Positions 1 to 64,000 of a stretch of DNA of 64,000 bases are shown here, one piece after another. Numbering within the stretch: position 1 is the stretch's first letter; every line of letters begins with the position of its first letter. The stretch comes from Chelydra serpentina (lineage: Eukaryota; Chordata; Testudines; Chelydridae), in NCBI GenBank assembly GCA_037349315.1, contig JBAIAC010000132.1:1488001-1552000 (forward strand), read 5' to 3'. The notes beneath the pieces are model-generated. The model searched no databases and had not been told where the DNA came from. It saw nothing but the letters and a program-made list of their open reading frames with translations. The position numbers and the translations under genes are program-made.

Positions 1-11
1 AAAAAAGAACT

Positions 12-263
12 TTGTTGGACTGACCGCCTGTGGGAAGCACGGACACGCCAAGGGCTAGAAGCAGGGAAGAAGAGACCAAAGGAGCCAGTGGAACCTCGGC
101 TTGAGTCAAGAGAAGACACAGGCATCAAGTGTCTTCTTAGAGCAGCCGACAGAATAGGCCTGTCATGAAAAGATGGGAAAACAGCCCCAGTAACAGATAA
201 AGACACTGCTTCAACACAGGCTAAGGAAAAATTACAGAGTGCTCCAAAGAACACTTCCTGAGA
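12..263. other. Unrecognised stretch between CR1 end and U1 3' box
   Basis: No gene or repeat recognised. Unit 1 has gaagcacggacac where most units have gaagcgcggacac and units 10 and 12 have gaagcgcagaaac. Confidence 0.5.
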
Positions 264-283
264 TCTTGCTTTCTTTCCACAAC
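264..283 (-). terminator. U1 3' box
   Basis: On the minus strand gttgtggaaagaaagcaaga starts 8 bases past the U1 3' end. It resembles the vertebrate 3' box GTTTN(0-3)AAARNNAGA that directs Integrator cleavage. It is conserved in all units seen. Confidence 0.6.
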
Positions 284-290
284 TGCGCAC

Positions 291-454
291 CAGGGGAAAG
301 CGCGAACGCAGTCCCCCACTACCACAAATTCTGCAGTTGAGTTTCCCACATTTGGGGAAATCACAGAGGTCAGCACACCCGCAGTGCAATGGATGAGCCT
401 CACGCTGGGAAAACCACCTTGCTGATCATGGTATCTCCCCTGCCAGGTAAGTAT
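291..454 (-). ncRNA. RNU1: U1 spliceosomal snRNA gene, unit 1
   Basis: Read on the minus strand from 454 to 291 this is a complete 164-nt U1 snRNA, the RNA of the U1 snRNP that base-pairs with 5' splice sites. It starts AUACUUACCUGGC, with the splice-site recognition sequence ACUUACCUG intact. It keeps stem-loop I (ACCAU...GUGGU), the stem-loop II U1A core AUUGCAC, stem-loop III, the Sm site AAUUUGUGG, the UUCG-capped stem-loop IV and the 3' end CUUUCCCCUG. Against human U1 as I remember it, 11 positions differ: 33, 34, 51, 53, 60, 73, 77, 88, 92, 117 and 124. C92U with G117A keeps a base pair in stem III. C33G/G34C alters the U1-70K loop, and G51C with C88U leaves a mismatch in lower stem II. 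PSE, DSE and 3' box are correctly placed and there is no TATA-like run near -25, so transcription by Pol II is expected. It could be a functional variant U1 or a homogenised pseudogene. Confidence 0.96.
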
Positions 455-497
455 AAGTCCCCACCGCTCAGCCGCCGCCTGCCCTCGCTCGCCCAAC

Positions 498-515
498 ACT
501 CTCAACCCACGGTGG
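498..515 (-). promoter_or_regulatory. U1 proximal sequence element (PSE)
   Basis: On the minus strand ccaccgtgggttgagagt lies 44-61 bases upstream of the U1 start, where SNAPc binds in vertebrate snRNA genes. It resembles the U1-type PSE core ACCGTG followed by a purine-rich end. The same sequence is found at the same offset in every unit that has a U1 gene. Confidence 0.75.
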
Positions 516-643
516 GGAACGCCCCAGCCAGCCTCCCTCGCCCCACCCCCACTACCACGAGCTGCCCCGTCCTGGCCCCTGGGCCACACTCTTCTCCACA
601 CCCAGCCCCAGGTGCCCGATTCCCGCCCTGCTCGGTAGCCTGC

Positions 644-654
644 TCCCACAATGC
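644..654 (+). promoter_or_regulatory. U1 distal element, SPH/ZNF143-like site
   Basis: tcccacaatgc agrees with the SPH core TCCCAGMATGC at ten of eleven positions and lies 190-200 bases upstream of U1. SPH next to an octamer is typical of snRNA enhancers. Confidence 0.5.
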
Positions 655-671
655 TCTGCTCGCACACATAA

Positions 672-679
672 CTGCAAAC
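672..679 (+). promoter_or_regulatory. U1 distal element, octamer-like site
   Basis: ctgcaaac matches six of eight bases of the Oct-1 octamer ATGCAAAT and sits 218-225 bases upstream of the U1 start, the usual DSE distance. The base context varies between units (taactgcaaac or tatctgcaaac). Confidence 0.55.
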
Positions 680-693
680 GTGCTCACGCGGCA

Positions 694-703
694 CCGCCCC
701 TCC
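694..703 (+). promoter_or_regulatory. GC box in the U1 distal region
   Basis: ccgcccctcc, a Sp1-type GC box, about 240 bases upstream of U1 and just outside the octamer-like site. Confidence 0.4.
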
Positions 704-711
704 GGAAACAG

Positions 712-741
712 AGAAAACATGGGGATTCGTTATTCTAATTC
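712..741 (+). repeat. 30-bp inverted repeat, left arm
   Basis: agaaaacatggggattcgtt plus the next ten bases is the exact reverse complement of 1453-1482. It lies between the U1 distal enhancer and the hAT element and ends on the first base of the hAT. Confidence 0.9.
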
Positions 742-1033
742 AGGGATAGGCAACCTATGGCACGCGTGCCAAAGGCGGCACGCGAGCTGATTTTCAGTGG
801 CGCTCACACCGGTCCAGGGGGCTCTGCATTTTAATTTAATTTTAAATGAAGCTTCTTAAACATTTTAAAAACCTTATTTACTTTATATACAACAATAGTT
901 TAGTTCTATATTTTAGACTTATAGAAAGAGAGCTTCTGAAAACGTTAAAATGCATTACTGGCACGCAAAACCTTAAATTAGACTGAATAAATGAAGACTC
1001 GGAACACCACTTCTGAAAGGTTGCCGACCCCTG
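741..1033. mobile_element. Short non-autonomous hAT-type DNA transposon
   Basis: The ends are imperfect terminal inverted repeats, cagggataggcaacct at the left and aggttgccgacccctg at the right. The AT-rich inside contains a run I remember from a hAT family common in turtles and crocodilians (taatttaattttaaatgaag, then acattttaaaaaccttattt). There is no transposase. The flanking 8-bp blocks ttctaatt and ctttagat agree at only four positions, so any target duplication has decayed. It starts about 287 bases upstream of U1, just outside the distal enhancer. Other copies: 5438-5730, 10126-10418, 14820-15112, 19518-19810, 24214-24506, 31191-31483, 35887-36179, 40584-40876, 45280-45572, 49977-50269, 54673-54965, 59372-59664. 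Unit 7 lacks it. Confidence 0.8.
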
Positions 1034-1041
1034 CTTTAGAT

Positions 1042-1452
1042 TGTATAATTTGGGTGTCTTTCTCTCGTGGTCTCCATGGAGAGGAATATTTAGGAATTTC
1101 TCCTTTTCGGGGGGGGGTTCATTTCAGTGAGGTTGTTACCTCTCCTTTAACAACAGCAACACCTTCTGGTTGGACTTTGCTGCTCAAACTTCTCTGGAAG
1201 GCTGAAGCTTAAATTGTAAAAAACCAGAGCTTTGGAAAATATGGTTTATATATGTAGAGCTTGATGTGTTAGCGAGATGTTTTTCCAGCAGGGGACTATT
1301 TTGTGATCTCTGTTCCTCTTGCTCTTTGGTTTCATAAGTTTTTGGTGTTAGTGATTAGCTGAGGCAAGGCTTGCGTAATGTCGAAAATAACTTTCAGATA
1401 TATTTTCAAGTTCCTTTGTTTTCCCCATGCATGATTGCATTTCCAAAGAAAG
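1042..1452. other. Unrecognised stretch between hAT and inverted-repeat arm
   Basis: Contains the poly-G tract. Otherwise AT-rich with no recognised RNA, promoter or transposon sequence. Short open frames here change with the G-run length, so they are not genes. Confidence 0.5.
1109..1117 (+). repeat. Poly-G tract of variable length
   Basis: After ccttttc the G run is 9 in units 1 and 3, 10 in units 2 and 14, 11 in units 5, 6, 8, 9, 10 and 12, and 13 in unit 4. In units 11 and 13 it is interrupted as three G, one A and seven G. Confidence 0.9.
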
Positions 1453-1482
1453 GAATTAGAATAACGAATCCCCATGTTTTCT
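1453..1482 (-). repeat. 30-bp inverted repeat, right arm
   Basis: Perfect match to the left arm in inverted orientation, 711 bases further on. Units 11 and 13 carry one mismatch (gaattaaaat). The duplication joint in the composite unit falls inside this arm. Confidence 0.9.
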
Positions 1483-1597
1483 GTGTTCATATTTAATGGT
1501 ACAAAAAGGGTATTCATACTGGCCTACCCAGTTATTCTAAATGACCACATGCAGCAGAGCTCATTAACAATGAATTCTTTCACCCCATGATTTCCCG

Positions 1598-1846
1598 TGA
1601 GAAGGCCACAGTGGCTCAGACTAATGGTCCATCTAGCCCAGTATTGTGTCTCTGACCTTGGCCACTACAAGAACGTCTGGTGGAGTGTACAGCACAGGAC
1701 CATTTGGAGTGATCCACCCTCATCTTCCACTCCTGCTCTCTGTGTAGTCAGAGATTTAGGGCTTGCCTCGAGCATGGGATTGCATCACTGACCAACTTCC
1801 CCAATGACTCTTGGTGGACCTAGTCTCTATTAACTTCTCTCATTCT
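1598..1846 (-). mobile_element. Inverted, diverged CR1 3' tail
   Basis: Read on the plus strand this is the reverse of the turtle CR1 end: ggctcagactaatggtcc and atctagcccagtat, later gtgatccaccct, ttggtggacctagtct and attaacttctct. These match, with many changes, the tail that ends in a reverse-complemented tctagttctttt. Present in all units at about +1597 from the unit start, and in unit 7 soon after the joint (27353 onward). Confidence 0.7.
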
Positions 1847-2293
1847 CGGTGGAAGCCAGGTATACTTGTAGCCCTCACAGCATACACGGCAAGGAGTTCT
1901 GCACGTTCATTTTGTCACCCCCACCACCTTTACTGTATTGGGCAAAAAGGGTAAATAACACTTTGCTCTTCACTTTAGCCACGTCATTCATGGTTTGACA
2001 GACCTCTCTCATCGTGGTTCTCAACCTTTTTTTCACCGGGGCCCCTAAAATGAAACAAACAGCCCTGCGGTTCCCCAACCGGAGGTGAAGCGGAGGGGGA
2101 GAAGCACACGGGGTCACCTGCCCCCCACGTTCTGCCCTCCATTTTGCCATGCTCCCTGAAATGCTAATGTAACAGGGCAGAGCAGTGTCGCCTTGGCTAG
2201 CTGCTGCCTGCTCGTGGAGTCAGTGGCTGTGAGGCAACCCTCACTGATGGCAGGGGGAGATTTCTCTTGTGCCGTGATACTTCCGTTTGTTCT

Positions 2294-2314
2294 TGTTGTT
2301 GTTGTTGTTGTTGG
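2294..2314 (+). repeat. (TTG)n microsatellite
   Basis: Seven TTG steps in units 1, 2, 13 and 14; six in units 3 to 12. Confidence 0.9.
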
Positions 2315-2316
2315 GC

Positions 2317-2369
2317 CCCTCCTCTCCCCTCCTCTTCCCTCCCCTTTCCTTCCCTTCCTCCACCCCCCG
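2317..2369 (+). repeat. Homopyrimidine tract
   Basis: About 50 bases of C and T with a single A near the end (cctcctctcccctcctcttc and onward to ccaccccccg). Mirror-like purine/pyrimidine strands of this length can form triplex DNA. Unit 2 lacks 10 bases here, and units 6 and 7 alone have ccttcctttcc. Confidence 0.75.
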
Positions 2370-2542
2370 CAAAGGAGGCAGGCAGGCTTGGTGGCCCGCT
2401 GAAGTGAGTCGGAGGTGGGTCAAGCCCAGGTTTCTTTTGGCAGACGCCCGGTTGAGAACCGGTGCCGTACCGTATCCCTCCCTAGTCATCTCTTGTCAAA
2501 ACTGACCAGTGTCTGTAGTCTCGCCTCATACTTTGGAAGTCT

Positions 2543-2632
2543 GCTATTTACCCCTTTCCACTGTGAAAACTGACTATTTATTGCCACCCTTTGTTTCCTA
2601 GCTGCTAACCGGTTACTGATCCATGAGAGGGC
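2543..2632 (-). mobile_element. CR1 reverse-transcriptase fragment, antisense
   Basis: The minus strand encodes ALSWISNRLAARKQR followed by VAINSQFSQWKGVNS, close to the CR1 reverse-transcriptase region LSWIxNWLKxRKQRVxINxQFSEW. It lies in an open frame (2486-2737) that is otherwise unrecognised. With the inverted tail at 1598-1846 it may belong to one antisense CR1 with an internal deletion and a later hAT insertion. Present in every unit. Confidence 0.75.
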
Positions 2633-2798
2633 TGAAGCCAGCTCGTGACTGTGAGCGCCAACCGCAGGGCAGACGGTTAAGAAGCAGGGCACAATCCGTC
2701 CAAGTTGGTTGTGTGTTCTAGATTCAGATTTCGCCACGTGTCGGATTATGGATTATGTGCCTTTGATGACTTTTTACACCAAATTTGCTATTTGGGGA

Positions 2799-2816
2799 TC
2801 ACTTAAGCATTATGTG
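2799..2816 (+). promoter_or_regulatory. Degenerate PSE-like site of U2-B
   Basis: tcacttaagcattatgtg sits 39-56 bases upstream of the inferred U2-B start. Only the TCAC end and the spacing fit a PSE, so this may be chance. Confidence 0.25.
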
Positions 2817-2854
2817 CAGACGACTGGAAATGTTTTTATTAAGCTGTATTTTAG

Positions 2855-3041
2855 ATCATTTTAACATTAGCTTGACTCAAAATTTTAAATCTGTTCTTAT
2901 GGCTTTAATAACTGATACTTCCTCTATCTGAGGACTATCTATTAAACTGATTTTTGGAATAGGGAGATGGAATGGCAGCTTTCTCCATCCACTGCACACA
3001 TCGCCGTTATTGCAGTACTGGACCTCCAGGAACGGTGGACC
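2855..3041 (+). pseudogene. U2 snRNA relic (U2-B), unit 1
   Basis: From about 2888 this follows U2 closely: AUCUGUUCUUAU, stem-loop IIa CCUCUAUCUGAGGAC, Sm site AUUUUUGG, GGGAGAUGGAAU, loop UUAUUGCAGUACU and CCUCCAGGAACGGUG. The first ~33 nt are only weakly recognisable (atcattttaac, agcttgactcaa), and where GUAGUA should be the sequence is TTTTAA, so it cannot pair with branch sites in the normal way. The 5' end at 2855 is therefore approximate. The 3' flank (tgtggggagaat...gaagagcagcgaaga) is homologous to the flank of U2-A, so the two arose by duplication including flanks. A weak PSE-like site is upstream and I see no octamer. Probably a pseudogene, although its 3' half is closer to canonical U2 than that of U2-A. 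Confidence 0.85.
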
Positions 3042-3090
3042 TACCTGTGGGGAGAATATCATGGCTGAAGAGCAGCGAAGAAACGTGGTG

Positions 3091-3485
3091 TTGTCTGTGT
3101 TAACATTTGGTTTGTACTAAGAGTACGGTTTTGAGTCATTTGTAACTCTTTGGTTAGTTATTAGGAAGATCTTATTAGTAGGCCTCTGAGTTGAAAGGCT
3201 GCTCTTGCAGATTTTACTTTGTCATTGCTCGTAGGTCAGTTAAACAGCTGCTTTCTTAGTCTATTCTGTGTCGGTTCTTAAACCGCTCTCCTTAGTACAC
3301 CGTCCGGAATTGATTGCACGGTTTGGATCATTCTTTCCCTCGTCTCCCCACAGAAAAGAAATTTTCCATCCCTTTCCCGTTGGGAAAACGCCACCGTTTT
3401 AACTTAGGAAACAGTCTCGGTAAATCTTTTGCCCAGACCAGGGATAGTTCACAGGAGCAGAAGAGGAGGAAGGTTGCGGCCCTTT
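3091..3485. other. Unrecognised stretch between U2-B and the U2-A upstream region
   Basis: No snRNA, transposon or coding sequence recognised. It holds the useful marker gatcttattag or gatcttagtag (near 3170), the second form in units 3, 5, 8, 10 and 13. Confidence 0.5.
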
Positions 3486-3570
3486 GAGTCAGATTCATAG
3501 CGTTTAAGGCCAGAAGGAGCCAGCCGATCACCTCAGAGGGACTGAGGTGCACCAATGCCCGAGGCCCTGC
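3486..3570 (+). mobile_element. Possible CR1-type 3' fragment
   Basis: gagtcagattcatagcg, aaggccagaaggagcc and gatcacctc resemble a common turtle repeat (GATTCATAGATTC...AAGGCCAGAAGGGACC...GATCATCTAG). It is short and diverged. It contains the base that separates units with cctcagaggg from those with cctcagcggg. Confidence 0.45.
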
Positions 3571-3736
3571 AATGGCAAGGAGTTGAGTTGATGCAATTGA
3601 CTGTATGTTTGAGATAGTTCTGTGGGAAGGAGCAGAAAAGAGCATTGGGGCTGCGGTCTAGCGCTTGCACAGGCTTTCGGTGCCCTGTTCTGCTGTAAGA
3701 GTGAACACTGAGAGATTGCTGGTCACAGGTGGGTTT

Positions 3737-3744
3737 GTGCAAAT
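3737..3744 (+). promoter_or_regulatory. U2-A distal element, octamer
   Basis: gtgcaaat matches the octamer ATGCAAAT at seven of eight bases, 202-209 bases upstream of U2-A. The duplication joint of the composite unit falls just 3' of this site (octamer 27211-27218, joint 27225-27227), so unit 6 keeps an octamer with no U2-A behind it. Confidence 0.65.
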
Positions 3745-3887
3745 TAGGAGTGTCCAGGGAACTGCCTTTGAACAGAATTGTGTGTTAAGGGTTCTTGCTT
3801 TGAATTCTTCCACTGGAGTCATTTCGGGGAAGTGATCCTCACTTAGCGTTACCCAGTGATGGTGTTTGTTACGTGTCTCGGAGCTCG

Positions 3888-3905
3888 TCACGGTGAGGTA
3901 GAAAG
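3888..3905 (+). promoter_or_regulatory. U2-A proximal sequence element (PSE)
   Basis: tcacggtgaggtagaaag lies 41-58 bases upstream of the U2-A start. It fits the PSE pattern TCACNNTNA...AAAG. It is unchanged in the copies I checked. Confidence 0.75.
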
Positions 3906-3945
3906 CGTTGGGGGCAGGGGTGTGCGTGCGTCACAGAGTCTCCGC

Positions 3946-4134
3946 ATCGCTTCTCGGCTCCTCGGAGCTCAGATCAAGTGTAGTATCTGTTCTTATCAGT
4001 TTAATATCTGGTAGGTCCTTTAGTTGAGGACTGTATATTAAATGGATTTTTGAAACAGGGGGATGGAAGAGGAGCTTGCTCGCTCCACCCTATGCATCAA
4101 CCTGGTATTGCAGTGTCTCCAGGACCGGTGCGTC
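3946..4134 (+). ncRNA. RNU2: U2 snRNA gene (U2-A), unit 1
   Basis: A near full-length U2 snRNA (about 189 nt), the RNA of the U2 snRNP that pairs with intron branch sites and with U6. It starts AUCGCUUCUCGGC. After stem-loop I it keeps a 35-nt stretch identical to human U2 as I remember it, including branch-site sequence GUAGUA. Stem IIa pairs GUCCU/AGGAC, the Sm site is AUUUUUGA (canonical AUUUUUGG) and stem IV pairs CCUGG/CCAGG. Stem-loop I is two bases longer and rebuilt as GCUC-CUCG-GAGC. The loop IV site for U2B'' and A' reads AUUGCAGUGUC instead of AUUGCAGUACC, and loop IIa is UUAGUUG instead of CUAUCCG. PSE, octamer and 3' box are in place. Intact stems and promoter favour a functional variant; the loop changes leave a pseudogene possible. 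Confidence 0.92.
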
Positions 4135-4156
4135 TCCTTTTGGGGAGAATGTTCTG

Positions 4157-4171
4157 GTTAGAAAAGCAGGA
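4157..4171 (+). terminator. U2-A 3' box
   Basis: gttagaaaagcagga begins 23 bases past the U2-A 3' end and resembles GTTTN(0-3)AAARNNAGA. Units 3, 9 and 11 carry single-base variants inside or beside it. Confidence 0.55.
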
Positions 4172-4325
4172 AGAGTTTTACGGTGATGATGCTTCTTTAA
4201 AGCAGATTTTTTTCAAGTAGTTGAAAAATCTGAGTTCTTTAGCTAGCGCTTTGGCTTCTTTATGATAAAATACCGTTACGATGTCTTGGGAGCATTTTGT
4301 GAGTCTATAACAGTGAGGTTCTTTC

Positions 4326-4708
4326 TTGCCCCATCTCAGAAAAAGATAGATTAGAATTGGAAAGACTCAGAAAAAAGGGGCAACAAAACGATGAGGGGAT
4401 ATGGGACTGCGTCTGTATAAGAAGAGATTAATCAGATTGGGACTTTTCAGCTGGGAAAAGGGACGACTAAAGGGGGATACGATGGAGGTCTATAAAATCA
4501 TGACTGGTGTGGAGAAAGTAAATAAAGAAGTGTTATTGACTCCTTCTCATAACACAAGGTCTAGGGGTCACCAAATGAAATTAATAGGTAGCAGGTTTAA
4601 AACAAACAAACGGAAGTGTTTCTTCCCACAACACACAGTCAACCTGTGGAACTCTTTGCCAGAGGATGTTCTGTAGGCCAAGACTATAACAGGGTTCAAA
4701 AAAGAACT
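4326..4708 (+). mobile_element. CR1 LINE fragment, end of ORF2 and start of 3' tail
   Basis: The plus strand encodes a stretch typical of the C-terminus of CR1 ORF2: [39 protein letters not shown] and [14 protein letters not shown] (open frame 4401-4676). Past the stop the DNA runs as gccaagactataacagggtt and caaaaaagaact, as I recall for turtle CR1, then leaves the consensus after agaact. The element is a 5'-truncated, inactive piece lying between U2-A and the next U1. Other copies: 9014-9396, 13708-14090, 18406-18788, 23102-23484, 30079-30461, 34775-35157, 39471-39854, 44168-44550, 48864-49247, 53561-53943, 58260-58642, 62950-63332. Units 9 and 11 have a one-base insertion (cacaagaacacag) that shifts the frame near its end. 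Confidence 0.88.
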
Positions 4709-4987
4709 TTGTTGGACTGACCGCCTGTGGGAAGCGCGGACACGCCAAGGGCTAGAAGCAGGGAAGAAGAGACCAAAGGAGCCAGTGGAACCTCGGCTTG
4801 AGTCAAGAGAAGACACAGGCATCAAGTGTCTTCTTAGAGCAGCAGACAGAATAGGACTGTCATGAAAAGATGGGAAAACAGCCCCAGTAACAGATAAAGA
4901 CACTGCTTCAACACAGGCTAAGGAAAAATTACAGAGTGCTCCAAAGAACACTTCCTGAGATCTTGCTTTCTTTCCACAACTGCGCAC

Positions 4988-5151
4988 CAGGGGAAAGCGC
5001 GAACGCAGTCCCCCCCTACCACAAATTCTGCAGTTGAGTTTCCCACATTTGGGGAAATCACAGAGGTCAGCACACCCGCAGTGCAATGGATGAACCTCAC
5101 GCTGGGAAAACCACCTTGCTGATCATGGTATCTCCCCTGCCAGGTAAGTAT
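4988..5151 (-). ncRNA. RNU1: U1 snRNA gene, unit 2 (C58U, U137G allele)
   Basis: Full length. It differs from the unit-1 gene by C58U in stem II (a C-G pair becomes a wobble) and U137G just before stem-loop IV, giving seven G in a row. The same pair of changes is found only in unit 14. Confidence 0.96.
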
Positions 5152-7542
5152 AAGTCCCCACCGCTCAGCCGCCGCCTGCCCTCGCTCGCCCAACACTCTC
5201 AACCCACGGTGGGGAACGCCCCAGCCAGCCTCCCTCGCCCCACCCCCACTACCACGAGCTGCCCCGTCCTGGCCCCTGGGCCACACTCTTCTCCACACCC
5301 AGCCCCAGGTGCCAGATTCCCGCCCTGCTCGGTAGCCTGCTCCCACAATGCTCTGCTTGCACACATAACTGCAAACGTGCTCACGCGGCACCGCCCCTCC
5401 GGAAACAGAGAAAACATGGGGATTCGTTATTCTAATTCAGGGATAGGCAACCTATGGCACGCGTGCCAAAGGCGGCACGCGAGCTGATTTTCAGTGGCGC
5501 TCACACCGGTCCAGGGGGCTCTGCATTTTAATTTAATTTTAAATGAAGCTTCTTAAACATTTTAAAAACCTTATTTACTTTATATACAACAATAGTTTAG
5601 TTCTATATTTTAGACTTATAGAAAGAGAGCTTCTGAAAACGTTAAAATGCATTACTGGCACGCAAAACCTTAAATTAGACTGAATAAATGAAGACTCGGA
5701 ACACCACTTCTGAAAGGTTGCCGACCCCTGCTTTAGATTGTATAATTTGGGTGTCTTTCTCTCGTGGTCTCCATGGAGAGGAATATTTAGGAATTTCTCC
5801 TTTTCGGGGGGGGGGTTCATTTCAGTGAGGTTGTTACCTCTCCTTTAACAACAGCAACACCTTCTGGTTGGACTTTGCTGCTCAAACTTCTCTGGAAGGC
5901 TGAAGCTTAAATTGTAAAAAACCAGAGCTTTGGAAAATATGGTTTATATATGTAGAGCTTGATGTGTTAGCGAGATGTTTTTCCAGCAGGGGACTATTTT
6001 GTGATCTCTGTTCCTCTTGCTCTTTGGTTTCATAAGTTTTTGGTGTTAGTGATTAGCTGAGGCAAGGCTTGCGTAATGTCGAAAATAACTTTCAGATATA
6101 TTTTCAAGTTCCTTTGTTTTCCCCATGCATGATTGCATTTCCAAAGAAAGGAATTAGAATAACGAATCCCCATGTTTTCTGTGTTCATATTTAATGGTAC
6201 AAAAAGGGTATTCATACTGGCCTACCCAGTTATTCTAAATGACCACATGCAGCAGAGCTCATTAACAATGAATTCTTTCACCCCATGATTTCCCGTGAGA
6301 AGGCCACAGTGGCTCAGACTAATGGTCCATCTAGCCCAGTATTGTGTCTCTGACCTTGGCCACTACAAGAACGTCTGGTGGAGTGTACAGCACAGGACCA
6401 TTTGGAGTGATCCACCCTCATCTTCCACTCCTGCTCTCTGTGTAGTCAGAGATTTAGGGCTTGCCTCGAGCATGGGATTGCATCACTGACCAACTTCCCC
6501 AATGACTCTTGGTGGACCTAGTCTCTATTAACTTCTCTCATTCTCGGTGGAAGCCAGGTATACTTGTAGCCCTCACAGCATACACGGCAAGGAGTTCTGC
6601 ACGTTCATTTTGTCACCCCCACCACCTTTACTGTATTGGGCGAAAAGGGTAAATAACACTTTGCTCTTCACTTTAGCCACGTCATTCATGGTTTGACAGA
6701 CCTCTCTCATCGTGGTTCTCAACCTTTCTTTCACCGGGGCCCCTAAAATGAAACAAACAGCCCTGCGGTTCCCCAACCGGAGGTGAAGCGGAGGGGGAGA
6801 AGCACACGGGGTCACCTGCCCCCCACGTTCTGCCCTTCATTTTGCCATGCTCCCTGAAATGCTAATGTAACAGGGCAGAGCAGTGTCGCCTTGGCTAGCT
6901 GCTGCCTGCTCGTGGAGTCAGTGGCTGTGAGGCAACCCTCACTGATGGCAGGGGGAGATTTCTCTTGTGCCGTGATACTTCCGTTTGTTCTTGTTGTTGT
7001 TGTTGTTGTTGGGCCCCTCCTCTCCCCTCCCCTTTCCTTCCCTTCCTCCACCCCCCGCAAAGGAGGCAGGCAGGCTTGGTGGCCCGCTGAAGTGAGTCGG
7101 AGGTGGGTCAAGCCCAGGTTTCTTTTGGCAGACGCCCGGTTGAGAACCGGTGCCGTACCGTATCCCTCCCTAGTCATCTCTTGTCAAAACTGACCAGTGT
7201 CTGTAGTCTCGCCTCATACTTTGGAAGTCTGCTATTTACCCCTTTCCACTGTGAAAACTGACTATTTATTGCCACCCTTTGTTTCCTAGCTGCTAACCGG
7301 TTACTGATCCATGAGAGGGCTGAAGCCAGCTCGTGACTGTGAGCGCCAACCGCAGGGCAGACGGTTAAGAAGCAGGGCACAATCCGTCCAAGTTGGTTGT
7401 GTGTTCTAGATTCAGATTTCGCCACGTGTCGGATTATGGATTATGTGCCTTTGATGACTTTTTACACCAAATTTGCTATTTGGGGATCACTTAAGCATTA
7501 TGTGCAGACGACTGGAAATGTTTTTATTAAGCTGTATTTTAG

Positions 7543-7729
7543 ATCATTTTAACATGAGCTTGACTCAAAATTTTAAATCTGTTCTTATGGCTTTAATAAC
7601 TGATACTTCCTCTATCTGAGGACTATCTATTAAACTGATTTTTGGAATAGGGAGATGGAATGGCAGCTTTCTCCATCCACTGCACACATCGCCGTTATTG
7701 CAGTACTGGACCTCCAGGAACGGTGGACC
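7543..7729 (+). pseudogene. U2-B relic, unit 2
   Basis: As in unit 1, with aacatgagct in the degenerate 5' part instead of aacattagct. Confidence 0.85.
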
Positions 7730-8633
7730 TCCCTGTGGGGAGAATATCATGGCTGAAGAGCAGCGAAGAAACGTGGTGTTGTCTGTGTTAACATTTGGTT
7801 TGTACTAAGAGTACGGTTTTGAGTCATTTGTAACTCTTTGGTTAGTTATTAGGAAGATCTTATTAGTAGGCCTCTGAGTTGAAAGGCTGCTCTTGCAGAT
7901 TTTACTTTGTCATTGCTCGTAGGTCAGTTAAACAGCTGCTTTCTTAGTCTATTCTGTGTCGGTTCTTAAACCGCTCTCCTTAGTACACCGTCCGGAATTG
8001 ATTGCACGGTTTGGATCATTCTTTCCCTCGTCTCCCCACAGAAAAGAAATTTTCCATCCCTTTCCCGTTGGGAAAACGCCACCGTTTTAACTTAGGAAAC
8101 AGTCTCGGTAAATCTTTTGCCCAGACCAGGGATAGTTCACAGGAGCAGAAGAGGAGGAAGGTTGCGGCCCTTTGAGTCAGATTCATAGCGTTTAAGGCCA
8201 GAAGGAGCCAGCCGATCACCTCAGAGGGACTGAGGTGCACCAATGCCCGAGGCCCTGCAATGGCAAGGAGTTGAGTTGATGCAATTGACTGTATGTTTGA
8301 GATAGTTCTGTGGGAAGGAGCAGAAAAGAGCATTGGGGCTGCGGTCTAGCGCTTGCACAGGCTTTCGGTGCCCTGTTCTGCTGTAAGAGTGAACACTGAG
8401 AGATTGCTGGTCACAGGTGGGTTTGTGCAAATTAGGAGTGTCCAGGGAACTGCCTTTGAACAGAATTGTGTGTTAAGGGTTCTTGCTTTGAATTCTTCCA
8501 CTGGAGTCATTTCGGGGAAGTGATCCTCACTTAGCGTTACCCAGTGATGGTGTTTGTTACGTGTCTCGGAGCTCGTCACGGTGAGGTAGAAAGCGTTGGG
8601 GGCAGGGGTGTGTGTGCGTCACAGAGTCTCCGC

Positions 8634-8822
8634 ATCGCTTCTCGGCTCCTCGGAGCTCAGATCAAGTGTAGTATCTGTTCTTATCAGTTTAATATCTGGT
8701 AGGTCCTTTAGTTGAGGACTGTATATTAAATGGATTTTTGAAACAGGGGGATGGAAGAGGAGCTTGCTCGCTCCACCCTATGCATCAACCTGGTATTGCA
8801 GTGTCTCCAGGACCGGTGCGTC
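8634..8822 (+). ncRNA. RNU2: U2 snRNA gene (U2-A), unit 2
   Basis: Same RNA sequence class as unit 1 (starts AUCGC, stem III gctcgctcc). A g-to-a change lies just upstream of the gene in gtgtgtgcgtc. Confidence 0.92.
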
Positions 8823-9675
8823 TCCTTTTGGGGAGAATGTTCTGGTTAGAAAAGCAGGAAGAGTTTTACGGTGATGATGCTTCTTTAAAGCAGATTTTTT
8901 TCAAGTAGTTGAAAAATCTGAGTTCTTTAGCTAGCGCTTTGGCTTCTTTATGATAAAATACCGTTACGATGTCTTGGGAGCATTTTGTGAGTCTATAACA
9001 GTGAGGTTCTTTCTTGCCCCATCTCAGAAAAAGATAGATTAGAATTGGAAAGACTCAGAAAAAAGGGGCAACAAAACGATGAGGGGATATGGGACTGCGT
9101 CTGTATAAGAAGAGATTAATCAGATTGGGACTTTTCAGCTGGGAAAAGGGACGACTAAAGGGGGATACGATGGAGGTCTATAAAATCATGACTGGTGTGG
9201 AGAAAGTAAATAAAGAAGTGTTATTGACTCCTTCTCATAACACAAGGTCTAGGGGTCACCAAATGAAATTAATAGGTAGCAGGTTTAAAACAAACAAACG
9301 GAAGTGTTTCTTCCCACAACACACAGTCAACCTGTGGAACTCTTTGCCAGAGGATGTTCTGTAGGCCAAGACTATAACAGGGTTCAAAAAAGAACTTTGT
9401 TGGACTGACCGCCTGTGGGAAGCGCGGACACGCCAAGGGCTAGAAGCAGGGAAGAAGAGACCAAAGGAGCCAGTGGAACCTCGGCTTGAGTCAAGAGAAG
9501 ACACAGGCATCAAGTGTCTTCTTAGAGCAGCCGACAGAATAGGCCTGTCATGAAAAGATGGGAAAACAGCCCCAGTAACAGATAAAGACACTGCTTCAAC
9601 ACAGGCTAAGGAAAAATTACAGAGTGCTCCAAAGAACACTTCCTGAGATCTTGCTTTCTTTCCACAACTGCGCAC

Positions 9676-9839
9676 CAGGGGAAAGCGCGAACGCAGTCCC
9701 CCACTACCACAAATTCTGCAGTTGAGTTTCCCACATTTGGGGAAATCACAGAGGTCAGCACACCCGCAGTGCAATGGATGAGCCTCACGCTGGGAAAACC
9801 ACCTTGCTGATCATGGTATCTCCCCTGCCAGGTAAGTAT
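9676..9839 (-). ncRNA. RNU1: U1 snRNA gene, unit 3
   Basis: Full length and identical to the unit-1 gene by eye. The promoter has cccacccctcag just upstream, where most units have cccaccgctcag. Confidence 0.96.
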
Positions 9840-12236
9840 AAGTCCCCACCCCTCAGCCGCCGCCTGCCCTCGCTCGCCCAACACTCTCAACCCACGGTGG
9901 GGAACGCCCCAGCCAGCCTCCCTCGCCCCACCCCCACTACCACGAGCTGCCCCGTCCTGGCCCCTGGACCACACTCTTCTCCACACCCAGCCCCAGGTGC
10001 CAGATTCCCGCCCTGCTCGGTAGCCTGCTCCCACAATGCTCTGCTCGCACACATAACTGCAAACGTGCTCACGCGGCACCGCCCCTCCGGAAACAGAGAA
10101 AACATGGGGATTCGTTATTCTAATTCAGGGATAGGCAACCTATGGCACGCGTGCCAAAGGCGGCACGCGAGCTGATTTTCAGTGGCGCTCACACCGGTCC
10201 AGGGGGCTCTGCATTTTAATTTAATTTTAAATGAAGCTTCTTAAACATTTTAAAAACCTTATTTACTTTATATACAACAATAGTTTAGTTCTATATTTTA
10301 GACTTATAGAAAGAGAGCTTCTGAAAACGTTAAAATGCATTACTGGCACGCAAAACCTTAAATTAGACTGAATAAATGAAGACTCGGAACACCACTTCTG
10401 AAAGGTTGCCGACCCCTGCTTTAGATTGTATAATTTGGGTGTCTTTCTCTCGTGGTCTCCATGGAGAGGAATATTTAGGAATTTCTCCTTTTCGGGGGGG
10501 GGTTCATTTCAGTGAGGTTGTTACCTCTCCTTTAACAACAGCAACACCTTCTGGTTGGACTTTGCTGCTCGAACTTCTCTGGAAGGCTGAAGCTTAAATT
10601 GTAAAAAACCAGAGCTTTGGAAAATATGGTTTATATATGTAGAGCTTGATGTGTTAGCGAGATGTTTTTCCAGCAGGGGACTATTTTGTGATCTCTGTTC
10701 CTCTTGCTCTTTGGTTTCATAAGTTTTTGGTGTTAGTGATTAGCTGAGGCAAGGCTTGCGTAATGTCGAAAATAACTTTCAGATATATTTTCAAGTTCCT
10801 TTGTTTTCCCCATGCATGATTGCATTTCCAAAGAAAGGAATTAGAATAACGAATCCCCATGTTTTCTGTGTTCATATTTAATGGTACAAAAAGGGTATTC
10901 ATACTGGCCTACCCAGTTATTCTAAATGACCACATGCAGCAGAGCTCATTAACAATGAATTCTTTCACCCCATGATTTCCCGTGAGAAGGCCACAGTGGC
11001 TCAGACTAATGGTCCATCTAGCCCAGTATTGTGTCTCTGACCTTGGCCACTACAAGAACGTCTGGTGGAGTGTACAGCACAGGACCATTTGGAGTGATCC
11101 ACCCTCATCTTCCACTCCTGCTCTCTGTGTAGTCAGAGATTTAGGGCTTGCCTCGAGCATGGGATTGCATCACTGACCAACTTCCCCAATGACTCTTGGT
11201 GGACCTAGTCTCTATTAACTTCTCTCATTCTCGGTGGAAGCCAGGTATACTTGTAGCCCTCACAGCATACACGGCAAGGAGTTCTGCACGTTCATTTTGT
11301 CACCCCCACCACCTTTACTGTATTGGGCAAAAAGGGTAAATAACACTTTGCTCTTCACTTTAGCCACGTCATTCATGGTTTGACAGACCTCTCTCATCGT
11401 GGTTCTCAACCTTTTTTTCACCGGGGCCCCTAAAATGAAACAAACAGCCCTGCGGTTCCCCAACCGGAGGTGAAGCGGAGGGGGAGAAGCACACGGGGTC
11501 ACCTGCCCCCCACGTTCTGCCCTCCATTTTGCCATGCTCCCTGAAATGCTAATGTAACAGGGCAGAGCAGTGTCGCCTTGGCTAGCTGCTGCCTGCTCGT
11601 GGAGTCAGTGGCTGTGAGGCAACCCTCACTGATGGCAGGGGGAGATTTCTCTTGTGCCGTGATACTTCCGTTTGTTCTTGTTGTTGTTGTTGTTGGGCCC
11701 CTCCTCTCCCCTCCTCTTCCCTCCCCTTTCCTTCCCTTCCTCCACCCCCCGCAAAGGAGGCAGGCAGGCTTGGTGGCCCGCTGAAGTGAGTCGGAGGTGG
11801 GTCAAGCCCAGGTTTCTTTTGGCAGACGCCCGGTTGAGAACCGGTGCCGTACCGTATCCCTCCCTAGTCATCTCTTGTCAAAACTGACCAGTGTCTGTAG
11901 TCTCGCCTCATACTTTGGAAGTCTGCTATTTACCCCTTTCCACTGTGAAAACTGACTATTTATTGCCACCCTTTGTTTCCTAGCTGCTAACCGGTTACTG
12001 ATCCATGAGAGGGCTGAAGCCAGCTCGTGACTGTGAGCGCCAACCGCAGGGCAGACGGTTAAGAAGCAGGGCACAATCCGTCCAAGTTGGTTGTGTGTTC
12101 TAGATTCAGATTTCGCCACGTGTCGGATTATGGATTATGTGCCTTTGATGACTTTTTACACCAAATTTGCTATTTGGGGATCACTTAAGCATTATGTGCA
12201 GACGACTGGAAATGTTTTTATTAAGCTGTATTTTAG

Positions 12237-12423
12237 ATCATTTTAACATTAGCTTGACTCAAAATTTTAAATCTGTTCTTATGGCTTTAATAACTGATAC
12301 TTCCTCTATCTGAGGACTATCTATTAAACTGATTTTTGGAATAGGGAGATGGAATGGCAGCTTTCTCCATCCACTGCACACATCGCCGTTATTGCAGTAC
12401 TGGACCTCCAGGAACGGTGGACC
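12237..12423 (+). pseudogene. U2-B relic, unit 3
   Basis: Same sequence class as unit 1. The base change just past the 3' end (cctccctg) is the majority form; unit 1 alone has cctacctg. Confidence 0.85.
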
Positions 12424-13327
12424 TCCCTGTGGGGAGAATATCATGGCTGAAGAGCAGCGAAGAAACGTGGTGTTGTCTGTGTTAACATTTGGTTTGTACT
12501 AAGAGTACGGTTTTGAGTCATTTGTAACTCTTTGGTTAGTTATTAGGAAGATCTTAGTAGTAGGCCTCTGAGTTGAAAGGCTGCTCTTGCAGATTTTACT
12601 TTGTCATTGCTCGTAGGTCAGTTAAACAGCTGCTTTCTTAGTCTATTCTGTGTCGGTTCTTAAACCGCTCTCCTTAGTACACCGTCCGGAATTGATTGCA
12701 CGGTTTGGATCATTCTTTCCCTCGTCTCCCCACAGAAAAGAAATTTTCCATCCCTTTCCCGTTGGGAAAACGCCACCGTTTTAACTTAGGAAACAGTCTC
12801 GGTAAATCTTTTGCCCAGACCAGGGATAGTTCACAGGAGCAGAAGAGGAGGAAGGTTGCGGCCCTTTGAGTCAGATTCATAGCGTTTAAGGCCAGAAGGA
12901 GCCAGCCGATCACCTCAGAGGGACTGAGGTGCACCAATGCCCAAGGCCCTGCAATGGCAAGGAGTTGAGTTGATGCAATTGACTGTATGTTTGAGATAGT
13001 TCTGTGGGAAGGAGCAGAAAAGAGCATTGGGGCTGCGGTCTAGCGCTTGCACAGGCTTTCGGTGCCCTGTTCTGCTGTAAGAGTGAACACTGAGAGATTG
13101 CTGGTCACAGGTGGGTTTGTGCAAATTAGGAGTGTCCAGGGAACTGCCTTTGAACAGAATTGTGTGTTAAGGGTTCTTGCTTTGAATTCTTCCACTGGAG
13201 TCATTTCGGGGAAGTGATCCTCACTTAGCGTTACCCAGTGATGGTGTTTGTTACGTGTCTCGGAGCTCGTCACGGTGAGGTAGAAAGCGTTGGGGGCAGG
13301 GGTGTGCGTGCGTCACAGAGTCTCCGC

Positions 13328-13516
13328 ATTGCTTCTCGGCTCCTTGGAGCTCAGATCAAGTGTAGTATCTGTTCTTATCAGTTTAATATCTGGTAGGTCC
13401 TTTAGTTGAGGACTGTATATTAAATGGATTTTTGAAACAGGGGGATGGAAGAGGAGCTTGCTCGCTCCACCCTATGCATCAACCTGGTATTGCAGTGTCT
13501 CCAGGACCGGTGCGTC
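13328..13516 (+). ncRNA. RNU2: U2 snRNA gene (U2-A), unit 3
   Basis: Starts AUUGC. Stem-loop I reads ggctccttggagc, changing its loop. The 3' box has aaaaacagg instead of aaaagcagg. Confidence 0.91.
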
Positions 13517-14369
13517 TCCTTTTGGGGAGAATGTTCTGGTTAGAAAAACAGGAAGAGTTTTACGGTGATGATGCTTCTTTAAAGCAGATTTTTTTCAAGT
13601 AGTTGAAAAATCTGAGTTCTTTAGCTAGCGCTTTGGCTTCTTTATGATAAAATACCGTTACGATGTCTTGGGAGCATTTTGTGAGTCTATAACAGTGAGG
13701 TTCTTTCTTGCCCCATCTCAGAAAAAGATAGATTAGAATTGGAAAGACTCAGAAAAAAGGGGCAACAAAACGATGAGGGGATATGGGACTGCGTCTGTAT
13801 AAGAAGAGATTAATCAGATTGGGACTTTTCAGCTGGGAAAAGGGACGACTAAAGGGGGATACGATGGAGGTCTATAAAATCATGACTGGTGTGGAGAAAG
13901 TAAATAAAGAAGTGTTATTGACTCCTTCTCATAACACAAGGTCTAGGGGTCACCAAATGAAATTAATAGGTAGCAGGTTTAAAACAAACAAACGGAAGTG
14001 TTTCTTCCCACAACACACAGTCAACCTGTGGAACTCTTTGCCAGAGGATGTTCTGTAGGCCAAGACTATAACAGGGTTCAAAAAAGAACTTTGTTGGACT
14101 GACCGCCTGTGGGAAGCGCGGACACGCCAAGGGCTAGAAGCAGGGAAGAAGAGACCAAAGGAGCCAGTGGAACCTCGGCTTGAGTCAAGAGAAGACACAG
14201 GCATCAAGTGTCTTCTTAGAGCAGCCGACAGAATAGGCCTGTCATGAAAAGATGGGAAAACAGCCCCAGTAACAGATAAAGACACTGCTTCAACACAGGC
14301 TAAGGAAAAATTACAGAGTGCTCCAAAGAACACTTCCTGAGATCTTGCTTTCTTTCCACAACTGCGCAC

Positions 14370-14533
14370 CAGGGGAAAGCGCGAACGCAGTCCCCCACTA
14401 CCACAAATTCTGCAGTTGAGTTTCCCACATTTGGGGAAATCACAGAGGTCAGCACACCCGCAGTGCAATGGATGAGCCTCACGCTGGGAAAACCACCTTG
14501 CTGATCATGGTATCTCCCCTGCCAGGTAAGTAT
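14370..14533 (-). ncRNA. RNU1: U1 snRNA gene, unit 4
   Basis: Full length, same sequence class as unit 1, with recognition sequence and Sm site intact. Confidence 0.96.
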
Positions 14534-16934
14534 AAGTCCCCACCGCTCAGCCGCCGCCTGCCCTCGCTCGCCCAACACTCTCAACCCACGGTGGGGAACG
14601 CCCCAGCCAGCCTCCCTCGCCCCACCCCCACTACCACGAGCTGCCCCGTCCTGGCCCCTGGGCCACACTCTTCTCCACACCCAGCCCCAGGTGCCCGATT
14701 CCCGCCCTGCTCGGTAGCCTGCTCCCACAATGCTCTGCTCGCACACATAACTGCAAACGTGCTCACGCGGCACCGCCCCTCCGGAAACAGAGAAAACATG
14801 GGGATTCGTTATTCTAATTCAGGGATAGGCAACCTATGGCACGCGTGCCAAAGGCGGCACGCGAGCTGATTTTCAGTGGCGCTCACACCGGTCCAGGGGG
14901 CTCTGCATTTTAATTTAATTTTAAATGAAGCTTCTTAAACATTTTAAAAACCTTATTTACTTTATATACAACAATAGTTTAGTTCTATATTTTAGACTTA
15001 TAGAAAGAGAGCTTCTGAAAACGTTAAAATGCATTACTGGCACGCAAAACCTTAAATTAGACTGAATAAATGAAGACTCGGAACACCACTTCTGAAAGGT
15101 TGCCGACCCCTGCTTTAGATTGTATAATTTGGGTGTCTTTCTCTCGTGGTCTCCATGGAGAGGAATATTTAGGAATTTCTCCTTTTCGGGGGGGGGGGGG
15201 TTCATTTCATTGAGGTTGTTACCTCTCCTTTAACAACAGCAACACCTTCTGGTTGGACTTTGCTGCTCGAACTTCTCTGGAAGGCTGAAGCTTAAATTGT
15301 AAAAAACCAGAGCTTTGGAAAATATGGTTTATATATGTAGAGCTTGATGTGTTAGCGAGATGTTTTTCCAGCAGGGGACTATTTTGTGATCTCTGTTCCT
15401 CTTGCTCTTTGGTTTCATAAGTTTTTGGTGTTAGTGATTAGCTGAGGCAAGGCTTGCGTAATGTCGAAAATAACTTTCAGATATATTTTCAAGTTCCTTT
15501 GTTTTCCCCATGCATGATTGCATTTCCAAAGAAAGGAATTAGAATAACGAATCCCCATGTTTTCTGTGTTCATATTTAATGGTACAAAAAGGGTATTCAT
15601 ACTGGCCTACCCAGTTATTCTAAATGACCACATGCAGCAGAGCTCATTAACAATGAATTCTTTCACCCCATGATTTCCCGTGAGAAGGCCACAGTGGCTC
15701 AGACTAATGGTCCATCTAGCCCAGTATTGTGTCTCTGACCTTGGCCACTACAAGAACGTCTGGTGGAGTGTACAGCACAGGACCATTTGGAGTGATCCAC
15801 CCTCATCTTCCACTCCTGCTCTCTGTGTAGTCAGAGATTTAGGGCTTGCCTCGAGCATGGGATTGCATCACTGACCAACTTCCCCAATGACTCTTGGTGG
15901 ACCTAGTCTCTATTAACTTCTCTCATTCTCGGTGGAAGCCAGGTATACTTGTAGCCCTCACAGCATACACGGCAAGGAGTTCTGCACGTTCATTTTGTCA
16001 CCCCCACCACCTTTACTGTATTGGGCGAAAAGGGTAAATAACACTTTGCTCTTCACTTTAGCCACGTCATTCATGGTTTGACAGACCTCTCTCATCGTGG
16101 TTCTCAACCTTTTTTTCACCGGGGCCCCTAAAATGAAACAAACAGCCCTGCGGTTCCCCAACCGGAGGTGAAGCGGAGGGGGAGAAGCACACGGGGTCAC
16201 CTGCCCCCCACGTTCTGCCCTCCATTTTGCCATGCTCCCTGAAATGCTAATGTAACAGGGCAGAGCAGTGTCGCCTTGGCTAGCTGCTGCCTGCTCGTGG
16301 AGTCAGTGGCTGTGAGGCAACCCTCACTGATGGCAGGGGGAGATTTCTCTTGTGCCGTGATACTTCCGTTTGTTCTTGTTGTTGTTGTTGTTGGGCCCCT
16401 CCTCTCCCCTCCTCTTCCCTCCCCTTTCCTTCCCTTCCTCCACCCCCCGCAAAGGAGGCAGGCAGGCTTGGTGGCCCGCTGAAGTGAGTCGGAGGTGGGT
16501 CAAGCCCAGGTTTCTTTTGGCAGACGCCCGGTTGAGAACCGGTGCCGTACCGTATCCCTCCCTAGTCATCTCTTGTCAAAACTGACCAGTGTCTGTAGTC
16601 TCGCCTCATACTTTGGAAGTCTGCTATTTACCCCTTTCCACTGTGAAAACTGACTATTTATTGCCACCCTTTGTTTCCTAGCTGCTAACCGGTTACTGAT
16701 CCATGAGAGGGCTGAAGCCAGCTCGTGACTGTGAGCGCCAACCGCAGGGCAGACGGTTAAGAAGCAGGGCACAATCCGTCCAAGTTGGTTGTGTGTTCTA
16801 GATTCAGATTTCGCCATGTGTCGGATTATGGATTATGTGCCTTTGATGACTTTTTACACCAAATTTGCTATTTGGGGATCACTTAAGCATTATGTGCAGA
16901 CGACTGGAAATGTTTTTATTAAGCTGTATTTTAG

Positions 16935-17121
16935 ATCATTTTAACATTAGCTTGACTCAAAATTTTAAATCTGTTCTTATGGCTTTAATAACTGATACTT
17001 CCTCTATCTGAGGACTATCTATTAAACTGATTTTTGGAATAGGGAGATGGAATGGCAGCTTTCTCCATCCACTGCACACATCGCCGTTATTGCAGTACTG
17101 GACCTCCAGGAACGGTGGACC
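16935..17121 (+). pseudogene. U2-B relic, unit 4
   Basis: Majority sequence, Sm site AUUUUUGG intact, branch-site region lost. Confidence 0.85.
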
Positions 17122-18025
17122 TCCCTGTGGGGAGAATATCATGGCTGAAGAGCAGCGAAGAAACGTGGTGTTGTCTGTGTTAACATTTGGTTTGTACTAA
17201 GAGTACGGTTTTGAGTCATTTGTAACTCTTTGGTTAGTTATTAGGAAGATCTTATTAGTAGGCCTCTGAGTTGAAAGGCTGCTCTTGCAGATTTTACTTT
17301 GTCATTGCTCGTAGGTCAGTTAAACAGCTGCTTTCTTAGTCTATTCTGTGTCGGTTCTTAAACCGCTCTCCTTAGTACACCGTCCGGAATTGATTGCACG
17401 GTTTGGATCATTCTTTCCCTCGTCTCCCCACAGAAAAGAAATTTTCCATCCCTTTCCCGTTGGGAAAACGCCACCGTTTTAACTTAGGAAACAGTCTCGG
17501 TAAATCTTTTGCCCAGACCAGGGATAGTTCACAGGAGCAGAAGAGGAGGAAGGTTGCGGCCCTTTGAGTCAGATTCATAGCGTTTAAGGCCAGAAGGAGC
17601 CAGCCGATCACCTCAGCGGGACTGAGGTGCACCAATGCCCGAGGCCCTGCAATGGCAAGGAGTTGAGTTGATGCAATTGACTGTATGTTTGAGATAGTTC
17701 TGTGGGAAGGAGCAGAAAAGAGCATTGGGGCTGCGGTCTAGCGCTTGCACAGGCTTTCGGTGCCCTGTTCTGCTGTAAGAGTGAACACTGAGAGATTGCT
17801 GGTCACAGGTGGGTTTGTGCAAATTAGGAGTGTCCAGGGAACTGCCTTTGAACAGAATTGTGTGTTAAGGGTTCTTGCTTTGAATTCTTCCACTGGAGTC
17901 ATTTCGGGGAAGTGATCCTCACTTAGCGTTACCCAGTGATGGTGTTTGTTACGTGTCTCGGAGCTCGTCACGGTGAGGTAGAAAGCGTTGGGGGCAGGGG
18001 TGTGCGTGCGTCACAGAGTCTCCGC

Positions 18026-18214
18026 ATGGCTTCTCGGCTCCTCGGAGCTCAGATCAAGTGTAGTATCTGTTCTTATCAGTTTAATATCTGGTAGGTCCTT
18101 TAGTTGAGGACTGTATATTAAATGGATTTTTGAAACAGGGGGATGGAAGAGGAGCTTGCTCGGTCCACCCTATGCATCAACCTGGTATTGCAGTGTCTCC
18201 AGGACCGGTGCGTC
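18026..18214 (+). ncRNA. RNU2: U2 snRNA gene (U2-A), unit 4
   Basis: Starts AUGGC and has gctcggtcc in stem III, a haplotype shared with units 5, 7 and 8. Confidence 0.92.
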
Positions 18215-19067
18215 TCCTTTTGGGGAGAATGTTCTGGTTAGAAAAGCAGGAAGAGTTTTACGGTGATGATGCTTCTTTAAAGCAGATTTTTTTCAAGTAG
18301 TTGAAAAATCTGAGTTCTTTAGCTAGCGCTTTGGCTTCTTTATGATAAAATACCGTTACGATGTCTTGGGAGCATTTTGTGAGTCTATAACAGTGAGGTT
18401 CTTTCTTGCCCCATCTCAGAAAAAGATAGATTAGAATTGGAAAGACTCAGAAAAAAGGGGCAACAAAACGATGAGGGGATACGGGACTGCGTCTGTATAA
18501 GAAGAGATTAATCAGATTGGGACTTTTCAGCTGGGAAAAGGGACGACTAAAGGGGGATACGATGGAGGTCTATAAAATCATGACTGGTGTGGAGAAAGTA
18601 AATAAAGAAGTGTTATTGACTCCTTCTCATAACACAAGGTCTAGGGGTCACCAAATGAAATTAATAGGTAGCAGGTTTAAAACAAACAAACGGAAGTGTT
18701 TCTTCCCACAACACACAGTCAACCTGTGGAACTCTTTGCCACAGGATGTTCTGTAGGCCAAGACTATAACAGGGTTCAAAAAAGAACTTTGTTGGACTGA
18801 CCGCCTGTGGGAAGCGCGGACACGCCAAGGGCTAGAAGCAGGGAAGAAGAGACCAAAGGAGCCAGTGGAACCTCGGCTTGAGTCAAGAGAAGACACAGGC
18901 ATCAAGTGTCTTCTTAGAGCAGCCGACAGAATAGGCCTGTCATGAAAAGATGGGAAAACAGCCCCAGTAACAGATAAAGACACTGCTTCAACACAGGCTA
19001 AGGAAAAATTACAGAGTGCTCCAAAGAACACTTCCTGAGATCTTGCTTTCTTTCCACAACTGCGCAC

Positions 19068-19231
19068 CAGGGGAAAGCGCGAACGCAGTCCCCCACTACC
19101 ACAAATTCTGCAGTTGAGTTTCCCACATTTGGGGAAATCACAGAGGTCAGCACACCCGCAGTGCAATGGATGAGCCTCACGCTGGGAAAACCACCTTGCT
19201 GATCATGGTATCTCCCCTGCCAGGTAAGTAT
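19068..19231 (-). ncRNA. RNU1: U1 snRNA gene, unit 5
   Basis: Full length, same class as unit 1. Upstream of the octamer-like site the plus strand reads gtgcccatgcgg instead of gtgctcacgcgg, a distal-promoter variant shared only with unit 8. Confidence 0.96.
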
Positions 19232-21630
19232 AAGTCCCCACCGCTCAGCCGCCGCCTGCCCTCGCTCGCCCAACACTCTCAACCCACGGTGGGGAACGCC
19301 CCAGCCAGCCTCCCTCGCCCCACCCCCACTACCACGAGCTGCCCCGTCCTGGCCCCTGGGCCACACTCTTCTCCACACCCAGCCCCAGGTGCCAGATTCC
19401 CGCCCTGCTCGGTAGCCTGCTCCCACAATGCTCTGCTCGCACACATAACTGCAAACGTGCCCATGCGGCACCGCCCCTCCGGAAACAGAGAAAACATGGG
19501 GATTCGTTATTCTAATTCAGGGATAGGCAACCTATGGCACGCGTGCCAAAGGCGGCACGCGAGCTGATTTTCAGTGGCGCTCACACCGGTCCAGGGGGCT
19601 CTGCATTTTAATTTAATTTTAAATGAAGCTTCTTAAACATTTTAAAAACCTTATTTACTTTATATACAACAATAGTTTAGTTCTATATTTTAGACTTATA
19701 GAAAGAGAGCTTCTGAAAACGTTAAAATGCATTACTGGCACGCAAAACCTTAAATTAGACTGAATAAATGAAGACTCGGAACACCACTTCTGAAAGGTTG
19801 CCGACCCCTGCTTTAGATTGTATAATTTGGGTGTCTTTCTCTCGTGGTCTCCATGGAGAGGAATATTTAGGAATTTCTCCTTTTCGGGGGGGGGGGTTCA
19901 TTTCAGTGAGGTTGTTACCTCTCCTTTAACAACAGCAACACCTTCTGGTTGGACTTTGCTGCTCGAACTTCTCTGGAAGGCTGAAGCTTAAATTGTAAAA
20001 AACCAGAGCTTTGGAAAATATGGTTTATATATGTAGAGCTTGATGTGTTAGCGAGATGTTTTTCCAGCAGGGGACTATTTTGTGATCTCTGTTCCTCTTG
20101 CTCTTTGGTTTCATAAGTTTTTGGTGTTAGTGATTAGCTGAGGCAAGGCTTGCGTAATGTCGAAAATAACTTTCAGATATATTTTCAAGTTCCTTTGTTT
20201 TCCCCATGCATGATTGCATTTCCAAAGAAAGGAATTAGAATAACGAATCCCCATGTTTTCTGTGTTCATATTTAATGGGTCAAAAAGGGTATTCATACTG
20301 GCCTACCCAGTTATTCTAAATGACCACATGCAGCAGAGCTCATTAACAATGAATTCTTTCACCCCATGATTTCCCGTGAGAAGGCCACAGTGGCTCAGAC
20401 TAATGGTCCATCTAGCCCAGTATTGTGTCTCTGACCTTGGCCACTACAAGAACGTCTGGTGGAGTGTACAGCACAGGACCATTTGGAGTGATCCACCCTC
20501 ATCTTCCACTCCTGCTCTCTGTGTAGTCAGAGATTTAGGGCTTGCCTCGAGCATGGGATTGCATCACTGACCAACTTCCCCAATGACTCTTGGTGGACCT
20601 AGTCTCTATTAACTTCTCTCATTCTCGGTGGAAGCCAGGTATACTTGTAGCCCTCACAGCATACACGGCAAGGAGTTCTGCACGTTCATTTTGTCACCCC
20701 CACCACCTTTACTGTATTGGGCGAAAAGGGTAAATAACACTTTGCTCTTCACTTTAGCCACGTCATTCATGGTTTGACAGACCTCTCTCATCGTGGTTCT
20801 CAACCTTTTTTTCACCGGGGCCCCTAAAATGAAACAAACAGCCCTGCGGTTCCCCAACCGGAGGTGAAGCGGAGGGGGAGAAGCACACGGGGTCACCTGC
20901 CCCCCACGTTCTGCCCTCCATTTTGCCATGCTCCCTGAAATGCTAATGTAACAGGGCAGAGCAGTGTCGCCTTGGCTAGCTGCTGCCTGCTCGTGGAGTC
21001 AGTGGCTGTGAGGCAACCCTCACTGATGGCAGGGGGAGATTTCTCTTGTGCCGTGATACTTCCGTTTGTTCTTGTTGTTGTTGTTGTTGGGCCCCTCCTC
21101 TCCCCTCCTCTTCCCTCCCCTTTCCTTCCCTTCCTCCACCCCCCGCAAAGGAGGCAGGCAGGCTTGGTGGCCCGCTGAAGTGAGTCGGAGGTGGGTCAAG
21201 CCCAGGTTTCTTTTGGCAGACGCCCGGTTGAGAACCGGTGCCGTACCGTATCCCTCCCTAGTCATCTCTTGTCAAAACTGACCAGTGTCTGTAGTCTCGC
21301 CTCATACTTTGGAAGTCTGCTATTTACCCCTTTCCACTGTGAAAACTGACTATTTATTGCCACCCTTTGTTTCCTAGCTGCTAACCGGTTACTGATCCAT
21401 GAGAGGGCTGAAGCCAGCTCGTGACTGTGAGCGCCAACCGCAGGGCAGACGGTTAAGAAGCAGGGCACAATCCGTCCAAGTTGGTTGTGTGTTCTAGATT
21501 CAGATTTCGCCACGTGTCGGATTATGGATTATGTGCCTTTGATGACTTTTTACACCAAATTTGCTATTTGGGGATCACTTAAGCATTATGTGCAGACGAC
21601 TGGAAATGTTTTTATTAAGCTGTATTTTAG

Positions 21631-21817
21631 ATCATTTTAACATTAGCTTGACTCAAAATTTTAAATCTGTTCTTATGGCTTTAATAACTGATACTTCCTC
21701 TATCTGAGGACTATCTATTAAACTGATTTTTGGAATAGGGAGATGGAATGGCAGCTTTCTCCATCCACTGCACACATCGCCGTTATTGCAGTACTGGACC
21801 TCCAGGAACGGTGGACC
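21631..21817 (+). pseudogene. U2-B relic, unit 5
   Basis: Majority sequence. Confidence 0.85.
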
Positions 21818-22721
21818 TCCCTGTGGGGAGAATATCATGGCTGAAGAGCAGCGAAGAAACGTGGTGTTGTCTGTGTTAACATTTGGTTTGTACTAAGAGT
21901 ACGGTTTTGAGTCATTTGTAACTCTTTGGTTAGTTATTAGGAAGATCTTAGTAGTAGGCCTCTGAGTTGAAAGGCTGCTCTTGCAGATTTTACTTTGTCA
22001 TTGCTCGTAGGTCAGTTAAACAGCTGCTTTCTTAGTCTATTCTGTGTCGGTTCTTAAACCGCTCTCCTTAGTACACCGTCCGGAATTGATTGCACGGTTT
22101 GGATCATTCTTTCCCTCGTCTCCCCACAGAAAAGAAATTTTCCATCCCTTTCCCGTTGGGAAAACGCCACCGTTTTAACTTAGGAAACAGTCTCGGTAAA
22201 TCTTTTGCCCAGACCAGGGATAGTTCACAGGAGCAGAAGAGGAGGAAGGTTGCGGCCCTTTGAGTCAGATTCATAGCGTTTAAGGCCAGAAGGAGCCAGC
22301 CGATCACCTCAGCGGGACTGAGGTGCACCAATGCCCGAGGCCCTGCAATGGCAAGGAGTTGAGTTGATGCAATTGACTGTATGTTTGAGATAGTTCTGTG
22401 GGAAGGAGCAGAAAAGAGCATTGGGGCTGCGGTCTAGCGCTTGCACAGGCTTTCGGTGCCCTGTTCTGCTGTAAGAGTCAACACGGAGAGATTGCTGGTC
22501 ACAGGTGGGTTTGTGCAAATTAGGAGTGTCCAGGGAACTGCCTTTGAACAGAATTGTGTGTTAAGGGTTCTTGCTTTGAATTCTTCCACTGGAGTCATTT
22601 CGGGGAAGTGATCCTCACTTAGCGTTACCCAGTGATGGTGTTTGTTACGTGTCTCGGAGCTCGTCACGGTGAGGTAGAAAGCGTTGGGGGCAGGGGTGTG
22701 CGTGCGTCACAGAGTCTCCGC

Positions 22722-22910
22722 ATGGCTTCTCGGCTCCTCGGAGCTCAGATCAAGTGTAGTATCTGTTCTTATCAGTTTAATATCTGGTAGGTCCTTTAGT
22801 TGAGGACTGTATATTAAATGGATTTTTGAAACAGGGGGATGGAAGAGGAGCTTGCTCGGTCCACCCTATGCATCAACCTGGTATTGCAGTGTCTCCAGGA
22901 CCGGTGCGTC
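22722..22910 (+). ncRNA. RNU2: U2 snRNA gene (U2-A), unit 5
   Basis: AUGGC start and gctcggtcc. Its upstream region has gagtcaacacgg, between -240 and -260, shared with unit 8 only. Confidence 0.92.
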
Positions 22911-23763
22911 TCCTTTTGGGGAGAATGTTCTGGTTAGAAAAGCAGGAAGAGTTTTACGGTGATGATGCTTCTTTAAAGCAGATTTTTTTCAAGTAGTTGA
23001 AAAATCTGAGTTCTTTAGCTAGCGCTTTGGCTTCTTTATGATAAAATACCGTTACGATGTCTTGGGAGCATTTTGTGAGTCTATAACAGTGAGGTTCTTT
23101 CTTGCCCCATCTCAGAAAAAGATAGATTAGAATTGGAAAGACTCAGAAAAAAGGGGCAACAAAATGATGAGGGGATATGGGACTGCGTCTGTATAAGAAG
23201 AGATTAATCAGATTGGGACTTTTCAGCTGGGAAAAGGGACAACTAAAGGGGGATACGATGGAGGTCTATAAAATCATGACTGGTGTGGAGAAAGTAAATA
23301 AAGAAGTGTTATTGACTCCTTCTCATAACACAAGGTCTAGGGGTCACCAAATGAAATTAATAGGTAGCAGGTTTAAAACAAACAAACGGAAGTGTTTCTT
23401 CCCACAACACACAGTCAACCTGTGGAACTCTTTGCCACAGGATGTTCTGTAGGCCAAGACTATAACAGGGTTCAAAAAAGAACTTTGTTGGACTGACCGC
23501 CTGTGGGAAGCGCGGACACGCCAAGGGCTAGAAGCAGGGAAGAAGAGACCAAAGGAGCCAGTGGAACCTCGGCTTGAGTCAAGAGAAGACACAGGCATCA
23601 AGTGTCTTCTTAGAGCAGCCTACAGAATAGGCCTGTCATGAAAAGATGGGAAAACAGCCCCAGTAACAGATAAAGACACTGCTTCAACACAGGCTAAGGA
23701 AAAATTACAGAGTGCTCCAAAGAACACTTCCTGAGATCTTGCTTTCTTTCCACAACTGCGCAC

Positions 23764-23927
23764 CAGGGGAAAGCGCGAACGCAGTCCCCCACTACCACAA
23801 ATTCTGCAGTTGAGTTTCCCACATTTGGGGAAATCACAGAGGTCAGCACGCCCGCAGTGCAATGGATGAGCCTCACGCTGGGAAAACCACCTTGCTGATC
23901 ATGGTATCTCCCCTGCCAGGTAAGTAT
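23764..23927 (-). ncRNA. RNU1: U1 snRNA gene, unit 6 (U78C allele)
   Basis: Full length with U78C in stem II (plus strand cagcacgcccgc). The same change occurs in unit 9. This is the only U1 gene of the composite 6,977-bp unit. Confidence 0.96.
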
Positions 23928-26326
23928 AAGTCCCCACCGCTCAGCCGCCGCCTGCCCTCGCTCGCCCAACACTCTCAACCCACGGTGGGGAACGCCCCAG
24001 CCAGCCTCCCTCGCCCCACCCCCACTACCACGAGCTGCCCCGTCCTGGCCCCTGGGCCACACTCTTCTCCACACCCAGCCCCAGGTGCCAGATTCCCGCC
24101 CTGCTCGGTAGCCTGCTCCCACAATGCTCTGCTCGCACACATATCTGCAAACGTGCTCACGCGGCACCGCCCCTCCGGAAACAGAGAAAACATGGGGATT
24201 CGTTATTCTAATTCAGGGATAGGCAACCTATGGCACGCGTGCCAAAGGCGGCACGCGAGCTGATTTTCAGTGGCGCTCACACCGGTCCAGGGGGCTCTGC
24301 ATTTTAATTTAATTTTAAATGAAGCTTCTTAAACATTTTAAAAACCTTATTTACTTTATATACAACAATAGTTTAGTTCTATATTTTAGACTTATAGAAA
24401 GAGAGCTTCTGAAAACGTTAAAATGCATTACTGGCACGCAAAACCTTAAATTAGACTGAATAAATGAAGACTCGGAACACCACTTCTGAAAGGTTGCCGA
24501 CCCCTGCTTTAGATTGTATAATTTGGGTGTCTTTCTCTCGTGGTCTCCATGGAGAGGAATATTTAGGAATTTCTCCTTTTCGGGGGGGGGGGTTCATTTC
24601 AGTGAGGTTGTTACCTCTCCTTTAACAACAGCAACACCTTCTGGTTGGACTTTGCTGCTCGAACTTCTCTGGAAGGCTGAAGCTTAAATTGTAAAAAACC
24701 AGAGCTTTGGAAAATATGGTTTATATATGTAGAGCTTGATGTGTTAGCGAGATGTTTTTCCAGCAGGGGACTATTTTGTGATCTCTGTTCCTCTTGCTCT
24801 TTGGTTTCATAAGTTTTTGGTGTTAGTGATTAGCTGAGGCAAGGCTTGCGTAATGTCGAAAATAACTTTCAGATATATTTTCAAGTTCCTTTGTTTTCCC
24901 CATGCATGATTGCATTTCCAAAGAAAGGAATTAGAATAACGAATCCCCATGTTTTCTGTGTTCATATTTAATGGTACAAAAAGGGTATTCATACTGGCCT
25001 ACCCAGTTATTCTAAATGACCACATGCAGCAGAGCTCATTAACAATGAATTCTTTCACCCCATGATTTCCCGTGAGAAGGCCACAGTGGCTCAGACTAAT
25101 GGTCCATCTAGCCCAGTATTGTGTCTCTGACCTTGGCCACTACAAGAACGTCTGGTGGAGTGTACAGCACAGGACCATTTGGAGTGATCCACCCTCATCT
25201 TCCACTCCTGCTCTCTGTGTAGTCAGAGATTTAGGGCTTGCCTCGAGCATGGGATTGCATCACTGACCAACTTCCCCAATGACTCTTGGTGGACCTAGTC
25301 TCTATTAACTTCTCTCATTCTCGGTGGAAGCCAGGTATACTTGTAGCCCTCACAGCATACACGGCAAGGAGTTCTGCACGTTCATTTTGTCACCCCCACC
25401 ACCTTTACTGTATTGGGCGAAAAGGGTAAATAACACTTTGCTCTTCACTTTAGCCACGTCATTCATGGTTTGACAGACCTCTCTCATCGTGGTTCTCAAC
25501 CTTTCTTTCACCGGGGCCCCTAAAATGAAACAAACAGCCCTGCGGTTCCCCAACCGGAGGTGAAGCGGAGGGGGAGAAGCACACGGGGTCACCTGCCCCC
25601 CACGTTCTGCCCTCCATTTTGCCATGCTCCCTGAAATGCTAATGTAACAGGGCAGAGCAGTGTCGCCTTGGCTAGCTGCTGCCTGCTCGTGGAGTCAGTG
25701 GCTGTGAGGCAACCCTCACTGATGGCAGGGGGAGATTTCTCTTGTGCCGTGATACTTCCGTTTGTTCTTGTTGTTGTTGTTGTTGGGCTCCTCCTCTCCC
25801 CTCCTCTTCCCTCCCCTTTCCTTCCTTTCCTCCACCCCCCGCAAAGGAGGCAGGCAGGCTTGGTGGCCCGCTGAAGTGAGTCGGAGGTGGGTCAAGCCCA
25901 GGTTTCTTTTGGCAGACGCCCGGTTGAGAACCGGTGCCGTACCGTATCCCTCCCTAGTCATCTCTTGTCAAAACTGACCAGTGTCTGTAGTCTCGCCTCA
26001 TACTTTGGAAGTCTGCTATTTACCCCTTTCCACTGTGAAAACTGACTATTTATTGCCACCCTTTGTTTCCTAGCTGCTAACCGGTTACTGATCCATGAGA
26101 GGGCTGAAGCCAGCTCGTGACTGTGAGCGCCAACCGCAGGGCAGACGGTTAAGAAGCAGGGCACAATCCGTCCAAGTTGGTTGTGTGTTCTAGATTCAGA
26201 TTTCGCCACGTGTCGGATTATGGATTATGTGCCTTTGATGACTTTTTACACCAAATTTGCTATTTGGGGATCACTTAAGCATTATGTGCAGACGACTGGA
26301 AATGTTTTTATTAAGCTGTATTTTAG

Positions 26327-26513
26327 ATCATTTTAACATTAGCTTGACTCAAAATTTTAAATCTGTTCTTATGGCTTTAATAACTGATACTTCCTCTATC
26401 TGAGGACTATCTATTAAACTGATTTTTGGAATAGGGAGATGGAATGGCAGCTTTCTCCATCCACTGCACACATCGCCGTTATTGCAGTACTGGACCTCCA
26501 GGAACGGTGGACC
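26327..26513 (+). pseudogene. U2-B relic, unit 6 (first of two in the composite)
   Basis: Majority sequence. It lies inside the 2,281-bp duplicated segment, so the composite unit has two U2-B copies. Confidence 0.85.
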
Positions 26514-28607
26514 TCCCTGTGGGGAGAATATCATGGCTGAAGAGCAGCGAAGAAACGTGGTGTTGTCTGTGTTAACATTTGGTTTGTACTAAGAGTACGG
26601 TTTTGAGTCATTTGTAACTCTTTGGTTAGTTATTAGGAAGATCTTATTAGTAGGCCTCTGAGTTGAAAGGCTGCTCTTGCAGATTTTACTTTGTCATTGC
26701 TCGTAGGTCAGTTAAACAGCTGCTTTCTTAGTCTATTCTGTGTCGGTTCTTAAACCGCTCTCCTTAGTACACCGTCCGGAATTGATTGCACGGTTTGGAT
26801 CATTCTTTCCCTCGTCTCCCCACAGAAAAGAAATTTTCCATCCCTTTCCCGTTGGGAAAACGCCACCGTTTTAACTTAGGAAACAGTCTCGGTAAATCTT
26901 TTGCCCAGACCAGGGATAGTTCACAGGAGCAGAAGAGGAGGAAGGTTGCGGCCCTTTGAGTCAGATTCATAGCGTTTAAGGCCAGAAGGAGCCAGCCGAT
27001 CACCTCAGCGGGACTGAGGTGCACCAATGCCCGAGGCCCTGCAATGGCAAGGAGTTGAGTTGATGCAATTGACTGTATGTTTGAGATAGTTCTGTGGGAA
27101 GGAGCAGAAAAGAGCATTGGGGCTGCGGTCTAGCGCTTGCACAGGCTTTCGGTGCCCTGTTCTGCTGTAAGAGTGAACACTGAGAGATTGCTGGTCACAG
27201 GTGGGTTTGTGCAAATTAGGAGTGTCCCCATGTTTTCTGTGTTCATATTTAATGGTACAAAAAGGGTATTCATACTGGCCTACCCAGTTATTCTAAATGA
27301 CCACATGCAGCAGAGCTCATTAACAATGAATTCTTTCACCCCATGATTTCCCGTGAGAAGGCCACAGTGGCTCAGACTAATGGTCCATCTAGCCCAGTAT
27401 TGTGTCTCTGACCTTGGCCACTACAAGAACGTCTGGTGGAGTGTACAGCACAGGACCATTTGGAGTGATCCACCCTCATCTTCCACTCCTGCTCTCTGTG
27501 TAGTCAGAGATTTAGGGCTTGCCTCGAGCATGGGATTGCATCACTGACCAACTTCCCCAATGACTCTTGGTGGACCTAGTCTCTATTAACTTCTCTCATT
27601 CTCGGTGGAAGCCAGGTATACTTGTAGCCCTCACAGCATACACGGCAAGGAGTTCTGCACGTTCATTTTGTCACCCCCACCACCTTTACTGTATTGGGCG
27701 AAAAGGGTAAATAACACTTTGCTCTTCACTTTAGCCACGTCATTCATGGTTTGACAGACCTCTCTCATCGTGGTTCTCAACCTTTCTTTCACCGGGGCCC
27801 CTAAAATGAAACAAACAGCCCTGCGGTTCCCCAACCGGAGGTGAAGCGGAGGGGGAGAAGCACACGGGGTCACCTGCCCCCCACGTTCTGCCCTCCATTT
27901 TGCCATGCTCCCTGAAATGCTAATGTAACAGGGCAGAGCAGTGTCGCCTTGGCTAGCTGCTGCCTGCTCGTGGAGTCAGTGGCTGTGAGGCAACCCTCAC
28001 TGATGGCAGGGGGAGATTTCTCTTGTGCCGTGATACTTCCGTTTGTTCTTGTTGTTGTTGTTGTTGGGCCCCTCCTCTCCCCTCCTCTTCCCTCCCCTTT
28101 CCTTCCTTTCCTCCACCCCCCGCAAAGGAGGCAGGCAGGCTTGGTGGCCCGCTGAAGTGAGTCGGAGGTGGGTCAAGCCCAGGTTTCTTTTGGCAGACGC
28201 CCGGTTGAGAACCGGTGCCGTACCGTATCCCTCCCTAGTCATCTCTTGTCAAAACTGACCAGTGTCTGTAGTCTCGCCTCATACTTTGGAAGTCTGCTAT
28301 TTACCCCTTTCCACTGTGAAAACTGACTATTTATTGCCACCCTTTGTTTCCTAGCTGCTAACCGGTTACTGATCCATGAGAGGGCTGAAGCCAGCTCGTG
28401 ACTGTGAGCGCCAACCGCAGGGCAGACGGTTAAGAAGCAGGGCACAATCCGTCCAAGTTGGTTGTGTGTTCTAGATTCAGATTTCGCCACGTGTCGGATT
28501 ATGGATTATGTGCCTTTGATGACTTTTTACACCAAATTTGCTATTTGGGGATCACTTAAGCATTATGTGCAGACGACTGGAAATGTTTTTATTAAGCTGT
28601 ATTTTAG

Positions 28608-28794
28608 ATCATTTTAACATTAGCTTGACTCAAAATTTTAAATCTGTTCTTATGGCTTTAATAACTGATACTTCCTCTATCTGAGGACTATCTATTAAAC
28701 TGATTTTTGGAATAGGGAGATGGAATGGCAGCTTTCTCCATCCACTGCACACATCGCCGTTATTGCAGTACTGGACCTCCAGGAACGGTGGACC
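28608..28794 (+). pseudogene. U2-B relic, unit 7 (second of two in the composite)
   Basis: Same sequence as the unit-6 copy, exactly 2,281 bp downstream. Confidence 0.85.
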
Positions 28795-29698
28795 TCCCTG
28801 TGGGGAGAATATCATGGCTGAAGAGCAGCGAAGAAACGTGGTGTTGTCTGTGTTAACATTTGGTTTGTACTAAGAGTACGGTTTTGAGTCATTTGTAACT
28901 CTTTGGTTAGTTATTAGGAAGATCTTATTAGTAGGCCTCTGAGTTGAAAGGCTGCTCTTGCAGATTTTACTTTGTCATTGCTCGTAGGTCAGTTAAACAG
29001 CTGCTTTCTTAGTCTATTCTGTGTCGGTTCTTAAACCGCTCTCCTTAGTACACCGTCCGGAATTGATTGCACGGTTTGGATCATTCTTTCCCTCGTCTCC
29101 CCACAGAAAAGAAATTTTCCATCCCTTTCCCGTTGGGAAAACGCCACCGTTTTAACTTAGGAAACAGTCTCGGTAAATCTTTTGCCCAGACCAGGGATAG
29201 TTCACAGGAGCAGAAGAGGAGGAAGGTTGCGGCCCTTTGAGTCAGATTCATAGCGTTTAAGGCCAGAAGGAGCCAGCCGATCACCTCAGCGGGACTGAGG
29301 TGCACCAATGCCCGAGGCCCTGCAATGGCAAGGAGTTGAGTTGATGCAATTGACTGTATGTTTGAGATAGTTCTGTGGGAAGGAGCAGAAAAGAGCATTG
29401 GGGCTGCGGTCTAGCGCTTGCACAGGCTTTCGGTGCCCTGTTCTGCTGTAAGAGTGAACACTGAGAGATTGCTGGTCACAGGTGGGTTTGTGCAAATTAG
29501 GAGTGTCCAGGGAACTGCCTTTGAACAGAATTGTGTGTTAAGGGTTCTTGCTTTGAATTCTTCCACTGGAGTCATTTCGGGGAAGTGATCCTCACTTAGC
29601 GTTACCCAGTGATGGTGTTTGTTACGTGTCTCGGAGCTCGTCACGGTGAGGTAGAAAGCGTTGGGGGCAGGGGTGTGCGTGCGTCACAGAGTCTCCGC

Positions 29699-29887
29699 AT
29701 GGCTTCTCGGCTCCTCGGAGCTCAGATCAAGTGTAGTATCTGTTCTTATCAGTTTAATATCTGGTAGGTCCTTTAGTTGAGGACTGTATATTAAATGGAT
29801 TTTTGAAACAGGGGGATGGAAGAGGAGCTTGCTCGGTCCACCCTATGCATCAACCTGGTATTGCAGTGTCTCCAGGACCGGTGCGTC
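29699..29887 (+). ncRNA. RNU2: U2 snRNA gene (U2-A), composite unit 6/7
   Basis: The single U2-A of the 6,977-bp composite. It has the AUGGC haplotype and an intact octamer and PSE upstream. Confidence 0.92.
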
Positions 29888-30740
29888 TCCTTTTGGGGAG
29901 AATGTTCTGGTTAGAAAAGCAGGAAGAGTTTTACGGTGATGATGCTTCTTTAAAGCAGATTTTTTTCAAGTAGTTGAAAAATCTGAGTTCTTTAGCTAGC
30001 GCTTTGGCTTCTTTATGATAAAATACCGTTACGATGTCTTGGGAGCATTTTGTGAGTCTATAACAGTGAGGTTCTTTCTTGCCCCATCTCAGAAAAAGAT
30101 AGATTAGAATTGGAAAGACTCAGAAAAAAGGGGCAACAAAACGATGAGGGGATACGGGACTGCGTCTGTATAAGAAGAGATTAATCAGATTGGGACTTTT
30201 CAGCTGGGAAAAGGGACGACTAAAGGGGGATACGATGGAGGTCTATAAAATCATGACTGGTGTGGAGAAAGTAAATAAAGAAGTGTTATTGACTCCTTCT
30301 CATAACACAAGGTCTAGGGGTCACCAAATGAAATTAATAGGTAGCAGGTTTAAAACAAACAAACGGAAGTGTTTCTTCCCACAACACACAGTCAACCTGT
30401 GGAACTCTTTGCCACAGGATGTTCTGTAGGCCAAGACTATAACAGGGTTCAAAAAAGAACTTTGTTGGACTGACCGCCTGTGGGAAGCGCGGACACGCCA
30501 AGGGCTAGAAGCAGGGAAGAAGAGACCAAAGGAGCCAGTGGAACCTCGGCTTGAGTCAAGAGAAGACACAGGCATCAAGTGTCTTCTTAGAGCAGCCGAC
30601 AGAATAGGCCTGTCATGAAAAGATGGGAAAACAGCCCCAGTAACAGATAAAGACACTGCTTCAACACAGGCTAAGGAAAAATTACAGAGTGCTCCAAAGA
30701 ACACTTCCTGAGATCTTGCTTTCTTTCCACAACTGCGCAC

Positions 30741-30904
30741 CAGGGGAAAGCGCGAACGCAGTCCCCCACTACCACAAATTCTGCAGTTGAGTTTCCCACA
30801 TTTGGGGAAATCACAGAGGTCAGCACACCCGCAGTGCAATGGATGAGCCTCACGCTGGGAAAACCACCTTGCTGATCATGGTATCTCCCCTGCCAGGTAA
30901 GTAT
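30741..30904 (-). ncRNA. RNU1: U1 snRNA gene, unit 8
   Basis: Full length, same class as unit 1, with the same distal-promoter variant as unit 5. Confidence 0.96.
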
Positions 30905-33303
30905 AAGTCCCCACCGCTCAGCCGCCGCCTGCCCTCGCTCGCCCAACACTCTCAACCCACGGTGGGGAACGCCCCAGCCAGCCTCCCTCGCCCCACCCCC
31001 ACTACCACGAGCTGCCCCGTCCTGGCCCCTGGGCCACACTCTTCTCCACACCCAGCCCCAGGTGCCAGATTCCCGCCCTGCTCGGTAGCCTGCTCCCACA
31101 ATGCTCTGCTCGCACACATAACTGCAAACGTGCCCATGCGGCACCGCCCCTCCGGAAACAGAGAAAACATGGGGATTCGTTATTCTAATTCAGGGATAGG
31201 CAACCTATGGCACGCGTGCCAAAGGCGGCACGCGAGCTGATTTTCAGTGGCGCTCACACCGGTCCAGGGGGCTCTGCATTTTAATTTAATTTTAAATGAA
31301 GCTTCTTAAACATTTTAAAAACCTTATTTACTTTATATACAACAATAGTTTAGTTCTATATTTTAGACTTATAGAAAGAGAGCTTCTGAAAACGTTAAAA
31401 TGCATTACTGGCACGCAAAACCTTAAATTAGACTGAATAAATGAAGACTCGGAACACCACTTCTGAAAGGTTGCCGACCCCTGCTTTAGATTGTATAATT
31501 TGGGTGTCTTTCTCTCGTGGTCTCCATGGAGAGGAATATTTAGGAATTTCTCCTTTTCGGGGGGGGGGGTTCATTTCAGTGAGGTTGTTACCTCTCCTTT
31601 AACAACAGCAACACCTTCTGGTTGGACTTTGCTGCTCGAACTTCTCTGGAAGGCTGAAGCTTAAATTGTAAAAAACCAGAGCTTTGGAAAATATGGTTTA
31701 TATATGTAGAGCTTGATGTGTTAGCGAGATGTTTTTCCAGCAGGGGACTATTTTGTGATCTCTGTTCCTCTTGCTCTTTGGTTTCATAAGTTTTTGGTGT
31801 TAGTGATTAGCTGAGGCAAGGCTTGCGTAATGTCGAAAATAACTTTCAGATATATTTTCAAGTTCCTTTGTTTTCCCCATGCATGATTGCATTTCCAAAG
31901 AAAGGAATTAGAATAACGAATCCCCATGTTTTCTGTGTTCATATTTAATGGGTCAAAAAGGGTATTCATACTGGCCTACCCAGTTATTCTAAATGACCAC
32001 ATGCAGCAGAGCTCATTAACAATGAATTCTTTCACCCCATGATTTCCCGTGAGAAGGCCACAGTGGCTCAGACTAATGGTCCATCTAGCCCAGTATTGTG
32101 TCTCTGACCTTGGCCACTACAAGAACGTCTGGTGGAGTGTACAGCACAGGACCATTTGGAGTGATCCACCCTCATCTTCCACTCCTGCTCTCTGTGTAGT
32201 CAGAGATTTAGGGCTTGCCTCGAGCATGGGATTGCATCACTGACCAACTTCCCCAATGACTCTTGGTGGACCTAGTCTCTATTAACTTCTCTCATTCTCG
32301 GTGGAAGCCAGGTATACTTGTAGCCCTCACAGCATACACGGCAAGGAGTTCTGCACGTTCATTTTGTCACCCCCACCACCTTTACTGTATTGGGCGAAAA
32401 GGGTAAATAACACTTTGCTCTTCACTTTAGCCACGTCATTCATGGTTTGACAGACCTCTCTCATCGTGGTTCTCAACCTTTTTTTCACCGGGGCCCCTAA
32501 AATGAAACAAACAGCCCTGCGGTTCCCCAACCGGAGGTGAAGCGGAGGGGGAGAAGCACACGGGGTCACCTGCCCCCCACGTTCTGCCCTCCATTTTGCC
32601 ATGCTCCCTGAAATGCTAATGTAACAGGGCAGAGCAGTGTCGCCTTGGCTAGCTGCTGCCTGCTCGTGGAGTCAGTGGCTGTGAGGCAACCCTCACTGAT
32701 GGCAGGGGGAGATTTCTCTTGTGCCGTGATACTTCCGTTTGTTCTTGTTGTTGTTGTTGTTGGGCCCCTCCTCTCCCCTCCTCTTCCCTCCCCTTTCCTT
32801 CCCTTCCTCCACCCCCCGCAAAGGAGGCAGGCAGGCTTGGTGGCCCGCTGAAGTGAGTCGGAGGTGGGTCAAGCCCAGGTTTCTTTTGGCAGACGCCCGG
32901 TTGAGAACCGGTGCCGTACCGTATCCCTCCCTAGTCATCTCTTGTCAAAACTGACCAGTGTCTGTAGTCTCGCCTCATACTTTGGAAGTCTGCTATTTAC
33001 CCCTTTCCACTGTGAAAACTGACTATTTATTGCCACCCTTTGTTTCCTAGCTGCTAACCGGTTACTGATCCATGAGAGGGCTGAAGCCAGCTCGTGACTG
33101 TGAGCGCCAACCGCAGGGCAGACGGTTAAGAAGCAGGGCACAATCCGTCCAAGTTGGTTGTGTGTTCTAGATTCAGATTTCGCCACGTGTCGGATTATGG
33201 ATTATGTGCCTTTGATGACTTTTTACACCAAATTTGCTATTTGGGGATCACTTAAGCATTATGTGCAGACGACTGGAAATGTTTTTATTAAGCTGTATTT
33301 TAG

Positions 33304-33490
33304 ATCATTTTAACATTAGCTTGACTCAAAATTTTAAATCTGTTCTTATGGCTTTAATAACTGATACTTCCTCTATCTGAGGACTATCTATTAAACTGAT
33401 TTTTGGAATAGGGAGATGGAATGGCAGCTTTCTCCATCCACTGCACACATCGCCGTTATTGCAGTACTGGACCTCCAGGAACGGTGGACC
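33304..33490 (+). pseudogene. U2-B relic, unit 8
   Basis: Majority sequence, 11,673 bp from the unit-5 copy. Confidence 0.85.
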
Positions 33491-34394
33491 TCCCTGTGGG
33501 GAGAATATCATGGCTGAAGAGCAGCGAAGAAACGTGGTGTTGTCTGTGTTAACATTTGGTTTGTACTAAGAGTACGGTTTTGAGTCATTTGTAACTCTTT
33601 GGTTAGTTATTAGGAAGATCTTAGTAGTAGGCCTCTGAGTTGAAAGGCTGCTCTTGCAGATTTTACTTTGTCATTGCTCGTAGGTCAGTTAAACAGCTGC
33701 TTTCTTAGTCTATTCTGTGTCGGTTCTTAAACCGCTCTCCTTAGTACACCGTCCGGAATTGATTGCACGGTTTGGATCATTCTTTCCCTCGTCTCCCCAC
33801 AGAAAAGAAATTTTCCATCCCTTTCCCGTTGGGAAAACGCCACCGTTTTAACTTAGGAAACAGTCTCGGTAAATCTTTTGCCCAGACCAGGGATAGTTCA
33901 CAGGAGCAGAAGAGGAGGAAGGTTGCGGCCCTTTGAGTCAGATTCATAGCGTTTAAGGCCAGAAGGAGCCAGCCGATCACCTCAGCGGGACTGAGGTGCA
34001 CCAATGCCCGAGGCCCTGCAATGGCAAGGAGTTGAGTTGATGCAATTGACTGTATGTTTGAGATAGTTCTGTGGGAAGGAGCAGAAAAGAGCATTGGGGC
34101 TGCGGTCTAGCGCTTGCACAGGCTTTCGGTGCCCTGTTCTGCTGTAAGAGTCAACACGGAGAGATTGCTGGTCACAGGTGGGTTTGTGCAAATTAGGAGT
34201 GTCCAGGGAACTGCCTTTGAACAGAATTGTGTGTTAAGGGTTCTTGCTTTGAATTCTTCCACTGGAGTCATTTCGGGGAAGTGATCCTCACTTAGCGTTA
34301 CCCAGTGATGGTGTTTGTTACGTGTCTCGGAGCTCGTCACGGTGAGGTAGAAAGCGTTGGGGGCAGGGGTGTGCGTGCGTCACAGAGTCTCCGC

Positions 34395-34583
34395 ATGGCT
34401 TCTCGGCTCCTCGGAGCTCAGATCAAGTGTAGTATCTGTTCTTATCAGTTTAATATCTGGTAGGTCCTTTAGTTGAGGACTGTATATTAAATGGATTTTT
34501 GAAACAGGGGGATGGAAGAGGAGCTTGCTCGGTCCACCCTATGCATCAACCTGGTATTGCAGTGTCTCCAGGACCGGTGCGTC
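34395..34583 (+). ncRNA. RNU2: U2 snRNA gene (U2-A), unit 8
   Basis: AUGGC haplotype, twin of unit 5. Confidence 0.92.
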
Positions 34584-35436
34584 TCCTTTTGGGGAGAATG
34601 TTCTGGTTAGAAAAGCAGGAAGAGTTTTACGGTGATGATGCTTCTTTAAAGCAGATTTTTTTCAAGTAGTTGAAAAATCTGAGTTCTTTAGCTAGCGCTT
34701 TGGCTTCTTTATGATAAAATACCGTTACGATGTCTTGGGAGCATTTTGTGAGTCTATAACAGTGAGGTTCTTTCTTGCCCCATCTCAGAAAAAGATAGAT
34801 TAGAATTGGAAAGACTCAGAAAAAAGGGGCAACAAAATGATGAGGGGATATGGGACTGCGTCTGTATAAGAAGAGATTAATCAGATTGGGACTTTTCAGC
34901 TGGGAAAAGGGACAACTAAAGGGGGATACGATGGAGGTCTATAAAATCATGACTGGTGTGGAGAAAGTAAATAAAGAAGTGTTATTGACTCCTTCTCATA
35001 ACACAAGGTCTAGGGGTCACCAAATGAAATTAATAGGTAGCAGGTTTAAAACAAACAAACGGAAGTGTTTCTTCCCACAACACACAGTCAACCTGTGGAA
35101 CTCTTTGCCACAGGATGTTCTGTAGGCCAAGACTATAACAGGGTTCAAAAAAGAACTTTGTTGGACTGACCGCCTGTGGGAAGCGCGGACACGCCAAGGG
35201 CTAGAAGCAGGGAAGAAGAGACCAAAGGAGCCAGTGGAACCTCGGCTTGAGTCAAGAGAAGACACAGGCATCAAGTGTCTTCTTAGAGCAGCCGACAGAA
35301 TAGGCCTGTCATGAAAAGATGGGAAAACAGCCCCAGTAACAGATAAAGACACTGCTTCAACACAGGCTAAGGAAAAATTACAGAGTGCTCCAAAGAACAC
35401 TTCCTGAGATCTTGCTTTCTTTCCACAACTGCGCAC

Positions 35437-35600
35437 CAGGGGAAAGCGCGAACGCAGTCCCCCACTACCACAAATTCTGCAGTTGAGTTTCCCACATTTG
35501 GGGAAATCACAGAGGTCAGCACGCCCGCAGTGCAATGGATGAGCCTCACGCTGGGAAAACCACCTTGCTGATCATGGTATCTCCCCTGCCAGGTAAGTAT
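35437..35600 (-). ncRNA. RNU1: U1 snRNA gene, unit 9 (U78C allele)
   Basis: Full length. Same U78C change as unit 6, exactly 11,673 bp away. Confidence 0.96.
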
Positions 35601-37999
35601 AAGTCCCCACCGCTCAGCCGCCGCCTGCCCTCGCTCGCCCAACACTCTCAACCCACGGTGGGGAACGCCCCAGCCAGCCTCCCTCGCCCCACCCCCACTA
35701 CCACGAGCTGCCCCGTCCTGGCCCCTGGGCCACACTCTTCTCCACACCCAGCCCCAGGTGCCAGATTCCCGCCCTGCTCGGTAGCCTGCTCCCACAATGC
35801 TCTGCTCGCACACATATCTGCAAACGTGCTCACGCGGCACCGCCCCTCCGGAAACAGAGAAAACATGGGGATTCGTTATTCTAATTCAGGGATAGGCAAC
35901 CTATGGCACGCGTGCCAAAGGCGGCACGCGAGCTGATTTTCAGTGGCGCTCACACCGGTCCAGGGGGCTCTGCATTTTAATTTAATTTTAAATGAAGCTT
36001 CTTAAACATTTTAAAAACCTTATTTACTTTATATACAACAATAGTTTAGTTCTATATTTTAGACTTATAGAAAGAGAGCTTCTGAAAACGTTAAAATGCA
36101 TTACTGGCACGCAAAACCTTAAATTAGACTGAATAAATGAAGACTCGGAACACCACTTCTGAAAGGTTGCCGACCCCTGCTTTAGATTGTATAATTTGGG
36201 TGTCTTTCTCTCGTGGTCTCCATGGAGAGGAATATTTAGGAATTTCTCCTTTTCGGGGGGGGGGGTTCATTTCAGTGAGGTTGTTACCTCTCCTTTAACA
36301 ACAGCAACACCTTCTGGTTGGACTTTGCTGCTCGAACTTCTCTGGAAGGCTGAAGCTTAAATTGTAAAAAACCAGAGCTTTGGAAAATATGGTTTATATA
36401 TGTAGAGCTTGATGTGTTAGCGAGATGTTTTTCCAGCAGGGGACTATTTTGTGATCTCTGTTCCTCTTGCTCTTTGGTTTCATAAGTTTTTGGTGTTAGT
36501 GATTAGCTGAGGCAAGGCTTGCGTAATGTCGAAAATAACTTTCAGATATATTTTCAAGTTCCTTTGTTTTCCCCATGCATGATTGCATTTCCAAAGAAAG
36601 GAATTAGAATAACGAATCCCCATGTTTTCTGTGTTCATATTTAATGGTACAAAAAGGGTATTCATACTGGCCTACCCAGTTATTCTAAATGACCACATGC
36701 AGCAGAGCTCATTAACAATGAATTCTTTCACCCCATGATTTCCCGTGAGAAGGCCACAGTGGCTCAGACTAATGGTCCATCTAGCCCAGTATTGTGTCTC
36801 TGACCTTGGCCACTACAAGAACGTCTGGTGGAGTGTACAGCACAGGACCATTTGGAGTGATCCACCCTCATCTTCCACTCCTGCTCTCTGTGTAGTCAGA
36901 GATTTAGGGCTTGCCTCGAGCATGGGATTGCATCACTGACCAACTTCCCCAATGACTCTTGGTGGACCTAGTCTCTATTAACTTCTCTCATTCTCGGTGG
37001 AAGCCAGGTATACTTGTAGCCCTCACAGCATACACGGCAAGGAGTTCTGCACGTTCATTTTGTCACCCCCACCACCTTTACTGTATTGGGCGAAAAGGGT
37101 AAATAACACTTTGCTCTTCACTTTAGCCACGTCATTCATGGTTTGACAGACCTCTCTCATCGTGGTTCTCAACCTTTCTTTCACCGGGGCCCCTAAAATG
37201 AAACAAACAGCCCTGCGGTTCCCCAACCGGAGGTGAAGCGGAGGGGGAGAAGCACACGGGGTCACCTGCCCCCCACGTTCTGCCCTCCATTTTGCCATGC
37301 TCCCTGAAATGCTAATGTAACAGGGCAGAGCAGTGTCGCCTTGGCTAGCTGCTGCCTGCTCGTGGAGTCAGTGGCTGTGAGGCAACCCTCACTGATGGCA
37401 GGGGGAGATTTCTCTTGTGCCGTGATACTTCCGTTTGTTCTTGTTGTTGTTGTTGTTGGGCCCCTCCTCTCCCCTCCTCTTCCCTCCCCTTTCCTTCCCT
37501 TCCTCCACCCCCCGCAAAGGAGGCAGGCAGGCTTGGTGGCCCGCTGAAGTGAGTCGGAGGTGGGTCAAGCCCAGGTTTCTTTTGGCAGACGCCCGGTTGA
37601 GAACCGGTGCCGTACCGTATCCCTCCCTAGTCATCTCTTGTCAAAACTGACCAGTGTCTGTAGTCTCGCCTCATACTTTGGAAGTCTGCTATTTACCCCT
37701 TTCCACTGTGAAAACTGACTATTTATTGCCACCCTTTGTTTCCTAGCTGCTAACCGGTTACTGATCCATGAGAGGGCTGAAGCCAGCTCGTGACTGTGAG
37801 CGCCAACCGCAGGGCAGACGGTTAAGAAGCAGGGCACAATCCGTCCAAGTTGGTTGTGTGTTCTAGATTCAGATTTCGCCACGTGTCGGATTATGGATTA
37901 TGTGCCTTTGATGACTTTTTACACCAAATTTGCTATTTGGGGATCACTTAAGCATTATGTGCAGACGACTGGAAATGTTTTTATTAAGCTGTATTTTAG

Positions 38000-38186
38000 A
38001 TCATTTTAACATTAGCTTGACTCAAAATTTTAAATCTGTTCTTATGGCTTTAATAACTGATACTTCCTCTATCTGAGGACTATCTATTAAACTGATTTTT
38101 GGAATAGGGAGATGGAATGGCAGCTTTCTCCATCCACTGCACACATCGCCGTTATTGCAGTACTGGACCTCCAGGAACGGTGGACC
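38000..38186 (+). pseudogene. U2-B relic, unit 9
   Basis: Majority sequence. Confidence 0.85.
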
Positions 38187-39090
38187 TCCCTGTGGGGAGA
38201 ATATCATGGCTGAAGAGCAGCGAAGAAACGTGGTGTTGTCTGTGTTAACATTTGGTTTGTACTAAGAGTACGGTTTTGAGTCATTTGTAACTCTTTGGTT
38301 AGTTATTAGGAAGATCTTATTAGTAGGCCTCTGAGTTGAAAGGCTGCTCTTGCAGATTTTACTTTGTCATTGCTCGTAGGTCAGTTAAACAGCTGCTTTC
38401 TTAGTCTATTCTGTGTCGGTTCTTAAACCGCTCTCCTTAGTACACCGTCCGGAATTGATTGCACGGTTTGGATCATTCTTTCCCTCGTCTCCCCACAGAA
38501 AAGAAATTTTCCATCCCTTTCCCGTTGGGAAAACGCCACCGTTTTAACTTAGGAAACAGTCTCGGTAAATCTTTTGCCCAGACCAGGGATAGTTCACAGG
38601 AGCAGAAGAGGAGGAAGGTTGCGGCCCTTTGAGTCAGATTCATAGCGTTTAAGGCCAGAAGGAGCCAGCCGATCACCTCAGAGGGACTGAGGTGCACCAA
38701 TGCCCGAGGCCCTGCAATGGCAAGGAGTTGAGTTGATGCAATTGACTGTATGTTTGAGATAGTTCTGTGGGAAGGAGCAGAAAAGAGCATTGGGGCTGCG
38801 GTCTAGCGCTTGCACAGGCTTTCGGTGCCCTGTTCTGCTGTAAGAGTGAACACTGAGAGATTGCTGGTCACAGGTGGGTTTGTGCAAATTAGGAGTGTCC
38901 AGGGAACTGCCTTTGAACAGAATTGTGTGTTAAGGGTTCTTGCTTTGAATTCTTCCACTGGAGTCATTTCGGGGAAGTGATCCTCACTTAGCGTTACCCA
39001 GTGATGGTGTTTGTTACGTGTCTCGGAGCTCGTCACGGTGAGGTAGAAAGCGTTGGGGGCAGGGGTGTGCGTGCGTCACAGAGTCTCCGC

Positions 39091-39279
39091 ATCGCTTCTC
39101 GGCTCCTCGGAGCTCAGATCAAGTGTAGTATCTGTTCTTATCAGTTTAATATCTGGTAGGTCCTTCAGTTGAGGACTGTATATTAAATGGATTTTTGAAA
39201 CAGGGGGATGGAAGAGGAGCTTGCTCGCTCCACCCTATGCATCAACCTGGTATTGCAGTGTCTCCAGGACCGGTGCGTC
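39091..39279 (+). ncRNA. RNU2: U2 snRNA gene (U2-A), unit 9
   Basis: AUCGC start. Loop IIa has a private change (gtccttcagttg). The 3' box reads gcagaaag. Confidence 0.91.
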
Positions 39280-40133
39280 TCCTTTTGGGGAGAATGTTCT
39301 GGTTAGAAAAGCAGAAAGAGTTTTACGGTGATGATGCTTCTTTAAAGCAGATTTTTTTCAAGTAGTTGAAAAATCTGAGTTCTTTAGCTAGCGCTTTGGC
39401 TTCTTTATGATAAAATACCGTTACGATGTCTTGGGAGCATTTTGTGAGTCTATAACAGTGAGGTTCTTTCTTGCCCCATCTCAGAAAAAGATAGATTAGA
39501 ATTGGAAAGACTCAGAAAAAAGGGGCAACAAAACGATGAGGGGATATGGGACTGCGTCTGTATAAGAAGAGATTAATCAGATTGGGACTTTTCAGCTGGG
39601 AAAAGGGACGACTAAAGGGGGATACGATGGAGGTCTATAAAATCATGACTGGTGTGGAGAAAGTAAATAAAGAAGTGTTATTGACTCCTTCTCATAACAC
39701 AAGGTCTAGGGGTCACCAAATGAAATTAATAGGTAGCAGGTTTAAAACAAACAAACGGAAGTGTTTCTTCCCACAAGAACACAGTCAACCTGTGGAACTC
39801 TTTGCCACAGGATGTTCTGTAGGCCAAGACTATAACAGGGTTCAAAAAAGAACTTTGTTGGACTGACCGCCTGTGGGAAGCGCAGAAACGCCAAGGGCTA
39901 GAAGCAGGGAAGAAGAGACCAAAGGAGCCAGTGGAACCTCGGCTTGAGTCAAGAGAAGACACAGGCATCAAGTGTCTTCTTAGAGCAGCCGACAGAATAG
40001 GCCTGTCATGAAAAGATGGGAAAACAGCCCCAGTAACAGATAAAGACACTGCTTCAACACAGGCTAAGGAAAAATTACAGAGTGCTCCAAAGAACACTTC
40101 CTGAGATCTTGCTTTCTTTCCACAACTGCGCAC

Positions 40134-40297
40134 CAGGGGAAAGCACGAACGCAGTCCCCCACTACCACAAATTCTGCAGTTGAGTTTCCCACATTTGGGG
40201 AAATCACAGAGGTCAGCACACCCGCAGTGCAATGGATGAGCCTCACGCTGGGAAAACCACCTTGCTGATCATGGTATCTCCCCTGCCAGGTAAGTAT
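40134..40297 (-). ncRNA. RNU1: U1 snRNA gene, unit 10 (C153U allele)
   Basis: Full length. C153U next to the UUCG loop turns the G148-C153 pair of stem-loop IV into a G-U wobble. Shared with units 12 and 15. Confidence 0.96.
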
Positions 40298-42696
40298 AAG
40301 TCCCCACCGCTCAGCCGCCGCCTGCCCTCGCTCGCCCAACACTCTCAACCCACGGTGGGGAACGCCCCAGCCAGCCTCCCTCGCCCCACCCCCACTACCA
40401 CGAGCTGCCCCGTCCTGGCCCCTGGGCCACACTCTTCTCCACACCCAGCCCCAGGTGCCCGATTCCCGCCCTGCTCGGTAGCCTGCTCCCACAATGCTCT
40501 GCTCGCACACATATCTGCAAACGTGCTCACGCGGCACCGCCCCTCCGGAAACAGAGAAAACATGGGGATTCGTTATTCTAAATCAGGGATAGGCAACCTA
40601 TGGCACGCGTGCCAAAGGCGGCACGCGAGCTGATTTTCAGTGGCGCTCACACCGGTCCAGGGGGCTCTGCATTTTAATTTAATTTTAAATGAAGCTTCTT
40701 AAACATTTTAAAAACCTTATTTACTTAATATACAACAATAGTTTAGTTCTATATTTTAGACTTATAGAAAGAGAGCTTCTGAAAACGTTAAAATGCATTA
40801 CTGGCACGCAAAACCTTAAATTAGACTGAATAAATGAAGACTCGGAACACCACTTCTGAAAGGTTGCCGACCCCTGCTTTAGATTGTATAATTTGGGTGT
40901 CTTTCTCTCGTGGTCTCCATGGAGAGGAATATTTAGGAATTTCTCCTTTTCGGGGGGGGGGGTTCATTTCAGTGAGGTTGTTACCTCTCCTTTAACAACA
41001 GCAACACCTTCTGGTTGGACTTTGCTGCTCGAACTTCTCTGGAAGGCTGAAGCTTAAATTGTAAAAAACCAGAGCTTTGGAAAATATGGTTTATATATGT
41101 AGAGCTTGATGTGTTAGCGAGATGTTTTTCCAGCAGGGGACTATTTTGTGATCTCTGTTCCTCTTGCTCTTTGGTTTCATAAGTTTTTGGTGTTAGTGAT
41201 TAGCTGAGGCAAGGCTTGCATAATGTCGAAAATAACTTTCAGATATATTTTCAAGTTCCTTTGTTTTCCCCATGCATGATTGCATTTCCAAAGAAAGGAA
41301 TTAGAATAACGAATCCCCATGTTTTCTGTGTTCATATTTAATGGTACAAAAAGGGTATTCATACTGGCCTACCCAGTTATTCTAAATGACCACATGCAGC
41401 AGAGCTCATTAACAATGAATTCTTTCACCCCATGATTTCCCGTGAGAAGGCCACAGTGGCTCAGACTAATGGTCCATCTAGCCCAGTATTGTGTCTCTGA
41501 CCTTGGCCACTACAAGAACGTCTGGTGGAGTGTACAGCACAGGACCATTTGGAGTGATCCACCCTCATCTTCCACTCCTGCTCTCTGTGTAGTCAGAGAT
41601 TTAGGGCTTGCCTCGAGCATGGGATTGCATCACTGACCAACTTCCCCAATGACTCTTGGTGGACCTAGTCTCTATTAACTTCTCTCATTCTCGGTGGAAG
41701 CCAGGTATACTTGTAGCCCTCACAGCATACACGGCAAGGAGTTCTGCACGTTCATTTTGTCACCCCCACCACCTTTACTGTATTGGGCGAAAAGGGTAAA
41801 TAACACTTTGCTCTTCACTTTAGCCACGTCATTCATGGTTTGACAGACCTCTCTCATCGTGGTTCTCAACCTTTTTTTCACCGGGGCCCCTAAAATGAAA
41901 CAAACAGCCCTGCGGTTCCCCAACCGGAGGTGAAGCGGAGGGGGAGAAGCACACGGGGTCACCTGCCCCCCACGTTCTGCCCTCCATTTTGCCATGCTCC
42001 CTGAAATGCTAATGTAACAGGGCAGAGCAGTGTCGCCTTGGCTAGCTGCTGCCTGCTCGTGGAGTCAGTGGCTGTGAGGCAACCCTCACTGATGGCAGGG
42101 GGAGATTTCTCTTGTGCCGTGATACTTCCGTTTGTTCTTGTTGTTGTTGTTGTTGGGCCCCTCCTCTCCCCTCCTCTTCCCTCCCCTTTCCTTCCCTTCC
42201 TCCACCCCCCGCAAAGGAGGCAGGCAGGCTTGGTGGCCCGCTGAAGTGAGTCGGAGGTGGGTCAAGCCCAGGTTTCTTTTGGCAGACGCCCGGTTGAGAA
42301 CCGGTGCCGTACCGTATCCCTCCCTAGTCATCTCTTGTCAAAACTGACCAGTGTCTGTAGTCTCGCCTCATACTTTGGAAGTCTGCTATTTACCCCTTTC
42401 CACTGTGAAAACTGACTATTTATTGCCACCCTTTGTTTCCTAGCTGCTAACCGGTTACTGATCCATGAGAGGGCTGAAGCCAGCTCGTGACTGTGAGCGC
42501 CAACCGCAGGGCAGACGGTTAAGAAGCAGGGCACAATCCGTCCAAGTTGGTTGTGTGTTCTAGATTCAGATTTCGCCACGTGTCGGATTATGGATTATGT
42601 GCCTTTGATGACTTTTTACACCAAATTTGCTATTTGGGGATCACTTAAGCATTATGTGCAGACGACTGGAAATGTTTTTATTAAGCTGTATTTTAG

Positions 42697-42883
42697 ATCA
42701 TTTTAACATTAGCTTGACTCAAAATTTTAAATCTGTTCTTATGGCTTTAATAACTGATACTTCCTCTATCTGAGGACTATCTATTAAACTGATTTTTGGA
42801 ATAGGGAGATGGAATGGCAGCTTTCTCCATCCACTGCACACATCGCCGTTATTGCAGTACTGGACCTCCAGGAACGGTGGACC
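42697..42883 (+). pseudogene. U2-B relic, unit 10
   Basis: Majority sequence. Confidence 0.85.
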
Positions 42884-43787
42884 TCCCTGTGGGGAGAATA
42901 TCATGGCTGAAGAGCAGCGAAGAAACGTGGTGTTGTCTGTGTTAACATTTGGTTTGTACTAAGAGTACGGTTTTGAGTCATTTGTAACTCTTTGGTTAGT
43001 TATTAGGAAGATCTTAGTAGTAGGCCTCTGAGTTGAAAGGCTGCTCTTGCAGATTTTACTTTGTCATTGCTCGTAGGTCAGTTAAACAGCTGCTTTCTTA
43101 GTCTATTCTGTGTCGGTTCTTAAACCGCTCTCCTTAGTACACCGTCCGGAATTGATTGCACGGTTTGGATCATTCTTTCCCTCGTCTCCCCACAGAAAAG
43201 AAATTTTCCATCCCTTTCCCGTTGTGAAAACGCCACCGTTTTAACTTAGGAAACAGTCTCGGTAAATCTTTTGCCCAGACCAGGGATAGTTCACAGGAGC
43301 AGAAGAGGAGGAAGGTTGCGGCCCTTTGAGTCAGATTCATAGCGTTTAAGGCCAGAAGGAGCCAGCCGATCACCTCAGCGGGACTGAGGTGCACCAATGC
43401 CCGAGGCCCTGCAATGGCAAGGAGTTGAGTTGATGCAATTGACTGTATGTTTGAGATAGTTCTGTGGGAAGGAGCAGAAAAGAGCATTGGGGCTGCGGTC
43501 TAGCGCTTGCACAGGCTTTCGGTGCCCTGTTCTGCTGTAAGAGTGAACACTGAGAGATTGCTGGTCACAGGTGGGTTTGTGCAAATTAGGAGTGTCCAGG
43601 GAACTGCCTTTGAACAGAATTGTGTGTTAAGGGTTCTTGCTTTGAATTCTTCCACTGGAGTCATTTCGGGGAAGTGATCCTCACTTAGCGTTACCCAGTG
43701 ATGGTGTTTGTTACGTGTCTCGGAGCTCGTCACGGTGAGGTAGAAAGCGTTGGGGGCAGGGGTGTGCGTGCGTCACAGAGTCTCCGC

Positions 43788-43976
43788 ATCGCTTCTCGGC
43801 TCCTCGGAGCTCAGATCAAGTGTAGTATCTGTTCTTATCAGTTTAATATCTGGTAGGTCCTTTAGTTGAGGACTGTATATTAAATGGATTTTTGAAACAG
43901 GGGGATGGAAGAGGAGCTTGCTCGGTCCACCCTATGCATCAACCTGGTATTGCAGTGTCTCCAGGACCGGTGCGTC
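43788..43976 (+). ncRNA. RNU2: U2 snRNA gene (U2-A), unit 10
   Basis: AUCGC start with gctcggtcc in stem III. Confidence 0.92.
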
Positions 43977-44829
43977 TCCTTTTGGGGAGAATGTTCTGGT
44001 TAGAAAAGCAGGAAGAGTTTTACGGTGATGATGCTTCTTTAAAGCAGATTTTTTTCAAGTAGTTGAAAAATCTGAGTTCTTTAGCTAGCGCTTTGGCTTC
44101 TTTATGATAAAATACCGTTACGATGTCTTGGGAGCATTTTGTGAGTCTATAACAGTGAGGTTCTTTCTTGCCCCATCTCAGAAAAAGATAGATTAGAATT
44201 GGAAAGACTCAGAAAAAAGGGGCAACAAAACGATGAGGGGATATGGGACTGCGTCTGTATAAGAAGAGATTAATCAGATTGGGACTTTTCAGCTGGGAAA
44301 AGGGACGACTAAAGGGGGATACGATGGAGGTCTATAAAATCATGACTGGTGTGGAGAAAGTAAATAAAGAAGTGTTATTGACTCCTTCTCATAACACAAG
44401 GTCTAGGGGTCACCAAATGAAATTAATAGGTAGCAGGTTTAAAACAAACAAACGGAAGTGTTTCTTCCCACAACACACAGTCAACCTGTGGAACTCTTTG
44501 CCACAGGATGTTCTGTAGGCCAAGACTATAACAGGGTTCAAAAAAGAACTTTGTTGGACTGACCGCCTGTGGGAAGCGCGGACACGCCAAGGGCTAGAAG
44601 CAGGGAAGAAGAGACCAAAGGAGCCAGTGGAACCTCGGCTTGAGTCAAGAGAAGACACAGGCATCAAGTGTCTTCTTAGAGCAGCCGACAGAATAGGCCT
44701 GTCATGAAAAGATGGGAAAACAGCCCCAGTAACAGATAAAGACACTGCTTCAACACAGGCTAAGGAAAAATTACAGAGTGCTCCAAAGAACACTTCCTGA
44801 GATCTTGCTTTCTTTCCACAACTGCGCAC

Positions 44830-44993
44830 CAGGGGAAAGCGCGAACGCAGTCCCCCACTACCACAAATTCTGCAGTTGAGTTTCCCACATTTGGGGAAAT
44901 CACAGAGGTCAGCACACCCGCAGTGCAATGGATGAGCCTCACGCTGGGAAAACCACCTTGCTGATCATGGTATCTCCCCTGCCAGGTAAGTAT
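44830..44993 (-). ncRNA. RNU1: U1 snRNA gene, unit 11
   Basis: Full length, same class as unit 1. The distal region reads cacatatctgcaaacg, as in units 6, 9, 10, 12, 13 and 14. Confidence 0.96.
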
Positions 44994-47392
44994 AAGTCCC
45001 CACCGCTCAGCCGCCGCCTGCCCTCGCTCGCCCAACACTCTCAACCCACGGTGGGGAACGCCCCAGCCAGCCTCCCTCGCCCCACCCCCACTACCACGAG
45101 CTGCCCCGTCCTGGCCCCTGGGCCACACTCTTCTCCACACCCAGCCCCAGGTGCCCGATTCCCGCCCTGCTCGGTAGCCTGCTCCCACAATGCTCTGCTC
45201 GCACACATATCTGCAAACGTGCTCACGCGGCACCGCCCCTCCGGAAACAGAGAAAACATGGGGATTCGTTATTCTAATTCAGGGATAGGCAACCTATGGC
45301 ACGCGTGCCAAAGGCGGCACGCGAGCTGATTTTCAGTGGCGCTCACACCGGTCCAGGGGGCTCTGCATTTTAATTTAATTTTAAATGAAGCTTCTTAAAC
45401 ATTTTAAAAACCTTATTTACTTTATATACAACAATAGTTTAGTTCTATATTTTAGACTTATAGAAAGAGAGCTTCAGAAAACGTTAAAATGCATTACTGG
45501 CACGCAAAACCTTAAATTAGACTGAATAAATGAAGACTCGGAACACCACTTCTGAAAGGTTGCCGACCCCTGCTTTAGATTGTATAATTTGGGTGTCTTT
45601 CTCTCGTGGTCTCCATGGAGAGGAATATTTAGGAATTTCTCCTTTTCGGGAGGGGGGGTTCATTTCAGTGAGGTTGTTACCTCTCCTTTAACAACAGCAA
45701 CACCTTCTGGTTGGACTTTGCTGCTCGAACTTCTCTGGAAGGCTGAAGCTTAAATTGTAAAAAACCAGAGCTTTGGAAAATATGGTTTATATATGTAGAG
45801 CTTGATGTGTTAGCGAGATGTTTTTCCAGCAGGGGACTATTTTGTGATCTCTGTTCCTCTTGCTCTTTGGTTTCATAAGTTTTTGGTGTTAGTGATTAGC
45901 TGAGGCAAGGCTTGCGTAATGTCGAAAATAACTTTCAGATATATTTTCAAGTTCCTTTGTTTTCCCCATGCATGATTGCATTTCCAAAGAAAGGAATTAA
46001 AATAACGAATCCCCATGTTTTCTGTGTTCATATTTAATGGTACAAAAAGGGTATTCATACTGGCCTACCCAGTTATTCTAAATGACCACATGCAGCAGAG
46101 CTCATTAACAATGAATTCTTTCACCCCATGATTTCCCGTGAGAAGGCCACAGTGGCTCAGACTAATGGTCCATCTAGCCCAGTATTGTGTCTCTGACCTT
46201 GGCCACTACAAGAACGTCTGGTGGAGTGTACAGCACAGGACCATTTGGAGTGATCCACCCTCATCTTCCACTCCTGCTCTCTGTGTAGTCAGAGATTTAG
46301 GGCTTGCCTCGAGCATGGGATTGCATCACTGACCAACTTCCCCAATGACTCTTGGTGGACCTAGTCTCTATTAACTTCTCTCATTCTCGGTGGAAGCCAG
46401 GTATACTTGTAGCCCTCACAGCATACACGGCAAGGAGTTCTGCACGTTCATTTTGTCACCCCCACCACCTTTACTGTATTGGGCGAAAAGGGTAAATAAC
46501 ACTTTGCTCTTCACTTTAGCCACGTCATTCATGGTTTGACAGACCTCTCTCATCGTGGTTCTCAACCTTTCTTTCACCGGGGCCCCTAAAATGAAACAAA
46601 CAGCCCTGCGGTTCCCCAACCGGAGGTGAAGCGGAGGGGGAGAAGCACACGGGGTCACCTGCCCCCCACGTTCTGCCCTCCATTTTGCCATGCTCCCTGA
46701 AATGCTAATGTAACAGGGCAGAGCAGTGTCGCCTTGGCTAGCTGCTGCCTGCTCGTGGAGTCAGTGGCTGTGAGGCAACCCTCACTGATGGCAGGGGGAG
46801 ATTTCTCTTGTGCCGTGATACTTCCGTTTGTTCTTGTTGTTGTTGTTGTTGGGCCCCTCCTCTCCCCTCCTCTTCCCTCCCCTTTCCTTCCCTTCCTCCA
46901 CCCCCCGCAAAGGAGGCAGGCAGGCTTGGTGGCCCGCTGAAGTGAGTCGGAGGTGGGTCAAGCCCAGGTTTCTTTTGGCAGACGCCCGGTTGAGAACCGG
47001 TGCCGTACCGTATCCCTCCCTAGTCATCTCTTGTCAAAACTGACCAGTGTCTGTAGTCTCGCCTCATACTTTGGAAGTCTGCTATTTACCCCTTTCCACT
47101 GTGAAAACTGACTATTTATTGCCACCCTTTGTTTCCTAGCTGCTAACCGGTTACTGATCCATGAGAGGGCTGAAGCCAGCTCGTGACTGTGAGCGCCAAC
47201 CGCAGGGCAGACGGTTAAGAAGCAGGGCACAATCCGTCCAAGTTGGTTGTGTGTTCTAGATTCAGATTTCGCCACGTGTCGGATTATGGATTATGTGCCT
47301 TTGATGACTTTTTACACCAAATTTGCTATTTGGGGATCACTTAAGCATTATGTGCAGACGACTGGAAATGTTTTTATTAAGCTGTATTTTAG

Positions 47393-47579
47393 ATCATTTT
47401 AACATTAGCTTGACTCAAAATTTTAAATCTGTTCTTATGGCTTTAATAACTGATACTTCCTCTATCTGAGGACTATCTATTAAACTGATTTTTGGAATAG
47501 GGAGATGGAATGGCAGCTTTCTCCATCCACTGCACACATCGCCGTTATTGCAGTACTGGACCTCCAGGAACGGTGGACC
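47393..47579 (+). pseudogene. U2-B relic, unit 11
   Basis: Majority sequence. Confidence 0.85.
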
Positions 47580-48483
47580 TCCCTGTGGGGAGAATATCAT
47601 GGCTGAAGAGCAGCGAAGAAACGTGGTGTTGTCTGTGTTAACATTTGGTTTGTACTAAGAGTACGGTTTTGAGTCATTTGTAACTCTTTGGTTAGTTATT
47701 AGGAAGATCTTATTAGTAGGCCTCTGAGTTGAAAGGCTGCTCTTGCAGATTTTACTTTGTCATTGCTCGTAGGTCAGTTAAACAGCTGCTTTCTTAGTCT
47801 ATTCTGTGTCGGTTCTTAAACCGCTCTCCTTAGTACACCGTCCGGAATTGATTGCACGGTTTGGATCATTCTTTCCCTCGTCTCCCCACAGAAAAGAAAT
47901 TTTCCATCCCTTTCCCGTTGGGAAAACGCCACCGTTTTAACTTAGGAAACAGTCTCGGTAAATCTTTTGCCCAGACCAGGGATAGTTCACAGGAGCAGAA
48001 GAGGAGGAAGGTTGCGGCCCTTTGAGTCAGATTCATAGCGTTTAAGGCCAGAAGGAGCCAGCCGATCACCTCAGAGGGACTGAGGTGCACCAATGCCCGA
48101 GGCCCTGCAATGGCAAGGAGTTGAGTTGATGCAATTGACTGTATGTTTGAGATAGTTCTGTGGGAAGGAGCAGAAAAGAGCATTGGGGCTGCGGTCTAGC
48201 GCTTGCACAGGCTTTCGGTGCCCTGTTCTGCTGTAAGAGTGAACACTGAGAGATTGCTGGTCACAGGTGGGTTTGTGCAAATTAGGAGTGTCCAGGGAAC
48301 TGCCTTTGAACAGAATTGTGTGTTAAGGGTTCTTGCTTTGAATTCTTCCACTGGAGTCATTTCGGGGAAGTGATCCTCACTTAGCGTTACCCAGTGATGG
48401 TGTTTGTTACGTGTCTCGGAGCTCGTCACGGTGAGGTAGAAAGCGTTGGGGGCAGGGGTGTGCGTGCGTCACAGAGTCTCCGC

Positions 48484-48672
48484 ATCGCTTCTCGGCTCCT
48501 CGGAGCTCAGATCAAGTGTAGTATCTGTTCTTATCAGTTTAATATCTGGTAGGTCCTTTAGTTGAGGACTGTATATTAAATGGATTTTTGAAACAGGGGG
48601 ATGGAAGAGGAGCTTGCTCGGTCCACCCTATGCATCAACCTGGTATTGCAGTGTCTCCAGGACCGGTGCGTC
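48484..48672 (+). ncRNA. RNU2: U2 snRNA gene (U2-A), unit 11
   Basis: AUCGC start, gctcggtcc. 3' box variant gcagaaag shared with unit 9. Confidence 0.92.
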
Positions 48673-49526
48673 TCCTTTTGGGGAGAATGTTCTGGTTAGA
48701 AAAGCAGAAAGAGTTTTACGGTGATGATGCTTCTTTAAAGCAGATTTTTTTCAAGTAGTTGAAAAATCTGAGTTCTTTAGCTAGCGCTTTGGCTTCTTTA
48801 TGATAAAATACCGTTACGATGTCTTGGGAGCATTTTGTGAGTCTATAACAGTGAGGTTCTTTCTTGCCCCATCTCAGAAAAAGATAGATTAGAATTGGAA
48901 AGACTCAGAAAAAAGGGGCAACAAAACGATGAGGGGATATGGGACTGCGTCTGTATAAGAAGAGATTAATCAGATTGGGACTTTTCAGCTGGGAAAAGGG
49001 ACGACTAAAGGGGGATACGATGGAGGTCTATAAAATCATGACTGGTGTGGAGAAAGTAAATAAAGAAGTGTTATTGACTCCTTCTCATAACACAAGGTCT
49101 AGGGGTCACCAAATGAAATTAATAGGTAGCAGGTTTAAAACAAACAAACGGAAGTGTTTCTTCCCACAAGAACACAGTCAACCTGTGGAACTCTTTGCCA
49201 CAGGATGTTCTGTAGGCCAAGACTATAACAGGGTTCAAAAAAGAACTTTGTTGGACTGACCGCCTGTGGGAAGCGCAGAAACGCCAAGGGCTAGAAGCAG
49301 GGAAGAAGAGACCAAAGGAGCCAGTGGAACCTCGGCTTGAGTCAAGAGAAGACACAGGCATCAAGTGTCTTCTTAGAGCAGCCGACAGAATAGGCCTGTC
49401 ATGAAAAGATGGGAAAACAGCCCCAGTAACAGATAAAGACACTGCTTCAACACAGGCTAAGGAAAAATTACAGAGTGCTCCAAAGAACACTTCCTGAGAT
49501 CTTGCTTTCTTTCCACAACTGCGCAC

Positions 49527-49690
49527 CAGGGGAAAGCACGAACGCAGTCCCCCACTACCACAAATTCTGCAGTTGAGTTTCCCACATTTGGGGAAATCAC
49601 AGAGGTCAGCACACCCGCAGTGCAATGGATGAGCCTCACGCTGGGAAAACCACCTTGCTGATCATGGTATCTCCCCTGCCAGGTAAGTAT
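49527..49690 (-). ncRNA. RNU1: U1 snRNA gene, unit 12 (C153U allele)
   Basis: Full length with C153U, twin of the unit-10 gene at 9,393 bp. Confidence 0.96.
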
Positions 49691-52089
49691 AAGTCCCCAC
49701 CGCTCAGCCGCCGCCTGCCCTCGCTCGCCCAACACTCTCAACCCACGGTGGGGAACGCCCCAGCCAGCCTCCCTCGCCCCACCCCCACTACCACGAGCTG
49801 CCCCGTCCTGGCCCCTGGGCCACACTCTTCTCCACACCCAGCCCCAGGTGCCCGATTCCCGCCCTGCTCGGTAGCCTGCTCCCACAATGCTCTGCTCGCA
49901 CACATATCTGCAAACGTGCTCACGCGGCACCGCCCCTCCGGAAACAGAGAAAACATGGGGATTCGTTATTCTAATTCAGGGATAGGCAACCTATGGCACG
50001 CGTGCCAAAGGCGGCACGCGAGCTGATTTTCAGTGGCGCTCACACCGGTCCAGGGGGCTCTGCATTTTAATTTAATTTTAAATGAAGCTTCTTAAACATT
50101 TTAAAAACCTTATTTACTTTATATACAACAATAGTTTAGTTCTATATTTTAGACTTATAGAAAGAGAGCTTCTGAAAACGTTAAAATGCATTACTGGCAC
50201 GCAAAACCTTAAATTAGACTGAATAAATGAAGACTCGGAACACCACTTCTGAAAGGTTGCCGACCCCTGCTTTAGATTGTATAATTTGGGTGTCTTTCTC
50301 TCGTGGTCTCCATGGAGAGGAATATTTAGGAATTTCTCCTTTTCGGGGGGGGGGGTTCATTTCAGTGAGGTTGTTACCTCTCCTTTAACAACAGCAACAC
50401 CTTCTGGTTGGACTTTGCTGCTCGAACTTCTCTGGAAGGCTGAAGCTTAAATTGTAAAAAACCAGAGCTTTGGAAAATATGGTTTATATATGTAGAGCTT
50501 GATGTGTTAGCGAGATGTTTTTCCAGCAGGGGACTATTTTGTGATCTCTGTTCCTCTTGCTCTTTGGTTTCATAAGTTTTTGGTGTTAGTGATTAGCTGA
50601 GGCAAGGCTTGCATAATGTCGAAAATAACTTTCAGATATATTTTCAAGTTCCTTTGTTTTCCCCATGCATGATTGCATTTCCAAAGAAAGGAATTAGAAT
50701 AACGAATCCCCATGTTTTCTGTGTTCATATTTAATGGTACAAAAAGGGTATTCATACTGGCCTACCCAGTTATTCTAAATGACCACATGCAGCAGAGCTC
50801 ATTAACAATGAATTCTTTCACCCCATGATTTCCCGTGAGAAGGCCACAGTGGCTCAGACTAATGGTCCATCTAGCCCAGTATTGTGTCTCTGACCTTGGC
50901 CACTACAAGAACGTCTGGTGGAGTGTACAGCACAGGACCATTTGGAGTGATCCACCCTCATCTTCCACTCCTGCTCTCTGTGTAGTCAGAGATTTAGGGC
51001 TTGCCTCGAGCATGGGATTGCATCACTGACCAACTTCCCCAATGACTCTTGGTGGACCTAGTCTCTATTAACTTCTCTCATTCTCGGTGGAAGCCAGGTA
51101 TACTTGTAGCCCTCACAGCATACACGGCAAGGAGTTCTGCACGTTCATTTTGTCACCCCCACCACCTTTACTGTATTGGGCGAAAAGGGTAAATAACACT
51201 TTGCTCTTCACTTTAGCCACGTCATTCATGGTTTGACAGACCTCTCTCATCGTGGTTCTCAACCTTTTTTTCACCGGGGCCCCTAAAATGAAACAAACAG
51301 CCCTGCGGTTCCCCAACCGGAGGTGAAGCGGAGGGGGAGAAGCACACGGGGTCACCTGCCCCCCACGTTCTGCCCTCCATTTTGCCATGCTCCCTGAAAT
51401 GCTAATGTAACAGGGCAGAGCAGTGTCGCCTTGGCTAGCTGCTGCCTGCTCGTGGAGTCAGTGGCTGTGAGGCAACCCTCACTGATGGCAGGGGGAGATT
51501 TCTCTTGTGCCGTGATACTTCCGTTTGTTCTTGTTGTTGTTGTTGTTGGGCCCCTCCTCTCCCCTCCTCTTCCCTCCCCTTTCCTTCCCTTCCTCCACCC
51601 CCCGCAAAGGAGGCAGGCAGGCTTGGTGGCCCGCTGAAGTGAGTCGGAGGTGGGTCAAGCCCAGGTTTCTTTTGGCAGACGCCCGGTTGAGAACCGGTGC
51701 CGTACCGTATCCCTCCCTAGTCATCTCTTGTCAAAACTGACCAGTGTCTGTAGTCTCGCCTCATACTTTGGAAGTCTGCTATTTACCCCTTTCCACTGTG
51801 AAAACTGACTATTTATTGCCACCCTTTGTTTCCTAGCTGCTAACCGGTTACTGATCCATGAGAGGGCTGAAGCCAGCTCGTGACTGTGAGCGCCAACCGC
51901 AGGGCAGACGGTTAAGAAGCAGGGCACAATCCGTCCAAGTTGGTTGTGTGTTCTAGATTCAGATTTCGCCACGTGTCGGATTATGGATTATGTGCCTTTG
52001 ATGACTTTTTACACCAAATTTGCTATTTGGGGATCACTTAAGCATTATGTGCAGACGACTGGAAATGTTTTTATTAAGCTGTATTTTAG

Positions 52090-52276
52090 ATCATTTTAAC
52101 ATTAGCTTGACTCAAAATTTTAAATCTGTTCTTATGGCTTTAATAACTGATACTTCCTCTATCTGAGGACTATCTATTAAACTGATTTTTGGAATAGGGA
52201 GATGGAATGGCAGCTTTCTCCATCCACTGCACACATCGCCGTTATTGCAGTACTGGACCTCCAGGAACGGTGGACC
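52090..52276 (+). pseudogene. U2-B relic, unit 12
   Basis: Majority sequence. Confidence 0.85.
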
Positions 52277-53180
52277 TCCCTGTGGGGAGAATATCATGGC
52301 TGAAGAGCAGCGAAGAAACGTGGTGTTGTCTGTGTTAACATTTGGTTTGTACTAAGAGTACGGTTTTGAGTCATTTGTAACTCTTTGGTTAGTTATTAGG
52401 AAGATCTTATTAGTAGGCCTCTGAGTTGAAAGGCTGCTCTTGCAGATTTTACTTTGTCATTGCTCGTAGGTCAGTTAAACAGCTGCTTTCTTAGTCTATT
52501 CTGTGTCGGTTCTTAAACCGCTCTCCTTAGTACACCGTCCGGAATTGATTGCACGGTTTGGATCATTCTTTCCCTCGTCTCCCCACAGAAAAGAAATTTT
52601 CCATCCCTTTCCCGTTGGGAAAACGCCACCGTTTTAACTTAGGAAACAGTCTCGGTAAATCTTTTGCCCAGACCAGGGATAGTTCACAGGAGCAGAAGAG
52701 GAGGAAGGTTGCGGCCCTTTGAGTCAGATTCATAGCGTTTAAGGCCAGAAGGAGCCAGCCGATCACCTCAGCGGGACTGAGGTGCACCAATGCCCGAGGC
52801 CCTGCAATGGCAAGGAGTTGAGTTGATGCAATTGACTGTATGTTTGAGATAGTTCTGTGGGAAGGAGCAGAAAAGAGCATTGGGGCTGCGGTCTAGCGCT
52901 TGCACAGGCTTTCGGTGCCCTGTTCTGCTGTAAGAGTGAACACTGAGAGATTGCTGGTCACAGGTGGGTTTGTGCAAATTAGGAGTGTCCAGGGAACTGC
53001 CTTTGAACAGAATTGTGTGTTAAGGGTTCTTGCTTTGAATTCTTCCACTGGAGTCATTTCGGGGAAGTGATCCTCACTTAGCGTTACCCAGTGATGGTGT
53101 TTGTTACGTGTCTCGGAGCTCGTCACGGTGAGGTAGAAAGCGTTGGGGGCAGGGGTGTGCGTGCGTCACAGAGTCTCCGC

Positions 53181-53369
53181 ATCGCTTCTCGGCTCCTCGG
53201 AGCTCAGATCAAGTGTAGTATCTGTTCTTATCAGTTTAATATCTGGTAGGTCCTTTAGTTGAGGACTGTATATTAAATGGATTTTTGAAACAGGGGGATG
53301 GAAGAGGAGCTTGCTCGGTCCACCCTATGCATCAACCTGGTATTGCAGTGTCTCCAGGACCGGTGCGTC
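53181..53369 (+). ncRNA. RNU2: U2 snRNA gene (U2-A), unit 12
   Basis: AUCGC start, gctcggtcc, as in unit 10. Confidence 0.92.
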
Positions 53370-54222
53370 TCCTTTTGGGGAGAATGTTCTGGTTAGAAAA
53401 GCAGGAAGAGTTTTACGGTGATGATGCTTCTTTAAAGCAGATTTTTTTCAAGTAGTTGAAAAATCTGAGTTCTTTAGCTAGCGCTTTGGCTTCTTTATGA
53501 TAAAATACCGTTACGATGTCTTGGGAGCATTTTGTGAGTCTATAACAGTGAGGTTCTTTCTTGCCCCATCTCAGAAAAAGATAGATTAGAATTGGAAAGA
53601 CTCAGAAAAAAGGGGCAACAAAACGATGAGGGGATATGGGACTGCGTCTGTATAAGAAGAGATTAATCAGATTGGGACTTTTCAGCTGGGAAAAGGGACG
53701 ACTAAAGGGGGATACGATGGAGGTCTATAAAATCATGACTGGTGTGGAGAAAGTAAATAAAGAAGTGTTATTGACTCCTTCTCATAACACAAGGTCTAGG
53801 GGTCACCAAATGAAATTAATAGGTAGCAGGTTTAAAACAAACAAACGGAAGTGTTTCTTCCCACAACACACAGTCAACCTGTGGAACTCTTTGCCACAGG
53901 ATGTTCTGTAGGCCAAGACTATAACAGGGTTCAAAAAAGAACTTTGTTGGACTGACCGCCTGTGGGAAGCGCGGACACGCCAAGGGCTAGAAGCAGGGAA
54001 GAAGAGACCAAAGGAGCCAGTGGAACCTCGGCTTGAGTCAAGAGAAGACACAGGCATCAAGTGTCTTCTTAGAGCAGCCGACAGAATAGGCCTGTCATGA
54101 AAAGATGGGAAAACAGCCCCAGTAACAGATAAAGACACTGCTTCAACACAGGCTAAGGAAAAATTACAGAGTGCTCCAAAGAACACTTCCTGAGATCTTG
54201 CTTTCTTTCCACAACTGCGCAC

Positions 54223-54386
54223 CAGGGGAAAGCGCGAACGCAGTCCCCCACTACCACAAATTCTGCAGTTGAGTTTCCCACATTTGGGGAAATCACAGAG
54301 GTCAGCACACCCGCAGTGCAATGGATGAGCCTCACGCTGGGAAAACCACCTTGCTGATCATGGTATCTCCCCTGCCAGGTAAGTAT
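54223..54386 (-). ncRNA. RNU1: U1 snRNA gene, unit 13
   Basis: Full length, same class as unit 1, twin of unit 11. Confidence 0.96.
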
Positions 54387-56788
54387 AAGTCCCCACCGCT
54401 CAGCCGCCGCCTGCCCTCGCTCGCCCAACACTCTCAACCCACGGTGGGGAACGCCCCAGCCAGCCTCCCTCGCCCCACCCCCACTACCACGAGCTGCCCC
54501 GTCCTGGCCCCTGGGCCACACTCTTCTCCACACCCAGCCCCAGGTGCCCGATTCCCGCCCTGCTCGGTAGCCTGCTCCCACAATGCTCTGCTCGCACACA
54601 TATCTGCAAACGTGCTCACGCGGCACCGCCCCTCCGGAAACAGAGAAAACATGGGGATTCGTTATTCTAATTCAGGGATAGGCAACCTATGGCACGCGTG
54701 CCAAAGGCGGCACGCGAGCTGATTTTCAGTGGCGCTCACACCGGTCCAGGGGGCTCTGCATTTTAATTTAATTTTAAATGAAGCTTCTTAAACATTTTAA
54801 AAACCTTATTTACTTTATATACAACAATAGTTTAGTTCTATATTTTAGACTTATAGAAAGAGAGCTTCTGAAAACGTTAAAATGCATTACTGGCACGCAA
54901 AACCTTAAATTAGACTGAATAAATGAAGACTCGGAACACCACTTCTGAAAGGTTGCCGACCCCTGCTTTAGATTGTATAATTTGGGTGTCTTTCTCTCGT
55001 GGTCTCCATGGAGAGGAATATTTAGGAATTTCTCCTTTTCGGGAGGGGGGGTTCATTTCAGTGAGGTTGTTACCTCTCCTTTAACAACAGCAACACCTTC
55101 TGGTTGGACTTTGCTGCTCGAACTTCTCTGGAAGGCTGAAGCTTAAATTGTAAAAAACCAGAGCTTTGGAAAATATGGTTTATATATGTAGAGCTTGATG
55201 TGTTAGCGAGATGTTTTTCCAGCAGGGGACTATTTTGTGATCTCTGTTCCTCTTGCTCTTTGGTTTCATAAGTTTTTGGTGTTAGTGATTAGCTGAGGCA
55301 AGGCTTGCGTAATGTCGAAAATAACTTTCAGATATATTTTCAAGTTCCTTTGTTTTCCCCATGCATGATTGCATTTCCAAAGAAAGGAATTAAAATAACG
55401 AATCCCCATGTTTTCTGTGTTCATATTTAATGGTACAAAAAGGGTATTCATACTGGCCTACCCAGTTATTCTAAATGACCACATGCAGCAGAGCTCATTA
55501 ACAATGAATTCTTTCACCCCATGATTTCCCGTGAGAAGGCCACAGTGGCTCAGACTAATGGTCCATCTAGCCCAGTATTGTGTCTCTGACCTTGGCCACT
55601 ACAAGAACGTCTGGTGGAGTGTACAGCACAGGACCATTTGGAGTGATCCACCCTCATCTTCCACTCCTGCTCTCTGTGTAGTCAGAGATTTAGGGCTTGC
55701 CTCGAGCATGGGATTGCATCACTGACCAACTTCCCCAATGACTCTTGGTGGACCTAGTCTCTATTAACTTCTCTCATTCTCGGTGGAAGCCAGGTATACT
55801 TGTAGCCCTCACAGCATACACGGCAAGGAGTTCTGCACGTTCATTTTGTCACCCCCACCACCTTTACTGTATTGGGCGAAAAGGGTAAATAACACTTTGC
55901 TCTTCACTTTAGCCACGTCATTCATGGTTTGACAGACCTCTCTCATCGTGGTTCTCAACCTTTTTTTCACCGGGGCCCCTAAAATGAAACAAACAGCCCT
56001 GCGGTTCCCCAACCGGAGGTGAAGCGGAGGGGGAGAAGCACACGGGGTCACCTGCCCCCCACGTTCTGCCCTCCATTTTGCCATGCTCCCTGAAATGCTA
56101 ATGTAACAGGGCAGAGCAGTGTCGCCTTGGCTAGCTGCTGCCTGCTCGTGGAGTCAGTGGCTGTGAGGCAACCCTCACTGATGGCAGGGGGAGATTTCTC
56201 TTGTGCCGTGATACTTCCGTTTGTTCTTGTTGTTGTTGTTGTTGTTGGGCCCCTCCTCTCCCCTCCTCTTCCCTCCCCTTTCCTTCCCTTCCTCCACCCC
56301 CCGCAAAGGAGGCAGGCAGGCTTGGTGGCCCGCTGAAGTGAGTCGGAGGTGGGTCAAGCCCAGGTTTCTTTTGGCAGACGCCCGGTTGAGAACCGGTGCC
56401 GTACCGTATCCCTCCCTAGTCATCTCTTGTCAAAACTGACCAGTGTCTGTAGTCTCGCCTCATACTTTGGAAGTCTGCTATTTACCCCTTTCCACTGTGA
56501 AAACTGACTATTTATTGCCACCCTTTGTTTCCTAGCTGCTAACCGGTTACTGATCCATGAGAGGGCTGAAGCCAGCTCGTGACTGTGAGCGCCAACCGCA
56601 GGGCAGACGGTTAAGAAGCAGGGCACAATCCGTCCAAGTTGGTTGTGTGTTCTAGATTCAGATTTCGCCACGTGTCGGATTATGGATTATGTGCCTTTGA
56701 TGACTTTTTACACCAAATTTGCTATTTGGGGATCACTTAAGCATTATGTGCAGACGACTGGAAATGTTTTTATTAAGCTGTATTTTAG

Positions 56789-56975
56789 ATCATTTTAACA
56801 TTAGCTTGACTCAAAATTTTAAATCTGTTCTTATGGCTTTAATAACTGATACCCCCTCTATCTGAGGACTATCTATTAAACTGATTTTTGGAATAGGGAG
56901 ATGGAATGGCAGCTTTCTCCATCCACTGCACACATCGCCGTTATTGCAGTACTGGACCTCCAGGAACGGTGGACC
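56789..56975 (+). pseudogene. U2-B relic, unit 13
   Basis: Private change in stem IIa: gataccccctctatc instead of gatacttcctctatc. Confidence 0.85.
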
Positions 56976-57879
56976 TCCCTGTGGGGAGAATATCATGGCT
57001 GAAGAGCAGCGAAGAAACGTGGTGTTGTCTGTGTTAACATTTGGTTTGTACTAAGAGTACGGTTTTGAGTCATTTGTAACTCTTTGGTTAGTTATTAGGA
57101 AGATCTTAGTAGTAGGCCTCTGAGTTGAAAGGCTGCTCTTGCAGATTTTACTTTGTCATTGCTCGTAGGTCAGTTAAACAGCTGCTTTCTTAGTCTATTC
57201 TGTGTCGGTTCTTAAACCGCTCTCCTTAGTACACCGTCCGGAATTGATTGCACGGTTTGGATCATTCTTTCCCTCGTCTCCCCACAGAAAAGAAATTTTC
57301 CATCCCTTTCCCGTTGGGAAAACGCCACCGTTTTAACTTAGGAAACAGTCTCGGTAAATCTTTTGCCCAGACCAGGGATAGTTCACAGGAGCAGAAGAGG
57401 AGGAAGGTTGCGGCCCTTTGAGTCAGATTCATAGCGTTTAAGGCCAGAAGGAGCCAGCCGATCACCTCAGCGGGACTGAGGTGCACCAATGCCCGAGGCC
57501 CTGCAATGGCAAGGAGTTGAGTTGATGCAATTGACTGTATGTTTGAGATAGTTCTGTGGGAAGGAGCAGAAAAGAGCATTGGGGCTGCGGTCTAGCGCTT
57601 GCACAGGCTTTCGGTGCCCTGTTCTGCTGTAAGAGTGAACACTGAGAGATTGCTGGTCACAGGTGGGTTTGTGCAAATTAGGAGTGTCCAGGGAACTGCC
57701 TTTGAACAGAATTGTGTGTTAAGGGTTCTTGCTTTGAATTCTTCCACTGGAGTCATTTCGGGGAAGTGATCCTCACTTAGCGTTACCCAGTGATGGTGTT
57801 TGTTACGTGTCTCGGAGCTCGTCACGGTGAGGTAGAAAGCGTTGGGGGCAGGGGTGTGCGTGCGTCACAGAGTCTCCGC

Positions 57880-58068
57880 ATCGCTTCTCGGCTCCTCAGA
57901 GCTCAGATCAAGTGTAGTATCTGTTCTTATCAGTTTAATATCTGGTAGGTCCTTTAGTTGAGGACTGTATATTAAATGGATTTTTGAAACAGGGGGATGG
58001 AAGAGGAGCTTGCTCGCTCCACCCTATGCATCAACCTGGTATTGCAGTGTCTCCAGGACCGGTGCGTC
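57880..58068 (+). ncRNA. RNU2: U2 snRNA gene (U2-A), unit 13
   Basis: AUCGC start and gctcgctcc. A private G-to-A in stem-loop I (ggctcctcagagc) leaves the four-pair stem GCUC/GAGC possible. Confidence 0.91.
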
Positions 58069-58921
58069 TCCTTTTGGGGAGAATGTTCTGGTTAGAAAAG
58101 CAGGAAGAGTTTTACGGTGATGATGCTTCTTTAAAGCAGATTTTTTTCAAGTAGTTGAAAAATCTGAGTTCTTTAGCTAGCGCTTTGGCTTCTTTATGAT
58201 AAAATACCGTTACGATGTCTTGGGAGCATTTTGTGAGTCTATAACAGTGAGGTTCTTTCTTGCCCCATCTCAGAAAAAGATAGATTAGAATTGGAAAGAC
58301 TCAGAAAAAAGGGGCAACAAAACGATGAGGGGATATGGGACTGCGTCTGTATAAGAAGAGATTAATCAGATTGGGACTTTTCAGCTGGGAAAAGGGACGA
58401 CTAAAGGGGGATACGATGGAGGTCTATAAAATCATGACTGGTGTGGAGAAAGTAAATAAAGAAGTGTTATTGACTCCTTCTCATAACACAAGGTCTAGGG
58501 GTCACCAAATGAAATTAATAGGTAGCAGGTTTAAAACAAACAAACGGAAGTGTTTCTTCCCACAACACACAGTCAACCTGTGGAACTCTTTGCCACAGGA
58601 TGTTCTGTAGGCCAAGACTATAACAGGGTTCAAAAAAGAACTTTGTTGGACTGACCGCCTGTGGGAAGCGCGGACACGCCAAGGGCTAGAAGCAGGGAAG
58701 AAGAGACCAAAGGAGCCAGTGGAACCTCGGCTTGAGTCAAGAGAAGACACAGGCATCAAGTGTCTTCTTAGAGCAGCAGACAGAATAGGACTGTCATGAA
58801 AAGATGAGAAAACAGCCCCAGTAACAGATAAAGACACTGCTTCAACACAGGCTAAGGAAAAATTACAGAGTGCTCCAAAGAACACTTCCTGAGATCTTGC
58901 TTTCTTTCCACAACTGCGCAC

Positions 58922-59085
58922 CAGGGGAAAGCGCGAACGCAGTCCCCCCCTACCACAAATTCTGCAGTTGAGTTTCCCACATTTGGGGAAATCACAGAGG
59001 TCAGCACACCCGCAGTGCAATGGATGAACCTCACGCTGGGAAAACCACCTTGCTGATCATGGTATCTCCCCTGCCAGGTAAGTAT
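58922..59085 (-). ncRNA. RNU1: U1 snRNA gene, unit 14 (C58U, U137G allele)
   Basis: Full length with both marker changes of unit 2. About 140 bases beyond its 3' end it has a private aagatgagaaaac where other units read aagatgggaaaac. Confidence 0.96.
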
Positions 59086-61478
59086 AAGTCCCCACCGCTC
59101 AGCCGCCGCCTGCCCTCGCTCGCCCAACACTCTCAACCCACGGTGGGGAACGCCCCAGCCAGCCTCCCTCGCCCCACCCCCACTACCACGAGCTGCCCCG
59201 TCCTGGCCCCTGGGCCACACTCTTCTCCACACCCAGCCCCAGGTGCCAGATTCCCGCCCTGCTCGGTAGCCTGCTCCCACAATGCTCTGCTTGCACACAT
59301 ATCTGCAAACGTGCTCACGCGGCACCGCCCCTCCGGAAACAGAGAAAACATGGGGATTCGTTATTCTAATTCAGGGATAGGCAACCTATGGCACGCGTGC
59401 CAAAGGCGGCACGCGAGCTGATTTTCAGTGGCGCTCACACCGGTCCAGGGGGCTCTGCATTTTAATTTAATTTTAAATGAAGCTTCTTAAACATTTTAAA
59501 AACCTTATTTACTTTATATACAACAATAGTTTAGTTCTATATTTTAGACTTATAGAAAGAGAGCTTCTGAAAACGTTAAAATGCATTACTGGCACGCAAA
59601 ACCTTAAATTAGACTGAATAAATGAAGACTCGGAACACCACTTCTGAAAGGTTGCCGACCCCTGCTTTAGATTGTATAATTTGGGTGTCTTTCTCTCGTG
59701 GTCTCCATGGAGAGGAATATTTAGGAATTTCTCCTTTTCGGGGGGGGGGTTCATTTCAGTGAGGTTGTTACCTCTCCTTTAACAACAGCAACACCTTCTG
59801 GTTGGACTTTGCTGCTCAAACTTCTCTGGAAGGCTGAAGCTTAAATTGTAAAAAACCAGAGCTTTGGAAAATATGGTTTATATATGTAGAGCTTGATGTG
59901 TTAGCGAGATGTTTTTCCAGCAGGGGACTATTTTGTGATCTCTGTTCCTCTTGCTCTTTGGTTTCATAAGTTTTTGGTGTTAGTGATTAGCTGAGGCAAG
60001 GCTTGCGTAATGTCGAAAATAACTTTCAGATATATTTTCAAGTTCCTTTGTTTTCCCCATGCATGATTGCATTTCCAAAGAAAGGAATTAGAATAACGAA
60101 TCCCCATGTTTTCTGTGTTCATATTTAATGGTACAAAAAGGGTATTCATACTGGCCTACCCAGTTATTCTAAATGACCACATGCAGCAGAGCTCATTAAC
60201 AATGAATTCTTTCACCCCATGATTTCCCGTGAGAAGGCCACAGTGGCTCAGACTAATGGTCCATCTAGCCCAGTATTGTGTCTCTGACCTTGGCCACTAC
60301 AAGAACGTCTGGTGGAGTGTACAGCACAGGACCATTTGGAGTGATCCACCCTCATCTTCCACTCCTGCTCTCTGTGTAGTCAGAGATTTAGGGCTTGCCT
60401 CGAGCATGGGATTGCATCACTGACCAACTTCCCCAATGACTCTTGGTGGACCTAGTCTCTATTAACTTCTCTCATTCTCGGTGGAAGCCAGGTATACTTG
60501 TAGCCCTCACAGCATACACGGCAAGGAGTTCTGCACGTTCATTTTGTCACCCCCACCACCTTTACTGTATTGGGCGAAAAGGGTAAATAACACTTTGCTC
60601 TTCACTTTAGCCACGTCATTCATGGTTTGACAGACCTCTCTCATCGTGGTTCTCAACCTTTTTTTCACCGGGGCCCCTAAAATGAAACAAACAGTTCCCC
60701 AACCGGAGGTGAAGCGGAGGGGGAGAAGCACACGGGGTCACCTGCCCCCCACGTTCTGCCCTTCATTTTGCCATGCTCCCTGAAATGCTAATGTAACAGG
60801 GCAGAGCAGTGTCGCCTTGGCTAGCTGCTGCCTGCTCGTGGAGTCAGTGGCTGTGAGGCAACCCTCACTGATGGCAGGGGGAGATTTCTCTTGTGCCGTG
60901 ATACTTCCGTTTGTTCTTGTTGTTGTTGTTGTTGTTGGGCCCCTCCTCTCCCCTCCTCTTCCCTCCCCTTTCCTTCCCTTCCTCCACCCCCCGCAAAGGA
61001 GGCAGGCAGGCTTGGTGGCCCGCTGAAGTGAGTCGGAGGTGGGTCAAGCCCAGGTTTCTTTTGGCAGACGCCCGGTTGAGAACCGGTGCCGTACCGTATC
61101 CCTCCCTAGTCATCTCTTGTCAAAACTGACCAGTGTCTGTAGTCTCGCCTCATACTTTGGAAGTCTGCTATTTACCCCTTTCCACTGTGAAAACTGACTA
61201 TTTATTGCCACCCTTTGTTTCCTAGCTGCTAACCGGTTACTGATCCATGAGAGGGCTGAAGCCAGCTCGTGACTGTGAGCGCCAACCGCAGGGCAGACGG
61301 TTAAGAAGCAGGGCACAATCCGTCCAAGTTGGTTGTGTGTTCTAGATTCAGATTTCGCCACGTGTCGGATTATGGATTATGTGCCTTTGATGACTTTTTA
61401 CACCAAATTTGCTATTTGGGGATCACTTAAGCATTATGTGCAGACGACTGGAAATGTTTTTATTAAGCTGTATTTTAG

Positions 61479-61665
61479 ATCATTTTAACATTAGCTTGAC
61501 TCAAAATTTTAAATCTGTTCTTATGGCTTTAATAACTGATACTTCCTCTATCTGAGGACTATCTATTAAACTGATTTTTGGAATAGGGAGATGGAATGGC
61601 AGCTTTCTCCATCCACTGCACACATCGCCGTTATTGCAGTACTGGACCTCCAGGAACGGTGGACC
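61479..61665 (+). pseudogene. U2-B relic, unit 14
   Basis: Majority sequence. Confidence 0.85.
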
Positions 61666-62569
61666 TCCCTGTGGGGAGAATATCATGGCTGAAGAGCAGC
61701 GAAGAAACGTGGTGTTGTCTGTGTTAACATTTGGTTTGTACTAAGAGTACGGTTTTGAGTCATTTGTAACTCTTTGGTTAGTTATTAGGAAGATCTTATT
61801 AGTAGGCCTCTGAGTTGAAAGGCTGCTCTTGCAGATTTTACTTTGTCATTGCTCGTAGGTCAGTTAAACAGCTGCTTTCTTAGTCTATTCTGTGTCGGTT
61901 CTTAAACCGCTCTCCTTAGTACACCGTCCGGAATTGATTGCACGGTTTGGATCATTCTTTCCCTCGTCTCCCCACAGAAAAGAAATTTTCCATCCCTTTC
62001 CCGTTGGGAAAACGCCACCGTTTTAACTTAGGAAACAGTCTCGGTAAATCTTTTGCCCAGACCAGGGATAGTTCACAGGAGCAGAAGAGGAGGAAGGTTG
62101 CGGCCCTTTGAGTCAGATTCATAGCGTTTAAGGCCAGAAGGAGCCAGCCGATCACCTCAGAGGGACTGAGGTGCACCAATGCCCGAGGCCCTGCAATGGC
62201 AAGGAGTTGAGTTGATGCAATTGACTGTATGTTTGAGATAGTTCTGTGGGAAGGAGCAGAAAAGAGCATTGGGGCTGCGGTCTAGCGCTTGCACAGGCTT
62301 TCGGTGCCCTGTTCTGCTGTAAGAGTGAACACTGAGAGATTGCTGGTCACAGGTGGGTTTGTGCAAATTAGGAGTGTCCAGGGAACTGCCTTTGAACAGA
62401 ATTGTGTGTTAAGGGTTCTTGCTTTGAATTCTTCCACTGGAGTCATTTCGGGGAAGTGATCCTCACTTAGCGTTACCCAGTGATGGTGTTTGTTACGTGT
62501 CTCGGAGCTCGTCACGGTGAGGTAGAAAGCGTTGGGGGCAGGGGTGTGCGTGCGTCACAGAGTCTCCGC

Positions 62570-62758
62570 ATCGCTTCTCGGCTCCTCGGAGCTCAGATCA
62601 AGTGTAGTATCTGTTCTTATCAGTTTAATATCTGGTAGGTCCTTTAGTTGAGGACTGTATATTAAATGGATTTTTGAAACAGGGGGATGGAAGAGGAGCT
62701 TGCTCGCTCCACCCTATGCATCAACCTGGTATTGCAGTGTCTCCAGGACCGGTGCGTC
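62570..62758 (+). ncRNA. RNU2: U2 snRNA gene (U2-A), unit 14
   Basis: AUCGC start, gctcgctcc, same class as units 1 and 2. Confidence 0.92.
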
Positions 62759-63321
62759 TCCTTTTGGGGAGAATGTTCTGGTTAGAAAAGCAGGAAGAGT
62801 TTTACGGTGATGATGCTTCTTTAAAGCAGATTTTTTTCAAGTAGTTGAAAAATCTGAGTTCTTTAGCTAGCGCTTTGGCTTCTTTATGATAAAATACCGT
62901 TACGATGTCTTGGGAGCATTTTGTGAGTCTATAACAGTGAGGTTCTTTCTTGCCCCATCTCAGAAAAAGATAGATTAGAATTGGAAAGACTCAGAAAAAA
63001 GGGGCAACAAAACGATGAGGGGATATGGGACTGCGTCTGTATAAGAAGAGATTAATCAGATTGGGACTTTTCAGCTGGGAAAAGGGACGACTAAAGGGGG
63101 ATACGATGGAGGTCTATAAAATCATGACTGGTGTGGAGAAAGTAAATAAAGAAGTGTTATTGACTCCTTCTCATAACACAAGGTCTAGGGGTCACCAAAT
63201 GAAATTAATAGGTAGCAGGTTTAAAACAAACAAACGGAAGTGTTTCTTCCCACAACACACAGTCAACCTGTGGAACTCTTTGCCAGAGGATGTTCTGTAG
63301 GCCAAGACTATAACAGGGTTC

Positions 63322-64000
63322 AAAAAAGAACTTTGTTGGACTGACCGCCTGTGGGAAGCGCGGACACGCCAAGGGCTAGAAGCAGGGAAGAAGAGACCAA
63401 AGGAGCCAGTGGAACCTCGGCTTGAGTCAAGAGAAGACACAGGCATCAAGTGTCTTCTTAGAGCAGCCGACAGAATAGGCCTGTCATGAAAAGATGGGAA
63501 AACAGCCCCAGTAACAGATAAAGACACTGCTTCAACACAGGCTAAGGAAAAATTACAGAGTGCTCCAAAGAACACTTCCTGAGATCTTGCTTTCTTTCCA
63601 CAACTGCGCACCAGGGGAAAGCACGAACGCAGTCCCCCACTACCACAAATTCTGCAGTTGAGTTTCCCACATTTGGGGAAATCACAGAGGTCAGCACACC
63701 CGCAGTGCAATGGATGAGCCTCACGCTGGGAAAACCACCTTGCTGATCATGGTATCTCCCCTGCCAGGTAAGTATAAGTCCCCACCCCTCAGCCGCCGCC
63801 TGCCCTCGCTCGCCCAACACTCTCAACCCACGGTGGGGAACGCCCCAGCCAGCCTCCCTCGCCCCACCCCCACTACCACGAGCTGCCCCGTCCTGGCCCC
63901 TGGACCACACTCTTCTCCACACCCAGCCCCAGGTGCCAGATTCCCGCCCTGCTCGGTAGCCTGCTCCCACAATGCTCTGCTCGCACACATAACTGCAAAC
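63322..64000. repeat. Array unit 15 (cut off by the window edge, first 679 bp)
   Basis: It contains the whole U1 gene and most of its promoter. It shares cccacccctcag and cctggaccac with unit 3, continuing the unit 2/unit 14 pairing. The array continues beyond the window. Confidence 0.97.
63612..63775 (-). ncRNA. RNU1: U1 snRNA gene, unit 15 (C153U allele)
   Basis: Full length with C153U. Its upstream region carries the unit-3 markers, so the C153U allele occurs on two different promoter backgrounds, which suggests gene conversion. Confidence 0.95.

Follow-up and report, generated by a model that had tools for sequence, protein, structure and literature searches.

Vertebrate snRNA arrays, as usually described, hold a single snRNA in its canonical form, and human RNU2, a homogenised tandem array of kilobase scale, contains U2 only. 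To our knowledge, human vU1 genes do not lie within a homogenised U1/U2 array, and we know of no shared U1/U2 unit for the snRNA isoforms of Xenopus, sea urchin and mouse (the search was not exhaustive). Linkage of U1 and U2 has been described in the hake Merluccius merluccius, whose spacer holds a degenerate U2 piece (PMC4696792, available text), and has been reported for Soleidae and Drosophila (PMC3464664, available text). The less abundant U1/U2 isoforms of Xenopus, sea urchin and mouse are found mostly early in development according to the available part of PMC4291461, which also names the primate RNU2 array in its reference list. Some human vU1 particles lack U1-70K (PMC5159530, available text).

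The window analysed here is a stretch of 64,000 nucleotides from the turtle Chelydra serpentina. RAG1 of this genome, 97% identical to a Terrapene cluster, 94% to Emydura and 93% to Carettochelys, likewise indicates a turtle, probably a cryptodire, as the initial annotation had supposed from the window alone. Its repeats resemble human RNU2 in being homogenised units of kilobase scale, the turtle unit comprising U1 plus U2, both non-canonical. As in the teleosts Merluccius merluccius and Soleidae, U1 and U2 are linked in an amplified cluster, and, as in hake, a degenerate U2 piece lies beside the linked genes (PMC4696792, available text). Hake amplicons measure about 1.1-1.2 kb; one includes U5, another U6 and U2 pieces (same source, available text). 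Unlike hake, the turtle has a 4.7-kb unit, about 200 repeats, variant genes and separate canonical sets. U1-U2 linkage itself thus has precedents in hake, Soleidae and Drosophila.

Scanning with Rfam models RF00003 (U1) and RF00004 (U2) at gathering thresholds gave 14 U1 genes on the minus strand and 13 full-length U2 genes on the plus strand, in a repeat unit of about 4.69 kb with both genes on opposite strands. All 14 U1 copies score 158.3-161.5 bits (threshold 69.5) and cover model positions 1-166 of 166. All 13 U2 copies score 148.1-151.1 bits (threshold 46) and cover positions 1-192 of 192, so that the U2 gene, previously called near-complete, is full length. In this covariance-model check both genes are far over the thresholds.

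291..454, minus strand: array U1 copy 1, RF00003 161.5 bits
4988..5151, minus strand: array U1 copy 2 (C58T, T137G), RF00003 159.5 bits
9676..9839, minus strand: array U1 copy 3, RF00003 161.5 bits
14370..14533, minus strand: array U1 copy 4, RF00003 161.5 bits
19068..19231, minus strand: array U1 copy 5, RF00003 161.5 bits
23764..23927, minus strand: array U1 copy 6 (T78C), RF00003 158.3 bits
30741..30904, minus strand: array U1 copy 7, RF00003 161.5 bits
35437..35600, minus strand: array U1 copy 8 (T78C), RF00003 158.3 bits
40134..40297, minus strand: array U1 copy 9 (C153T), RF00003 158.4 bits
44830..44993, minus strand: array U1 copy 10 (reference copy for comparisons), RF00003 161.5 bits
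49527..49690, minus strand: array U1 copy 11 (C153T), RF00003 158.4 bits
54223..54386, minus strand: array U1 copy 12, RF00003 161.5 bits
58922..59085, minus strand: array U1 copy 13 (C58T, T137G), RF00003 159.5 bits
63612..63775, minus strand: array U1 copy 14 (C153T), RF00003 158.4 bits
3946..4138, plus strand: array U2 copy 1, RF00004 149.8 bits
8634..8826, plus strand: array U2 copy 2, RF00004 149.8 bits
13328..13520, plus strand: array U2 copy 3, RF00004 151.1 bits
18026..18218, plus strand: array U2 copy 4, RF00004 148.1 bits
22722..22914, plus strand: array U2 copy 5, RF00004 148.1 bits
29699..29891, plus strand: array U2 copy 6, RF00004 148.1 bits
34395..34587, plus strand: array U2 copy 7, RF00004 148.1 bits
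39091..39283, plus strand: array U2 copy 8, RF00004 148.2 bits
43788..43980, plus strand: array U2 copy 9, RF00004 150.1 bits
48484..48676, plus strand: array U2 copy 10, RF00004 150.1 bits
53181..53373, plus strand: array U2 copy 11, RF00004 150.1 bits
57880..58072, plus strand: array U2 copy 12, RF00004 150.1 bits
62570..62762, plus strand: array U2 copy 13, RF00004 149.8 bits

The unit also includes a degenerate U2 relic (psiU2), overlooked when the U1 and U2 pair was correctly recognised. In each full unit it precedes the intact U2 by about 1.09 kb, and the 14 relics of the window are weak RF00004 hits (55.5-61.3 bits) on the plus strand:

2855..3045, plus strand: first of the 14 U2 relics, RF00004
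7543, 12237, 16935, 21631, 26327, 28608, 33304 (starts), plus strand: U2 relics 2-8, RF00004
38000, 42697, 47393, 52090, 56789, 61479 (starts), plus strand: U2 relics 9-14, RF00004

As the 3′ flank of the relic still aligns with that of U2 (one unit compared, 47393 versus 48484), we consider the relic a DNA-level duplicate of U2, and retroposition was set aside as its origin. Between window positions 4900 and 9900, at E values up to 5, no RNA was found beyond U1, U2 and the relic; candidates for SNORD126 (24.3 bits, threshold 55) and mir-9209 (19 bits, threshold 90) were taken as chance. U5 gave no hit in the 4.7-kb unit. Tandem Repeats Finder, with 500 as the longest period covered, listed nothing for the window, viral contigs scanned with the U1 and U2 cores gave no match, and neither did a plasmid search with one spacer stretch.

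Units are at least 99.5% alike, gaps excluded. Gaps apart, the 13 units of the window differ pairwise by 1-22 substitutions, and units differ by indels as well. Successive U1 genes are 4688-4699 bp apart in 12 of 13 intervals; the remaining interval measures 6977 bp, and its first part is without U2:

23764..30740, no strand assigned: irregular 6977-bp unit, positions 1-3464 of the reference unit joined to positions 1181-4697

The array extends at least 20 kb beyond the window on either side and totals about 350 kb on this scaffold, window included; the unit is also present on several further scaffolds. Exact matches genome-wide number 213 for the array U1 core and 173 for the array U2 core. 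U1 and U2 are contained in one repeated, concertedly evolving unit. That the array is an assembly construct, its copy number falsely reduced or inflated during assembly, is hardly credible. Scaffold lengths such as 2,015,000 suggest scaffolding, N were found at two sampled scaffold ends, and array orientation switches within three scaffolds; however, substitutions and indels distinguish the units, the unit recurs on several scaffolds, and a low-copy relative (scaffold C54, see below) has the same layout. Moreover, a single orientation change was read, and it is not a perfect fold-back: its arms are 99.2% alike and meet at a junction of its own with a displaced 98-bp piece.

Canonical genes are present elsewhere in the genome. 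Of 42 places scored for U1, 28 are canonical U1 at 172.7-174.1 bits, in clusters outside the array; of 46 scored for U2, 6 are canonical U2 at 193.9-197.7 bits, on scaffold C40. Compared with the human sequences as generally given, canonical U1 differs at 6 of 164 positions and C40 U2 in 9 alignment columns, 3′ tail included. Scaffold C54 carries a low-copy U1 (minus)/U2 (plus) pair with a canonical-loop U1; the pair can be aligned with the array unit over four colinear segments (74-83%). A scan of genome contigs with a U2 core returned three stretches, on two contaminant contigs. These two eukaryotic contigs also show U1-U2 linkage and served as outside examples only.

By these comparisons, the array genes are diverged variants and not the standard U1 and U2 of the genome. 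We consider it improbable that the array is the main source of both RNAs in the turtle, coupling their dosage: exact matches to the array U1 core are about five times as many as those to the canonical-loop core (213 versus 41), but canonical U1 and U2 close to the human sequences exist at other loci and outscore the array genes by about 11-50 bits. The initial annotation had proposed that the array ties together the dosage and concerted evolution of two spliceosomal RNAs. A homogenised two-gene unit is indeed present; the standard genes are not in it, and, as the array genes are diverged variants, the dosage argument is limited to variant RNAs at most.

The array U1 consensus includes the 5′ splice-site sequence and the Sm site (AUACUUACCUG, AAUUUGUGG), both invariant across the 14 copies. 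Loop I, the U1-70K site, is non-canonical, reading GATCAGCAAGG in 14/14 window copies, where canonical U1 has GATCACGAAGG in 20 of the 21 copies read and GATCATGAAGG in one. The change is C33G/G34C, that is, C33 and G34 are swapped, and in the human structure loop 3 of U1-70K embraces these bases (PMC4383343, available text). A contaminant U1 (L002) carries the same change (GAUCAGCAAG), so that it need not be fatal; a human loop I mutant that still binds in part further weakens the idea that function is abolished. Pair 92-117 has gone from C-G to U-A, and pair 51-88 is now a C/U mismatch. Minimum free energy folds of U1 departed from its known structure and were set aside.

In array U2 the branch-site sequence GTGTAGTATC and the Sm site ATTTTTG belong to the consensus and are invariant across the 13 copies, and 28 alignment columns differ from canonical U2. 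When one copy (8634) was compared with C40 U2 over 45 pairs, 2 changes were compensatory, 3 were one-sided but paired and 2 pairs were broken; two tested members of the C56/C108 U2 class have no broken pairs, versus these 2/45.

PSE-like, octamer-like and 3′-box-like elements were located by aligning the array genes to further snRNA genes from this turtle, and lie roughly where they had been proposed. The names PSE, DSE/octamer and 3′ box and the consensus strings are those in general use. In a representative unit they are:

45035..45057, minus strand: U1 PSE zone (-64 to -42), 1 singleton among 27 units
45176..45215, minus strand: U1 DSE zone (-222 to -183), 2 variable sites among 27 units
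44803..44822, minus strand: U1 3′-box-like element, from alignment of U1 3′ flanks and the general motif consensus
48425..48444, plus strand: U2 PSE-like element at -59, 0 variable sites among 27 units
48275..48282, plus strand: U2 octamer-like DSE (GTGCAAAT) at -209, 1 variable site in 27 units
48695..48712, plus strand: U2 3′-box-like element, from alignment and the general motif consensus

Array-specific changes in U1 were called against C140 U1, with C24, C394 and C210 as outgroups. The U1 5′ flank has 29 of them in 219 aligned bases, none in -64..-42 and none in -222..-183; U1 PSE and DSE are thus conserved at the usual distance. For U2, the PSE-like sequence was placed by alignment with the C40, C54, C239 and C108 promoters. 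It differs from C54 at 4 of 20 bases, and the octamer at 1 of 8, the aligned place in C54 and C239 reading ATGCAAAT; the U2 promoter seems less conserved than that of U1.

Both gene bodies have diverged more slowly than the sequence flanking them. Array-lineage changes affect 9/164 positions in U1 versus 29/219 in its flank (Fisher p = 0.015), and array U2 differs from C54 U2 at 25/193 versus 72/332 in the flanks (p = 0.014). The polymorphism/divergence contrast for U1 gives p = 0.06 only. Between copies, variation peaks on U1 and U2, without a peak on the relic: when 27 units are compared at non-CpG sites, 9/154 vary in U1 and 13/181 in U2, as against 5/185 for the relic and 46/2980 for sequence lying over 300 bp from both U1 and U2. 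The 22 such sites of U1 and U2 are reached by none of 1800 shifted placements clear of gene zones; counting all 4697 circular shifts, overlapping ones included, 109 reach this value. Since the excess persists at non-CpG sites, CpG decay was rejected as its sole cause. Variation is likewise raised in the U1 5′ flank, where 14/250 sites are variable, or 9/214 at non-CpG sites.

Active snRNA genes are hypermutable, a property that may help to separate them from pseudogenes (PMC13083260, available text), and the gene-centred peak matches the expectation for such genes. A minority allele equals the base of a paralogue at 8 of 33 variable gene sites (U1 2/12, U2 6/21), so that some variants may stem from gene conversion. 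Genes this variable are also under weak purifying selection in the short term. On these patterns the array U1 and U2 genes do not look dead.

A different reading, possible although we doubt it, is that of a decaying snRNA-derived satellite, in which unequal exchange multiplied a unit with a chance U1 and U2 copy and the array no longer yields transcripts. The variant loop I, the broken pairs in both RNAs, the relic within the unit, the highly variable genes and the altered U2 promoter would all fit, and canonical genes elsewhere could carry the whole workload. Nevertheless, loss of constraint alone would leave the genes about as variable as the spacer, not more; a peak is seen on U1 and U2 and is missing from the relic (5/185 versus 46/2980). 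In addition, the U1 PSE and DSE zones carry no array-specific change, and in both genes the body has changed at a lower rate than the flanks.

We favour, at a probability of roughly 0.5, a transcribed, concertedly evolving array of variant U1 and variant U2. The sequences show an ancient, divergent U1-U2 pair, colinear with the unit, surviving in low copy on C54; a related pair with variant U1 and variant U2 has been amplified to about 170-210 copies, and canonical U1 and U2 are retained at other loci. In this reading SNAPc and RNA polymerase II, the usual snRNA machinery, would transcribe both variant genes through PSE, DSE and 3′ box, and large amounts of variant U1 and U2 RNA would result, in the germ line or early embryo at least. 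Purely by analogy with the isoforms regulated during development in frog, sea urchin and mouse, the array may supply the oocyte or the early embryo with these RNAs. The U1 92-117 pairing change, the compensatory changes in U2 and the unchanged U1 PSE and DSE zones argue for this transcribed array; C33G/G34C at bases embraced by U1-70K, the 51-88 mismatch and the 2/45 broken U2 pairs argue against it. The Xenopus, sea urchin and mouse isoforms are likewise encoded by variant snRNA genes beside a major form. Human vU1 genes are, like array U1, diverged U1 paralogues.

A bolder version, which we regard as unlikely, is that of a second matched U1/U2 pair of about 200 copies, co-activated in germ line or early embryo and kept matched by the concerted evolution of the unit. 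If true, the swapped U1-70K loop and the re-sculpted U2 would change, or mass-supply, the first splicing step.

In the turtle array, a single homogenised unit combines two snRNAs that act one after the other as splicing begins. As both genes are variant and canonical ones are kept apart, the array offers a natural test of bulk variant-snRNA use and of paired U1/U2 evolution. It is unusual in that between-copy variation is highest in the genes and not in the spacers, which may serve as a genomic sign of transcription, and it may point to a second source that supplies unusual splicing RNAs in bulk.

Rfam covariance models (RF00003 for U1, RF00004 for U2) located 14 U1 genes in the window, all on the minus strand, together with 13 full-length U2 genes and 14 weak U2 matches, all on the plus strand. 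The initial annotation had proposed a single unit of ~4.69 kb with U1 on the minus and U2 on the plus strand, and these counts bear it out; its description of U2 as near-complete has to be amended, as the copies in the window (13/13) are full-length. Of the 13 U1-to-U1 intervals, 12 measure 4688-4699 bp; the remaining one is 6977 bp long, owing to the fusion of a partial copy (unit positions 1-3464) to unit positions 1181-4697. Pairwise, the 13 units of the window differ by 1 to 22 substitutions and are therefore at least 99.5% identical, gaps apart. In the normal unit U1 faces left and U2 right, ~3.5 kb apart, and the next U1 begins ~0.85 kb past U2, facing it. The weak match (psiU2) sits ~1.09 kb upstream of the intact U2; its 5′ part is degenerate and its 3′ flank can be aligned to the U2 3′ flank in the one unit compared, which makes it a relic duplicated at the DNA level. 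The spacer of each unit also includes stretches (window 5434-5730 and 9040-9400) that resemble, by eye, old interspersed repeats (hAT-like and CR1-like).

The RAG1 protein read from this genome is 97% identical to a Terrapene cluster, 94% to Emydura and 93% to Carettochelys; the host is thus a turtle, and these identities point to a probable hard-shelled cryptodire. The window corresponds to C132:1488001-1552000. On scaffold C132, the first exact match to the array U1 core, a query string, lies at 1,451,557. Pieces sampled at 1,456,001 and 1,800,001 are array DNA and those at 1,448,001 and 1,815,001 are non-array; if unbroken, the C132 array spans ~350 kb, some 75 units. Across the 2.28-Gb assembly the array U1 core has 213 exact matches (63 plus, 150 minus) and the array U2 core 173 (129 plus, 44 minus), with zero matches genome-wide for the reversed-core controls. 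Among the matches listed, two U1 cores, on C10 and C42, are isolated. Array DNA fetched from C132, C109, C211 and C245 matches the reference unit at 98.6-99.8% in alignments at least 700 bases long, both cores are present on C92 and C123, and C152 and C314 give U2 scores of the array class. Array orientation flips inside three scaffolds, C132 (~1456-1460 kb), C92 and C109; the C132 junction, as read, has a 98-bp displaced piece and arms that are 99.2% alike.

Neither array U1 nor array U2 is the standard gene of this genome; both are variants. The best candidates genome-wide were scored, 42 places for U1 and 46 for U2. Canonical U1 occupies 28 of the 42 (172.7-174.1 bits); 16 of the 21 canonical copies fetched and read are identical, and the canonical-loop U1 core occurs at 41 places genome-wide. 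The array U1 consensus differs from canonical U1 at nine positions (33, 34, 51, 88, 92, 107, 117, 124 and 157), of which 107 and 157 carry the base of human U1. Pair 92-117 changed jointly from C-G to U-A, pair 51-88 became a C/U mismatch, and C33G and G34C are found in 14/14 window copies. Loop 3 of U1-70K is reported to embrace exactly bases 33 and 34 in the human structure (PMC4383343). We regard loss of U1-70K by the array U1 as only possible, since a human loop I mutant reportedly retains part of 70K binding (PMC4822034) and the U1 of a contaminant contig (locus L002) has a loop I, GAUCAGCAAG, identical to that of the turtle array. The two best-scoring U1 copies (174.1 bits), L004 (C136) and L005 (C616), are alike; the 5′ flank of L004 is unlike those of the other aligned U1 genes, so that this copy may be a retrocopy. 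On C24, a canonical U1 has a U5 gene (L009:149-264, 79.4 bits) ~1.2 kb upstream, a U1-U5 linkage.

The best six of the 46 scored U2 places, all on C40, reach 193.9-197.7 bits. Array U2 differs from this canonical U2 in 28 alignment columns, two of them gaps, and of the 45 pairs of the Rfam structure, array copy 8634 has 2 with compensatory changes, 3 changed on one side but still paired, and 2 broken. A separate class (L058-L063, on C56 and C108) scores 176.6-180.8 bits for these six; the two members tested have 5 compensatory changes each against canonical U2 and zero broken pairs, and the class is a clean candidate for a functional variant U2. C54 and C239 carry yet another class, 24-25 columns away from array U2, so that there are at least four U2 classes in the genome. 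The spacing of the canonical C40 copies (L052-L057) alternates between ~20.36 and 5.54 kb, a pattern suggestive of a higher-order repeat of two genes.

On C54, a 3.6-kb segment has U1 (minus) and U2 (plus) laid out as in the array unit, to which it aligns in four colinear pieces (74-83% identity) and, in inverted orientation, in one short match; this alignment gave no match to the psiU2 relic. Its U1 is 93.9% identical to array U1 and nearer to human U1 (97.0%). C140 carries canonical U1 at ~4.3-kb spacing and also a U1 adjoining a psiU2-like stretch, partly alignable to unit positions 1052-3313; U2 was not found in the fetched pieces of C140. Given the C54 pair and the C140 U1-relic stretch, both the divergent U1-U2 pair and the vicinity of U1 to the relic are probably older than the amplification.

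Published work describes, in hake, a biggest U1 cluster coinciding with the single U2 cluster and one amplicon carrying both genes (PMC4696792), U1-U2 linkage in Soleidae and Drosophila (PMC3464664), U1 and U2 on different chromosomes in Xenopus (PMC10361878) and U2 co-located with 5S in Podocnemis turtles (PMC7197720). Among the open-access titles and abstract starts listed, no paper on a repeat unit common to U1 and U2 turned up for turtles or other reptiles. In two contaminant contigs, too, U1 and U2 lie on opposite strands, separated by no more than 0.2 and 1.3 kb. One, filed as a bacterial MAG (L001), has U2 (minus) and U1 (plus) 200 bp apart, with 5S and ORFs reading as histones; we read it as animal contamination bearing another divergent pair. 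The other, filed as a Trichormus MAG (L002/L003), has U2 (plus) and U1 (minus) ~1.3 kb apart and shares loop I (GAUCAGCAAG) with the turtle array U1.

Changes in the U1 5′ flank were polarised by comparing the array with C140 U1, using C24, C394 and C210 as outgroups. The array side changed at 29 of 219 aligned bases, with zero changes in -64 to -42 (the PSE place) and in -222 to -183 (the DSE place). For variation among copies, 28 units were extracted and the 6977-bp one dropped, leaving 27 (20 from C132, 7 from three other scaffolds). At U2, the PSE-like 20-mer has 4 differences from C54 and the octamer has 1, both with little variation among the 27 units; conservation is less clear than for the U1 promoter. 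Of the PSE, DSE and 3′ box originally assigned to both genes, the PSE and DSE hold as conserved zones at U1, and U2 has promoter-like and 3′-box-like elements. Changes are fewer in the U1 body than in its 5′ flank (9/164 vs 29/219, p = 0.015, polarised) and in the U2 body than in its flanks (25/193 vs 72/332, array vs C54, p = 0.014), the latter contrast being unpolarised, so that C54-side constraint adds to it. At sequence level, the U1 promoter elements are conserved, both genes bear the mark of long-term constraint and the units evolve in concert.

The main rival reading is that the array is a silent snRNA-derived satellite. Relaxed selection alone would bring the genes level with the spacer, never above it. 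Variable sites among the 27 units number 12/164 in U1, 21/193 in U2, 98/3649 in the spacer and 6/191 in the relic, and the 250-bp 5′ flanks hold 14 (U1) and 6 (U2). Non-CpG sites give 9/154, 13/181 and 5/185 for U1, U2 and relic, and 46/2980 where both genes are over 300 bp away; the observed 22 was reached by 0 of 1800 shifted placements clear of gene zones and by 109 of the full set of 4697 circular shifts, which includes those that overlap. The 13 window units alone give a weaker pattern (U1 4/164, U2 5/193, relic 4/191, 41 substitution sites in the remainder of the unit). Of the 33 variable sites in the genes, 8 have a minority allele equal to the base of a paralogue, which could reflect conversion or retained ancestry. 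U2 shows a strong polymorphism-to-divergence contrast (21:25 vs 10:72, p = 6e-5), U1 a marginal one (12:9 vs 13:29, p = 0.06); the p values are descriptive because the units are mutually related.

Active snRNA genes are reported to be hypermutable, up to tenfold, which may help to separate functional snRNA genes from pseudogenes (PMC13083260). Together with this report, the gene-peaked variation favours germ-line transcription of U1 and U2 but not of the relic. From U1 promoter conservation, gene constraint and the variation peak we infer that the array genes are active; both variants would be transcribed via SNAPc and RNA polymerase II and, by analogy with U1 and U2 isoforms reported for other animals (PMC4291461), the variant RNAs may be used in the oocyte or early embryo.
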